Source: Sisyra terminalis (lineage: Eukaryota > Arthropoda > Insecta > Neuroptera > Sisyridae). Taken from it: 64,000 nucleotides of DNA. The stretch is from the NCBI GenBank assembly GCA_958496175.1, contig OY292276.1, forward strand, positions 51,783,080 through 51,847,079, read 5' to 3'. The number at the start of each line of letters is the position of its first letter. The stretch's first letter is position 1. Positions 1 through 64,000 of this stretch are shown one piece after another. The notes below the pieces were generated by a model, which ran no database searches, had not been told where the DNA came from, and saw only the letters and a program-made list of their open reading frames with translations. The position numbers were made by a program, and so were the translations under genes.

Positions 1-1160
1 TTTAAAAATTTAAAGCATTTAAAACTAAGCCTAAATATATATTTTTATACGAGCATAGCTGGTAATTTTATATGTAGTTTATATAAATTGTTTTTAAATC
101 TTAAAAAATTTTCTAAATATATTATGTTGTACATAATTTAATGTAATTGAAAGGTAGTCAATTATTGTTTTAATAAAATACATTGTTTCAATACGATTTA
201 CTCCATACTGTTGAATATTTTTTTTAGAGGTTTTCTTATTATTGTAGATTGAATTATATAAGAAACGTTAGTTTGACAATAAAGTAAGTACTATGTCTTC
301 AATTAGAGTTTATTAAAAAAAACGATTTTCAAATTCCAGATTTCCAAAAAAACGGTTTTCGAATTTTCGTCAAAAGACGAAATTTATAAGGAAAAAATTA
401 TTTGGATAAAATAATAAAAAAGAAGTTAATATTAGAAGCAAAAAATAGCATGAATTGCACATTACTTATAAAAAAAAAATCAAGCTCTTAATTATACTTA
501 TATGTATTTCACTAATTTGAATTTCTTCAAAAAATATTGTTTAATAAAACATTAAATTTCATTGAATGATTGGCTAAGTTTTGTTCTTATTTTTGAAGCA
601 ATATTGCCAAAATTTAAAGCACCTGTTTATACTTGCAACGGAGCTTAATTTTATAACTTTCAAGGTATTAAATAACATATATCCAAAAATAGTTTTATTT
701 CTTCAGTATCTTCAAGAAACTAATGAATACATTTTTCCATAACTTACTTCAAGGCGTTACACTGGTAAGTAGGTAGTTAAATCAATTTGTTCTTCATCAA
801 AATCGGTTTCCACATAAAGATTGGAAACTTTCTAGACAATATCTTTCCAGATCCTTGATAAATTCGGTTTACTGAAGCTATAAAAAAGTATTTTTGGACT
901 GGTTTTCCTTATTTAGAAGTCAATTTTCGGATGTGAAAAAAATAAATAAAAACCTAATGCTGAGCGGTTCGAATTTTTATAATAACGTCATTTTTTAAAT
1001 TAACGTCATTCTTTAACTAATTTTTAATTGTTTTCGTTGAAATTTTATTTTATATATTTTACTGAAAAAAATGTTGTGTATCTTGGGAGTTTTATTATTG
1101 TTTTTTACCAACTATACCGTATAAAAATTAATGGACAATGATTGTTTTTAACAAGGTTAA
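1..1160. other. AT-rich sequence without recognisable gene
   Basis: I see no open frame, RNA gene or repeat terminus here that I can support. The stretch is very AT-rich, with homopolymer runs, and resembles other old non-coding sequence in the window. Confidence 0.5.
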
Positions 1161-1161
1161 A

Positions 1162-1230
1162 GCGATTATTTACGAACGCCTGAGGAAGGCTCAATAACCG
1201 GGCCGAAACGTCGCGGATGTAATAAATAGT
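1162..1230 (+). ncRNA. Hammerhead ribozyme-like motif, family C
   Basis: The conserved core CTGAGGA (1180-1186) is followed by an extra A (1187). A five-pair stem II follows: GGCTC (1188-1192) with GGGCC (1200-1204), one G-U pair, and a seven-base loop. Then come GAAAC (1205-1209) and the triplet GTC (1210-1212), the predicted cleavage site. Helix I pairs CGC (1177-1179) with GCG (1213-1215); after a 2x2 internal loop it resumes as TTACG (1170-1174) with TGTAA and one wobble (1218-1222). Helix III would be the palindrome ACGT, which suits a dimeric hammerhead. Alternatively ACGTC can pair with GATGT (1216-1220), giving a GTA cleavage site. Hammerheads of this kind are known in Penelope-like elements and retrozymes; activity is inferred, not shown. 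Confidence 0.6.
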
Positions 1231-2254
1231 TTTGATTGATTATTATTGATCCTAATCCTCTGAATATTGTTTACCAATAAACCTAATTTTGAAAAACCAT
1301 TAACCCCTACTTTGGATTGGACATCCGAATAAATCATCGAATAGCTGTTGTTCGAATATTATCGAAAAATTTATAGAAGAATTATTTGAGCATGTGTTTA
1401 AAAATTTATTTGATTTTTATGTGACTCATGAGTAGTAGGGGCATGCAAGATTTGAAATAAAAATAATATAAATATTATAAATCAAAACTTAATCTGGTAA
1501 AAGCAAACTATTTGTAGGAACGTAAAGTATAAGAAAAAGTTAATAAGTTTTTGACTGATTTTCAATAAATTTTTCGATTTTATTTCAATGAACTATATCG
1601 AAAAATGCTATAATTTTTTTATGTCTTTCATGACTTTTTGTCATCGGAGTTGTTAATGAGAAGCTACAGATAAATTTCTTTGGAAAATTCAATGAAAATT
1701 GGTTAAAAAATGATCAGGAAAGCATTTTTTTTTCTAAAAATATGTAGATCATAGATACTAGACGTCCAATCTGGAAAATGGATCGAATAAAAAAATATAT
1801 GTCCTTCTCCGTATTTTTCAATAAATCAAATATAAGTTTTAATTGAGTTTTTTCATATTAGGTTTACCGAAAATATCATAAAAATCAATGAAGGATATCG
1901 AAAATTTATCGAAATGTTTTCCGATTGAATCACTAGTTGTAACAAATAATGCTATGAGGAATTAGAAAGAATTTTGATTACTAATATTTTTGCAACGCTT
2001 TACGTTTCCACAAAATATTGTCATTATCATGTTTAATTTATATTCAAAATTTTTATAATATTTTATTAGTAAATTTGATCTACCCCTTCTACGCATTAGT
2101 TAATTAAAAATCAAGTTAATTCATCAACCCATGGTGGAAAGATTTTTTTCTTAATTTCCTGATAACATTCGAAAAATGGGTACCAAGACATTGTATTAAA
2201 AGATATATAGTAGTTCCTAAAAATAGTCAAGACTGTGGGGTAAATATGAGCGGA
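1231..2254. other. AT-rich sequence, no gene seen
   Basis: The first 100 bases probably belong to the repeat that carries the preceding hammerhead motif, but I cannot place its end. The rest shows no supportable feature. Confidence 0.4.
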
Positions 2255-2830
2255 AAGCTATAATTTAAACCTCTGATTTAGTAGGTTTTCCTTGTGTTTT
2301 CTTTTCGGTACCATTTCTGGAAACTATATCCTCAAGAATTTGATTACTGATTCTCGAATGATTTGCATCTAAATTCTTTAAAAGTTCATTTGAAAACGAA
2401 GAACGATCCAAGTCCATTTAAAAATTCTTTAAAGTCTTATTGATCGACCAGCTTCATCTGTACCGAAATCGAATTCCATTAGAGTAATTTACAAGTTTCC
2501 ATAACACTGACACATACCAATTAATTCATCATACCAAAAGACTATAGTAAAAAAAGCTCATAAACAAAATAGTTAATTGTGTAGAGCAAATAAGTATGGG
2601 AAGCTTTAATTTACATTACCGATTTAGTAGTTTATTCGTTCGTGTCCTTCGTGGTATCATTTCCACAAAATATATTTGAAAATTTGGTCACTGATTCTCG
2701 AACGATCCGCATCCACTGCTTAAAAATCCATTAGGAAATTATTATTGATGAACGATCTAAATCCATTGAGTAATTCTTTGATGTTTTTTTGATCAACCAG
2801 CTTCATTTGTACCTGAAACAAATTTAAAAA
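2255..2830. repeat. Diverged tandem duplication, about 340-bp period
   Basis: The block at about 2258-2475 is repeated at about 2600-2815. Both contain a run reading 'gatttagta', then 'ggtaccattt' or its variant, 'actgattctcgaa', and 'accagcttcat' near the end. The copies differ by many substitutions and small indels, so the duplication is old. The first copy keeps a short open frame on the minus strand and the second has lost it. Confidence 0.6.
2265..2417 (-). CDS. Possible 50-codon open frame in duplicated block
   Basis: Read on the minus strand, this frame runs from ATG at 2417 to TAA at 2265 without a stop. It begins MDLDRSSFSNELLKNLD, is hydrophilic and rich in Ser, Asn and Lys, and ends GKPTKSEV. 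It could be a small gene, an exon or part of an unidentified repeat. The duplicated copy near 2600-2790 keeps the start MDLDRSS but is frameshifted and has stops. I do not recognise the sequence. A frame this short can arise by chance, although its composition is less AT-skewed than random frames here. Confidence 0.2.
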   Translation of the reverse strand: MDLDRSSFSNELLKNLDANHSRISNQILEDIVSRNGTEKKTQGKPTKSEV

Positions 2831-4159
2831 GTTTTATTTCAAATAAGTTACCAATTAAGGCTTGTAAGTTAATAACTTAAGTTTATCCTGATTTAAAAAA
2901 AAATGTTCCCGTGTATCATGCAGCTAATCACATGAAAGCCATTGGTACCAAAATATTAACACAATACTTTACTTGGCAATCAAAGACACGAATATCACCT
3001 AATAGTATTCAAGTGTTTATAATTTTCAATCGTAAAAATTTAACAAAAAAGCATATAATAAAGAAATTCGGCTGCATTAAATTAACTTTTAATCATTGAA
3101 CAAAACGGATTACCGAAAATCAATTGCCACTCTAATTGAAGACTGGAACGCCTGAATGATAAAAATTCAATTGTTTCCTCTATTCCTACAGTTCCCTCAA
3201 ATTGATTTATTGCAACGATTTGATTTCCAAAATGTTAACATTCATTAAGTGAGCAAGAATAAAAAAATATATCATAGCCCTAATACAAAGCAAGGCATGG
3301 ATCCATTTGATTAATCCAAATCCGTAATCCACCCTCTTTTTCGTAATGAACATTTGATCCGCGTGAATGAATCCATATATCTATCAGACCGCGTGTTCGA
3401 ATCAATTAAAGTATAATCCGGAACTCGACTCAAACACATACATATACATACAAACCTACCCTTTCCAGGATAGTACTTTCTCAATGCCCGCCACTTCTAT
3501 ATTATCATATACTTATAAAAAGCGACTTGGCGTATTCAATTATCTAACAAATAAATGAAACAATGTTTTAGTCTACGAGCGGTGGGAAATTTTTAGGGGA
3601 TTGAAGTCGAAGTCGAGGGATGAGGTGGTAATATCTTTAACATTTTATATTGTTATTGTATGCAGACGTCGTACGCAATGATACGATGACAATGATAGAC
3701 ATTACACAATGGATATTAGAGGAAACAGTGGAAATCCCGAACTCTTTATGCAGGGGGTGGGTGGTGGGTGTGGGACGTGTGCTGCACAGCCTGTGATACC
3801 GGAAGTGACCTTATGCCATCTGTCAGTCGCGTTTTGTGTGACAACAGGGTAGTCCTCTATCTGAAGTGAACACAAATATTAGAAAGGTCATCTTTCCACT
3901 TATTCTTTTTTTTGCCAACTGACATTCACATATTAAATTTTAATTCAATTACCATAATATTAAAGCTTAAGAATATTTCTATGGAATCGTTTTCTCATTG
4001 AAATATTTCAATTAAACGAATTAAAAAATTTTCATTATTCTTAAAATGTATTAGACCAAAAAAAGAAGTTTGTCGAGCTTTGACCACAAGATTTATTGAT
4101 CCCATAAAAGTCACCCTTTTTAGTACAGTCGTTCAAGCTATTGTTCTCCGCAAAAAGAA
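2831..4159. other. Non-coding stretch with a GC-richer island
   Basis: Most is plain AT-rich sequence. About 3580-3860 is clearly richer in G and C, is not repeated elsewhere in the window, and includes a G-rich run near 3751-3775. Such islands may be older host sequence or regulatory DNA, but I see no specific site. Confidence 0.35.
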
Positions 4160-7100
4160 GCCAATTTTTTTATTAATTGATAAATTAGGTCCTTAAAAAG
4201 ATTTTTATAAAAAATTCCGTTACCAAGAAGCGCCGCACACCACCCAAAATGATTTTCCCCAAAAAAAATGATTTCTTCATTATAACTTTTGAACCGTGCT
4301 AGATAAAATAAAAATAGTTGAGATTAAAATGAAAGCTGAGGATATTTCCAACGAAAAAGCTTCTTTACTAATTTTCCATAAATGCCATAGTTTGGCCGAA
4401 AATTGATGTCGAAAGCGCTAATGATTTTTGCATGATATCAGAATGCGCACGGACTCTCCGCGCACTACATATTGCGAAAATTATGATTTCTTGACAAATG
4501 TGTAAGGTTTTGCTTACAATTTAAATAGATTATTGAAAATGATAACTTTTACAACAATTTCATCCACTTTATAACTCTCTATTATTTTTACAATTAAAAA
4601 ATAATTGATAAAAAATGCAATATTTTATAAATTTCCCGTTTTTCAATAGTTATGCTCGTAGGAAAAATCACGTATTTTAATATCATCATCTAACGTGAAA
4701 AACTAAACTTTAAGCTTTTTATTACGATGTACTCTAAGTGAAAATTGAAATTACAATATTAAACGGAAATGCATCGTGGAAACCCACGAATTTAGTTTAA
4801 TTTTTTCCTTCTGTAAAAACGATTAAAAATCCATAAGGACTTGAAATTTTTCGCAGATAAGATGGATACATTTCAACTATCATTTAACAATATTTCAGCA
4901 AAATATTATCGAAAATCTAAACTCTATGGAATATTCCTGAGAAAATTCGAATAATATCTTAGCTTTGCATTTAAAAAAAAAATCTTAATACTCTTCTTTG
5001 GTAGAAAATTTTTCAATCTGACATACGGACATTCATCTGACATCTGACAACGGAAAATAAAATAAAGCTCTACCGTACACTTTGTCGGTATTCATATATT
5101 CTTCAGCAAGGGAACTTCTTCAGCTAGCCATTTGGAGTTCAAGAGCTCCAGGCAAGACAACACATTAGCTCATAGTTTGCACTAACTGATTGCTAATTTA
5201 AAAAAAAATAAATAAAAAAATATATCCAAAAGCTCATCCAAATAGAAAGAAACGCGTTTGGAAAGTGAGACATTTGCAAAATCTTTTTTATGTTTCCCAA
5301 GTTACGGGTGGCATACGGAAGTTAGTTGTAAACTAAGCACTACTGTATGCAGGGTATACATTTGTGCATACACTTGTATGTTGTAATCGGTAATTTTTTG
5401 GTGTGTATATTTTTGGTACTAAATTTGTCGATTACTCTAGCTCTTCGGGGATGATTGTAGCGTTTACAGAGTGGTTAGATGTAACAAGGGTACTATGGTT
5501 CTGTTCAAGTAGGGTGGCTCTATGAAAACCCTTGCTCCGAGGATAAATTCAGTACTGTAATATAATCTTTGTTGCTCGATTCCGGCTCCAAGTTGATGAA
5601 GAAAAGTGGCATTTGAGTTTTATTAGAATTATTTTCCACGATTATAATAATGCTACGAACTCTGTGTCCCATTTTAAGTTATTCCTCTCATATATCCTGT
5701 GTAGGAGTTGAAGAATGCAGAGTCCTGATAACTAATTAACCCCATATTAACATAAAGCTTGTTTTAATAATTTTCATCGTCATCTGATGTTATATCTTCA
5801 TCAACAGGAGGACTATTTGTGCATTGTTGCTTTTCGCAAATCCCGCCAACTTCACTGCAAATAGCCAGCTTTTTCTGGAATTCTTCGTACAGTTATAAAA
5901 AATAATTTTTAAAATGTCTTATGAAGCTGGTGGTTGTGTCGCCATGACTGAAATTAAAATTTCTCCTTTTTTTTACTCCCAGTTATCTGATGGTAAATCA
6001 TTCGACAACCATTAAGATTTATATCAATGTTGTTCAACTGCATCTGTGGTTAGAGGTAAAGATGTAATATTAACAACCTTAGTCTTTATTTTTTTCAAAA
6101 TATTACTGTATCTCAATTTATAGAGACATCTGTCTATAATCCCTCCGTAATAAATTTTTAGGATGCAAGATATTCCATTTTTGGAAAGGCATTCCTTAGA
6201 TTTCCATTTTTCCATAAATACTTTCATTGCTTTTTCGACCCCAAAATTTGCTTATTTTCAAATAAATTAAAAAATGGAATTCTTTTCCTTGAAAAAACAA
6301 CAGGAAGTCGTATTACAGCCGTTACAGCCGGACATAGGATATAAAATTAAAACAATTTCTATACAAAATACCATATGATCCAGACTTTTGGGAGCAAAAA
6401 TTTTCCTGTCTTCTTTATGCTTTCCCAATTTCAGAAAATATTTTTTCCAATGGACGCCAAAATCATCAAAATACTATCAATATGTCAATATCTTCACACA
6501 CGATCACGGGGATCTCTCTGGTTTATTGAATGCAGTCTTAATGCACTTATCACATGTGTGTCATCGATACCATCAATATGTACTTATTGGAAATTTAAAA
6601 ACTACTACCATATTATTTATTTTTTAAAACGTAAATATAACACATTTGTTAAGTTTAATTTTGAAATTAACGCCTTTTTCTTAATAAATAATGTTATAGC
6701 TAACTTGATGTAATTTAAAAAAAATATACTCGATATAATTTTTGTCAACATTAAATATGTATTGCAATTATAATAAAGTTCACTTCTACCGTGTGTGGTA
6801 TTTATTTAATATATAAAACTACAACATTGTTATTGTTATGATAAAATATAAAATATTAAAAAAACTTTGTACAAATTCAAAATATACATAAATTTTAGTT
6901 TTTAATCCTTTGCACTTGAATCTAGTGCTATTTAGAATATTTTCCCTGAAAAGTTAAAAAAAGAATTCTTTTTTCATTGACGAATTTCTACCCAGAATAT
7001 TCACTTTTAATAACTCCAACTAAAATGTATTAGATATTTATTTAGTATCAAAATGCATTAAGATTAATAATTCAATGTCTAAGAAAGTATATTTCATACT

Positions 7101-7605
7101 CCAATTGACTTTTCTATTGTAAGTTAATATTTGCTGAAATTATTGAATTCTTTATAATTAAGTATTAAGCTCTTCAATATTTGAACCGAAGATTGGCTAA
7201 AAGTCTAATCACTTTTAGAACTTTTCTAGATAAGAAAATATAGCCCTTGAATTAATGAATCATTTGGCTTCTGATTTTTTCTCAAATGCCAATCATTTTC
7301 AATTATATCAACAATAACAAATTATGATTTTGGAAAATATAAATTTTTCTATGTTTTCAATCATCATTTTCACGTTAACTTTGGTACATACAAGAAATTT
7401 TTAAAGGACCTTTTTTGTGAGAAATTTCCTCAGTTTTCGTTTAAAATAACTATTTTATTTGTAACTGGCACGGTTTAAAAATTATAAAGAAGATTTTTTT
7501 TTGAGAAAGTTAATTTTTGGGGAGATGTGGCGCCCCGCGGTGACGGATTTTTAGGTGAAAATCAAGTTTAGAACCTAATTTATCATTTAATAAAAAAAGA
7601 AAAGA
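4160..7605 (-). mobile_element. TIR DNA transposon, copy A (degenerate)
   Basis: The ends are long imperfect inverted repeats. The left end has 'ttgataaattaggt', 'ccgttacc', and further in 'cttcattataacttttgaac' before 'cgtgcta' (about 4178-4312). The right end carries their complements: 'cacggtttaaaaattat' (7469-7485), 'ggtgacggattttt', and 'aacctaatttatca' (to about 7585). A second copy lies at 40720-43385 with the same ends and interior. The single recognisable coding remnant is a nuclease-like frame on the minus strand (6267-6590). Both copies are full of stops and cannot be autonomous. The superfamily is not clear from these ends and the outer edges are approximate. Confidence 0.65.
6267..6590 (-). 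pseudogene. XPG/FEN-like nuclease fragment of TIR transposon
   Basis: Minus-strand frames give, in order, PVIVCEDIDILIV, then FLKLGKHKEDRKIF, PKSLDHM and finally CNGCNTTSC, ending at the TAA 6267-6269. The order acidic 'EDxDxLxxL', 'FLKxGK', 'PKSL' and 'GCxTTS' matches a broad uncharacterised family whose domain resembles the acidic and helix-two-turn-helix parts of XPG/FEN nucleases. The other copy reads SGCDTTSCIF at the same place, so CNGCNTTS here looks like a small insertion. At least one frameshift and several stops break the frame. It lies inside the transposon and is presumably its own gene. Assignment rests on remembered motifs. Confidence 0.5.
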
Positions 7606-9248
7606 CTTTTATGTGCTTTTGAGGACTTCACTTCCACAACTATACTATTTGGTCCTCCAAATAATTCCAATATCTGTGCTTAATTGATTTTATTCAATAA
7701 ATTACTGTAGACAAATTGGCTTTATATTGCCATTTGTTTGAACAAAAATATTCGCAGTTATTCGTAAAATTTTTGAATCTCATCCCCTTGAAAGCTTTTA
7801 TGTAAATGCAATTCAAATGACATATCATGCGTCGTTCATTTTAGCTAATTAAAAACAGTGTTGAATGAATACTTAAAACAAGACAAATAAATACAAAATT
7901 AACGAGCATTCAATGCTAGTCGACCGAGTTTAATGATAGTCGAGACCTCCATTCGTAACACAATACGATTTTTATTAAAATCCAATACAAAAATGGTACG
8001 AATATAAGCTGTATATTTTCCAACAAAAATGTTTTTTTTTTTTTTGAAGAAAATCTTGAAAATTGATTGAAAGAAAAGCAGTTGTATATGTTTCAATGAA
8101 CGGTTAAAAGCTCTACAGCTTTTGTATAGATTTAATTAGATATTTATTTCTGTCGAGGCTTTTGTTGGAAAAATGAACAGAGATATGAAATAAATCTCAA
8201 CAAAAGTCCGAACAATGTAAACAAATTTAAAAGATATACATAAGTCAGATTGGAGAAGCAGAAAAAGTTTACTTTTGTATAGCAGAGAAACATGTTGAGG
8301 ACGAAATTATAAAACATTGAAGAATTTTCTATTGAACAACTTAAAAGTTCGGACGAACACTCCGCTCTGTTGATGTTGAAATGTGGAGGTAACTTTTGTG
8401 CTACCCCGAATACTGAAAAAAGCTACACCCTGCTCGATAGTATGTATACTTCATACTATCGTAGTATGTTCTTTTTTTTAGTAGCACGCTGAGCTTTTAC
8501 AGTTTTTCGGTTCGTGTGTTTCATAAAACTCGTTAGCCTTTCACAAGTCTGAGATGTTGAGGAACTTTTTAAAGATTAATTCATTTCTCGTGTAATTTAT
8601 TCTTTTTACTTTCGTAAACTTTCTTTGTATGTATTTAGTACCGTGCATTATACAATATATATATACGTATATAATAAGCATAGATGGGGTATTCGGCGTT
8701 GGATAATTCTATTATGTCTTAGTTTATTATTTGGTTATATTATTCTGTATTTTAATTAACTCTCTTGACAGTATGTTTTAACTTGCTGATTCTTGCTCTT
8801 TTCACTGCAGTTTTATTGTTTGAATATTTATAAATTCATACGAATAAATTAATGGAAGTTGTAAAGTTTTTGTACACTTTAGAATATACCTACGATATTT
8901 CACTATGCTAACTATTAGAAAAGATTTTATTCATTAAGTGAGAATAATTTTCTCTATAGGTTAACATCGTGCACGATTATTAATTTTCTTTTTAATTAAT
9001 TATTACATAAATAAATTTAGTAAACTAACTTATAAGTTACACAAAAGCTTGTTTTCAATTTTTAATATTTCAGAGAAGTTAATAAAGTTAAAAAAATATC
9101 ATACAAATCATGATTTTCTTTGAAAATATCGGTTGCAACTATATTCCATTCTAACTAAATGATTTCTTACAACCCCAAAATCAAAGAGATGATTTGGTTT
9201 ATTTCCTTTGGAAATAATTCCATTTATCACAAAAGGAATTGCACTTTA
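7606..9248. other. AT-rich sequence with one perfect hairpin
   Basis: No gene is supportable; the short minus-strand frame at 7899-8096 looks accidental. A clean inverted repeat at 8435-8461 has 10-bp arms CGATAGTATG and CATACTATCG around the loop TATACTT, in a slightly GC-richer stretch (8350-8530). Confidence 0.4.
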
Positions 9249-12202
9249 TCTATACATATAAATAAAATTGGAGTGTCTGTTTGTAATATTGAAATATCCG
9301 CTTTTTCCTACATGTATATATGAGCATTTACGGTACATATACCAAAATAATATTTTTTTAAATTTTTGTCTGTCTGTTTGTTTGTTCCGGCTAATCTCTG
9401 AAATGACTGAATCGATTTTGACGGGACTTTTATTGGCAGGTAGCTGATGTTATAAGGAGTAACTTAGGTTACTTTTATTTTAGATATAAAAAATCTTTTA
9501 TTTTAGCAAAATAAAGTATTGTTGCAATTGAACAATCAACAATCGAAATTTTGAATTTTATAAGTGTAATTAGTAAATAAATAATTAATTAATAATAAGT
9601 TTCTGTTTTTGTTATATCATTTTAATAACAGCATTTTAAACAACGTCATTTCACTTAATTAGTTTGAAAGTTTACGTAGTAGGTACTTAAAGCAAATACC
9701 AAACAGGCGATTTTTAATTTTTATTTGTTTTTCAACAATCAAAGTTTTAAAAATCTAATTTTTATGAACCAATGATTGTGACCTGGAGCAATTATATATT
9801 CTGCTGAAAAGCATTAAGGGAGCCATTTTTTATAATATACTTCATTATCAATTAAAATATACAATCTTCCAAACTTACTTTTCTTCGCTATTTACAACAA
9901 TTTGAAAACCAATTATTGTTATTAAAAATAAATAAAATATTCGAATTTACTTCTACGCTTTCTATCTTTTTTCAACAATTTTGTATGTACAACGTCTAAA
10001 TGAGCGAAATCGAATTGCTTTTTAGTCATGATAATCAAAATAAAGAAGGACATACTTTTTTCGTTTTACATTGTATTTTCAAATATAAATGCATATTTGT
10101 GTTGATAAAATTTGGAAAGTGTTTTTCTTATACGATGCAGATATATAATAAGATAGGGTTTTCGAAATTCCTCCCTAAAAGAGTGAAAAATTGGGGCAAA
10201 GTTTGTACGGCAAAACGTCTAACAAACAATCGAAATTTAAAATTTAATTATCAAAGTACCGTTAAAGACGAAACGTAATTACCTTTTATTTTAAAACAAA
10301 GTTGGTTTAATATTAGAAACAGACACTGGGTCTGCGTAAAAATTTAAACTCTGGTAGATATATTTGTGATATATCGTGAAAATGGTTAAGTTAAGTTTAT
10401 AGTGACCATTAAGTTTTTTGGCTTTCACATATTGTAAACCTGAAAATCCGATATACGTAATCACAAATAAATACATTAGTGAGCGAATATCGAGTAGCGA
10501 GAAATTCGGCGAACTAGAAGAAAATAGTTTAATTGTATAGTTGAAATTGAAATATTTTAATAATAAGTGCAAAGATACACAATGGTTATACTTGATAATG
10601 GAGGAACTGGGTTTCGTGCAATTGAACAAATTTTAATTTCGCGGTAGTATTCTACATTGCGGGAGGTTAATAGTATTGGGAAAAAAGTTTCATTCGAGAA
10701 TCGAAACAGTGAGAGGGGATTCCTACTAATATCCAAAAATCTAGGCCTTTAACTTCTGTTATTTTGACTCGAGTATTTTGATAACTTTTTACTGTTTTAA
10801 GTCAAAATTAAGATCGACTTTATTGCACTTGACGATATTTTTTTATGTATAGATACTGAGTAATTTATGGATTATTTTGTTCATACCTCCTTTGAAAATG
10901 TGCTTTCCCTTAATGTTTACCCCGGTTCAGTTGGTTTCAGTTTTGCATCGGTTTTGTCCTGGTTTTTGGTTTTTGTATTGAACAATTCAATAAAATAATC
11001 TTTGGTTAATTGGACCAACCTTAAACTATGTAGTATTAGATGTACTGAAAAGTAATTTCGTTTTTAAACCTTTAGTCTTTCATTTGCCATTTATCTTATA
11101 TATAAATTGACTATCTTGCCGTGCGTGCGTGCAGAATAGGCTATACGCATGCGCTCTGTTATCCCACTTACGCATTCAAAACGTTGGTAAGGGTACTCAC
11201 TCACTAATGTATTTATTTGGGAATACGTATTTCGGATTTTCAGGCTTACAATATGTGAAAGTCAAAAAACAAAATTCTCACTTATAAACTTAACTTAACC
11301 ATTTTCAGATATATCTAGCAGAGTTTAAATTTTTAAACAGATATTAAGTTTTTGTTTCTAATAATAAATCAATTTTGTTTTATATTAAGCAGTAATAACG
11401 TTTCGCTTTTAACGGACTTTGATTGATTATTAAATTTTAAATTTCGATTGTTTATTAAACGTTATCCCTTACAAACTTTGCTACCGTTTTTCACTCTTTT
11501 AGGGGAGGAATTTTCAAAAACCCTTTCTTATTATATATTTGCATCGTATAAAGAAAACACTTTCCAAATTTCATCGACCAAATATGCACTTACCTATATT
11601 TGAAAATACAATGTAAGACGAAAAAAAATAATGACCTTTATGTTAGTTAACATGACTAAAAAGCTATTTGATTTCGCACATTTGGACGTTGTACATACAA
11701 AATTGTTGGAAATAGGTGGAAAGCGTGGAAGTAAATTCGAATATTTTATTTATTTTCAATTGTTCTAAATACCGAAAAAAAATTAGTATCGAATATTTTA
11801 TATTTGAGTTGACAGTGAAATATATGGCAAAAAATTGCTACCTTAAAAGTTTTTCAGCCGAATACACAACCATTGAATCATAAAAAAATAGATTTTAAAA
11901 AGTTTGATTGTTGAAAAACGAACCAAAATTTAAAATCGCCTATTTAGAATAAGTACTACATAAGTAATAAATTTTCATACTAATTTAGTGAAATGACGTT
12001 ATTTAAAATGTTGTTATTAAAATGATATAAAAAACACTTATATTTTATTTCTTATATAATTTTAGATAAACTTTATATTATATTAACAGTACTTTGATTA
12101 TTAAATTTAAAATTTCGATTGTTGATTAACTCTACATTATCTCATTGTAAACACTTTATTGAGATAAAATCTTTAGTTACGAATGCAACGGGCAACTACT
12201 AG
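9249..12202 (+). mobile_element. Helitron-like element with TC and CTAG ends
   Basis: The 5' end starts TCTATACATATAAATAAA (9249) after an A, followed by text typical of insect Helitron-type leaders, including 'ggagtgtctgtttgtaat' and 'gattttgacgggactttta'. The 3' end is 'gcaacgggcaactactag' ending CTAG at 12199-12202 and followed by T, which fits insertion between A and T. A weak hairpin (GTT 12176-12178 with AAC 12187-12189, plus C80-G85) lies 9 nt before CTAG. No helicase frame is visible inside, so it would be non-autonomous. Most of the interior is a large palindrome described separately; the two outer ends could belong to different insertions. Confidence 0.5.
9480..12165. repeat. Foldback: about 1-kb arms of unit X/Z
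   Basis: A unit of about 1 kb lies in plus orientation at 9530-10490 and minus orientation at 11093-12130, with a spacer of about 600 bp. Shared landmarks are 'caaataaatacattagtgag', 'ttttttggctttcacatatt', 'cgatgcagatatataataag', 'tttgtatgtacaacgt' and 'aacgtcatttcact'. A third full copy is at 51192-52222 (plus), and partial palindromic arms flank the TA tract at 55330-56025. The left arm differs at its inner end, after 'attagtgag'. Short open frames at 10000-10278 and 10291-10629 lie inside the unit and are not conserved between copies. Confidence 0.75.
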
Positions 12203-13699
12203 TCTACTTATAAGTTATTTCAAAGTGGTAAGTAGTACTTAAGACATTTTATGATTAGAGTAATTTTTTCGACTGAGATTTTCTTTGCTCATCGTTAATG
12301 AACAATTATCTAAAGCTTTCATAAAAATAAAAGTAAATATCTTATTCCAATTTTCAAGCAAAAAAACACTTAAATATTTGTTTATCTGTAATAACTTTAA
12401 CTTTAATGTTTCTTGAAATATTAAAATGAACATTTGAAATTCAAATAATATTATATTTTAATTCATTCTGCAATGGGTCACATAATAAAAATGCCATAAA
12501 GTTCATGAAACACAATATCCATGTACAAGCAATAAAGAATCTGCATAACTCTTTCGAAAACGTATATTTAATTTATAGCTCCATTTTAACGCTTGTCGTA
12601 AAGTTTAAAATACGATGGCTTCACAAAGATAACCGCATCGCTGTTTCATCAGGACAATAATATTGAAATATAATGATGTGTTCCGCTTAATGAAGAATAA
12701 CTAAAACGAAATTTTCATTCTTATTGATCCCCATTGTTAAATTCATAACTATGCGCAAACAATAATATTTGTAACGATGCGTGACAAAATGTGACAATAA
12801 TATAACACTATCAGAGCACTGCATAAATGCATCGTTATATACTTATGATATTTGTGAATGAGTATAGAGATAGCTTATAATGTGTATTCGTGATATTTAG
12901 AGAGGAGACCAACCCTAGATGATTTATGAATTAGATACAAGTGTTTGACTGTCTACGAGGGAGGATTCATCCCTATTTTTCTTCAATAATATGATGTTGA
13001 GTGCGCAATTATGATTGACCTCTTCAGTTGAGATTATTGCCACTCACTGGGAGGCTCTAAGTTGGTTCCCTTTTTGTTTGGCCTCTTATACGTTTGGGGA
13101 ACAAATACATGACGTAATTACTCTTAAATAAAAATATAATTAGAAGTGAGCATCATTTGTGAAACTGATTTTAACAAGTTGTTTATAACAAGTTAAGCTC
13201 ATTATTGCGTACTTTTCGCAGTATAATTATCAGTTTATCTTAAAATTCTACCACAATTATTGAAATTGAGTTAACAATTTTAAACCTTATTTGGTTTTTA
13301 GGTCCTTTTTCCCAACATTAGAAACAGAGAATTTGATATTTTTAGTTTTTACTTATAATTTTATTTTGTAGGAGGGAAAGAGTAACTGCTCTGGCACTCC
13401 AGCTTTTAATTTACCATATGTAAAATAAATTGTACTGTAAATGGATCAATAAAGATTTTTATATATAAAGTTAACATTTTTACAGCGACTACCCCATTTA
13501 TTTTTACTGCTACGTAATGAAACAATGAAAAAAAATCATTTGCAATTGATAGTTCTTTGATTTCTTACAATAAACTTTGAGAATTAAAAAGGTATTAAAC
13601 TTGGGAAAAATTTTCTCTTGGTTTTCCCCTATTTATATTGTATTACATGAATTAAAGAACTATTATATATTAGAATATTTATCATGGTTAATTAAATAT
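12203..13699. other. Non-coding, no feature seen
   Basis: No gene or repeat terminus is supportable. About 12600-13100 is somewhat less AT-biased and unique within the window, so it may be older host sequence. Confidence 0.4.
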
Positions 13700-14572
13700 C
13701 AAAGCCCGACCGAATTTTTGGTTTCGATCTAGTTTCGGCAAAAAACGAGTTTCGGCTTAGTTTCGGTTTCGGCTGTCGTCATGCCGAAACTACCCCTGAA
13801 ACCAAAGTTGAAGTCATGAGACGAAAATGATGAGGAATTATTGTTTGGCATTTATAATATTAGACTCTTCGATTATAAATCATTTCCACTGATAATTAGC
13901 AGTTGATTAAAATTGTTATTAATATTTTTTTAATTTCGAGAGAAAACTGAACAGACCTTAGAAGATTTTTTTTTTGTTTTTAAGATATAAAAAAGGGTAT
14001 TTTTAATTTTAAGTACCTAAACATATAAGGGTAAAAAGTAAGGTAATAGTAAAAAGTTATTTTGTTCTGTAACTTCTATTTAATTTTATGTTATTCGTTA
14101 CTTATATTAAAAATAAATATTTAGTGCATTTTTTCCAACCAACCCCTTACTTTAGCGCAAATAATTTATATAAAAAAAAAGTAATAATTATATGTTCTTT
14201 TATGATTAATTCAAATATTAAAGACAAAAATATTAATAAATATATATAGGATTCAAAATAAAAGTAAAGGATTTAAAAGTAACGACTAATATTATAATTA
14301 TTATCCTTATTATCCTAATTATTATCCTCATTATTATCCTAATAAGGATTAACTTTTTGTTTCTACGAAAAGATGGCCTTATATAAAAGTTTCGGTTTCA
14401 GCTGAAACTAATAATATTTAAAATTTAAGACTGACGTATTACGGTTTTAACATTTTTTTCCCTACGAAAAGATGATCTTATAAGGAAGTTTCGGGTTCGG
14501 CCGAAACTAAGACTGATGCCGAAATTCGGTTTTGGTTTCGGTCGAATAAAGTAGTGCCCGTTGGACACTATA
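13700..14572. mobile_element. Candidate non-autonomous DNA element, GTTTCGG-rich ends
   Basis: The left end (about 13704-13800) and right end (about 14490-14570) are imperfect inverted repeats packed with 'gtttcgg' and 'ccgaaac'. The left reads 'cccgaccgaa' then 'agtttcggca'; the right reads 'ggccgaaacta', 'gatgccgaaatt' and 'tttcggtcgaataaag'. A further pair, 'ggtttcagctgaaacta', lies at about 14394-14410. No transposase frame is visible. The ends recall some hAT elements whose termini carry repeated TTTCGG, but I find no clear 8-bp target duplication, so the class is open. Confidence 0.4.
14295..14345. repeat. Imperfect microsatellite (ATTATCCT-type)
   Basis: Five or six imperfect repeats of 'attatcct' run through about 14297-14346, inside the GTTTCGG-rich element. 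Confidence 0.7.
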
Positions 14573-16309
14573 AAACAATTAAAATTACCATTGGATCAGT
14601 TCTTAGCTTTTAATCAATTCTGATCAATCAATATCTGATGATAGTACACACATTTCAACGCAAGTGGCTATTGGTCCATGAAATTGCGAAATTTTAAGAA
14701 GTTCATTTGTTCTTATTGTAAAAATTTAGAAAATTAACAATAGCACTCCCAAAATCAATTCCAACAATGGATACATTACCCCATACAATGATTTTACTCA
14801 GGAAAGACAATGGCAATTAACATTAAGCGCGAAAGTAGCTTAAAATTAATTAATTTTGCTATGTAGTATCCTTTCAAAAAATTTGAACAATACCAACATT
14901 AGTTTGATTTGATGGTTTGATTTTTATTTTCCAAAAAGTTGCTAAAAAATTGTTAATTTTTTATTTAAATGACATTATCAACCCTTAAATCATGTTAAAA
15001 TTTTATATCAATCGGTTAGGTAATTTCTATAAAAAATTTTTTCGGTTTTTCACTTATTGTTTTTCTTTTCTTACGAAAACTAATTGACTTATAAATCTGA
15101 GATTTCCAAGATTGATTATTTGTACCTCAAGTCTACATATCTATTAAGTATCAGTGAAATATTTTTTCGGAGCCGATTCACTAAGCTTTATGGCATTCTT
15201 ACATTTGCTTTATTATTTTTAGTACACGTTCAGTGTTAATTTTGATCAGTTAACATAAAAATGATGGACTTAGAATCGTAAATCACAGTTTTTCTCAGCA
15301 TTTTCAACAAACTTTCTATTTGGGAAAATATGATAGATTTTTCTCAGATAAGCACAGAATTGGCCAAATATTTGCATCATTTATAGGTACATAGGTAGCA
15401 TACTGCTAATATAGTTTTGTACCAATATTGACGGAAGTGTAATACAGAAATGAGAAAATGAATTTCGTATTTGACAAATATTACGCAAGTACCTACCTAT
15501 GGTATGTGCGTTTATTTACAAAATGTAAAATTTGCAGGTAGGTTGTACCTCTATTTACCCGGATATGAGATGGTAAAATTAATTTCCACAGCTTATGTCA
15601 CTACAATTTTGCCTTGATGTACCTACATCATACTTTTATTTGCGATAGTTGTTTGATCATTACATTGGCGTTTGTCGTTTGAATTTCCAAATATCCGTTT
15701 GGAAGAAGATTCATGAAATAGTCATAATGTACATAATAAGTATATAGCATACATGCACTGAATTGTATTTAGTTGTGGATCATTAAATATAAAGCTCATC
15801 TTGTGCTTGCGTGAAACGCACTTAATGTCCATGACATTCGTTTGAACCCAATGTCGGTCATAAACAAAGATGAAAACTGTGCTTTTGGGTAAACGAGTCG
15901 AAGACATAATGCGTGTGTCCCCCTTTTTATTGGCCGCCTATTTATTTATGTTGCATTTTCGATCCATTTGCGGTATTTAATGTTTCCTGACAATCTGTGG
16001 AAATGATGATAACAATATGGTCGGACGACGAAAATGTCATTGCGGTCGTCATTTGCAGTCGTCGCCACGCTTGGGATGTAATTCGTCGTATTTAAGATTT
16101 TATGGTGGCTAATGATCTAAATTCAAGGGCATTTCAAGTTCGAAACTTTGGTTTTATTAGCCCATGATTGATTATATCCAGTTCGCATGTACTGGCAAAT
16201 AGTTTTGTAAACTTTCTGGCAAAAAAACATTAAAACTTATAAAATCAAAATCACTGATTAAAATTTAGTTTTATGAAAGAAATTCATTTTATGGTAAACA
16301 TCCAAAAAA
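14573..16309. other. Non-coding, with GC-richer part at 15900-16140
   Basis: No gene or repeat end seen. About 15900-16140 has several CG-containing motifs (cgtcgt, gacgacg) unusual for this window, and could be conserved or regulatory host sequence. I see no defined binding site. Confidence 0.35.
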
Positions 16310-16930
16310 AAAAAACTTTTACTTTTACCTTAGTTGTTTTGAATCTTACCAATTCTTATCTTAGCCTTAACATTTCGAAACAATTTTTTCTGCCAAAAAT
16401 TTAAATGACACAAAATATATATATAAGTAAGGGGATGCAATCCCACGAGATAATTCAAATCCTGGTGTTTGCCCCCTGATTATTTTGAATCTCATAAGAT
16501 CCAGGTGTTTGGCGGATTCCTCAAATATCTACTCTATGGTATTTTCAAGTATTTAAGCATTGAAGAAAAGCAAGTCTGCCTTTTATTTGTAAATGTGGTT
16601 TGCCTTATCTACATCCGAAAAAAATTAACTTTTATTTTTACCTAAGTTGTTTTGAATCTTACCAATTCTTATCTTAGCCATAACATTTCGAAACAATTTT
16701 TTCTGCCAAAAATTTAAATGTACACAAAATAGAGATATAAGTTAGGGGATGCAATCCCGTAAGATAATTCAAATCCTGATGTTTGCCCCCTGAATATTTT
16801 GAATCTCGTAAGATCCAGGTGTTTGGCGGATTCCTCAAATATCTACTCTATGGTAGTTTCAAGTACTTAAGCATTGAAGAAAAGCAAGTCTGCCTTTGAT
16901 TTGTAAATGTGGTTTACATTATCTCTACAA
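16310..16930. repeat. Tandem duplication, 313-bp period, two copies
   Basis: The block starting near 16315 recurs from about 16628; 'gaatcttaccaattcttatc' occurs at 16341 and 16654. The copies differ by only a few percent. Within each copy there is a smaller repeat: 'gataattcaaatcctg[g/a]tgtttg' followed 40 bp later by 'aagatccaggtgtttggcgg'. No open frame spans either copy. Confidence 0.85.
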
Positions 16931-17649
16931 TGCATTTACGATATTGTAAATGATATGCATTTTAAGGAACTTATATTGAAATAAGTTTCTAGCATATTGT
17001 TTTTGGGATGTATTTTGACTGCCAAAAATTATCCCAATGAGATTAAGGATTAATTTGTATATTAATTGTTGATAATATTTAGCAGAGAAATATTTGTTTT
17101 CACGACGAAGTCGTAGTACTTGGTAAATTTGTATAAAGAAATCAATTCTTGGTCTTCTTGTGATTATAGTATAATGGTTTCGGATATATCCAATACTTTT
17201 TTATGTTTTCTAAAGAGATTGTTTGAAAATCGAAGTGGATATCAAGAAAAACTTTATAAAATATACTTCTTTTAATAATCATTGGAATAATATTTGTTTG
17301 CTAAAAAAATAACCAATTAAATTCATTATAAAATTCTTAACAGTTCTAGAACATGATTGTTGGCTATATGCAATAATACTTGATAGCAAAAACTGTCAAA
17401 TATTAGGAATTCTCCGAATGGTAAAAGCAGTGAAAAAAATTCCTATTTTTGTGTTTCTTTTGCAGTTTTTACGATTCTTTATTATGCGCTAAATTGCATT
17501 ATTTTATACATTTTGTCCATTACTGGAAACATCTGGATTGATGGTTGAAAATCTTTGTAATTGTTTCAGTATGATTATGGTTATAATTGATTATTTATTA
17601 TTATTATGATATATTCATGGTGTTAAGATATTTCCGAGATATACATTAG
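16931..17649. other. AT-rich, nothing recognised
   Basis: No gene, repeat terminus or site can be supported in this stretch. Confidence 0.4.
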
Positions 17650-17905
17650 GAGACATCCATTAATTAATTACGTGAGACAATTTCAACTATTTCCGACCGC
17701 CCCCACGCCGGTACGATTTCGTGAGCTTTTCAACGTTCTTCCCTAATATCACGTGAGATTTTTAAAATGCGTATTTGCAATATAAATGAGTAAATCTGAG
17801 CTTCAGTTGCATTAGATTTATTTAAGAAATTACGCAATATTTTCCGAGACCATCTTCTCTCCCTCGTGAGTTTAATGGGTGCCTTATGTAATTAATGGAA
17901 AAATG
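17650..17905. mobile_element. Short MITE-like element
   Basis: Near 17656 the sequence reads 'tccattaattaattacgtga' and near 17875-17900 'gccttatgtaattaatgga', which are inverted with respect to each other with a 4-bp insertion. The interior is GC-rich by local standards (ccgcccccacgcc at about 17697). No coding remnant. The target duplication is unclear. Confidence 0.35.
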
Positions 17906-18344
17906 GAAACCCCCTTATCGTTTTTCCTGAAAAATCTTTCAAAAATCTTCTTAACACCTAAATATCTGAAGAAAAATCCTAAAACCTATCCGGCAAACTA
18001 TTAGTGATTTAATAAGATTCACTTATCCAACAGTGGGTGGTTCTATTGTTATGGACTGTTATTTGCTGCTGGTCTTTAGTTTGATCTTAAAATATGAAAA
18101 ATCTGAATGACCCATACGACATAATTAGTTTAAAATCAATTTTTAAAAGCAAAAATTGAAATTTGAATAATATTTTCAATAAAATGTTCTCTGTTATGGT
18201 AGATATATGAAATCCAGAAGTCCAGGTTTATATGCAAATCTTTATGCAAAAGAAAATACTTCTTAGAGCTAATGTTGTTGCAAGAAAAGGGAAGAAATAA
18301 AAAGGTTATAAAAACAAATCTATAAATATTTATTTTTTAATTAT

Positions 18345-18501
18345 TATTTACCGTCGCCTCATAACTACTAAGGTCTTAAGTGACTCTAGGGTTAATAAAA
18401 TTCTTTGTCGAGAAATATTGAAAATTTGCTTAATACAAGTATCGAACCCAACACCTACCAGTTTTGGAGGGGTCACCTAAGCAATTCGGCCACCAATAGG
18501 C
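18345..18501 (-). mobile_element. tRNA-derived SINE
   Basis: On the minus strand the copy starts CTATTGGTGGCCGAATTGC, a box-A-like segment, then carries TGGGTTCGATACTTGT as box B, the shared body ('aaattttcaatatttctcga', 'accctagagtcact') and the tail 'gaggcgacggtaaata'. Five copies in the window share this order (18345, 20977, 28566, 30036, 47294). The head resembles a tRNA-Ser or Leu type gene because of its GTGGyCGAGTGG. Such SINEs are transcribed by RNA polymerase III and mobilised by a partner LINE, which is not identified here. Confidence 0.75.
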
Positions 18502-18529
18502 TTCTAAATAAATTTTTAATGAAAAAAAT

Positions 18530-18895
18530 TCTTTAGAGAAGATTTTAAACACCTTGCTTCTATTGATAAAATGTATTAAAAAGGTAAGAATTAAATTTAT
18601 GAATTGAATCTTCGTACCGATTGCACCATCGATATTAAGGCGATATGAGCCAATTAATGAGAATTGTAAGTTATCTAGTAGCATATCAAAACAAGGGGTG
18701 TAATTTTTCTAACAATTTAGAAATGGAACTTCCCTCGCTTTGATGTATAACTAGATAGCTTACGATTCTCATTAATTGACTAATATCACCTTAATATCGG
18801 TGGTGCAATTGATACGAAGATTCAGTTCATAAAATTATTTTTTACCTTTTTAGGAAATTTTATCAAAAGGAGCGAGGTTTTTAAAATCTTCTATA
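18530..18895. repeat. Foldback MITE, about 160-bp arms
   Basis: The left arm (18530-18690) and right arm (about 18735-18895) are inverted copies; 'gaagattttaaacacc' matches 'ggtttttaaaatcttc', and 'gtaagttatctagt' matches 'actagatagcttac'. The short loop lies at about 18690-18735. It abuts the SINE at 18345-18501. The frame at 18430-18684 is a by-product of these two repeats. Confidence 0.7.
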
Positions 18896-19021
18896 TACTT
18901 TTCTTTTCTCTTTTTTAGACGTTCAATATATTTTGAATATAAATTTTGTAAATCATTGTCTCAAATTTGAACTCGCAATTTGTTGTCATTTATTTCAACT
19001 GTCATTTCATTTTTAAATTTT

Positions 19022-19313
19022 TGACTTTCAAGGCAGATTAAGGGGGGGGAGGGGGCACATGCCCCGCTCCCCAGGGTATTTTTGTGTATCATGCAGATTC
19101 CATAACAGTAGGTACAGATTTAGAAGTAAATCAAATTATTAAAGTTGTGAAAATATATGAATAAAGTAATAGAAAGAACATTAGTGAAACTCTAGTCTAT
19201 TTCTGGCTGGAATTGCGAATTTTTTTCGTGATCCCTTTCATGTTCTTACAAATGAAAGATGATATTGTGCCCCCTCCCCCCAAAAAAAAAAATCCTGAAT
19301 CCGTCCTTGACTG
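19022..19313. mobile_element. MITE with G-rich/C-rich inverted ends
   Basis: The left end reads 'caaggcagattaagg' then a G run and 'gagggggcaca'; the right end reads 'tgtgccccctcccccc', an A run, and 'tcctgaatccgtccttg'. These are inverted repeats of about 45 bp. The interior has no coding remnant. Ends of this kind are frequent in small hAT-like MITEs, but the target duplication is not clear. Confidence 0.55.
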
Positions 19314-20976
19314 ACTTTAACATATTTATTCAAAGTTAAATATTTAATTAAAGTAGAAATACTTGGTGGTTATTGAATTTAACGATGGATTTATGCATTG
19401 CGAGAGTAAACAGGTATGCCAAAATTCAGCACGATAAAGTGCTGACAAGTAGGTGCAAAATGAGATTTTAAATTACGTACCTTACTATCAACAAAATGAG
19501 TTAATAGAAGCGAAGTAATAAAAATTAGTTAGAAAGAGTTATATGTTAAAAACTCATTTTTAAAGTCTCCAACTTCTCTGACTCATCATTTTTTGATATG
19601 ATAAGTTCCCATCCACAAATCACGCTTCACAAACAAACGACAAATTGATATTAATATATAAGAGTCTTCGTATAAATTCAGTAATGAAAATAACGTAATG
19701 TTAATATAATAATGATGCAATAGTTATAATAAAATAAATAGACATCGCAAAAGGTTTGGAGGGCTTTTGGTAAGGGGGTGGGTAGCGTCGGGTTGGTAGA
19801 GCGTTGACAGAAACCATCGTCTATTAAGTTATAGTGTAATCTGATAACAGAGCAATACTACATTGAACATAATCAGTTTACAAAACAATTTGTATGTGAG
19901 CTGATGCATGATATTCGTTCGCTGTATATTATAACTTTATTAATATTTGTAGATGTGTATTCATCAAGTCGAAATGAGACAGGATTACATATATAATATG
20001 TCTCTATAAATACATATTTGTACAAACTATTCTTTTCGTTATTTTAGCATAGTATATTGAGTTCTATCAAAATCAGTCTACAGAAGTTAATGCAATAAAT
20101 TGATATTGAAAAAGGCTATTTTTTTTTACTAAATATTTGTAGATGGTACAACACACTTTAGTACTAAAGAGTAATAAGGTACACTAGTTTAAAATAATGA
20201 AACGAAAGCAAAGAGAAATCAGTTGAGTTAAAGAAATGGAAAATCTGAAAAGAAAGGGACCCAACAATCAATTTAGCATCCCCACATGGCACACACTTGT
20301 TATTACGGTTACATATATGAAGGAAATTCGCTAGCGGCTGTAATAAGGTTGCGGTACCCGCCAAACCAACGTCATCAAATACACCGCCCTAAATCTCATT
20401 TGTAAGCTGAAAAGATTCTCGTACGAAACTACAAAAGCACACAAACCTCATATGAGAGATATAATCTTCAACACAAAACCTTTACAAAATATGTTCTTAT
20501 ATTTTTTTTATTGAAGCATTCTTACCGATGTTATGACAACAGATACCTGCTAATAATGTTACTAATCCACCGAGCAATTTAATTTTTCTATTTTCTCGTC
20601 TTTTATAATGTGTATTTCTATACGTGGTGCTTTCTTTTGAGAAATAAATCAACAGGACGGTACAATAAATAGATTTTTTTTTATAAATGTATTTTTTTTT
20701 CGGTTGATTCAAGACGATAATCTCATAAATAAAAATGCTTTTATTAATTTTTTTTCGGTTTTACTATAGTAAAGGTATAGTCACCACATATTTATAAAAG
20801 TTATTACCAACAAACGTTTTTTTCTTTCTAAAAAATAGTCATTATTTTTTTGAATTATTCATCTAAATTTGTATTAATGGCTTTAAACAATGAGGTGTTA
20901 GATATATTAAGTGGATTTTAGGAAAGACTTTCCAAATTTCCTATGGATAAAGAACATAACTTAATTATTTTTTTAA
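19314..20976. other. Non-coding, no feature seen
   Basis: Short frames at 20164-20364 and 20497-20712 show no recognisable domain. A GC-richer bit around 19755-19815 is unique in the window. Confidence 0.4.
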
Positions 20977-21092
20977 GGTCGCTTTATAAAAAATTAGGTC
21001 TTTCGCAACTCTAGGGCTACCAAAAATCTGTAATCAAGAAATATCAAAAATTTACCAGGTACGAGATTCGGACACAATTCCTACTAGTTTTG
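20977..21092 (-). mobile_element. tRNA-derived SINE, head-truncated
   Basis: The body 'gcaactctagggc', 'tctgtaatcaagaaatatc' and the region of box B ('gagattcggacacaa', degenerate) match the SINE family, but the copy stops at 'actagttttgg' (about 21092), so the box A end is missing. The tail 'ttaaggtcgctttata' is present. Confidence 0.65.
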
Positions 21093-21950
21093 GCTATTTA
21101 AATTGTTCATTATTAATAACAGCCATGATGAATTTACGCTTAGGTTTGTGGGGCCTGGGCCTAGCATGGTATCATTTTAGGGGCGGCAAAATTTTGCAAT
21201 GTCAAAATATTAAAGGTGAAAAAAAGGACGGATAATTCAAGTTCAAAAAATGACATAAGTTAGTTTTGCTATGAATATTTGGAAAATCATCAATAATCAA
21301 TATTTAATCATTTAATAATATTTAATCATCAATATTTAATTAATTTTTCTATTTACCACATCCCATTTTTCAATTATTAAATCACTGGCAATAAGAGGAC
21401 TGCCATTTTGGGATCATTCCAAACAAATTGAAGATATCCTTAATGATGTTTGTTTGAAAGCGTAAAATGTATTTTTAAATTTAATTCATTTTTATCCGAT
21501 CATATAAAGCCTTTTAGTGGAACCCTAGTAGTGAAAATGGGTCAAACTTATAAACTTTCAAAAATTTTATCTAAAGTATACATTAATTGTCCATTTTTCA
21601 CTTAATCATTGCTTAATTATTAGCAGGAAAGTGAATTAAAGGATGTAAAACTATATACCAATAACTAATCCCGCAATGATTTTGTTTTTTATTACACATA
21701 AATAAATTAAAAAAAAATATAAATTAGGTAAAAACTATTAATTAGCATAATTCTACGAGTAACAATACTAAGCTATTTAGTAGGTTATTTTGATAGTTGA
21801 AAATAATTTTGTAATGTTGCAATCCATATGCTTAGAATTATTATTGTAATTAAACAGTTTTTACCAAATTTATTAAAATTTTTAATGTATTTACAAGTAA
21901 AAAAAAACAAAATTTATTTGCTATATATGTGATGTGCTTTATATACTGTA
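21093..21950. other. AT-rich, nothing recognised
   Basis: No gene or repeat end seen. The last 60 bases resemble the upstream part of the hammerhead repeat at 34430-34460 ('gtgatgt', 'attaagaag'). Confidence 0.4.
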
Positions 21951-22070
21951 AATTAAGAAGCCTGATGAAGATCAAATGAAGGACCGAAACGTTGCGGAAT
22001 TAATTATTAGAATATGGATTTACATCTTTTTATGTCCAATTTCCTACTAACAATTAAAAAATAGTTTACT
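21951..22070 (+). ncRNA. Hammerhead ribozyme-like repeat, family B
   Basis: The core CTGATGA (21962-21968) is followed by an extra A, stem II GATC (21970-21973) with GACC (21982-21985) carrying one A-C mismatch, GAAAC (21986-21990) and GTT (21991-21993). Helix I is GC (21960-21961) with GC (21994-21995), an internal loop, then AATTAA (21951-21956) with TTAATT (22000-22005). The trailing sequence 'atatggatttacatcttt' and 'tcctacta' is shared with 26136, 34458 and 58640, marking one repeat family. The stem II mismatch suggests decay. Confidence 0.55.
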
Positions 22071-25005
22071 TAAAATTTATAAAAATAAACACATTATATA
22101 AGTAATTCAAAAATAGATGTTTTTTCGGGATAAGCACCTTGTTATGGAATAATAAGGACGGCATATTGAATGGGGTCTATGGCGGCATCGGATCCAAACC
22201 CACCATTGAATAATTGTATTGATTTTTTTTTTCTAATTGGGTATAAAAATATCCTGACATCTATAAAAAGAGTATTTTACAATAAATTTTTTGTAAATAA
22301 CGTTTGGTAAATAACTAGAAATCATCAAAGTAACTATTAAATATAATCAAAGACTTATAAGAAGAAAAACTATTCTATATTTCCTCTCCTTAAAAAGTTT
22401 AGACCTGTCTCTAGTAATACAAGTAGCACCTTAATAGCTGGAATCAAAACTTAAAATAATTTAATGAAAATAAAATTAATCACGATTTTAAGATAACTAA
22501 TGTTCTTTTGTTTGTTTTTTTTTACATTGATTTCTATGATTAAAATTCAATGTTATGTTATATTATATTATGTTATATTAAGTATGACTTTCTTTAAGCT
22601 TTATTGTAGAAAACAGTCTAAAAGATTAAGGAAACTATTTTTTTAAATTTTTTGTGTTTCACAAATCTTCTATATTGTGTCTAAAAATGATAATCAAGAA
22701 AATTTTATTAGGTTGAATTAATCGTGATATTCAAAATGGTTTGGGAACAGTAATTATACTAAATTAATAAATGGCGTTTTACTAACTATAAATCTTTAGA
22801 AACGAGTATTCTATGAAAAAAACGATGAAAATGAATTGGCAACTCTCAGAAGCTTATAATGTTTCTACTGTTGAAAAGTTATCAAATTTCATGAAGAATT
22901 AAGTCCCCAAGTCCTAATTTTACAAGCCGTACAATCTTGTCAAAAATATTTTTTCACCATTTCTTAAAGTTACCATTATAGATCATTAGTAGACCATATA
23001 ATATATTGCTCTTTAATATTTAATATACCTTGGGTTCTATCCTATTTCCCACACTTTCTAATGGAGTTATTGTACAAAATTTACTTACTAGTCTTAAACG
23101 CTGTTTCATCTAATTCCTTTATAAAACAACCAGGTCATACTTCTTGACCAAAATATAAATACAATTTATCGTATTATGACTTTAAAAATTAACTCTTCAT
23201 AAGATCTGATAACTTTTTAACAGGAAAAATCAATGATTTTTTAGTCTAGGTCTATTAAACAAATATTTTTATTTCTTCATACTATAGTACTTCTCGGCTA
23301 CATATAGGACATAAGAATCAAATATAAAATAGCAGTTTAATGGAGAACTCAGAAAATCATTAAAAAAGAAATTTGAAAAGTATTTAGGATCAATACAAAG
23401 AAAGTCTAACACGTGTCCGAAAGAAGAAATGGCTAATAATGGACAGGCAATATTAACCAAAACAATTTGAAAAATTTGCCGTAAAGCTTGAAATAAAAAA
23501 TGAAAGTAAAAAATGAATGTTTTTTTGATATTTAAAAGTTTGATTACTGAATAGGATATAGAAATATGATCTTTCGAGTTGCACCCCTTTTTATGAAGGT
23601 TGAAGAGCTAAAGTGATACATTTCTTAATTTTGTTGTTGTTTATATGTAAACTACAAAAAATATTAATTGTATTAGTCAAGAAAATAAAACAAACATAGT
23701 ATCAAATAAAGATGTTTAAATATTTTATACAATATTGTATTTAATGTTATGATTTAAAATTGGATTGTATAGCAAATTTAGCTTAACTTTAGGTAAGCGA
23801 TGATTTAAATGCAAAAGATTATATTATAAAAAGATTACAAATACAAAATCAAAAGTTCTAGTTCAGATTAGAATAAAGATATAACGTAGTAATTCACAAA
23901 TATTTCAATACAGTTATTAAATTATTAACAGTCTGCTTAAAGAGTTGTTTCATTGTATCATTGAAAACCCTTTCCTGGTAAATTTTCCAGCGATATCCAA
24001 ATCCGAAAACAGGAAACATCACATTTAAAAAGGTCATCGATATTAAAAAACAGACGTGGGTTTGTGAAAATAAAATCATCACATAACAATAAAATCGTTC
24101 ATCGTTAAACTGCTTCGTTTTGATACAACAATACCATTGGGCATTGTTGGGCCACGTGTAAATCTAGTCCTAGACAGGCGACACGTGTACACATCCCTTG
24201 TCCTATACCACCCCCTTGTCGCTACTAAGCATCCAAGCAAGTAAATAGATGACGCGGTCAAATGGGGGGAATATTGATGGATTTTTTTATATGTGCTTTA
24301 TTTTGTAACACACACACAACCCTCGCGTAACGCCGCGTTAAGCGATCCCGTCGAAAATTCCTGTTTTCATCGAACCCACCCTCCATTTCTCACACTGTCG
24401 CATATCCGTTACTTGACGATATGTCATATTTTCGATTGTCATACGTTTTTTATCAAGAGATATTATAATATGATGACTTCTACTTCAGAACAACCCCTAC
24501 GAGCGACTTGCCCTTCTGTTGATAATTTTATATTAATATTTATGTAAATAGCTATCGCTTATTCATGGGCTAATCAAATGATTGTAGTAATAATGTTTTC
24601 AGTCTTTTATTTGACTTGCTTTATCAAATAACGTGATTTCCTAATTTAATATACTTATTACGCTAATGGAATATACCAAACTACAAATTCTGATGTTAAA
24701 ATATTTAAAATTAATGCATTGCTGCATAATTTAAAAAAAGAAAGCCTCAAAAGGATAAAAACACTTTTTTCTTTCTCTTATACGAAACTTTCATAAACTT
24801 CAATACTGTACTAATATGTCGTATGTAATTTGTACAAACTTTTGTAGATTTTTGAAATTACCCATAATAATACATAATTCATTAACTTTATATTGTTATG
24901 TATAGGGTTGATATTGTTGTTATAGTTACCTTATAAAAGAAGAAATTCTAAGTGTGCAATAGCATTGGAATATTGTTTAGAGGACGAATTGTCTTGCGAA
25001 TTAAA
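22071..25005. other. Long AT-rich stretch with a GC-richer island
   Basis: No coding sequence can be defended; the minus-strand frames at 23269-23460 and 23894-24261 show no domain. About 24080-24420 is GC-richer and contains CACGTG at 24152 and 24186, E-box type sites. The rest shows only simple AT-rich sequence. Confidence 0.35.
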
Positions 25006-25324
25006 GTTAATAATTGCAAAACTCAAAGGACATAGGACGATAAGTATAGTGAATTAAACCCAGAAGGATATCTGGTCCATAATTTTAGGATATGTTGGTA
25101 CTTTTAAGATACATTGATTCTGCATGTTTCAGAACTTATGTATTACTGATACTTCAAAAATTGAAAAAAAGCTGAGCAGAAAAAAAAATTCTCCGTAACT
25201 TGTGAATCGATTTAATTGAACTTTACATATGTTTTAGGGGCCGATGGTAGCTTCAAAGAAAAAAATTAAGAGCTATATCGGTTCTTAAAATCCATGAAAA
25301 AGTAAGTTTTTCTTTTAATTTTTT

Positions 25325-25360
25325 TTCGTTACGTATCGAAACTTCATCAGGCTTTTTGGA
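25325..25360 (-). ncRNA. Hammerhead-like motif, degenerate, family A
   Basis: On the minus strand CTGATGA (25350-25344) leads into GTTTCGATACGTAAC, a stem II with one mismatch, then GAAAA instead of GAAAC. The GTN site and the 3' side of helix I are gone, replaced by an A run. It is the inverted partner of the motif at 25371-25414, with 'tttcttgaattcaagaaa' between them as the palindrome centre. Confidence 0.4.
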
Positions 25361-25370
25361 TTTCTTGAAT

Positions 25371-25520
25371 TCAAGAAATCTGATGAAGTTACGATACGTA
25401 ACGAAACGTAGCTAATTTGAATATTAAATAACATTAAATAAAAAAAAATCCGATCTTAAATAACCTGAATTGTCTTCTTTATTTAATAAAAGCTCAGATC
25501 TGATTTTTATCATCAATCAT
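25371..25520 (+). ncRNA. Hammerhead ribozyme-like repeat, family A
   Basis: CTGATGA (25380-25386), extra A, a perfect six-pair stem II GTTACG (25388-25393) with CGTAAC (25397-25402) closed by ATA, GAAAC (25403-25407) and GTA (25408-25410). Helix I is weak here: 'aaat' faces 'gcta', where family A elsewhere has AGC/GCT. The downstream tail 'aacctgaattgtcttctt' and 'ctcagatctgatttttatc' (to about 25520) matches the tails at 33940-34043 and 53610-53700. Confidence 0.5.
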
Positions 25521-25709
25521 TAATATAAAAATTATTTTTTTCTGATCAGCTTTTTCCGATTTTTGTAGGAACGGTAATACAAAGGGATTTTTTTTATTTT
25601 TAAATAAATTGCACAATCTGCATAGGGTTGCAATAAGTGCATTCAATCCATAGACAATGACTTTTAAGCACTAGTCCCAGTAGATTAATGCTGAATAAGT
25701 ACAGAGATT

Positions 25710-25860
25710 TTTAACAATCAATAGCAACAATAACAATAATAGTTATTCTTATAGCAATAACAACAATCATAAAGACAATCAACAGTAGCAATAAGAATAA
25801 TAATAATTGTCTATAATAACAATATCAATGCTAATAAAAATATGAAACATTAATATATAA
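25710..25860. repeat. Degenerate AAT/CAA simple repeat
   Basis: Runs of 'caataacaat' and 'aataataat' units with interruptions fill this stretch and separate the two parts of the minus-oriented block of the compound repeat. Confidence 0.6.
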
Positions 25861-26135
25861 GTAACTTATAAAAATAAAGCTATATAGCAAGAAATAATAA
25901 TTTGGTAAAAAATAGTTAATAGGAATTCATAGAGATTTAAAAACTTGTAGAATCAATGTGTCTTAATAGTACCAACATATCCTGAAATTATGGACCAGAT
26001 ATCCTTCTGGGACCGATGCACTGTACTTATCGTCCTATATCCCTAATTTTACGTTTGCAAATTTTAAGAATTCAAAAATATTAGAAATTGGAACTACCAA
26101 AATTAAGTATTTTCTTAACTAAGCTTTTTTCATAA

Positions 26136-26205
26136 GCAAAATTAATAATTAGTACATGGATCTACATCTTTTCATGTCCACTATCCTACTAAGAATAAAT
26201 AATAA
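26136..26205 (+). repeat. Family B repeat truncated at the hammerhead cleavage site
   Basis: The copy begins 'gcaaaattaataattag' and continues 'tacatggatctacatctttt' and 'ccactatcctacta', nearly identical to 34503-34560. In that longer copy the same sequence starts directly after the predicted self-cleavage triplet GTC (34500-34502). The sequence before 26136 ('aagcttttttcataa') shows no trace of the ribozyme core. A 5' end at this position is what reverse transcription of a self-cleaved RNA would give, though chance truncation is possible. Confidence 0.55.
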
Positions 26206-26212
26206 AAAATCA

Positions 26213-26605
26213 TAAGGTTTTTTTTGGACTAAAAATATAATCAAAATTTTTTCTTAATGATTATTGTTTGATTTCGGTACAATATATTTCTTCGCCTTTC
26301 GGGACTTTATCAAATACTTAATCATAGATCATTTATAGTCAATATTGATACATAATTGAGGCAATATATGATTGGGTACTTTATAAAGTCTCGAAAGACG
26401 ACGAAACATTGTACAAAAATCAAATAATAATCATTAATTTCCATTCTTTCAGGTCTAACTCGATGTTTAATGTGAAGAATATATTAGGATGTAGTAGATC
26501 AAATAATTACCAAAAATTTGATCTACTACATCCTGATATATCCTTCACATTAATAATCATTAAGAAAAAAATTTGATTATGGTTTTTAGTCCAAAAAACC
26601 CTATG
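26213..26605. repeat. Inverted repeat with relic hammerhead-like arms
   Basis: The outer arms are 'tttggactaaaaatataatc' (from 26223) and 'gattatggtttttagtcc' (to 26594). Inside, opposite-strand motifs at 26283-26315 (minus) and 26383-26410 (plus) keep a stem-loop GTCTCGAAAGAC and, on the plus side, GACGAAAC, in the layout of the other hammerhead pairs. The core is TTTATAA (plus) or TTGATAA (minus) instead of CTGATGA, so neither could be active as read. A second palindrome, 'gatctactacatcct' with its complement, lies at 26493-26535. Confidence 0.45.
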
Positions 26606-26845
26606 AAAATAATCTAATTAAGAAAAGAATTAATTTCGGTGGTTCAAATTTCTAATATTTTTGAGATCTTAAAATTTGTAAACATATAATTAGGGATATA
26701 GGACGATAAGTACAGTGAATCGGCCCCAGAAGGATATCTGGTCGATATCTGGTTGATACTATTAAGATACATTAATTCTGCAAATTTCAGATCTCTATGT
26801 ATTACCGTTTCTACAAAAATCAAAAAAAGGTGATCAGAAAAAAAT

Positions 26846-28565
26846 ATTTTTTATATTAATTTTTAAATTCATACCTTTACTTATACTTATACTACCTAAT
26901 ATACCTATCCTTATACCTACATATTTATACTTTATAAATAACTTAATTAAATTATAATGGAAATTAATCGTGTAAATCAATTAGGTAATTATTTTCAAAA
27001 CAGTTTTCTACTTTTATTTCTCTTTAGTTTAAACATCTTCTCTTCTACAATATTTTGGATTCCACTAGCCACAATTCGGAAAGTATAAAAATTCAGGAAT
27101 TGTGAGATTCAAATTTAGATCCATTGGAGTTCAAATGGAATTTATATAACTTCTATAGAATATTTAATCGGTTAGCTATCCTTTATTCTTTGCGATATAA
27201 AAGTAACATTGAAAACTTTAATTTGAAATTTCATCCAATAAATCAAATATTTTACAAATCGAGTTAAATTTTTATTTATAAGAAGTGTGCTGGCCTGATT
27301 ATAATATTAATGATTCAATGGAAAGATCAAAGGAATTGTGGACAATCATGAGACAATTTTCTCACTTAACGTGCATCGAATACTTGTCCAAGGGTGACCA
27401 ATGTGTTAAATTACAGTTTGCTAAATTGAGATGTCAGAATAAGAGTTACACCCTTCGCCGTTTGAAAATCTCTGTTTAGCCACGTGGCCACACACGTGTC
27501 CCTGATATTAACATTGTAGCTGTTTGAATATAGATACATCAATTTTAAAAGTATCAGCTCCAAAAAAATTATTAAAATCCCACTCTATAAACTTGTGTGA
27601 GAATAATATCTTAAGATATTATACTAGCGATAGTAATTAAAAGAAATAGCTTCTAATATTTAATAAATAAAAATAAGGGAAAGATTTTTAAGCTGATTGT
27701 GACCAATGTGGAACATCGTTCAATTAATTTGCCGCGAAATGATTGTTATTCAATACACGTGCAACATGCGCCTTATAAGTTTCCACGTGAACACTAAACC
27801 GACCGAATGCACCCCTTGTATTTGTGGGGTAAAAAAGTTTTTTATATTTGCGTATTTAGTAATAAATTGGGTGAATTCATGCTTATTAGACGGTTGGTAG
27901 TTTTCAAAGGCTTTCAGCAGCCAAAAGGTCGTTAAAGACACGCGTGCATTTGTTACAGTATAATGCGGTTACACTAAATTTTCTACAATGCCTTATATTC
28001 TGTGGAAAATTGCCATATTTAAATAGCGTAATTAGTTGTGATTCAATTGTATGAGAAATAGCAAAAAAATCACACGATTTATATCTTACTTGCTTATATG
28101 AGCGGCTTCGCCTGCATGGTGTTATGATTTGGATACATAATTTTTGTTTAAATTTGGTCTGCCATAAAATATAAGAATTATCCACTTTTCCTCTACTGTA
28201 TGAAAATTAACATTATCCAGTAGCAGGTTAGACTTAATATCGCCTTTTTCACTGATTTTGTCCATAATAGTCCTTCGTATTAACTCTTTAAACATTCTTG
28301 GACTATTGAAAATCAGTAATACTACTACCCCACGTTTTTTTTCTTTTACATTATATAAAAAAGAACATCATCAACTCGAAAACCAAAAATTCTAATCTAC
28401 TTACCATTTAATAAAACAGTAGAAGAAAAACTTCTCTGCATTGCTCCAAAATTTTGGGAAGAAGAAAAATTTGGTGACATCTCTTTAATATTTTGTGCTT
28501 CCGGTCAATTTGCAAGAAATTCTTCAATATCTCGTGTAGAAATTGCATCTGGAAATTTATTTAAA
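26846..28565. other. Non-coding; simple repeat and GC-richer patches
   Basis: A degenerate 'acttatac/acctatac' repeat lies at about 26873-26935. About 27280-27500 and 27690-28190 are less AT-biased and unique in the window. Frames at 27285-27479, 27706-27900 and 27904-28185 have no recognisable domain. Confidence 0.35.
27479..27505. promoter_or_regulatory. E-box cluster with palindromic GCCACGTGGC
   Basis: GCCACGTGGC (27479-27488) is a perfect palindrome with a CACGTG E-box core, and another CACGTG occurs at 27493-27498. Two more lie nearby in the unique island (about 27757 and 27784). bHLH factors bind this core. The sites are common enough that function is speculative. Confidence 0.2.
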
Positions 28566-28727
28566 TGTAATTTATCGTCGCTTTATAACTACGAAGGTCT
28601 TTAGCAACTCTAGGGTCTTATAAAAATCTGTAATCGAGAAATATTGAAAATTTGCTCGACACGAGAATCGAATCCAACATCTACTAGTTTTGGAGCGGTC
28701 ACCTTGATCACTCGGCCACCAGAAGGC
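28566..28727 (-). mobile_element. tRNA-derived SINE
   Basis: On the minus strand the copy runs CTGGTGGCCGAGTGATC (box A), TGTTGGATTCGATTCTCG (box B), the body with 'accctagagttgct', and the tail 'gtagttataaagcgacg'. It appears complete at both ends and is among the better preserved of the five copies. Confidence 0.8.
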
Positions 28728-28810
28728 AAAAAAAATATTTAAAAACCCTAATTTAATTTTTTCATTAAAATATCAAAGTTATATTCAATAACACGAATCT
28801 TTAATAAGTA

Positions 28811-28840
28811 CTAGCTGAACCCGGCAGAGGTTGTCCTGCC
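28811..28840 (-). mobile_element. Helitron 3' terminus
   Basis: Read on the minus strand, a hairpin with stem GGCAG/CTGCC (28840-28836 with 28827-28823) is followed after 8 nt by CTAG (28814-28811) and a flanking T. This is the Helitron 3' signature of hairpin, short spacer and CTRR before T. The same layout with different stem bases recurs at 29771, 49827 and 58441. The matching TC end would lie to the right, but I cannot place it. Confidence 0.6.
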
Positions 28841-29442
28841 AGCCTATGATTGTGGTTGGTTGATGAAATATTAAAGGGTGATATGGTAATGAAATATTAA
28901 ATATTGTAGAAAAAAAATTGAATTTATATGCAGATTTTTTGATATCTTTAAAAATAACATTGATATTTAATTGAAGGGCCCAATTTATATTCAATCAATG
29001 GTTGTCCGTTTATTTATTTTAATCGGCCTTTTTCTGAATGCTACATTTATTGTTAATAATTAAACATAAATAGGCAACTTTCTCGACTGAATAAAAATAT
29101 GTGGAACTTGATTACAAAGTTCCTATCAAATCAGTAATGCTGTCTTTAAATGGGAACCATAAATAAAATTAGAATAAAATATTGGTACAATTTTTTAGAT
29201 TAGTCTTGTTTGTGACCTTCATACTTTTTTTGGCGAAACACGAAGGAGTCCTTAAAACAAAATAATATTGAAATCAATAAACCTGTTCTTGAAATGTACG
29301 ATAGAATTCAGGTAGACAAATATTAAAGTTCAATTTTTCAACCTTCGATCCATAATGATCAATATTTTGAGCAAAACTGGCTGAATTCCAAATAGGTGTG
29401 AAATTGCAAAAATTTCCTACCTGTTCTCAACTGTTAATATGA
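28841..29442. other. Probable Helitron interior, no gene
   Basis: This lies inside the minus-oriented Helitron that ends at 28811, at least in its first part. No coding remnant is visible; the frame at 28785-28994 simply reads through its end. Confidence 0.3.
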
Positions 29443-29655
29443 ACTAACATAGTAAAAGCTTGAAGGCCAAAATGTGAGAAAAAGGTGAACTTAAAGGTAT
29501 CACTAATTGATTCGGAAACAGGTGTTAATGTAATTATAATTGAAAACAAATAATAAATACCTTAAACTGGTTCCAAATTCCTGAACTTTGTATTTATACC
29601 TGCCATTCTCCGTACTACACATTTTGGCCTTCAAGCTTTTATTATGTTATATCAT
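29443..29655. mobile_element. Small MITE, about 28-bp terminal repeats
   Basis: The left end 'taaaagcttgaaggccaaaa' (from about 29453) and right end 'ttttggccttcaagctttta' (to about 29643) are perfect inverted copies, extended by 'taacata' and 'tatgtta' variants. About 210 bp in total, with no coding content. The superfamily is not assigned. Confidence 0.6.
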
Positions 29656-29770
29656 AACATCAGTTGAAAGTAGAGGATTGTTAGCATTGTTTCGCACTTA
29701 ACGTGTGGAATCCATAATTAAAAGCCATATTAAAAAATGATTAGAACTTCAATTTTCATTTTATCTCTTA

Positions 29771-30030
29771 CTAGCTGATGCCCGCAACTTCGTCTGCGTG
29801 ACGTCTATGATGGTATTATTTTCTTTTGAAATTTGCATATATAAGATTTAGATATCGGAAATTTTATATTCTTACGAAAAACGTATTCAATCTAAAAATT
29901 ACTATTTTAACGCCTTTAAACTTGTACACTTTATCAAATGTTGTTTTTTTTTTTTTTTAAAAATTACTGTCAATATACTATTTAGTTTTAGAAAATATCC
30001 CATGTGATTTAACACGATTAAAAAAATTGC
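29771..30030 (-). mobile_element. Helitron fragment with 3' terminus
   Basis: On the minus strand a hairpin CGCA/TGCG (29798-29795 with 29786-29783) is followed after 8 nt by CTAG (29774-29771) and T. The first 30 bases match the Helitron at 49827 almost base for base ('actagctgat', 'cttcgtctgcgt'). The interior soon diverges and probably ends at or before the SINE at 30036. Confidence 0.55.
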
Positions 30031-30035
30031 TATCA

Positions 30036-30210
30036 TACTGGTGGTCGAGTGGTCTGGACTTTAGGTAACCACTCCAAAATTGGTAGTTTTTGGGTTCGAT
30101 CCTTGTATCGAGTAAATTTTCGATACTTCTCGATTACGGATTTTACTAACCCTAGAGTCGCTAAAGACTTATGCAGTTATAAAGCGACGGTAAATTACAA
30201 ATAAAAAAAA
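30036..30210 (+). mobile_element. tRNA-derived SINE
   Basis: This plus-strand copy shows the family best. Box A is TGGTCGAGTGG (30042-30052), box B is GGTTCGATCC (30093-30102), the body contains 'ctcgattacggattttac' and 'accctagagtcgct', and the tail 'aaagcgacggtaaattac' ends in an A run. The 50-bp box spacing and GTGGTCGAGTGG start resemble a tRNA-Ser or Leu gene. It cannot be a working tRNA because no acceptor stem or anticodon arm closes properly. A clear target duplication was not found. Confidence 0.8.
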
Positions 30211-31011
30211 AATCCTCTAAATAATAATTCGTTCATCAGTAACAAAATCATAACAAAAATGAAACCTACTTCAATTTTTATTTTAATAAACTCAAACCTA
30301 AAATTGAGATTTTTTATTTACAATTGTATAAATATGATTTTATAATTTAGGAAATATAATAAATTCAATTCTATAATTGACCTTTAAATTTAAATCTTTA
30401 TAAGCTGTTAAGATAAAATCAGTTCATTTCAATTCGATTTTATATCTGTGAACGCAGTTTTAAGTTAATAATCATTCAATTATCGAAACGAACATATCAA
30501 CAAAATGAAGGATATAAATTTTATAGGCATATACTTGTATTTTTCGCATACTATACACAATTTAATAATATTTTTAAAGTTTATACAAACAAACTAATTT
30601 CCAAAATTCATTTCATGATTTCATTAAATCCTTTTAAGCATGGGAATAATATTAAATCCATTTAAACAATAAAGCTTTTTACAAATAACCTGCGTTACAA
30701 TTGGTATGTAGGTACCTTATAGTGTATGCAATTTTTTTTTAATAAAATATCAGAGAACCCATTGAACTTCGTACCACCAAAAATTGAATTGCAAAAATTA
30801 ATTGATCTCGATAATATTGCTACATTTTTAATAATCAAATTACTAACAATAACAATAATTATTAACAATTAAATAAATATACATTGTAATTTACTCATTT
30901 TTATTTACACCTATAAAAACATTCAACATGTTAAAATTCATATGCATAAAAAATCCTTTAATTCTCACCTATTCATGACTTTAAGGACATACATAGATAT
31001 TTTTAAAACAT
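30211..31011. other. AT-rich, nothing recognised
   Basis: No gene, repeat terminus or site can be supported. Confidence 0.4.
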
Positions 31012-31081
31012 TCTTTTGTTAATAATTAATAATGTTCTTGGGAACTTGAACTCAAATAATAAGATGTTAAATTTTCAAATC

Positions 31082-31128
31082 ATCTCAACGTTTCGTTGGT
31101 ATTTATTTCCAACTTCATCAGGAGAACT
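31082..31128 (-). ncRNA. Hammerhead ribozyme-like motif, family D
   Basis: On the minus strand CTGATGA (31121-31115), extra A, stem II GTTGG with CCAAC around a nine-base loop AAATAAATA, GAAAC (31094-31090) and GTT. Helix I pairs TCTC with GAGA (four pairs), different bases from families A-C but equally complementary. Confidence 0.6.
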
Positions 31129-31616
31129 AAAGATAATAACAATGCATGATGTTCAAAGCCAAATTACACATAAATTAATTTTCGTGTTCAGTATAAAAGA
31201 TAACTAAGATAACAGTGTTAAAAAGTAGATAAAAAGAATAATCCTTACTTTTTGAGGTTAACATCCTCGTTGTAATATTGGCTCATTACACCGATTCGAA
31301 AAGTAAAACAGATAAAGAAAACAAGATTTAATTAAGTTAAATACAATAATTAAATAAATACAATAATATTTAATACTGGAATGAGAATTATCAGCAATTA
31401 TTGTATTTAACTTAACTTAACCTTGTTTTATAGATCTGTTTTAATTTTTGACCCGGTGTAATGAGCCAGTATTACAACGAGGATGTTAACCTCAAAAACT
31501 AAGGTTCATTCTTTTTATGTATTTTTTAACACTGTTATTTTAGTTTTATACTGAACAGCGAAAATTAATTTATTTGTGTAATTAGGCTTTGAATAACATA
31601 CATTGTTATTATGTTT

Positions 31617-31666
31617 CAGTTCTCCTGAAGAAGTTGGAAATAAATACCAACGAAACGTTGAGATAA
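31617..31666 (+). ncRNA. Hammerhead ribozyme-like motif, family D
   Basis: CTGAAGA (31625-31631), extra A (31632), stem II GTTGG (31633-31637) with CCAAC (31647-31651), GAAAC (31652-31656), then GTT (31657-31659) as the predicted cleavage triplet. Helix I is TCTC (31621-31624) with GAGA (31660-31663). The variable core position 7 is A here and T in the partner arm, which the hammerhead consensus permits. Confidence 0.65.
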
Positions 31667-31735
31667 TTTGAAAATTTTACGTCTTATTATTTGAGTCCAA
31701 GTTCCCAAGAACATTATTGATTATTTATTACACCA

Positions 31736-33837
31736 TGGATGAGAGCAACAGGCATACTTTTATTATTGTCATTTTGTATTTCTCGAAATTGAATTTTTCT
31801 TTTGGCCAATTCGATCCTAAGTTCGTTATTTTTCAGGGACTGGAAGCTTTTTGGGAATGTTCATGTTTTCTTTAGTACTTCCTTATACATAATATTTGTT
31901 TTATGCGCCAAACGACGTCATTAGAAATTAATTGTTATATTTTTGAATATTGGCCAAGGAGATTTTAGAATCATTTCCTATCCCATATTCAAATGAGCGT
32001 AATTGATCTAGTGGTGGAACCAATTGGGGCATTTTTACTTTTCAACATGCACAATATAGCCCAGTAGATTCACTGGAGTATTTTAATGCTTTACAATATC
32101 GACAAATGATTGTCTACTCTGCCTATTTGGCCTATTTGCCAATTAACAATATTAACAGTTTATATGGGAACTTTTTTTATTGCTTTTTCTATTTTCCTTA
32201 CAACTTCTTCCTATTTTCTCACTTTTTAAACCTCCCTTTGCCTTCTACAAATATTTCAACCCTAAAATGAGCCAAAGCGGTCCAGACTCTAAATCTTTTC
32301 TAAATCCATCTCTAATATTACCCCCAACTAAAAATACGCCTTTAGATATTTTCATTATTCTTTTAAAAAAAATGCGAATGAAATGTAGTTGAGGGTAAAT
32401 TTTTTAAAAACATTTCGTTTATCTTTTTGGTTTTAAAACTGTGAATTGTTACATTAGAATTGTGTCGGCAGAAATTTACGCCGACTGATTTTGTAACAAA
32501 TAATAGTTTTAAAGCTTAACAAAACGGCCGCAAAGTATTTAACAATAGTTATTCCTTGTAATTCTTCCCAACGTATTGTATCAACACTAAACTGTGATAT
32601 ATTTTTGATATTAAATCAAACGTGAAAGTTGAATTGTTTGGTTCAATTCAATGAATTTGTTTGTCAATGTTTTTTCGTCCAAATAATTTTTAATCAAAAT
32701 TTTATGGAATTTATGTTCCATAAGTGTCTTTTTTCGGAAAAAAATCATCATGAACTGAGGTATCAATTTGGTATCAATTGATGTATTTTCACAAGTAGTG
32801 CCAAATCTTTTTCCAAGTCTTCATTTAATATCAAGGAAAATTCGCGGTCTCAAAAAAAAAAAAGCCAGCACGATATCATTGTGGAAACATTAAGCCGGCG
32901 ATCAATACTCATATGAAGAAATCTGTCAATTGAAATTTCATCCCTTTAAAATACCGCCCCAGCTTTTAAAGTATTGAACAATACATTAACAGTAAAAGTT
33001 TATCGAACCGATATGTTTAATCCGTCCTTTTGAACAATTCGGTTAAGAAAAAGAAGTGATACCCTGCGTGTGTGTAATCTTAAGGGCAAAAACATGTCCT
33101 TAAAGGCGTTTTTCTATTGTTAATGCCAAGGTTTAATATACGTTATTATAAAGCGGCACCTTTAATGCGAAATAGATAGCTATTCCATTAGTGACGGAAT
33201 TTATGTGACAAAGTACGTTCTTTTCGGCGTAAATAGTCAACACTAAATGTGACAATTTCACCAATGGCGGTTTGGGCATTACCTTCAAATTATCATGTTC
33301 AAATAACATAAAAACGAACACTTCAACATATGTAATATGTCAATACCAAATAATGACACTTAAAGATTACAAAAAATTACAAAAATGACCATTTTGTAAA
33401 ATGCTCAAGGGACTTTTTTCTTTTGAAATAAAGAGAAACTTGTAATCTCTATAGAAAGTGCATATTGAATACATGTAAATGATACATTCCATAGAAAATC
33501 TTAAATTTGCACTAAAAAAAATAATACCTATAAGAATACTAATATATTTTTTGTTTGGATTCTATTTGCAAAAAAATATAGATATTTTATTCTTATAATT
33601 TTATTCGACCGAAAATTTGGTGTTGAATTATCTATTGTATTGGATTTATTTCAGGGGGATATAAAAAGCATGCGACTTCAACGAAGCGTGCCAAATTTGG
33701 GCACCGCGGGGCATCATCCATTTCTTTTATCATATATTGCATTTAAAAATGCATTTTTCTATAATGCACATAAATTGAAATCTGTGAAACCGTTTAATGC
33801 TTATAATCAAAAATTGTAAGAAGATTTTTTCAAAAAA
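31736..33837. other. Non-coding, with one shared repeat
   Basis: Apart from the repeat at 31890-32080 no gene is supportable. A hairpin GTCGGC/GCCGAC with a ten-base loop lies at 32464-32485. About 32860-33340 is less AT-biased and unique in the window; the frame at 33133-33321 has no domain. Confidence 0.35.
31890..32080 (+). repeat. Unclassified repeat, inverted copy at 56040-56280
   Basis: Shared runs include 'gccaaacgacgt' or 'ccaaacgacgtt', 'ctgttatatttttga' (variant here), 'tagaatcatttccta' and 'atgagcgtaa', ending near 'cagtagattcac'. The second copy is on the minus strand at about 56040-56280, in the Helitron-like region. I see no coding frame conserved in both and cannot classify it. 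Confidence 0.55.
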
Positions 33838-33939
33838 TTAATTTAAATAAGATTTTTGAATTACATAATAATTTTACGAAGAACTGCTTATATTAATCAT
33901 TGCATCGTTAAGTTATATGAATTAACTATTTTTTTAGTG

Positions 33940-34043
33940 TTTTTTAAATAAGAAGACAATTCAGGTTGTTTAAGAGCGGTTTAAAACCTGAATTGTCTTC
34001 TTAGTTAAAAAAATAAAAGCTGTGATCTGAATTTTATCATCTG
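33940..34043. mobile_element. Family A tail palindrome, insertion seen against empty site
   Basis: The sequence 'aaataagaagacaattcagg' and its complement 'cctgaattgtcttctta' form a palindrome followed by 'gtgatctgaattttatcatc'. The paralogous block at 34602-34830 runs straight through this point ('actgttttttttt' into 'accccaaatacc'), so it shows the unoccupied site. The copy lacks the ribozyme core. Confidence 0.65.
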
Positions 34044-34457
34044 TTTTTTTTTTACTCCAAATACCAGAAATAAATGAGTATTTCCAAGATAACATTTCTT
34101 TAGATTTAAATTTTAGTCCCTTTTTTTAAGTCTTTTAAAAAGGAAAGGATTTTTACTAGTCCGGTCAATTTAGACAAACTAGGATGATTTTTTTAAATAT
34201 TAATTCAAACTAAGATATTTTTAGAAGGATAGTGAATAGTTATAAACTCAGTTTATAAGTGCAATATACAAGCCATGATTTGTATCGTTGCCTTTTTTAA
34301 AAATGTTTAATTACCACGATTTTAACTAATTTTATAAATAATTTTAATGAAAATAAATTTTAATATATAAAAATTTTAATGTAACTAAAAAAATTTGTAA
34401 TGTATGTGTGCGATAAAGAAAAAAATTTCGATGTTATTGTGATGTATGTGTACTTCA

Positions 34458-34570
34458 TATTAAGAAGCCTGATGAAGGTCTAATAAAAGACCGAAACGTG
34501 TCGCAAAATTAATAATTAGTACATGGATCTACATCCTTTCATGTCCACTATCCTACTAAAAAATATAATA
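34458..34570 (+). ncRNA. Hammerhead ribozyme-like repeat, family B
   Basis: CTGATGA (34469-34475), extra A, stem II GGTC (34477-34480) with GACC (34489-34492), loop TAATAAAA, GAAAC (34493-34497), then GTGTC. Relative to other copies there is a 2-base insertion before the cleavage triplet GTC (34500-34502); the resulting ACGTGT can still self-pair with two wobbles. Helix I has GC/GC adjacent to the core, an internal loop, then TTAA with TTAA. The downstream 'gcaaaattaataattag' matches the truncated copy at 26136. Confidence 0.6.
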
Positions 34571-34830
34571 AATAAAAATATAATAACAATTTTGAATATA
34601 TAAGATATTTGATATTTGAATTATGCAATAATTTCACGAAGAACTGCTTATATTAATCGCTGTATCGTTAAGTTATCGAACTAATTTTTTACTGTTTTTT
34701 TTTACCCCAAATACCAGCAATAAATGAGTATTTTCAAGGTAAATTTTTTTTAAGATTTAAATTTTAGTCCTTTTTTTAAAATCTTTTAAAAAGGAAAGGA
34801 TTTTTACTAGTCCGGTCAATTTGGACAAAC

Positions 34831-35498
34831 ATTTTTGCATAAATTCTCAACATAGTGAGAATTTTCATGGTCGTTATTGATACCATAATGATGAAATTGC
34901 AAAAATTCCCCATCGATCTCATGTGCTCGCTAAAATGGGTCCTTTGGATTTTTTAGCGAAACGTTTACTTTTATGATAAAATTTTATGAACAAAAATTAT
35001 AGATGATACAATTATCTACAAAAATTGTTCTTATAGTTTTTTTCATAATATTAACCATTTTGGAGAAAAGGCGATTCCAAAATTTGCTTTTTGTCACCGG
35101 TTATAACCGTATTCATCGGACTTGGTCCCCTGTGACTTTTACCTCTTCCCAAAATTAAAAAGTACCATGCAAGGACAAAAATTCTCAACGATTGAGGAGA
35201 TTAAGGCTGCATCGCTGGAGGAGCAAATTTGAATAAGTGAATACTTATTTTTTTTTTAAATGAAAAGTTTCCTTACTTTTTGATCACACCTCGTACATAT
35301 TGTATGAAAATTCAATAAATAATCAATCGGTTTTGAGAATTTATCGTTTTTTTCTGAAAAACCAATTGAAATAGAGACCTAGACTTCCAGGATAAAAATC
35401 TTTTGTGGGAGGACTTATCCTGCTTACATCCCAAAAGTTTTTGATGGAAATCTTTGACATATTAGTAGAAATGTTTTAAGAGTTCAATTTGTAAATAT
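34831..35498. other. Non-coding, nothing recognised
   Basis: No gene, terminus or repeat can be supported here. Confidence 0.4.
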
Positions 35499-36047
35499 GG
35501 GAACACGGAATGGAATGGGGTACCGAGGCGGGATGGGAAATGGAATTAGCGCTTGCTACAGGTGACAAAATTTTAATTTTCTCAGCAGATAGTGCGTACA
35601 TATATAAGGAAAACTAACCGACAGTCCATATATAAAAAAGGTCGGAAGATGCAGAGGTAATCTGTTTATACTATCAGGATTTATACTACAGATTTAATGA
35701 AATCTGGTGTTCCTGCAGTATTTATCAAAAATGGACACATTTAGCATGTGCTGGGCTAAACACGATGATGATAGTGTCTTCATCTGCGAACTATGCCAAT
35801 AACAAGTATCTCATTGCACTCCAGGCTCATTTCCCATTGTGCCCCAAGGAATGGGGCAGAATGGGAAATTTCCATTTGTTTTTGAAACCTATTTTTTTAA
35901 TATTAATCATTAACTTTAATCAATAAAACCTTTTTTTATTTGTAGAGAATGAATTAAATAAATATAAAAATTACAAAACAATGAGATTATTTCTTTAAAC
36001 TTCTCGTAAATTAAAGCTTAGGTACCCCGTTCCGCCCCAGGTTCTCC
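35499..36047 (+). mobile_element. Pogo-like DNA transposon remnant, copy 1
   Basis: The ends are imperfect inverted repeats: left 'gggaacacggaatggaatgg' followed by 'ggtacc', right 'ggtaccccgttccgcccc' followed by 'aggttctcc'. A second copy is at 59619-61308. The only coding remnant is a C-terminal PHD-type zinc finger (35648-35802). Some insect pogo/jerky-type DDE transposases end in such a finger, which suggests the class, but no DDE domain is present. Confidence 0.5.
35648..35802 (+). pseudogene. PHD-type zinc finger, transposase C-terminus remnant
   Basis: The frame reads DAEVICLYYQDLY, then EIWCSCSIYQKWTHLACAG, and after a frameshift near 35761 DDDSVFICELCQ and stop (TAA 35800-35802). 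Against the C4HC3 pattern the second and fourth cysteines have become tyrosine (CLYY, CSIY), so the finger is dead; the second copy at 60908 keeps both. It is probably the last segment of a pogo-like transposase whose catalytic part is lost. Confidence 0.55.
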
Positions 36048-38132
36048 TATACAGCCTTTATTAGCATTTTTGGAGATCCAAAATAATTTTGAAAAGAAAT
36101 TCGCAGGAGTTTTTGATGTATAGGTTGTAAAAATGTTTGAATAATTCACTATTTTCTTTTAATTTTTCCTAAAACTTTATACTTTTCAGTTATACGAAAA
36201 TAAGGTAGACATAAATCTTACATGTGTTACATAAAACTAGAAAATAACGTTAGAAATTTGTGAATTTATTACAAGTTTTGTTAGGTACACAATGCGAATG
36301 AATAATGTTATTTTTATTCGACAAAACTCTTTCGACTTTAAATAAAATATTATCTATTCCCTTTATTGGTTTAAACGTGAATTTCCATCGTCAATAAATT
36401 GTCTAAAATAGTATGTAAGTAATACGTGCAACGGTGAACAAAACGCGAACGTTGCAATAATAAAAAAGACATTTTCATACACACATGGACATTATATTTA
36501 AATCTTGAATCAGTATTATAGGATAGTTAAATTTTACGAGCGTGTTTATAGGTGCATGACAATAATGTTATATGCACATTGACATGCATCGAGGACAATC
36601 GCAAAGCCATTGGAAATGTGAAAATATTCCGTCAGGGGCTAGCGGGTTAAAAGTCATAATAATGCAAAGTTGTGTGACATTTATTACGAAATAACGAGCA
36701 ACGATATTCAAATGCATTATCATAGGAAAAGCTCATATATTGAGACATTTTTAACCATATTTCTTGTCTACTGAGCTTTAGTCGTTTCCGATAGCCACAT
36801 GCGTTCTAGTTGACGATTCCATTTTCCATTCTTTCTTCATTAAAAAAATATTTTTGTCGACTTTTTATCTCTCCATTTTAAATTATTAAAAGTAATTGCA
36901 ATTTTAATGAAAATAATCACTTCATTTCCCGAGTTATACAAATGTTTAATTAATGTTAATTAGGAGATTTTATTTACATTGTAATTTAATGTTAATTTAA
37001 AATTTAACTTCGTTTTTGCTTTGTCACGAAATAGATTTATACTCTTTATAAAATAGCCGTAAGCTTTCCAGTATTTACATAAACAAGTCTTGAAAACAGT
37101 TAGGTATGTTCAACTCATTGTCGGTTAAAATGTTCAAGGAAAGTTATGAATATTTTATATTTCTAGTTAATTTCTTTGTTTTAAAAGTTTGTTCAAAAAA
37201 AGAAAGATCAAAAGAAGTAAAAATAATTAACGTTAACGAAGCCAAGAAAATTTGTTAAATGTTTTTTTATTTCGAGAAAATGTTTTTGAACTTTTACGTG
37301 ATCACCAAAAAATAATTGTTCTTCATATAATAAAATAATTTCTGATCAATTTGGAGAAAAGAAAAAACGCATTCCGTAAACCTTGAGAATCAACCGCTTA
37401 ATTTGGTTCTTGACAAAGAATATTTTCGGAATAGGATTCAAAAACTTAAATAGTTTCTAAGGTTCAAAGAAATTTCCAAGCTCCTATTCGTAAAGCTTGA
37501 AACCCCATTTTAATTTCAACTAAGTATATTGGTAAAAAACCCTAAAATCAACTGAGTACCTCCAACACCATTTATATGAGGTGCTCCGGAAAGTAATTTC
37601 GTTTTTTTTTAATATACAATTAAAACACGAAATTTGGTACAACTTTGGATTTCAACATAAGGTACTCCGAAAAATTCTATCCCAAAAATAACTGTGGAAA
37701 AGTATACCGAAAAGTAGCTATCATTATTATTAATGACTACTTGCCAGCATGAGGCTAATTTTTATGTCCCAGTTTCAGAAAATGTTTGCCTCTTTTGATG
37801 TGAAAAATTGAACCAGTGAGAACGTTTAGTATCATCTTTGATTGTGTATTTTTGGTCCTTAAACAAATTTTGTAAGGACAAAACAAGTGATAGTCGGAAG
37901 GTAAGGAACCTGGAGACTATTGTAAAAGGGACAGAATTTTCCAGCCTAATTCTCTACTTTTTAGACGAGACCCTAAAGCTGCTTGTAGTTTGGAATTATC
38001 ATGGTACAATATTCTTTCTATGGAACATCGTTGGCTTTCTTAAACTGTTGTTTTTATACTATTTTGTAGCTGAAAATACTTTTCCGAGTGCAGCTTTTCG
38101 TTAAGCTTTTAAAGCTTATACTTTTTTGGTCG
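36048..38132. other. Non-coding, with one possible mariner-type end
   Basis: No gene is supportable; the frame at 37838-38104 shows no domain. About 36370-36790 is less AT-biased and unique. At 37578 'gaggtgctccggaaagtaat' followed by 'ttcg' resembles a mariner-type terminal repeat and a similar 'gtactgaaaagtaatttcg' lies at 11040, but no second end is found. Confidence 0.35.
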
Positions 38133-38140
38133 TCGAATAA

Positions 38141-39052
38141 TAGGATGGTCCTTAATAGGGGTGCTTTGGAATTTATTTGTTCCCAGAAGCTCAAATGCTT
38201 TCAAATTGATAAAAAAAATCCCTGAAAATTTGAGCTCTTAATATTAACTTTAAGATAGTCCGCTTTCCAACTTAAGTTTCTTATGGAAATAACGTTATAA
38301 ATATTTATTTGCTCTTTAGAATTCCAAAACTCAGAGACAAATAAATCCAAAAGAACTTATCGCGTCATGTTTATTGTAAATTTAACGTTCTACAAAAAAG
38401 AACTCTTATGATTTTTCGCTAAAACTATTGGCTTAAAAGTTATTAGAGCTCAGAGTTTACTTTTTATATAATTATTAATATTATCTACTTTAATTATAGC
38501 TACTTATTTTTACGAAATATATCAAATTTCTTATGCAAAATTTGTATTTATGATAAAAAGAAGCAAATACAATATTATTCTTGTGATTTTTCACGACGTA
38601 GCTGTCGTAGTTCATCCTTCATTTTTTTTACTTATTGATTATCATTAGATTTAATATTAGCTATGTAACCAACTTTGCCATCTTTCCGTTGCTCAGTTTA
38701 AAAATACATAATATTTTAATTGACCATTAGTGCTGCAATTATAAGCCAATAACTCTTAAGCCAATAGATTTAACCAAAAATTATAGGAGCTCTTTTTTGT
38801 AGAGTATAAAATTTATAATAAACATGACGTGATTAGTTTTTTTCGATTTATTTATCGTAGAGTTATGGAATTCTAAAGAACAAATTAAATTTTTCCTACG
38901 TTATTTCTATAAGAAACTTAAGTTGGAAAGCGGACTATCTAAAAGTTAATATTAAGAGCTCAAATTTTCCGGGATTTTTTTTTATCAATTTGGAAGCATT
39001 TTAGCCCTGGGAGCAAAGAAATTCAAAAACACCCCTATTAAGGACCACCCTA
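38141..39052. mobile_element. hAT-like foldback element with 8-bp target duplication
   Basis: The terminal repeats start TAGGATGGTCCTTAATAGGG on the left and end with the complement of TAGGGTGGTCCTTAATAGGG on the right; the arms continue for more than 300 bp. The flanks are TCGAATAA (38133-38140) and TCGAATAT (39053-39060), a 7/8 match, consistent with an 8-bp target duplication. The start TAGGG fits the YARNG ends of hAT transposons. No transposase frame is visible. Related elements lie at 47810 and 60063, sharing 'gagctcttaatatta' or 'ctctacaaaa' motifs. Confidence 0.75.
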
Positions 39053-39082
39053 TCGAATATTCTATCATATACACAAAGTTTT

Positions 39083-39255
39083 CTTATTCAATAGGACAAA
39101 GTTTGGGCTACTTTGTTGGTAAATCTGAGAGCTTCTATTAATCGACTGCTAGTTGTCGCTGTACAAAATTACATTTGGCCAAGGCTTATTTTGTACAACA
39201 ACTAGTGGTCTAAAGATTTTCCAATAGAAAAGCCCAAGCTTTGTCCATATAATAA
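39083..39255. mobile_element. Small foldback MITE
   Basis: 'caataggacaaagtttgggc' (from about 39090) is matched in inverse by 'gcccaagctttgtcc' (39227-39241), and 'tgttggtaaatct' by 'agattttccaata'. The two arms enclose about 70 bp. No coding content. Confidence 0.55.
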
Positions 39256-40719
39256 AAAAAAACATAAGAGTTTTCGGTACTTAGTTATACCGAAGTTCTG
39301 TTTCCCTAATTTCATATTCGTGTAATTATAAAAAAAGAAAACAAAAATATAACTCTAATGTATTGAAATGTATAAATAAAAATTGATTTTTTGAATAAAT
39401 AAACAAGAAATTTCATCATTGAAACTTATCAAAAAATTCAAAACATAAAAATGTTTGTGAAGAAAAAGATTCGAGTGTTGTATTTTTCAGGAAACGGGAA
39501 CGTTCTTTCCATAAGAAATGTCTCTGATTTAAAAGTAAAATTGCGATACATTTGTTGATAAAAGCTCACATATATGTTTTTTAAAAATATTTTTTAAAAC
39601 TTTTTTTCTTCTTTATATTTTTTACTGTCAGATTCAGTTTTATTGTAAACGTCTGAATTTAAAAGAATTGTTAAAGTTATGGCATCGGTAACACATATAT
39701 ATAGTTGGAAAATATTTTTTTTTCGCTACATGAAGAATAACAATTCAAACTGATTTGGCTGCATGGTGGCGGAAAGATAGGCCGTATGTATATGTGTGTT
39801 TACAAAAATATTTTTTTACATTTAAATATATTCAGCTACAGATATCCAACGATAAAACATAATGTATGCTCGAAGAAAAAAAATGTGTATCTATAATATA
39901 TACAATTTTGGTTTTGTGTATCAAGTTTAGAAAACCAGGAAGACACTGCGGGCGGTTTTGCCGGATGTAAACAGTGAAGGGAGAGCAAAAAATGTATTTT
40001 TCCGGTTTAAATCTGCATGATTTCATGCTCGACTGATGTTAGCTATGAAGTCTGTACCTATTATATGGAGGAAAATATTTTCGCTATGATCTCATGTCAA
40101 CAACAGCTTATCATATAATTCTATTTTAGTCCATTTTATTGACAAAGTATTCTCCTTTCTACTTTCTTTACTTTCATACCGCTCACGTTCTCATTTCGTA
40201 TTAAAAAAATACTTGAAAGGAATATTTAAGTAAGAGCAGAAAATTTTTGACTTCTCTGTAAGCCTAATTTCTTAAATAAATGTGTTTTAAATCCTTTGAT
40301 CTTCGGTAAGCTCATTTCGCTAAAAGCTCTCCTGCAAATATTAAAATTCCATCAGCCTAATTCCCCTTTGGTTGTTTTCCTGGAAACGATTGGTTAATTA
40401 AATGATCAGTTTCACTGAACCTATTGAATACCTACATTCAAAGATTTCTGATGAACGTAATTCGAGAAAGCTCCGATCATTGATATGATTTCATATTACT
40501 AAAAGGATTTTAAGAAACAGTGATTCACAGAACCTTTAATGTATCTTATGTTTAACTCCATATTATTACCAACAAAGAAATTTAAATGTATTCAAAATAA
40601 ACTTTTATAACGCATATTTTTTTTATAAACCTATTTAGACCGAAATATTTTTTTGAGGATTTTTATTGTTTCGTGGTTGATTTGATGAAATTATAGCAGT
40701 ACAGCAACCGAAAAATACA
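39256..40719. other. AT-rich, nothing recognised
   Basis: No gene or repeat terminus can be supported; the frame at 39832-40026 has no recognisable domain. Confidence 0.4.
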
Positions 40720-41396
40720 TTGAAGCCATTTTTTTAATTAATTGATAAAATTGGGTTCAAAACATGGTTTTCACCAAAAAAATCCGTCAAGGAAAGTCGC
40801 TACCCTCCCCAATTGACTTTCCCAAAAAAAAAAAAAAAATCATTTCTTCATTATAACTTTTGAGCCGTGCTAAATATATAAAAAATAATTATTATTGAAA
40901 TGAAAGTTGAGGATATTTCCTACAAAAAAGATTCTTTACCAATTATCCATAAAGGCCATAGTTTGGTCGGAAATTAATGTCGAAAGCACTAGTGTTATTT
41001 TGCACGTGATCAGATTGCGCATGAACTTTCCGCGCATAACTATGATTGCGAAAATTATGATTTCTTGACAATTTTGTAGTTTTTGCTAAAAATCCAAATG
41101 AATCTTCGAAAGTGATAACTTTTACTATAATTTCATCCATTTCATAACTTTTTATTTATTTTAAAACTAAAAAATAATTGAGAATTGCATTTTTTTAATA
41201 AATTTCCCATTCTTCAATAGCTACGCCTGCAGGAAAAATTGCGTATTTTAATATCATCAACCAACATGGAAAACTTTATTTTAGGCTTTATACTACGATG
41301 CACTTTACGTAAAACAAAAGAAATTACAATAAAAAACAGAAATTAACAAGCAAGATTAAGAGTTTTAATACTTCCGCTGCTTTTTTGACCCCCAAA

Positions 41397-41725
41397 TTAA
41401 CACCTTTTATTTAAACAAATTGAAAATGGATTTTTATTCTTAAAAATGCAGGAAGTCGTATCACAGCCGGATATAGGATGTAAATTTAAACACTTTCTTT
41501 ACAAAACGGTATATGATCCCAACTTTTGGTGTAAAAATTTTCGTGTTTTTTTACCCTTTTCCAATTTCAGGAAATAAATTTCTTTTCTAACGGGTACCAA
41601 AATCGGCAAAACTACCAATACATCAATATTATCACATACGATCACGGGAGTCTTCTATGTTTCATTGATTGCATTCTTAATGCACTTACTACATGTGTGC
41701 CATTGATATCATTGATTTGTGCATA
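41397..41725 (-). pseudogene. XPG/FEN-like nuclease fragment of TIR transposon
   Basis: Minus-strand translation gives TPVIVCDNIDVLVVLPIL, then EIYFLKLEKGK, QKLGSYTVL, one stop, and HPISGCDTTSCIFKNKN to the TAA at 41397-41399. It keeps 'SGCDTTS' where copy A has an insertion, and 'YFLK' in frame with the acidic motif, so this copy is the clearer one for identifying the family. The acidic run is DNID instead of EDID. One stop and the missing N-terminal part make it a pseudogene. Confidence 0.55.
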
Positions 41726-42639
41726 TTTAAAATGAACAAATAACCACCATATTATTAGTTTTTTAAAATGTTATGTAGTACATTTCCATTGTTTTCTTAA
41801 TATTTTTAATGTTTAAAATGTTACAAAAAGTTTGTACTTATTTAAAATAAATTAAAATGATAATTTTTAATTTCTTGCCCTCGAGATTACTATGAATTAT
41901 GAAATTTTTAATATATTTCCACTGAAAAGTTAAAAAAGAGAACTAATTTATTTATCATTGGCGATTTTTTACCGAGGAAATTCAATTTTCATGGCTCCAA
42001 CTAATAAATTACTGGATTTATTAGATCTCATAATGCTTTATGGTTAAAAATTCCACGTCTTAGAAAGTATATGTCATCCTGTAATTAAATTTTATTAGTA
42101 AGTTACCATTTCATAAAGTTTCTGATATCTTCATAATTAACAGTTTAGTTTAGTGTTATATTATTATGAATTTATATAGGAGCCAAATGATTTATTCATT
42201 TGTGAACTATACTTCCTTAATTAGGAAAGTTCCATAAATTAATAGATTTTTAGAAGTTTTTCGCTTCAAATATTAACGAACTTAACTCATAATTATGAGG
42301 ATATCAAAAATAATATTTGAAATGAAAAATTACTAAAATTTAGTAACTTTTGGATCTTTCCTAATTAAAGAAATATAGCTTACAAATTAATAAATCATTT
42401 GAGTCCTGATGTTTTCTAAAATGCCAATAATTTTCAGAAATATCAACAATAACGTAATACGATTTTCGAAAATGTATTTTTTTAATGTTTTCAATCGTCA
42501 TTTTTATGTTAACTATGGCACATACAGGAATATATTTATCATTGACGATTTTTTGCAGAGAAAATTCAATTTTAATGGCCCCAATTTAAAATTACTAGAT
42601 GTTTTTTAAATTTCAAAATGCTAAATGATTCAAAAATTC

Positions 42640-42863
42640 GGCTCATGTATACTTTAGCACACCCACAATCTGACAATGTCGCATTTTCGACTATTTTGTT
42701 AATTTAATTCGCGATTAAATCGGTCCATAATGAAAATTTAACCACAAAAGAGAGAATTATACCATAATAGAATTGAAATAACAAAAATATCGCGAATTAA
42801 ATTAAAAACAAAGTCGAAAATGCAACGTTGTCGATTGTGGGTGTGCTAAAGTACACTTGAGCC
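42640..42863. mobile_element. MITE with perfect 8-bp target duplication
   Basis: The ends are GGCTCATGTATACTTTAGCA and, inverted, the complement of GGCTCAAGTGTACTTTAGCA; the repeats extend about 70 bp, including 'cacccacaatc' and 'ttaatttaattcgcgat'. The flanking 8-mers AAAAATTC at 42632-42639 and 42864-42871 are identical. Copy A of the host transposon (7046-7090) shows the site without the insertion. 224 bp, non-coding. Confidence 0.8.
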
Positions 42864-43389
42864 AAAAATTCAATTTTTAAGAAAGTATATTTCATCATTT
42901 AATTAGTTTTTGATATAAGTTAATATTAGACAAAGTTCTTGATATATTAATAATTAACAATTATGTTCTTCAATATTTGATACGAAAAATTACTAAAAGC
43001 TTAGTAACTTTTGGAACTTTCCTCAATAAGAAAATATAGTCCACAAATAAATAAATGATTTGATTCCTGATTGTTGCTAAATATCAACATTAACGTAATA
43101 CGATTTTTGAAAATGTAAATTTTTCTGTTTTCAACCGTTTTTTTCACGTTAACTATGACACTTAAGGAAATTATTAAAAAAGCTTTTTTATAGAAAATAT
43201 TCTCAGGTTTCATTTTGATAATAACTATTTCTTTTGTATTTAGCACGGTTCAAGAGCTATAATGAAGAAGTATTTTTTTTTTTGGAAGTCAATTTTGAGA
43301 AGAACGCCGGGGCCTCCCGGTGACGGATTTTTTTGGTTGAAATCATGTTTAGGATCTAATATATCTATTAACATAAAAATTGGCATCTA

Positions 43390-44021
43390 CAGTCCCTGCC
43401 CATATTTATAGACGCGCTATAGGTTTTGTATAAGCCCTGAAGTAAAGCTATTTTATTTTGAGTCCATATTTGTGATTGGATTTAACTTTAATGTACAAAT
43501 TTTATTTATTACGCTTATTACCAACTAGCGTGACCAAAAATCATATTTACTAAAAAATAAATTTCCACCATGAAATTAATTATCTTCTTAATTATGGTGA
43601 GCTGAATAGTTTAATATTTAATTGAAAGCCCGTTTACTGATATTTAAGTTCCATTCTGTGCAGTATGCTGTCTATGTAGGACAATATCGTCTGCTGTATT
43701 TGTGGATAATGATATCAAACGTGAATATTTTTTCTAAGGGCTATTTTTCTGTTAAAAAAAACCTTTAAAAAAACCTCTTAAGCTACTTTTTTCTTCAGCA
43801 ACTTCCCCATATTTTCAATGGGTTTCAAATCAAGGCTATTATCTTAAAGTTGGGTAATAGCGATAATAAACAAGGTTTTACCCTTATCTCGAAAATATAT
43901 GTCTTAAAAATTAATACAACTTTTTATAATGTAAATAGTAAACAATATTAAATTTAATTTAGTAGGGTATGTACATTTTGCATAAAATCTTAAGTTTGTC
44001 TAATAATATAGCCAGGGACTG
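43390..44021 (-). mobile_element. Tc1/mariner element remnant, deleted
   Basis: The inverted ends are CAGTCCCTGCCCATATTTAT (43390) and, from the other side, CAGTCCCTGGCTATATTATT. A TA precedes the left end; at the right it is CA. The minus strand keeps a piece of transposase (43778-43846) with DLKPIENMGKLLKKKVA, the third catalytic motif of Tc1-type DDE transposases (usually DLNPIENLW). At about 630 bp it is under half the usual length. It sits directly beside copy B of the TIR transposon. Confidence 0.65.
43778..43846 (-). pseudogene. Tc1-type transposase C-terminal fragment
   Basis: The frame reads SLDLKPIENMGKLLKKKVA and then stop. The glutamate of PIEN would be the last catalytic residue of the DDE triad. 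The W that normally follows is replaced by G. Upstream the frame is interrupted and the other two catalytic aspartates are not found. Confidence 0.6.
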
Positions 44022-45256
44022 CATACTTTTTGGGGAATTCACTAATAAATTTCACTTCCAAGACTGTACTATAGCGTTTTTATATAATTGAAATCCAAAT
44101 CTGTAAAATTTTATTTGATCAATCACCCTACGGTTGTATTTCTGAAAATGATCGGTAAATTAAATGATCAATTTAGCCGACCCATTTGGGCATATACATA
44201 TAGCTACGATACCTATCTCAGGTGAATTGAAATTAAAAAAGACGAAATTGAATATTGGTTGCCGGGGAAAATTGGAAAAGTAATTCAAAAATAAATGGAA
44301 GACAAAGTTTCCGGGAAATCCGATTTGTTTTTGTGAATTGTGCGTGGTGGTATATATATTTCAGCAAGTTTTATTCCGGAGATAGATTGCCACAGGGTTA
44401 GACGCGGGCCCCAAAACGTGGGGTGTGGGTTGGTGGTGAATTGTCAGTGTTAAGGGTGGTATCTGAATGGATGAATAACAGCAAAGAAGAATAGAATTCG
44501 AACGACGACATATAGATATACTTAGACGCGTATTCCACCTTCTTCCATATCATGTGCGGGGGTTCAAACCTCTGAACCGGGAACAAGATGGGATTGGATT
44601 GGATGTCTGTCAGCACCGTGACGTAACAAATGTTCCTTCTCGCCACGCCAACTTTTTATCTCAGCTGTAAAATATTAAAACCGTCTTCTTGTAACAACTA
44701 GACTTTGAGATTTATTATTGGTCGGAGGGATGTGAGGATGTATTCCCGTGTAAGACTGCGTATGTATGCTTTCGTCTCTTCGTCTTCGGCATCCTTCTCG
44801 CCTGTTACATTTTCTTATTCGTCATTGTCGTTGCCAAGTACAATATGCGAATTGGCAGAATATTTTGTGGGAAAATTTTCATCTCGCCGTATAAATAATA
44901 TGCTTGTAGTTGCCGTAAAGCTTCCACACATTTTCTCCTATTTTTTTTTTCATTCGGTTTGTGCAAGTCTGATAAATTACTTTTGTTTGCCATAGATTGA
45001 TGTGAAATTGTAAACTGTTTTATAATTTGGTTTTTTCCTCGCATATTTCAACAGGCAACCGTATAAAGAAATCGATTTCGTCTTTCAATATAGCTATTAT
45101 AAATTGAGTAAAAAAAAAGCTTTATCAATCCCAATTTCAAAAAGCTAAGCATCTACATGGATATAATCCATGATTATGGTTATCAACTAAAGCCCTTAAA
45201 ATATATATAAACAGTACTTCCTTAAATATCATTACACAATCTTTTGTATTAACATA
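44022..45256. other. Non-coding, with a GC-richer island
   Basis: About 44260-44830 is the least AT-biased stretch nearby, with 'gcgggccccaaaacgtgggg' near 44404. Frames at 44398-44646 (minus) and 44705-44995 (plus) overlap it but have low-complexity composition and no domain. It may be unique host sequence with regulatory content. Confidence 0.3.
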
Positions 45257-45892
45257 CAGAGATGTGAAAACTATTAGGCTCAAAAGAATATTTTTACTTT
45301 CTTCCAGCAATGTGTCACCCAGACTGTAAAACATCCAACATCAGTTATGATTTGGAGCTGCATGTCAGCAAAGGGTACCCGTAGGATTGTGGAAGGTACT
45401 ATGAGTCAAGACCAATATATACAAGTTTTGGAAACGAGGTTATTGCCTCAAACTAAAGAGTGGTTTCCAGAAGAAAATTGTATCTTTATGCAGGATGGAG
45501 CTCCTTGCCATAAAGCCAAAAAAGTTATGGATTTCCACAAAAATTCAAACATTAATGTGCCTTCTTGGTCAGGAAATAGTCCTGATGCTAATCGCATAGA
45601 AATTTTTTGGGCCATTGTGAAGAAAAAACTAAAAAAATTAAACTATTACAACACGGGTGGATCTGATTACCGAACTCATTAAGAGTTGGCATCATAATAA
45701 AATAAAAATGAAAAAAAAAATAGTACAGAGCATGCCAGAATGGGAAAAATAAATTATAAACAATAAAGGGTACCACACAAATTATTAGATGAGTGAAATT
45801 ATTGTAATTTTTAAATTTATGACACTTAAAAACAAAAATGTGTTTTTTTTTTCTCTTGAGTTGTCTTGAGTCTAATAATTTTCACACCTCTG
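45257..45892 (+). mobile_element. Tc1-like transposon, internally deleted
   Basis: Terminal repeats CAGAGATGTGAAAACTATTA (45257) and, inverted, CAGAGGTGTGAAAATTATTA (ending 45892) are flanked by TA on both sides (45255-45256 and 45893-45894), the Tc1/mariner target. The 636-bp copy keeps the C-terminal half of the transposase right up to the 3' end but has lost the DNA-binding domain and the first catalytic aspartate. It lies directly next to the Jockey-like relic that begins at 45895. Confidence 0.85.
45311..45787 (+). pseudogene. Tc1-type DD34E transposase, C-terminal part
   Basis: The frame runs from about QTVKHPTSVMIWSCMSAKG through IFMQDGAPCHKAK to SPDANRIEIFWAIVKKKL. The aspartate in QDGAPCH and the glutamate in RIEIFW are 34 residues apart, the DD34E spacing of Tc1 transposases. 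After KKLKK a frameshift near 45645 moves the end to another frame, where LITELIKSWHH and, after one stop, NNKGYHTNY complete the usual Tc1 tail (45787). The N-terminal helix-turn-helix domains and the first Asp are deleted. PxxNPIENLW has become PDANRIEIFW. It cannot be active. Confidence 0.85.
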
Positions 45893-45894
45893 TA

Positions 45895-46890
45895 AATAAT
45901 TCTACGGCTAAGCAGTGGTTTAGAGGAATCAACACCATTTTTTCTATCCTTGAAAACAAGAAGGTGTGCTTTAGGGTCTTTCTGGATGTTACCCAAGCGT
46001 TTGATCGCATGTGGCAACCTGATCTCTTATATAAGCTTAAGGCACTTCTACTTTCCCAAAATTTCTTACCCTACAATCCTATTAATCAAATCGCAGCTTT
46101 AGTGTGAGATGTGGACTAATTACTCTACCTCGTTTCATATTCTTGCCGAAGTACTGTATATTACAGGGGAGTATTATTGGTTCTCTTCTTTATATCATCT
46201 ACACGACCGATATTTCAATTCACCTAAATACCTGTATTTTTATTTGAGCTGATTATACAGCAATCCTTTCCACTGATTCTGATCCTATAAAAGCGATCAA
46301 CCTCGGGATGGTGCCAGAAATGGAAAATAAAAATTAATAATGAAAAAGTGGGATGACACCATTTACACTAAGACAACTGGCATATCCTACAATTTAGTTT
46401 GACAACGATATTATCCCAACTGTTTCTAAAGTTCGTTATCTAGATAATCACTTAGCCTGGAACCCACATATTAAATTCAAAAGACAAGTACTGAACCAAC
46501 GATACAGATTATTACGTAAACTACAAGAATCTAAATCTTCAATAAACATAAAATTAAACTGATGATTTACAAAACTCTACTACGATCTATCTGGGCATAT
46601 GAAGCAGAATTGTGGGGCTCTACAAATCCATCCAACATCTAAAATTTCTAATTCTTATCCAAAGTTCTTCGTCGAATAATCAATACTTCTTATTATGTTA
46701 ACAACCGAATTTCACACAATGACCTCAACTTTCCCTTTGTCACTACCGTAGTCCAAGAACGTTTCCAAAATTTCCACTCCAATTTAGTCGATCATTCTAA
46801 CCCTAATGTTCAAATTATTTCCTCTGAAACCCGTCCAGATAACATTCCACGTAGGGTAAGGGACGTAGGCCTCGCGACCTCCAAATAAAT
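45895..46890 (+). pseudogene. Jockey-like LINE reverse transcriptase relic
   Basis: Frames in order give VCFRVFLDVTQAFDRMW (the AFD motif of the fingers/palm), LQGSIIGSLLYIIYTTDI (PQG box), a damaged catalytic box as stop-ADYT instead of FADDT, then YLDNHLAWNPHIK, LMIYKTLLRSIWAYEAELWG (thumb region) and a C-terminal stretch ending DNIPRRVRDVGLATSK near 46888. This order is typical of Jockey-clade ORF2. Several frameshifts and stops are present, and the endonuclease and the start of the RT are missing. No poly-A tail is obvious at 46890. Confidence 0.75.
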
Positions 46891-47293
46891 TCTATAAATA
46901 TTATCTTACATATCATAAAATTATCCTAACAAATATTATCGTTTGGTGCATTGTTACGAACCCGAAACTGTGCTGGTTCGCAAATCATCCCTTATTTAAC
47001 AACGTTATATGCACTTGAAATTGGAGTTATTTCTGGCACTTTAACGGGCGATTGCATTCCTTAAACGTGGTTTGTTTTCGGAAAAATTGGTCCAGGAAAT
47101 TCTAGACACCCAAATATTGCGAAAAATTAAAGCTATTTTTTTTTTATTTATGTATTAAATTTATGAGTTTGCAAAAAAAAAACTCTAGAAACGCATGCGG
47201 CTCACGAAGTACAAATTGACTATCGTTAGTATGGAATCGATTCTTGATAATTTGGTAGTTCTTAATTTATATCTGTTTTCGTTATAAATTGTT
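46891..47293. other. Non-coding, nothing recognised
   Basis: May include the 3' end of the LINE relic, but no tail or terminal repeat is visible. Confidence 0.35.
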
Positions 47294-47449
47294 ATTTACC
47301 ATCATTATACAACTACTTTAAGGTAGTTAACGACTCTAGGGTTAGTAAAATCCGCATTCCAGAAATATCGAAAATTTGCTCGAATCGAAGATCAAACCCA
47401 ACACTTACCAGTTTTGAAGTGGTCATTTAGACCACTCGGCCACCAGTAA
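47294..47449 (-). mobile_element. tRNA-derived SINE
   Basis: On the minus strand the copy starts CTGGTGGCCGAGTGGTC, has box B TGGGTTTGATCTTCG (one C-to-T change in GGTTCGA), the body 'accctagagtcgtt', and the tail reading 'gttgtataatgatggtaaat'. The tail differs more from the family than the head. Confidence 0.75.
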
Positions 47450-47809
47450 GCTAGTAGTCAATAAAACATATTTAAAATTTAAAAAAAAATACCTTTTAAA
47501 AACGATGTTTTCAGGGGATCTAATATGTAGGACTTAGATGGGGTAGATAAAGCATTGAAAAATTTATTTAATTACCATATAGATTTTGATTATAAAGTTT
47601 ATCGTTTCTTGTTTAAAAAACTGAAAACTATTTTGGCTCAATTTTTTCTATTGGCGTTCGAGGAATTGTATTTACCTATTTCGTCACAATAGTTAGTGTT
47701 TAAATCAAATAATTTTATATACCTAAACAGTTTTCCATGGTTGTCAACTCCTATAAAGGATTTAAATGATTCAAGAAACTGAAAATATTACAAATATTTG
47801 TATATTGAG

Positions 47810-48875
47810 TAAGGTGTCCGTTATTTCCCAAATTGATTTTTTTACAGCAATCGTCCTCTGAATTTTTAGTTTAAGATATAAAAAATATCCAATACAATTA
47901 AGCTCTTAATTTCTTGATTAAACCGTGCCGGAATTATGTTACTTTTACCATTTAAATAACATGGGATTATTTGACTTTTTACTTTTAATTTTTTTTTCTC
48001 AGAAACAAATGAATAAAAAGATTTAAGATTAAATTATTCTGACGTAAAATTTAACGCTCTACAAAAAAGGTCTGTTATGAATTTTCGATTAAATCACTCC
48101 ATTAAAAGTTATTAACATTTAACTTGTGCCTAATGTAAATCTTGCAATATTTTTAACTTTTTGCTCATTTTCCTTTTTTTAACTATAAAATCATTGAAAG
48201 AGAAAATAAAAATTATTATCATTAGAGCGTCAGTGATTATTTGTGTTAATTTTATGGCTTTAATTAAAAATTAAACAAAAAAATCATTTTTCACAATTAA
48301 AACAGGTGACATAAGATCCGAATTCGCTATAGTCGTGAAATTCAATTTATCCAGGATAAATTTTCGAACTTTAATCAATATTTTGTACCTACGAAATGAA
48401 TTTCATACTAATTAATGAGGCTATCGACAAAAGTTCAATTAAAATTCGAATTTTTATCATTTCACCTGACGAGATCTATGAGAAATTTCTTAGAACTTGT
48501 AGTCAACAAATTAAATGTTGAATAAATTACAAAATACAAACTAAACAAATTAATTCAAGTTAAATGTTGAATAACTTTCAATGGAGTGATTTAATCGAAA
48601 ATTCATAAGAGACCTTTTTTGTAGAGCGTTAAATTTTACGTCAGAATAATTTAATCTTAAATCTTTTAATTTATTTGTTTCTGAGAAAAAAAATTAAAAG
48701 TAAAAAGTCAAATAATCCCATGTTATTTAAATGGTAAAAGTAACATGATTCCGGCACGGTTTAAGCAAGTAATTAAAAGCTTAATTGATTTGGATATTTT
48801 TTTTTGTATCCTAAACTAAAAATTCAGGAGGCGATTGCTGTAAAAAAATCAATTTGGGAAATAACGGACACCCTA
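47810..48875. mobile_element. hAT-like foldback element, perfect 8-bp target duplication
   Basis: The left end is TAAGGTGTCCGTTATTTCCC and the right end the complement of TAGGGTGTCCGTTATTTCCC. The arms are long (about 330 bp) and match well, e.g. 'aaattgattttttta' and 'taaaaaaatcaattt'. The flanking 8-mers ATATTGAG at 47802-47809 and 48876-48883 are identical. Like the elements at 38141 and 60063 it has YARNG-type ends and no coding sequence. Confidence 0.85.
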
Positions 48876-48883
48876 ATATTGAG

Positions 48884-49826
48884 TCACAATATGCCTTCTT
48901 AAAAGCTCCATACGATTCGCGAGCATACCGATCTTGACCAATACTTTGGGATATTACAAACTTGAAATTATGGGAAAACATTTGGTGGAAATTTTGAAAA
49001 AAAAAATGCGATTATTCGAATACAAAATGAACAAAGCACATATAAATCTCAATATTAAAAACCTTTAACATTTTGTTTCCCTGTTTATTGATAATCCCTC
49101 ATCCATCTACTCATTTATTGAAAGCTTTTTTTCGTTACAACATGCAAATGTTCTCCCAATTTAGACGAAAAAAAATTGTTGATCTCTTTCACTACAGTAT
49201 TGTATATAGGAGGTAGTGACAAAATGGTGTTACATTGTCTTGTTGGCGACAACAGCAATAGTGCCATTATTGCCACTTCACGTGTGTCGCGCCACGCGCA
49301 TTTCTCCACTTCTCATCTCAATTGCTATCGCATACTTCAATGTCCTCGTGTACGTGCAACCCCTATTATAGGGTGTACACCTGTGTATCGTTCTGCAACA
49401 TGTCATTATAGTATCGCTTTTAATATCCAGGAATTTATTTTTAGTCAAAGTGCCGTTTCAAATATTTGCTCGTTGAAGATGCTTTCTTTGTCTCGATTTA
49501 TATTTGAAAATAACTTGGCGCAATATAACTCCCCGTTTAATGGCAACAAATAAAAGAATCGAAAACTTCTTTATGATTCTTTTCAAATGTCTAAGCGTTG
49601 GTTTGAAATTAACTTGAAGAAATGAATTTCTAGCGAACTGACGCTTTTATTAAAACTGATATTCAGACACGAAAATGAAAACTTGAGAAAAATAATATTC
49701 TTGTATAAGATACAACAAAGCCATTAGTAACCAGCCTTTGATTAACCGGTCTAACTAATGGACCTGAAAACATTATTATTCAATTTCTCATACAAATTAG
49801 ATGACGAATTTCTTAAATATAAAAAA
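48884..49826. other. Non-coding, GC-richer in the middle
   Basis: About 49160-49560 is less AT-biased and unique in the window. A 125-codon frame crosses it (49176-49553) but its translation shows no domain, transmembrane segment or family resemblance, so I do not call it a gene. Confidence 0.35.
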
Positions 49827-50506
49827 CTAGCTGATCCCCGCGACTTCGTCTGCGTAACGTATTTTATTTTTCTTATTCTTTTACGAAAAATATAATCATG
49901 CTACATCATGCATCAAATAAAAAATATCGCCAAGTTCAATAAATTCGGTCTTAATTATGACTAAAAAAACTGTCAGATTATTATCTATAAAAACATTTAT
50001 ATTTCAAAAAGGCAATTTTTTGTACTTTAAATTAAATTACTGTGCTTTTTAATAGTTCAACTAAAAATATTAATACAGATCATTTTTTAACTTTTAAATA
50101 CCTTTTCAATGATATATAACTCGCCTATCTAAAGTAATTTTTTTTTCGTCCCTCAGTTTTTACGTAGGGGGTACATTCCCTTATTATTTTTAAGGAATGA
50201 AAAGTAGCCTAACGTGTGTTGGTAATTGTGTTGTATCTTAAAATGAAGTTTCAATAAATTCGGTTGTTCCGTTCTTTAGTTAAATCACCAGCGCACGCGA
50301 TGTAAGAAAGTTTTTTGGTAATTTTTTCACACATTATTGGAGACTAAGTATGGATCCCTAATTTTTTTGAAAATTTAATATACCCTATGTTCACCGGAAA
50401 TAGTGTAGCTTCCTAACAGTGAAAGAATTTTTCAAATTGGTCAAGTATTTTCGGAGCCTATTCAAAGCAAACAAACAATCAAATCTTTCCTCTTTATAAT
50501 AATAGA
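49827..50506 (-). mobile_element. Non-autonomous Helitron, complete
   Basis: Read on the minus strand it begins TCTATTATTATAAAGAGGAA (from 50506), a common start of insect Helitrons, and ends with a hairpin (CGCA with TGCG-type pairing, 49854-49851 with 49842-49839, one wobble), 8 nt, CTAG (49830-49827) and a flanking T. Near the 5' end are phrases often seen in such elements ('gtttgtttgctttgaatagg', 'gaccaatttgaaaaattctt'). About 680 bp, no helicase. The base before TC is T, not the expected A. Confidence 0.7.
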
Positions 50507-51191
50507 AAAAAACAAAAAGGGAAATTATAGTCAAATTTCAAGTTTGATTTAAAAAAGCTCTTCTTCAACAAAAAATGTAAAGGTGGGTCAGTCCAATTCA
50601 GTCGGTCCAGTACTGGTCACTTGATTATTTTTTTTAATTCTGATTTTTTTTTGCTGTCACCCCAACATGTTGGTAGTTCAAATACATCATTATTTTAATT
50701 TTATTGTCTTTAGTTTTCCGGTGGTGGCCATATTAGTTTAACTAGGCTAACACCAAGATTAGTTGATGACTATGGATACGTACATATATTATTAGCTTTC
50801 AAAAAGAAGTATATGTTTTAAACTTAAAATATGAATATTAGTTAGCCCAGAGTTTATGTTGCTTTGTGTAAAATGCCCTTTTTGCCAAGTATATGTCACA
50901 TATTAAATGGTTAAATACATTATATTCACCTACTGAAGTATGCATTATTTTGGCATTTTGTGCTTGCAATACCTCTGCTCCTAGTCAAATCTCAAATTCC
51001 AAATTTTAGGTGCATAATACTATTATACAGTACTATAATGAGGTGATATTTCAGATTTTTATCTGGTCCCTCACCAGAGATATTGAGCTCAGAAAATTGT
51101 AAATTTTGAAAATTTCCAAATTTTGTTACTTTTTATTTTAAAAAGGCTTAAAGTCTCAGACTTCAAATTTTGTTTTAGAGTACAAAAAGTT
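50507..51191. other. AT-rich, nothing recognised
   Basis: No gene or repeat terminus can be supported. Confidence 0.4.
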
Positions 51192-52222
51192 TATCAAAAA
51201 AAAGTTTATCTACAATTATATAAAGAAATAAAATATAAGTGTTTTTTTATATCATTTTAATAACACTTTAAATAACGTCATTTCACTAAATTAGTAAGAA
51301 ATTTAATACTTATATAGTACTTTTACTATATAGGCGATTCTAAATTTTGGTTCGTTTTTCAACAATCAAACTTTTTAAAATCTATTTTTTATGAACCAAT
51401 GGTTGTGATCTGGAGTAATTATATATTCAACTGAAAAGCATTAAGGTAGCAATTTTTTGCCATATATTTCACTGTCAATTCAAATATAAAATCTTCGAAA
51501 GTAACTTTTTTTTCGGTATTGAGAACAATTTGAAAACCAATTATTGTTATTAAAAATAAATAAAATATTCGAATTTACTTCCACGCTTTCCACCTATTTC
51601 CAACAATTTTGTATGTACAACGTCCAAATGTGCGAAAACGAATAGCTTTTTAGTCATGTTAACTAACATAAAGAAGGTCATTATTTTTTTTTCGTTTCAC
51701 ATTGTATTTTCAAACACAAGTACACATTTGTGTCGATGAAATTTGGAAAGTGTTTTCCTTATACGATGCAGATATATAATAAGAAAGGGTTTTTGAAAAT
51801 TTCTCCCCTAAAAGAGTAAAAAATTGAAGCAAAGTTTGCAAGGGATAACGTTTAATAAACAATCAAAATTTCAAATATAATAATCAATCAAAGTCCGTTA
51901 AAAGCGAAACGTTATAACTGCTTAGTATAAAACAAAGTTGATTTATTATTAGAAACAAAAACTTAGGGTCTGCTTAAAATTTTAAACTCTGATAAGTAGA
52001 TATATCTGAAAAGGTTAAGTTAAGTTTATAAGTGAGCATTAAGTTTTTTGGCTTTCACATATTGTAAGCCTGGAAATTCGAAATACGTATTCACAAATAA
52101 ATACATTAGTGAGTGAGTACCCTTCCCAACGTTTTGAATGCGTAAGTGGGGATAACAGAGCGCATGCGCATAGCCCATTCTGCACAGACGTACGGCAAGA
52201 TAGCCAATTTATATATATGATG
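51192..52222 (+). repeat. Single full copy of the X/Z repeat unit
   Basis: This is the same unit that forms the foldback at 9480-12165, here as a lone copy. It starts at 'aagtttatctacaattatat' and ends at 'gcaagatagccaatttatat'. Near the end it carries 'gcgcatgcgcatagccc', matching 'gcatgcgct' at 11148. No flanking terminal repeats or target duplication were found and no conserved frame exists. It could be a non-autonomous element or a long UTR of a larger one. Confidence 0.65.
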
Positions 52223-53267
52223 TTTCTGACGTTTATATTCATACTTGTATAGTATTGACACTAGAGTCCTTTGCACTGTGCCCTGATTTGGTGGACGACT
52301 TCGCATTACAGTGTTCGTTTTCCTGTTAGTTATTCTTCGTGCTAATAAAAAAACAATTATTTGTGTTTTCCAAAGAAACTTTGTCACGTAGAATTGGCAG
52401 CTTTAACAGTTCTAACTAATTGATCTGGACTAATTGATTAAAATTCAAATCAGAAATAATTTTGAATTATAGATAAATTCCATTTGAATTTAAAGCACAA
52501 TATGTTTTCAATTTATTTGGAAAAAAAATCTGGAAAACGTTTTTAATAATAACTACCTACTCTTTTATGAAATATGAAGCAAAAGTAATTTTTCAAGTCT
52601 GCTAAACTCTGTCGATGCACATGCACAGATATTGTATATGTATAGAACTTGTAAGACTGTGGAATGGGGGAGAAAATTCTTCAAAAACACGGGAATTTTT
52701 TCTCATAAAAACGATTTTGATAAATACGGTAGAAAATATTTCTTCTAAGGGTTTTAAAAACAATGTGCTACATATGTATCGCTGCGAGAACTTAGGGGGA
52801 TGATGGTCGCTAGAAACTCCATAAAGTGTAATGTGTATCGCGACAAACGTGTAAAACTGAGGCACTTACAGTGGCGTTAGTTCGCGTGAACGCTCATCAA
52901 TTGCTATTTCCAAACGAGAGGGCACACCTTCACGTTGTATTACATGACTCGTCCTTTGCTATATTTTCCCATTTCGCGACAATAACTATATACACTTCAA
53001 CTCTATAGATATGTACCTACATATGTTATGCATCCATATACCACCACTAACTACAACATTATATGCTCTTCTATTTTCAATTTTATATTCCAAGTATTGA
53101 AAACTAATGCCAGTTGTTTTGGCACTCATCGAAAATGTTTTCACACAAATTTCATCAAATTGGACGTATTTGTCGTTATTACATTTACATTTATGTTTCT
53201 TTTTTGGCTTTAGATCTTCATTTTATAACCAATTAAAGGGTATAGCCCGGTTATGGTAAAAGGTTAT
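52223..53267. other. Non-coding, nothing recognised
   Basis: Several overlapping short frames (52602-52865 and others) have no domain. About 52610-52960 is moderately GC-richer. Confidence 0.35.
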
Positions 53268-53410
53268 AATTCGACTAAGGCGGCTGTTAAAATGAGCCCC
53301 TCCTTATACCGCTATTTTCAAATTAATTGAAGAGGATAAATATATTTTTTAAATAAGAAGAAAATTCAGGTTGTTTAAGATCTTTAATTTTTTAATAATT
53401 TATTATTTCA

Positions 53411-53458
53411 AAAAGCAACGTTTCGTTACGTAATCGTAACTTTCTCAGGCTTCTTGTT
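53411..53458 (-). ncRNA. Hammerhead-like motif, family A, core mutated
   Basis: On the minus strand the core is CTGAGAA (53448-53442): position 8 is A instead of G. G8 is the general acid in hammerhead catalysis, so this copy should be inactive or strongly impaired. Stem II (GTTACG/CGTAAC, loop ATTA), GAAAC (53424-53420), GTT and an eight-pair helix I are intact. Confidence 0.6.
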
Positions 53459-53552
53459 TTACAAAATTAAATATTTTTAATTTAATTCAACAAATAAATA
53501 CTTTAATTTAATTTATTTATTGAATTAAATTAAAAATATTTAATTTTGTAAA

Positions 53553-53602
53553 TCAAGAAGCCTGAGGAAGTTACGATTACGTAACGAAACGTTGCTTTTT
53601 GA
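53553..53602 (+). ncRNA. Hammerhead ribozyme-like motif, family A, best preserved
   Basis: All parts are present. Helix I is nine pairs, TCAAGAAGC (53553-53561) with GCTTTTTGA (53594-53602), one G-U. The core is CTGAGGA (53562-53568), then the extra A (53569). Stem II is GTTACG (53570-53575) with CGTAAC (53580-53585) and loop ATTA. GAAAC (53586-53590) is followed by GTT (53591-53593), with cleavage predicted after 53593. Helix III is the self-complementary ACGT, so catalysis would need two motifs pairing as a double hammerhead. The extra A after A9 is also known in the plus-strand hammerhead of chrysanthemum chlorotic mottle viroid. Confidence 0.7.
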
Positions 53603-53870
53603 AATATTAAAATATTAAAAAATTAAAGATCTTAAACAACCTGAGTTTTGTTCTTATTTAAAAAATTTTAAAGCTGAGATCTGATTTTTATCATCTATTA
53701 AGGATAAATATATTAATTAGAGGTATATTAATGCAGTTTAAACACACAAAAGACAAACAAATAGTTTTAGAATAATGATAATCAAGCAAACACTATAGAA
53801 TACAAGAATATAAGTTCCACATTTCCCTTTTCGTTAACTCAGAACTACGCAGCCGCCTTAGTCGAAATAT

Positions 53871-54622
53871 TAAAGATGCACAATTATTAGAGCTAAAAAA
53901 ACATATTATTATGAACTTCAAAGAATTATTGCATAAAAAATAATTTTTAATGACAATTTCTTCATTTTCTAAATTCTTTAATGAAATGTATATATATTTT
54001 GAGTTGAAAAATAATTATCTTCATAGTACTTTACCAAAAAAATGAATATGTGTGCTTTAGCATGAGATATAAGAAAAAAATTGTTTTTATTTTTTTTCAT
54101 AACGTTCCACCAAATCAAAAAATTTTAAAAAATTGCTTAATATAGAGGATTAATAAAGACGTTTTTTGTGAAAATTTGGTGGTGAACACTTTTGAAAAAC
54201 GCACTCAAAAAATTAATTTTAATTTTGTTTCGGTTCTTAAAAACCGACATTCCATCTGAAAATAATAGAAAAAATATTTTGCATGCCTTTTACTCCTAAG
54301 AATGATAAAAAAATTGTAGGTTATTAATTTTAAATTTTATTACTAAAAAAAATTAAATCAAAAAATGTTTTTTTTTTTTTGGAAATACTTGAAAAACGCT
54401 TGCGATAAAAAGCTGAAAATTTGGCTAAACTTTTTTTATTTGGTATCAAAACGATCCCCTGACTTTGGATCGAAAAAGTCGCGGAGGCACTTTTACTACA
54501 CAAACCGGCCTATATCTTTTACGTTTGATCATCATTACACTTTAGCAGAAATCGATAAATTGGTTGTGTCCATACTTTACATAATATTATTTATTTTTAG
54601 TAGCAAAGTGGACTAAAGGATA
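53871..54622. other. AT-rich, nothing recognised
   Basis: No supportable feature; the frame at 54365-54616 has no domain. Confidence 0.4.
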
Positions 54623-55199
54623 TCTAATATATAAAATTCTCGTGTCACGGGGTGCGTAGCTAAACTCCTCCGAAACGGCTCGACCGATTTTCATAAAAAT
54701 TTCTATGTATATTCGGTAGGCATGAGAATCGGACAACATCTATTTTTCATCCCCCTAAATGGTAAGGGTGGTCCACCCTTAAATATTTTTTTTTATTTTT
54801 TGGATAAAATTTTTTGTTTTTATTTTTTTATGATACATCATACAAAAATACATACAACCCTAAATTTTCACCCCTCTATGATCAACCCTTATTTTTTTAT
54901 TAATTAAAAACTTTAATTTTTTTGGCTAGATTTTTATTTTGTCATGACTTAGAATAACACAAAATCATATTACTCTTAATTTTCACCCTTCTACGATCAA
55001 CCCCTATTTTAACGAAATATTAACGAAAAAAGTAACAGTAGTAGTAAAAAAATAATTTTTTTTATTAAAGCTTAAAGTAAATACGTTTTAAAAACCGTGC
55101 ATACATAAAATCGTGTAATTATATATCTCCTCTGCCAGATAAAATTTTAATATTCGGTGTGTTCCTTATAAGAAGTAGGCATGTGAAAATATTTTTTTT

Positions 55200-56025
<826 letters not shown>

Positions 56026-56039
56026 CCATTGTGTAAGCA

Positions 56040-56280
56040 TAGGGAAACCGCCCTCACTCTCATTTTCCCCACCGCACTTCTAAACAACCATAACTACAGC
56101 TGTGAATATTCTGGGTTATGTTGAGCTATGGAGAAGTACAATTGCCACAATTGGTCCCATCACCAGATCCGTTACGCTCATTAGATTATAGGCTAGGAAA
56201 TGATTCTTAAAATTTCTGGACCAAAACTCAAAAATATAACAGTTGATTACAAACAACGTCGTTTGGGGCAACGCATATTG
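56040..56280 (-). repeat. Unclassified repeat, inverted copy of 31890-32080
   Basis: On the minus strand 'ccaaacgacgtt', 'ctgttatatttttgag', 'aagaatcatttcctag' and 'atgagcgtaac' match the plus-strand copy. This copy is longer at its far end, reaching 'acacaatgggcattgt' near 56033. Confidence 0.55.
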
Positions 56281-56569
56281 TGCTGGATAAATTCATGTCC
56301 CCCTTCAAGGTATAATTCCATAATAATTTTTGGATAACATTTAAATTAATTTTTATTTTTCAAATAATTTAAGAAAATCTTAAACAAATGCAGGCAAGAA
56401 CAAATTTATCACTTACTGGAAGCGCTGTTACCACTACTAGACCACTACTAGATCATCAAATCTTACAAATGTATTTTATGAGCAATACAGATACAGAAAT
56501 TGACAGGCGTTGTATTCATAATCCGCAAACATAAACAATAAAACGAATCATTGTCCAAAAATTACGGAG

Positions 56570-57702
56570 GTATCTGAAAATGCAGAAAATTGTAGTCGAT
56601 TAAAGTCACACGACACGTCGTTCGGAAAACTGAGATATGTGGAATCAAAATGTCTTCTGCTTTGTATTTTCAATTCAATTTGTAACTTCGATAAGGTTGC
56701 TCATTAATTTTTTCACCGCAAGTCGGGTGTTATGACCAAAACGTGGTTGATCTATATATTCCACAACATAAGGATTACTGATCCAATTTTTAATTGGATT
56801 ATGAGGCGGTAACCCGGAAAATTTCAGCGAATTTAAAATTCTATCCATAATTGAAAACATCATCTTTATTAGTAACACAATCAACCGAATTGCAGGTCTC
56901 TAATTCGCCAGTTTTCCTATTTTGAATCTGAACTATCTATTTCATTAATATCATTTTCGTTGACAACGTTTTTTGGGGTCAATATAACACGTTCTCTCAA
57001 CCAAACATGATTTTTGTAATTTGTAACCAAGTTTGGGAACACCCTCTCGATGAGTTCGGTCTTTGATTTAGTAAAGTGAAAAAAATGGCAAAGAATGTAA
57101 TGTATGCAGGTAATGTGTCAACAGAAATTTTGCCATTACTAACATCGATCAATTGTTCGGAAAACACTTTTCTAAATTAGTTATTCTGCAATTCGAATTA
57201 CATTTTCGAGTTTAATTTGATTGTTTTTAAATATTTCCATACAGTGGACGACTTCAGACATTAAGGATCGACTGTTGTCGATAAAATAAATGCTTGCTTT
57301 AAATTATCAAATATCTGGTACCATATAAATAAACTTCAGATGGAAGAAAACAAGAAAATTGTATTGCTGAACGATCCTTCTGCTGATGATTTCTCCAAGA
57401 AATTAATAAATGGCCGTGTTCATTGTTTGAATTTTTATTTAAATTAAGTTTATTAAAACATTATTCAGTGGTTTTGTGAAAAAGCTAGCAATTATGTAAA
57501 AAAAATTGAATGAGACGAAATCCCAAAAATTCAAAGGAAATGAAATCAATACACTCAATTCGTTGACAAGAACATGGTTATTACCGATATTCAACATTTG
57601 CTTGGGAAATTTTTGAGCAGATTGATCATTCCACAACGCATGCCTTATGTCTCCAACTGAAATTTCTTTACATTGTGCCACAGATTTTATGATTTTAAGC
57701 AA
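56570..57702 (-). pseudogene. Helitron PIF1-type helicase, C-terminal relic
   Basis: Minus-strand frames give, in N-to-C order, QKFPKQMLNIGNN and LISFPLNF (about 57640-57530); TELIERVFPNLVTNYKNHVW and LRERVILTPKNVVNENDINE (57060-56940, closed by a stop at 56917-56919); ILNSLKFSGLPPHN, then NTRLAVKKLMSNLIEVTN (56840-56680); and EDILIPHIS (about 56625). This series matches the end of Helitron RepHel helicases: 'ELIEKVFPN', 'ERAILxPKN', 'SGLPPHxL', 'NGTRLxVxxLxxNxIEA', 'EDVLIPRI'. The 'LKxGxPIMLLRN' segment is garbled and the Walker motifs and Rep domain are missing. Frameshifts separate the pieces. Confidence 0.8.
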
Positions 57703-58487
57703 GTATTTATTTTATTGGTAGAATTCCATCTTGGAATACTTGGCACTGTTTGGGGGAAATCACCAACAATAAAATCATTGCACTTTCAAAACATATTGAG
57801 TCAATGCGAAGATAGATCTTTCAATAACTATCGTTATATGCCTTTAAGAAAGAGTTACAGACAGTATGAAATTGACAGCATTGACATCAAAGTGTGGGTC
57901 ACGTGAACTGCCAACTACGGAAAATTCCAAGCCTAATTATTTAAAAACTGATTTTATTCATATTTTTCCGTGTATTATTAAGATATGTTAATAGTTAATA
58001 ATAGTTACTCTGCTATTTGGAGCGATGGTGAATTGAACTAATCATTAATCATCAAAATCAGTCCAGTAATTTTTTAGTTAAAAAATGATCTAAATAACCT
58101 GACTTTATTTAGTATATTTAAGATATTTGATTTGACAAATCGTATGTCAATGTAATAGCAACGTACTTCAATGAGGAGAATCAATCTGAGGGCAATGCAT
58201 GCACCAAAATTCATAGCTTCAATAAATTAAATGAATTGTTGACATGCCATTGAATTAACTTATTTTTGTTTTTTATTAATAATTTTTACTCCCATTGTAT
58301 AATATAATATTATTATATAATATTGTTCTAATTAAATATTGAACTTCATAATTGTATTCGTATTAGTTTGTTATTAAAATTATAAATTAAGAGTAGCTAA
58401 AATATTCGTTCATAAAAAACACTACGTTCAATTCCTGTTAGGCACTACGAAGTTTGCCGGGTCAGCTAGTAAATCTATATATTAATT

Positions 58488-58537
58488 ATTAATTCAGTGA
58501 CGTTTCGGTTCTTTATTTGACCTTCATCAGACTTCTA
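58488..58537 (-). ncRNA. Hammerhead ribozyme-like motif, family B
   Basis: On the minus strand AGAAGT leads to CTGATGA (58530-58524), extra A, stem II GGTC/AACC with the last pair lost, GAAAC (58506-58502), GTC and then ACTGAATT. Next to the core, helix I pairs AGT with ACT, where the partner arm pairs AGC with GCT: a C-G pair has become U-A by two changes, which preserves the helix. Confidence 0.6.
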
Positions 58538-58631
58538 AAATTTATATTAATACAAACACATGTTTATAGAACTTTTTCAGGACATTCTTAATAAAGTTCT
58601 ATAAACATGTGTTTGTATTAATATGATTTTT

Positions 58632-58680
58632 TAGAAGCCTGATGAAGGTCAAATAAAGGACCGAAACGTCGCTGAATTAA
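58632..58680 (+). ncRNA. Hammerhead ribozyme-like motif, family B
   Basis: CTGATGA (58639-58645), extra A, stem II GGTC (58647-58650) with GACC (58659-58662) and loop AAATAAAG, GAAAC (58663-58667), GTC (58668-58670) as cleavage triplet. Helix I is AGC (58636-58638) with GCT (58671-58673), then an internal loop. The downstream 'atggatttacattctt' and 'tcctactaaaaaat' is the family B tail. Confidence 0.65.
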
Positions 58681-58740
58681 TAATTAGTATATGGATTTAC
58701 ATTCTTTAAGTCCACTTTCCTACTAAAAAATAAATAATAT

Positions 58741-59618
58741 TTAGCAGAAATTTTGTCGATATGGAATCTCAGGACACCCAAGTAAACCCTAACCGAAGCA
58801 GGCAAAATAAAAAAAGGGCACTACCTATATACTTTTTCTTGAAGTATTTCATCGTATTTTCAAACTTTCAAAGTTTCGGCCTGAATAATACTAAAAAGCT
58901 CAGGTTTTCAGGATCAAATTAAGATGCAAGAATAAATTTTTCATCTTAAGTTTTTTTTGTTTTCCTAAAATTAGTTTTCTGCACGGTCAATGACGAACCA
59001 TATACACAAAAAACTTCCGGATTAAAAATTTGAAGCAATTTTCCAAAATTATAAAATATCTTGAATTTTCCCTTAACTCAATGTTATTACTTAAATTCCC
59101 AAAGGGTATAGCAGAGTTTGTATGTATAATATAAACATAATTGTATACATAAAAACAAATCTTTAGATGGAATACTAAACTAGGTATGGGCTGATAGAAA
59201 ATGTTTTTGATAAAGTAATGAACTACTAATTTTTTAGTATTCTCAACTATTTAATGAATGTATTACTATCAAAATTAAACTGATTTTTTTTTGTAATAGT
59301 ATTTTGGTTAACTTTGGGGCTTATTTTTCACATTATAATAATAAACAAATGTGTCAGTTAGGATTATTTTGATGAGGTTTTATGAGAACAGATGTTGTAT
59401 AAAAGCTTTTAGTATAATAACTCGGATTCATTTTCACTAAAAAGGGTATCTATAACTTCCCATATTGTTATATTTTTTCACATATTTATGAGTTCAAAAG
59501 TTAAAAACTCCCACTAAAAGAACAAAAATAAATTTTATATTTTAGTTTCATTTTTTAGAGTTCCGTAGTTCAAGTGGAAAAAAAACCCGTGGGAGATTTT
59601 TTTTATTAATATAATTAT
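58741..59618. other. Non-coding, one small inverted dispersed repeat
   Basis: The segment 58985-59120 ('atacacaaaaaacttccgga', 'ttaaaaatttgaagcaattt', 'cccttaactcaatg') recurs inverted at about 62745-62880. Nothing else is recognised. Confidence 0.4.
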
Positions 59619-60062
59619 GGGAACACGGGGCGGAATGGGAAATGGAATTAGCGCTTGTTACAGGTGACAAAAATGCGTAAAAACCATACTCAATGTTCAA
59701 TTAACTGTGCTGCATTATAAAAAGTGGCTATCGCCAGAAAAGAATGCAGTTGTTTTTATTTTTACCAAAAGTCGAAATAAACGTTTCCGATTTTTAATTT
59801 TTGCAAAGTAACACTAAGATAATTATCCTGTGTTCTATTTTTTGTTTGAATATTACCATGACATGCTTGTTAAAACATACTGTTGACTAACTAAAAGCCC
59901 AGTGATAATGCAAATATAACCTATATGTCCTGCCATAATAGTCGTGCTTGTGGGAATGGTGCTTTGGGGCACAATGGGTGGGGTGGAATGGGATATACCA
60001 TTTAGATAGTATTTCCCATTCAGATAGACATTTTTTATTTAATCAGCAGATAGTGCGTACAT

Positions 60063-60856
60063 TAGGGTGTTTTTTTTTTGCTTCCATGTCGAAATTTTGT
60101 TGGAAATACTTCAAAAAAAAATCCCTGAAAGTTTGAGTTCTTAATATTGATATTAAGTACTCGCTCACAGCGTGTGAATATTTTCCATTTAAAATACACG
60201 TAAACTTTGATTTTTTTTTTAAATATTTATAGCTCAACGGCATTTTATGGTATCGCCTCGCTCAAAGTTGGGATTTTTTTACAATTATATGCTCTACAAA
60301 AGTGCTTATTGCGGCAAAATCGTAATTTACACGGGCGAGGTAGTACGGGTCACTAAACCTAGATTTTTCATAGATTTCTCGTTTTTCTCTCAGTAACTCA
60401 TGAATTACAAGCCCTATGGAAAAAATGTAAATGTCAAATTTATAGGAAATTTAATTTCCTACAAAAAAGTCCCGGAAAACCAAATTGCTAAGATCGATAT
60501 TTCTCGAGATATTGAGCCTTGAATTTCTCTTACTATAAAATTTTTACGGATTATTGAGTAAAATTTAAGAAAATATTGTATTTTTATTCCTTATTAAAAA
60601 CTTTTAAAAATAGGCACTTTTGTAGAGCATATAATTGTAAAAAAAATCCGACTTTGAGCGAGGCGATACCATAAAATCCCGCTGAGCTATAAAAATTTTA
60701 AAAAAAAATCAAAGTTTACGTGTATTTTAAATGGAAAATATTCACACGCTGTGAGCGAGTACTTAATATTAATATTAAGAGCTCCAACTTTCAGGGATTT
60801 TTTTTTGAAGTATTTCCAACAAAATTTAAGCATGGGAGCAAAAAAAAAACACCCTA
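60063..60856. mobile_element. hAT-like foldback element nested in pogo-like copy
   Basis: The ends are TAGGGTGTTTTTTTTTTTGC and the complement of TAGGGTGTTTTTTTTTTGCT; the arms match over about 280 bp ('gtatcgcctcgctcaaagt' with 'actttgagcgaggcgatac', 'tactcgctcacagcgtgtga' with its complement). The target duplication GCGTACAT at 60055-60062 and 60857-60864 is perfect. Copy 1 of the host element at 35594-35601 has GCGTACAT once and shows the empty site. No coding sequence. Confidence 0.9.
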
Positions 60857-60907
60857 GCGTACATATATAAGGAAAACTAGCCGATAGTCCATATATAAGA
60901 AAGGTCG

Positions 60908-61055
60908 GAAGCTGCAGAGGTAATCTGCTTATACTGTCAAGATTTATACTCCAAATCTAATGAAAGCTGGTGTTCCTGCAGTATTTGTCAAAAATGGGCA
61001 CATTTGGCATGTACTGGGCTAAACACATGATGACATCTGCGAACTATGCCAATAA
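60908..61055 (+). pseudogene. PHD-type zinc finger, transposase C-terminus remnant
   Basis: The frame reads EAAEVICLYCQDLYSKS, then SWCSCSICQKWAHLACTG, a stop after LNT, and in another frame DICELCQ. All eight zinc ligands of a C4HC3 PHD finger can be placed: CLYC, CSIC, H in WAH, C in LAC and CELC. Compared with copy 1 the cysteines are kept but a deletion of about a dozen bases near 61027 breaks the frame. Family membership in pogo/jerky-type transposases is from memory. Confidence 0.6.
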
Positions 61056-61308
61056 CAAGAATCCTATTGCGCCTCAGGCTCATTTCCCATTGTGCCCCAG
61101 AGGATGGGACAGAATGGGAAATTTCCATTTATTTTTGAAACCTAAATTTTTAATATTAATTATTAATTTAAAGCAATAAAATCTTTTTTTTATTTGTAAC
61201 GAATGAATTAAATAAATATATAAATTACAAAACAATGAGATTTTTTCTTTAAATCTCTCGTAATTTGTAATTAAAACTTAGATACCCCATTCCACCCCAG
61301 GTTCCCCT

Positions 61309-62744
61309 ACTTTAATTATGAATTTCTGATTTAGATGCATGATGTTTCATTTTGTGGTCACAGTAGTTTAGGTAACTATTTAAAATAAAAAAAAAACTTA
61401 TATTTATCAGAAAAAATGTTTTAGGTAATTTCGTAAATTTATTCTCTTTCGTAAAAGAGGAGTGAGTAATGAGCGTTTTTGCGAGAAGATATATAATTAT
61501 TGTTAGTAAAAATTTGTAGTGGTAATTAAAAAGAATTAAAAAGCTTTTCATTTAAATTAGAAATAAAAGAGAAAGTTGAGAAAATCTTGTATGAAAACGC
61601 TCTTATCCCTGCCATTGAAATGCCAGGTATTCAAGACCTACTTAGCAATTATTATTATTATCCTACTCAAATATACTAATTGATGTCTCCGTCAATATGA
61701 ACAAAAACTTGATGGGCACTCGAGGAATGAGGACTTCAACAGTGAAGAAGCGCATATATGAATGAAACACATAAAGGCATCTAATTAAATAAATGCGCAA
61801 CAGAGATTACATCAAAACACTCATAAAATATCATATACTTATACATAGAGAACCAGGATGCAAAGATACAACCACTCCACACATTGTCCTTCACCATTAG
61901 AGGCATGAAGCGCTCTTCCAATAGTAAAACTACTTTTGTAAATGCATTATCCATTCATTAGTCCATTGCGATCCTTGTGCATGAGGTTGATCAACGCTTC
62001 CTTGCACAAAGATAATAGGACAACAACATAGGTAATATGAAATTGTATGTTCTCGCTCATATCTGCAAACACACATATAATATAGAAACTATTCTATAAT
62101 ATAGCATATCTGGACCGCAAATAGTCAACAAGGATACCAATACAATTAGCCAAGTGGTTAATTCAAAGCTGCACATAATTATATAGAGAACATCACTGTA
62201 TAGACTTGTGTATTGGAATGTTCTCTTCAATGACATTGGGAGAGATTGAAAACATCAAGTCAGTTCAATGTCCTTACTACCCTCAACCCCATTTATGAAT
62301 AATACTGAATCCAAGAGGTCGGCTGGTCCAAGTTTCTGCTATTCAAATAATTTATAAGTTGCTATGTATTATATATATATATATGTTAAGTGAACGCTCA
62401 GGTGAATTCACTGTGGTTGATACTACTACGTTACTGAAAGCTTTCAGTTTTAATCCAATTAAAAAGAAAGTTATCATTAAAATTTTCAGTTTTTATCAAT
62501 TTTCATTGATTTTTTTTTCAATTTCCGCGTAATAATGTTGTGAAGATGTTTGGGAAAAACTTTCAAAATCAAACATTCTTACATACGGATCATTTAAGTT
62601 TATACATTCCATAAGTCTATCTCAGTACATTCCAGCAGTCAGAGAAAGGGTATAACAAGAATTGTATGGGAAAACTGCCCCCGTGGCTTTTTCAATTCAA
62701 ACTCAAGATATCGTTTTGGTATAGGGGGTAGTTTTTCCAAAACA
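61309..62744. other. Non-coding, nothing recognised
   Basis: About 61560-62330 is less repeat-like and somewhat GC-richer. No domain is seen in any short frame, and there is a tiny TA run at 62370. Confidence 0.35.
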
Positions 62745-62880
62745 AACCCTGCTTTACCCTTTGGGAACTCAAGGAATCACATTGAGTTAAGGGAAAATTC
62801 AAGAACTTTTATAGTTTTGCAAAATTGCTTCAAATTTTTAATCCGAAAGTTTTTTGTATATGGGGCATTCCATGAGAAAT
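62745..62880 (+). repeat. Dispersed repeat, inverted copy of 58985-59120
   Basis: Matches include 'taccctttgggaa', 'cattgagttaagggaaaatt', 'ttgcttcaaatttttaatcc' and 'aaagttttttgtatatgg'. Length about 135 bp; no termini recognised. Confidence 0.6.
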
Positions 62881-63385
62881 AGGAAAATGACTTTGAATCA
62901 ATAATTCCTCTTATTATTTTAAATTTAGCCCGTACTTATAATAAAAATTATAAATTGTACTAATATCAAAAGAATTTTTTCTAAAACCATAAAAAATCGA
63001 TTTTTTGGTTTGGCTAACTTTCGAGTACAAGTTAGTACATGTATTCATGGGAAATGTTCCTGTTAGCAACATTGATTTTAACTATCTAATTAATTTCAGC
63101 AAGTTTATCATTATATTCAGAAGACTAATAACATTATAAACAAAAGGACTGCGATTTGTTTAATCGAAAAGATACGTTAGTTTTTGTATATTTCGTGTTT
63201 GAATATAAGATAATTACATGTCCCACCAGTCACACAAAAAGATACAAAAGTTATTTTTTTAACCTCAAACCGTCCTATAATTCATTTTTTTTCTTGGTAA
63301 AAGTAAAAATAAACATGTCTTAAATAATTTAAACATCTTATGATTGTTAAAAAGTCTATATTATAGTCTCTAGATTCTTTTAGAA
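62881..63385. other. AT-rich sequence upstream of a partial gene
   Basis: Contains 'tcccaccagtcacac' at about 63222, repeated in the palindrome at 63392. It could be an intron or upstream sequence of the frame at 63450; no clear splice site is identified. Confidence 0.3.
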
Positions 63386-63391
63386 TATGTA

Positions 63392-63415
63392 CCACCAGTC
63401 ACATGTGACTGGTGG
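63392..63415. repeat. Perfect 24-bp palindrome
   Basis: CCACCAGTCACA is followed directly by its reverse complement TGTGACTGGTGG. The half-site 'cccaccagtcaca' also occurs alone at 63223. It lies just upstream of the partial protein frame. It could be a dimeric protein site or a terminal-repeat junction. Confidence 0.85.
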
Positions 63416-63449
63416 GACTATAGGTTATAGCCAATACATGATGGAATTT

Positions 63450-63838
63450 TTTTTGAATTGGATAGAATTGGAGTTTTTTTTGCTTCTGGTCATGGTAAAG
63501 GAGCAGTTGATGGTATCGGAGCAAAAGCAAAACAAACTCTTTGGTTTGCTGTTATGCCAAGAAAAGCAGTAATTAAAAATAGTAAAGACTGCCACAACTA
63601 TTTAGTGTTAAAAGGTATCAATGGGTTCCATTTTTTCTTTGTTGAAGCAGATGATATTGAAAAAAATCATTCACTTCTTAACAAACAGTGGCACAACATT
63701 GAAAAAATTCCATGCATTAGAAAACACCATTATTTTAAAGCTGATAACAGTAAAAGCATTAGCTATTATTGGACGGCAACATCATCAAAGTCCAATAATA
63801 TAAGACACTGGACTTTATTCTTCAATGATAATGATTGA
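63450..63838 (+). CDS. Partial protein of an uncharacterised HGKGAVDGIG family
   Basis: The open frame has no convincing start; from about 63450 it reads ELDRIGVFFASGHGKGAVDG, then IGAKAKQTLW, later FHFFFVEADDIEKNHSLL, KIPCIRKHHYF, and stops at TGA 63836-63838. The segment resembles a widespread uncharacterised protein family in insects and cnidarians with the signature 'ATSHGKGxxDGIGG' followed by 'VKR', and a later 'I.F.yv....i', usually near the C-terminus of longer proteins with a transposon-like distribution. Here G in SGHGKG and A in IGAKAK differ from the usual. An AATAAA overlaps the end (63837-63842), so this could be a terminal exon or a processed relic. The N-terminal part is not found upstream. 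Confidence 0.5.
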
Positions 63839-64000
63839 ATAAAAATTAATTTAATGTTTATTCGGAAATTATAGAAAAAATTTAAGTCTAAACAATATTC
63901 TTGTGTTACCGAAAATATATAAATGTATAAAAATAAATAAAATTCTACCTTAAATCAAAAACCTCCACCAATACGTTGCCCAATTAACAATACAAAGATA
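63839..64000. other. 3' flank of partial gene, non-coding
   Basis: AT-rich sequence with polyadenylation-type 'aataaa' at 63837 and near 63931 and 63935. The window ends here. Confidence 0.35.

Follow-up and report, generated by a model that had tools for sequence, protein, structure and literature searches.

Putative minimal hammerhead ribozymes in palindromic, probably Penelope-derived elements of the Sisyra terminalis genome

The repeated motifs in a 64,000-nucleotide stretch of Sisyra terminalis DNA (hereafter the window) look, from their sequence, like real, structure-conserved minimal hammerhead ribozymes of the kind found in Penelope-like retroelements (PLEs). We consider it highly probable that they are minimal type I PLE hammerheads located in the pseudo-LTRs of short elements without an open reading frame (ORF), and that these elements are derived from PLEs or mobilised by them, with a PLE enzyme acting in trans and copying by fold-back. 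The best reading of the window elements with motifs of families A–D is that they are non-autonomous PLE derivatives. PLE ribozymes and inverted pseudo-LTRs are already published.

The window contains 10 hammerhead motifs and one degraded copy, which belong to the four families A–D (Table 1). An earlier note on this DNA had counted about a dozen motifs in four families; pattern scans and a covariance model confirmed the families and corrected the count. The exact pattern CTGANGA-N(6-30)-GAAAC had 9 matches in the window against 0.20 expected, and none of 100 shuffles reached 9. The family A motif at 53412-53453(-) has one core change and was found by a loose scan at 53420-53448(-). The covariance model (R1) was built from 12 sequences from outside the window, relatives of A–D included, and the alignment behind it represents 12 families with the helix III insertions left out. 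In the window, R1 found 10 motifs at E <= 6.3e-8, the degraded motif and two weaker matches (E 0.26 and 0.65). CUGANGA and GAAA flank helix II in the window motifs, and GUH precedes the predicted cleavage site. The stems are as the earlier note had described them: stem II is GGUC/GACC in family B, GUUACG/CGUAAC in A, GGCUC/GGGCC in C and GUUGG/CCAAC in D, and helix I is AGC/GCU in A and B, CGC/GCG in C and UCUC/GAGA in D. The added A before stem II was also found; across the families this constant nucleotide is A or U. The claim that GAAAC is followed by GU[A/C/U] holds in general and fails at 34464-34507, which reads GAAACGUGUC in place of GAAACGUH and has a helix I of 2 pairs only. Stem II has 3 of 4 pairs in 21957-21998 and in 58494-58535(-). 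A feature absent from the earlier note is that the helix III hairpin is missing, with GUH directly 3' of GAAAC. Helix III is represented only by a short self-complementary stretch, ACGU, ACGCGU or AUACGUAU, and self-pairing of the B2 stretch ACGUGU requires two G-U pairs. Rfam gave no hammerhead match in the window at the gathering score and none at E <= 10 in positions 20000-60000; family A had no Rfam hammerhead match at E <= 10, and the weak matches in these searches were mostly to microRNA hairpin models. Family I, described below, scored 11.2 bits with the Rfam hammerhead model in the correct register (cut-off 34).

Table 1. Ribozyme motifs, pseudo-LTR (pLTR) elements and their remnants in the window
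Feature	Positions	Strand	Evidence and details
Hammerhead, family C	1175-1217	+	stem II GGCUC/GGGCC, helix I CGC/GCG; R1 48.5 bits, E 1.4e-11
pLTR remnant of family C, single arm	about 1134-1268		blastn to family C reference
Hammerhead, family B, one stem II mismatch, single arm	21957-21998	+	R1 E 6.3e-8; blastn; remnant about 21900-22063
Short palindrome	25324-25406	.	inverted repeat; the two motifs below are head-to-head
Degraded hammerhead, family A	25325-25355	-	R1 E 0.02
Second motif of this palindrome	25375-25415	+	R1 E 2.7e-9
Family B 3' pLTR fragment without ribozyme	26136-26204	+	blastn 98.5% over 67 nt to B2
Family D palindromic element, arms ~330 nt	31021-31725	.	inverted repeats 150, 111 and 42 nt; arms 88.8% identical
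Hammerhead, family D, left arm	31082-31126	-	R1 E 1.3e-12
Hammerhead, family D, right arm	31620-31664	+	R1 E 6e-13
Head-to-head 3' pLTR ends of family A, remnant lacking the ribozyme part (5'-truncated junction)	33942-34045	.	blastn to A1/A2, both strands
Family B2 element	about 34218-34562		inverted ends 34218-34234 / 34546-34562
Hammerhead, family B2 (GAAACGUGUC)	34464-34507	+	R1 E 1e-8
Target-site duplication, left copy AGGATAAATATATT	53333-53346	+	direct repeat
Family A palindromic element	53344-53700	.	arms 53344-53499 / 53511-53666, 96% complementary; tail AAAGCTGAGATCTGA on right side only
Hammerhead, family A, left arm	53412-53453	-	R1 E 4.9e-10
Hammerhead, family A, right arm, helix I up to 9 pairs	53557-53598	+	R1 E 6.4e-12
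Target-site duplication, right copy	53701-53714	+	direct repeat
Family B 3' pLTR fragment	54554-54620	-	blastn
Family B palindromic element, left arm shortened	58469-58700	.	inverted repeats 72 and 46 nt; blastn
Hammerhead, family B, left arm	58494-58535	-	R1 E 1.2e-8
Hammerhead, family B, right arm	58634-58675	+	R1 E 4.3e-11

Several window motifs form outward-facing inverted pairs within palindromes, a layout that the earlier note had not described. Families A, B and D are located in head-to-head palindromes without an ORF, and no ORF with reverse transcriptase (RT) and GIY-YIG was seen in the window elements. The pairs in the window are inverted and do not have the tandem arrangement of a double hammerhead. 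Family I supplied one direct tandem pair, at L025, with a spacing of 219. Of 19 inverted pairs, 13 are bounded by a direct repeat of at least 9 bp, 12 of them cleanly, compared to 11.4% of 342 mismatched left/right flanks. The length of the target-site duplication varies from 9 to 14 bp. Of 18 elements examined in families A, B, E and I, 16 have a tail of about 30-40 nt on a single arm, two have no tail and none has a tail on each arm. Inverted pLTRs, a short target-site duplication and a one-arm tail were found in most of the A, B, E and I copies examined, and these marks are common to the ORF-less families A, B and E and to the RT-encoding family I. Neither tail nor duplication was recovered for the window elements at 25324 and 58469. 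The family D element at 31021 has inverted arms with a best end match of 6 bp and no duplication of 9 bp; family C is present in the window as a single arm, and its insertion marks were not obtained. The head-to-head junctions lie at differing distances from the ribozyme, with inner spacers of 58 to 1979 nt.

Sequence and covariation suggest a transcript in which helices I and II would form around the CUGANGA/GAAA core. Since helix III is only a self-complementary stretch, the active form would most likely be two ribozymes joined through this stretch and cutting after GUH, by analogy with published PLE ribozymes. The two ribozymes of a head-to-head copy lie on opposite strands, so such a dimer could form only between molecules or in tandem source copies. 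Co-folding of two copies of A, B, C or D predicted a strand-swapped dimer and not a double hammerhead, with ACGU unpaired in A and D. The full-length palindrome transcript is predicted to form a single hairpin (-197.3 kcal/mol) burying the ribozyme. For insertion, a PLE reverse transcriptase/endonuclease would act in trans and cDNA would be primed at the target nick; its starting point, about 30-40 nt past the end of the pLTR, would account for the tail. The cDNA may extend to the 5' end of the RNA or to a break and then fold back, copying itself. The product would be two head-to-head arms, of which only one has the tail, flanked by a target duplication of 9-14 bp, a structure observed in families A, B, E and I. 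The copied RNAs would be uncut at the cleavage site, because both arms run across it. The family A remnant, in which 3' ends alone meet head-to-head, is what a truncated fold-back product would leave.

The two arms could instead arise from two separate first-strand syntheses, one per nicked strand, which we regard as rather unlikely. In its favour, the PLE protein of an anole can cleave both strands and extend them in vitro (PMC11167929), and the sister arm is not the nearest one in 3 of 6 arms of family B and 4 of 6 arms of family I. However, some two-tailed copies are expected from independent starts, whereas the tail is one-sided in all 16 elements having one. Sister arms are also usually mutually closest in families A and E: the nearest arm is the sister arm for 13 of 18 arms in A and 5 of 6 in E, compared to 3 of 6 in B and 2 of 6 in I. 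Fold-back of a single cDNA remains our preferred explanation.

Three PLE families with coding sequence (I, PLE-2 and PLE-3) were found in the same genome, each with its own ribozyme version in the pLTR, 20-160 nt downstream of an ORF for RT and GIY-YIG. The family I frame is an RT frame of 427 aa with a Pfam RVT_1 match, and its closest solved chain is a telomerase RT; YIGQTGRSF was spotted in family I by eye. The frames of PLE-2 (839 aa) and PLE-3 (822 aa) match residues 14-543 and 14-540, respectively, of a 565-residue protein with RT + GIY-YIG. At five further divergent family I loci, the scan found a ribozyme in two and none in three. No attached PLE ORF was found for the ribozymes of families A–D, and the references of families A, B, C, D, E and F contain no credible PLE coding remnant (best tblastn E 0.022). 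Across the whole genome, Pfam GIY-YIG gave one match (all 107 candidates scored), at L029, in which the motif is absent. The frame neighbouring this match may resemble the host nuclease SLX1. The genome search with RVT_1 scored 150 of 3,440 candidates and did not separate PLEs from other retroelements; the P0001 and P0071 searches scored 98 of 3,770 and 77 of 2,114 candidates.

Metazoan non-LTR retrozymes, which are small tandem repeats spreading as circular RNA (PMC7229834), are a very unlikely source of the window motifs. They share type I hammerheads and the absence of an ORF, and PLEs are named as their likely helpers. Yet retrozymes are described as direct tandem repeats of about 150-300 bp, most invertebrate ones with a stable helix III, whereas in the window the pairs are inverted, and most families have a loopless helix III. 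Also very unlikely are class II fold-back elements or MITEs with a hammerhead-like hairpin in the terminal inverted repeats by chance. The elements are indeed inverted repeats with target-site duplications and without an ORF, but the tail at one end makes their termini asymmetric (16 of 18), the duplication length and the junction-ribozyme distance vary, the layout is shared by the RT-encoding family I, and there is covariation in helices I and II.

The earlier note had proposed covariation of helices I and II as evidence of selection on RNA structure rather than shared sequence. In the 377 Mb genome, which one gene marks as that of an insect, probably lacewing-like, a loose pattern had 16,513 matches compared to 3,008 for the reversed pattern. 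We sampled the window and 50 loci, and took every motif that then reads GUH or GNGUH, with pairing not required; this sample of the genomic copies gave 70 motifs, or 45 distinct strings. Helix I and II cells were paired in 85.0% versus 59.9% (sd 1.6) after shuffling, and the covariation score was 0.723 versus 0.258; none of 500 shuffles reached either observed value, although relatedness of the copies inflates this comparison. In slid controls, 23.5-44.0% of cells were paired. Both sides changed in 7 of 8 pairs, a count that alone was reached by 284 of 500 shuffles. Most sampled loci were chosen by eye from the genome match list with stem II visible and helix I not, and therefore helix I is the fairer test. 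Its inner cells were paired in 116 of 135 cases (shuffle mean 81.5, maximum 97 in 5,000 shuffles). In an unselected check of stem II in 100 listed matches of the 16,513, 132 of 188 cells were paired versus 89.6 (maximum 111, 5,000 shuffles), and 57 of the 100 had 4 of 4 pairs. In this sample, the covariation goes beyond shuffled and slid controls, which supports the reading of the earlier note. Between families, blastn aligns only short stretches, mostly across the core. Within subfamilies, 313 of 347 aligned ribozyme positions are conserved versus 806 of 931 in the flanks, and the difference is not significant (p = 0.087). The selection that is visible is between families, and single copies look like decaying ones. 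That the repeats are alike by descent alone, with no RNA function, is scarcely credible: the similar conservation of ribozyme and flanks within subfamilies would fit it, but it is contradicted by the covarying helices, because the stems differ in sequence between families yet stay paired while the flanks hardly align.

With somewhat less than even confidence, we suggest that families A–D and their kin are protein-less parasites of PLEs, a counterpart of SINEs and MITEs, with independently evolved ribozyme stems and a minimal pLTR, that they make up a large share of the hammerheads of the genome, and that they insert in two ordered steps with the copied RNA uncut. If this is true, the one-sided tail reflects ordered insertion, with the first strand made from the tail site and the second arm by cDNA fold-back; PLE insertion would not be two independent strand copies, and the ribozyme would be uncut in the copied RNA. 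According to PMC7761336, minimal hammerheads are dispersed in thousands in animal genomes, lie mostly in non-coding regions and only in some cases map to PLE pseudo-LTRs, and their role is called a "mystery". PLE insertion marks on dispersed ORF-less copies would explain their spread. With many paired-stem families and a tail asymmetry that can be counted, sequence counts and simple assays could address both the origin of head-to-head PLE copies and the timing of ribozyme action, before or after reverse transcription.

A literature search, mostly without subscription papers, listed among its matches none on lacewing hammerheads and none on non-autonomous palindromic PLEs with hammerheads. Small PLE hammerhead variants and their cleavage as dimers were reportedly described by Lunse, Weinberg and Breaker in 2017 and by Cervera and de la Pena in 2014. 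Minimal PLE variants cleaving as dimers are known from PMC7761336, PMC6466107, PMC6155905 and PMC11167929. Like the motifs described here, they have a minimal type I core, a missing or self-complementary helix III, an association with PLE pseudo-LTRs and thousands of dispersed copies in animal genomes; in contrast, families A–D were not found adjoining a PLE ORF, and their head-to-head copies have no second ribozyme on the same strand. The hammerheads of Aedes and Nematostella also have a self-complementary helix III sequence, for which a dimer was proposed; monomer activity was not detected for those with a palindromic stem/loop III (PMC3088659). Metazoan retrozymes (PMC7229834) resemble our elements in type I hammerheads and lack of an ORF, and differ in having direct tandem repeats and mostly a real helix III instead of inverted pairs without it. 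The Poseidon PLE of Anolis (PAc) has a ribozyme with stems I and II as here, placed at the pLTR/ORF junction. It overlaps the ORF start, whereas families I, PLE-2 and PLE-3 have theirs in the 3' pLTR, downstream of the ORF stop; unprocessed RNA is reported to be the dominant insertion substrate of Poseidon in vitro (PMC11167929). The Penelope elements of Adineta vaga (Arkhipova et al. 2013, PMC3846280) share inverted pLTRs, most often head-to-head, with a palindromic junction. They have an 8-10-bp target-site duplication and an optional 31-bp tail on one inverted pLTR, and their integration in trans was inferred from pLTR-flanked host genes. Compared with them, the elements of S. terminalis are ORF-less mini-elements of several families, with ribozymes, and have a single-arm tail in 16 of 18 cases and tails on both arms in none.

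Exact CTGANGA-N(6-30)-GAAAC strings occur nine times in the 64-kb window on contig C3, against 0.2 expected, and a tenth motif has one core change (table). Exactly these ten motifs are recovered at E <= 6.3e-8 by a covariance model trained on 12 sequences taken outside the window. Relatives of families A-D from elsewhere in the genome are among the 12, so this search was not independent of the window families. A degraded copy was found at E 0.02, and two more window matches at E 0.26 and 0.65. The hammerhead motifs proposed in the earlier note are real, and their stems were named correctly with small exceptions. Across the 376.6-Mb, 11-contig genome, a loose pattern gave 8,032 + 8,481 matches and its backwards-read control 1,578 + 1,430, an excess of about 13,500. 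By one gene, Tim10, the host looks lacewing-like: the best named hit is Chrysoperla carnea at 89%, the next one reaching 80%.

Elements and other features of the window
Feature	Position	Remark
Palindrome	31021-31725	in the set with A, B and D motifs
Palindrome	53344-53666	in the set with A, B and D motifs
Palindrome	58469-58700	in the set with A, B and D motifs
Small or broken palindrome	25324-25406	
Small or broken palindrome	33942-34045	
Small or broken palindrome	about 34218-34562	
Single arm	1175	family C
Single arm	21957	family B
Tenth motif	53420-53448 (-)	one core change
Degraded motif copy	25325-25355 (-)	
Target-site duplication (TSD), 14 bp	53333-53346 and 53701-53714	direct repeat
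Direct repeat, 99 nt	34081-34179 and 34732-34830	88% identical, flanks the B2 element; perhaps another repeat family
Tandem repeat, 314-bp unit	16298-16924	two copies, 93% matches
Tc1/mariner-type transposase fragment	45278-45679 (+)	Pfam DDE_3, E 7.6e-12

The families had been claimed to covary in helices I and II under selection on RNA structure. To evaluate covariation, we gathered all 81 CTGANGA-N(12-24)-GAAAC motifs, pairing not required, from 50 fetched loci and the window itself, leaving out L050 because it overlaps L023. Seventy of them continue with GUH or GNGUH; these were retained and represent 45 distinct strings. Of the 180 stem II cells in these strings, 171 are paired; 5,000 shuffles averaged 116.7 and never exceeded 138. 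Most loci were chosen by eye among the first 100 genome matches listed, where stem II was visible and helix I was not, so helix I gives the less biased test. Its inner three pairs are formed in 116 of 135 cells (shuffle mean 81.5, maximum 97 in 5,000); the whole helix is 75.0% paired, the outermost pair being present in just 19 of 45 strings. Without any choosing, all first 100 listed matches (47 distinct stem-half combinations) gave 132 of 188 paired stem II cells (shuffle mean 89.6, maximum 111 of 5,000), with all four stem II pairs present at 57 of the 100 places. Both helices together are 85.0% paired versus 59.9 (sd 1.6) after shuffling, the covariation score is 0.723 versus 0.258, and cells changed on both sides number 101 versus 36.5; none of 500 shuffles was as high in any of the three. 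Further pair types (26 versus 21.6) were matched by 4 of 500 shuffles, and the number of pairs changing on both sides (7 versus 6.6) is unexceptional, as 284 of 500 shuffles match it. When the partners were slid, only 23.5-44.0% paired. The 12 representatives used for the covariance model had been preselected for at least four stem II pairs; in them, 83.3% of helix I is paired and three of four pairs change on both sides. Covariation exceeds both the shuffled and the slid controls, and the claimed selection on RNA structure is supported. Extra constraint on the ribozyme in single copies was not significant (313/347 versus 806/931 positions, nine comparisons, p 0.087).

The sample holds more than four families: E, F, G, J, K and I join A-D. 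Stem II is GUCAG/CUGAC in E, GUAGA/UCUGC in F (helix I UUGU/GCAA), GUCGG/CCGAC in G and GACAG/CUGUC in I, where the added base is U. In the scanned motifs, a single additional A or U invariably separates CUGANGA from the best stem II; an extra base at this position is known from viroid work. Matches between families by blastn are short (15-70 nt) and mostly span the core. At the start of contig C1, from C1:20256 to about 295000 (L001-L008), the 13 occurrences of CTGAAGAAATGAAGAAAC are spaced 15-26 kb apart, perhaps marking a large tandem array near a contig end; some adjacent 3-kb segments show 99.9% gap-free identity, and L001 and L002 contain no Rfam family at gathering score.

GAAAC abuts GUH in A, B1, C, D, E, F, G and PLE-3, one of the ORF-bearing families of Penelope-like retroelements (PLEs). 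The resulting loopless ACGU cannot close as a hairpin but could pair with a second copy. The corresponding stretch is ACGCGU in family I, AUACGUAU in PLE-2, and ACGUGU in B2, whose self-pairing needs two G-U pairs. Folded as monomers, A (53556) and D form only helices I and II. B, C and B2 retain helix II and part of helix I, with core bases also paired; misfolding was predicted for the A copy at 25374. When two copies of A, B, C or D were co-folded, the prediction was a strand-swapped dimer, more stable than a pair of monomers by 2.0-3.4 kcal/mol, and no double hammerhead. Passages in PMC7761336, PMC6466107 and PMC6155905 describe PLE hammerheads as minimal type I, without helix III, which may cleave as dimers provided that helix III is palindromic and the motifs are arranged in tandem. 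By analogy with this literature, our families may adopt the double-hammerhead form. At L025:1390-1640, two family I type ribozymes lie in direct tandem with a spacing of 219, a layout that could allow a double hammerhead within one RNA.

Ribozymes also accompany long reading frames. L023 (C1:1387431-1388711) encodes a 427-aa reverse transcriptase frame with YVDD and, by eye, YIGQTGRSF, with outward-facing family I ribozymes on both sides. Pfam calls RVT_1 in it and not GIY-YIG; the nearest solved chain is telomerase reverse transcriptase (E 1.1e-5), and insect proteins are among the 120 listed of 463 relatives. In the right arm, the C-terminal piece stops about 20 nt ahead of the ribozyme. A second copy, L051 on C5, has two stops and the same layout; five further divergent family I loci carried a ribozyme in two cases and none in three. 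Searching with the firefly PLE protein P0071, with part of the candidates scored, revealed two further families with open frames of 839 aa (PLE-2) and 822 aa (PLE-3); of the 565 residues of P0071, the matches span 14-543 and 14-540, respectively. The 3' flank of a PLE-2 copy (L057) carries its own ribozyme, ACCA-CUGAUGA-A-GAUUGC...GCAAUC-GAAAUACGUAUC-UGG 20 nt past the stop, and that of a PLE-3 copy (L059) CGCC-CUGAAGA-U-GCGACC...GGUUGC-GAAACGUU-GGCG 157 nt past it; no ribozyme was seen in 900 nt around the PLE-2 copy's 5' end (L058). The PLE-2 frame also occurs in inverted pairs with identical match scores (C1:32191135-32196482, C2:38621057-38626520 and others); they are probably long-ORF copies that inserted recently, head-to-head.

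Motifs of A, B and D lie in the tabulated palindromes, small or broken ones included. Ribozymes face outward in the inverted pairs, whose arms are head-to-head. Of 19 pairs examined (window and loci), 13 have direct repeats of 9 bp or more near their ends, and six reach 12 bp; among 342 mismatched flank pairs, repeats of at least 9 and 12 bp occurred in 11.4% and 1.2%. In 12 of the 13, one copy of the repeat sits within -3 to +1 of an arm end, and its partner lies 29-41 nt outside the arms. Apart from the tabulated one, no window element gave a TSD. The 29-41-nt gap is a family-specific tail. Using probe strings drawn from the same families, we found it on exactly one arm in 16 of 18 elements (A 9, B 3, E 3, I 3), eight left and eight right, and never on both; the two tail-less elements are both degraded window elements.

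Each arm's nearest relative is its sister in 13/18 A, 5/6 E, 3/6 B and 2/6 I arms. Because of this nearness and the one-sided tail, we lean towards a single cDNA folding back; Arkhipova et al. (PMC3846280) likewise favoured self-priming, on an antisense template. Two independent strand copies, with two starts, are a rather unlikely source of the head-to-head layout: PMC11167929 reports an anole PLE protein able to extend both strands, but the one-sided tail and the A and E sister arms speak against it. Since both arms cross the cleavage site, the RNA template was uncut there; PMC11167929 describes normal in vitro insertion by ribozyme mutants of the anole PLE. A whole-palindrome transcript is predicted to form a hairpin of -197.3 kcal/mol, which would hide the ribozyme. 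Most likely, the ribozyme would work in tandem or single-arm source transcripts, or between molecules.

Taken together, the motifs, predicted ribozymes, are very probably minimal PLE hammerheads in pseudo-LTRs (pLTRs) of short, ORF-less elements derived from or mobilised by PLEs. This explanation is slightly weakened, and the two-start alternative slightly strengthened, because most loci were chosen by eye, co-folding gave no double hammerhead, and C and D yielded no insertion marks. No ORF was found beside an A-D ribozyme among the candidates scored, which are a part of all. Insertion marks were obtained for A, B and E and not for C or D; from the shared marks, we infer that A-D are mobilised in trans. 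As described in PMC3846280, Penelope insertions have inverted pLTRs, one of which may carry a 31-bp tail, and short TSDs. Judged by sequence, the window motifs belong to a published kind, the minimal PLE hammerheads; new here are the family set, the ORF-less setting, with insertion marks of PLEs on A, B and E, and an asymmetry of the tail that can be counted and narrows down how PLEs insert.
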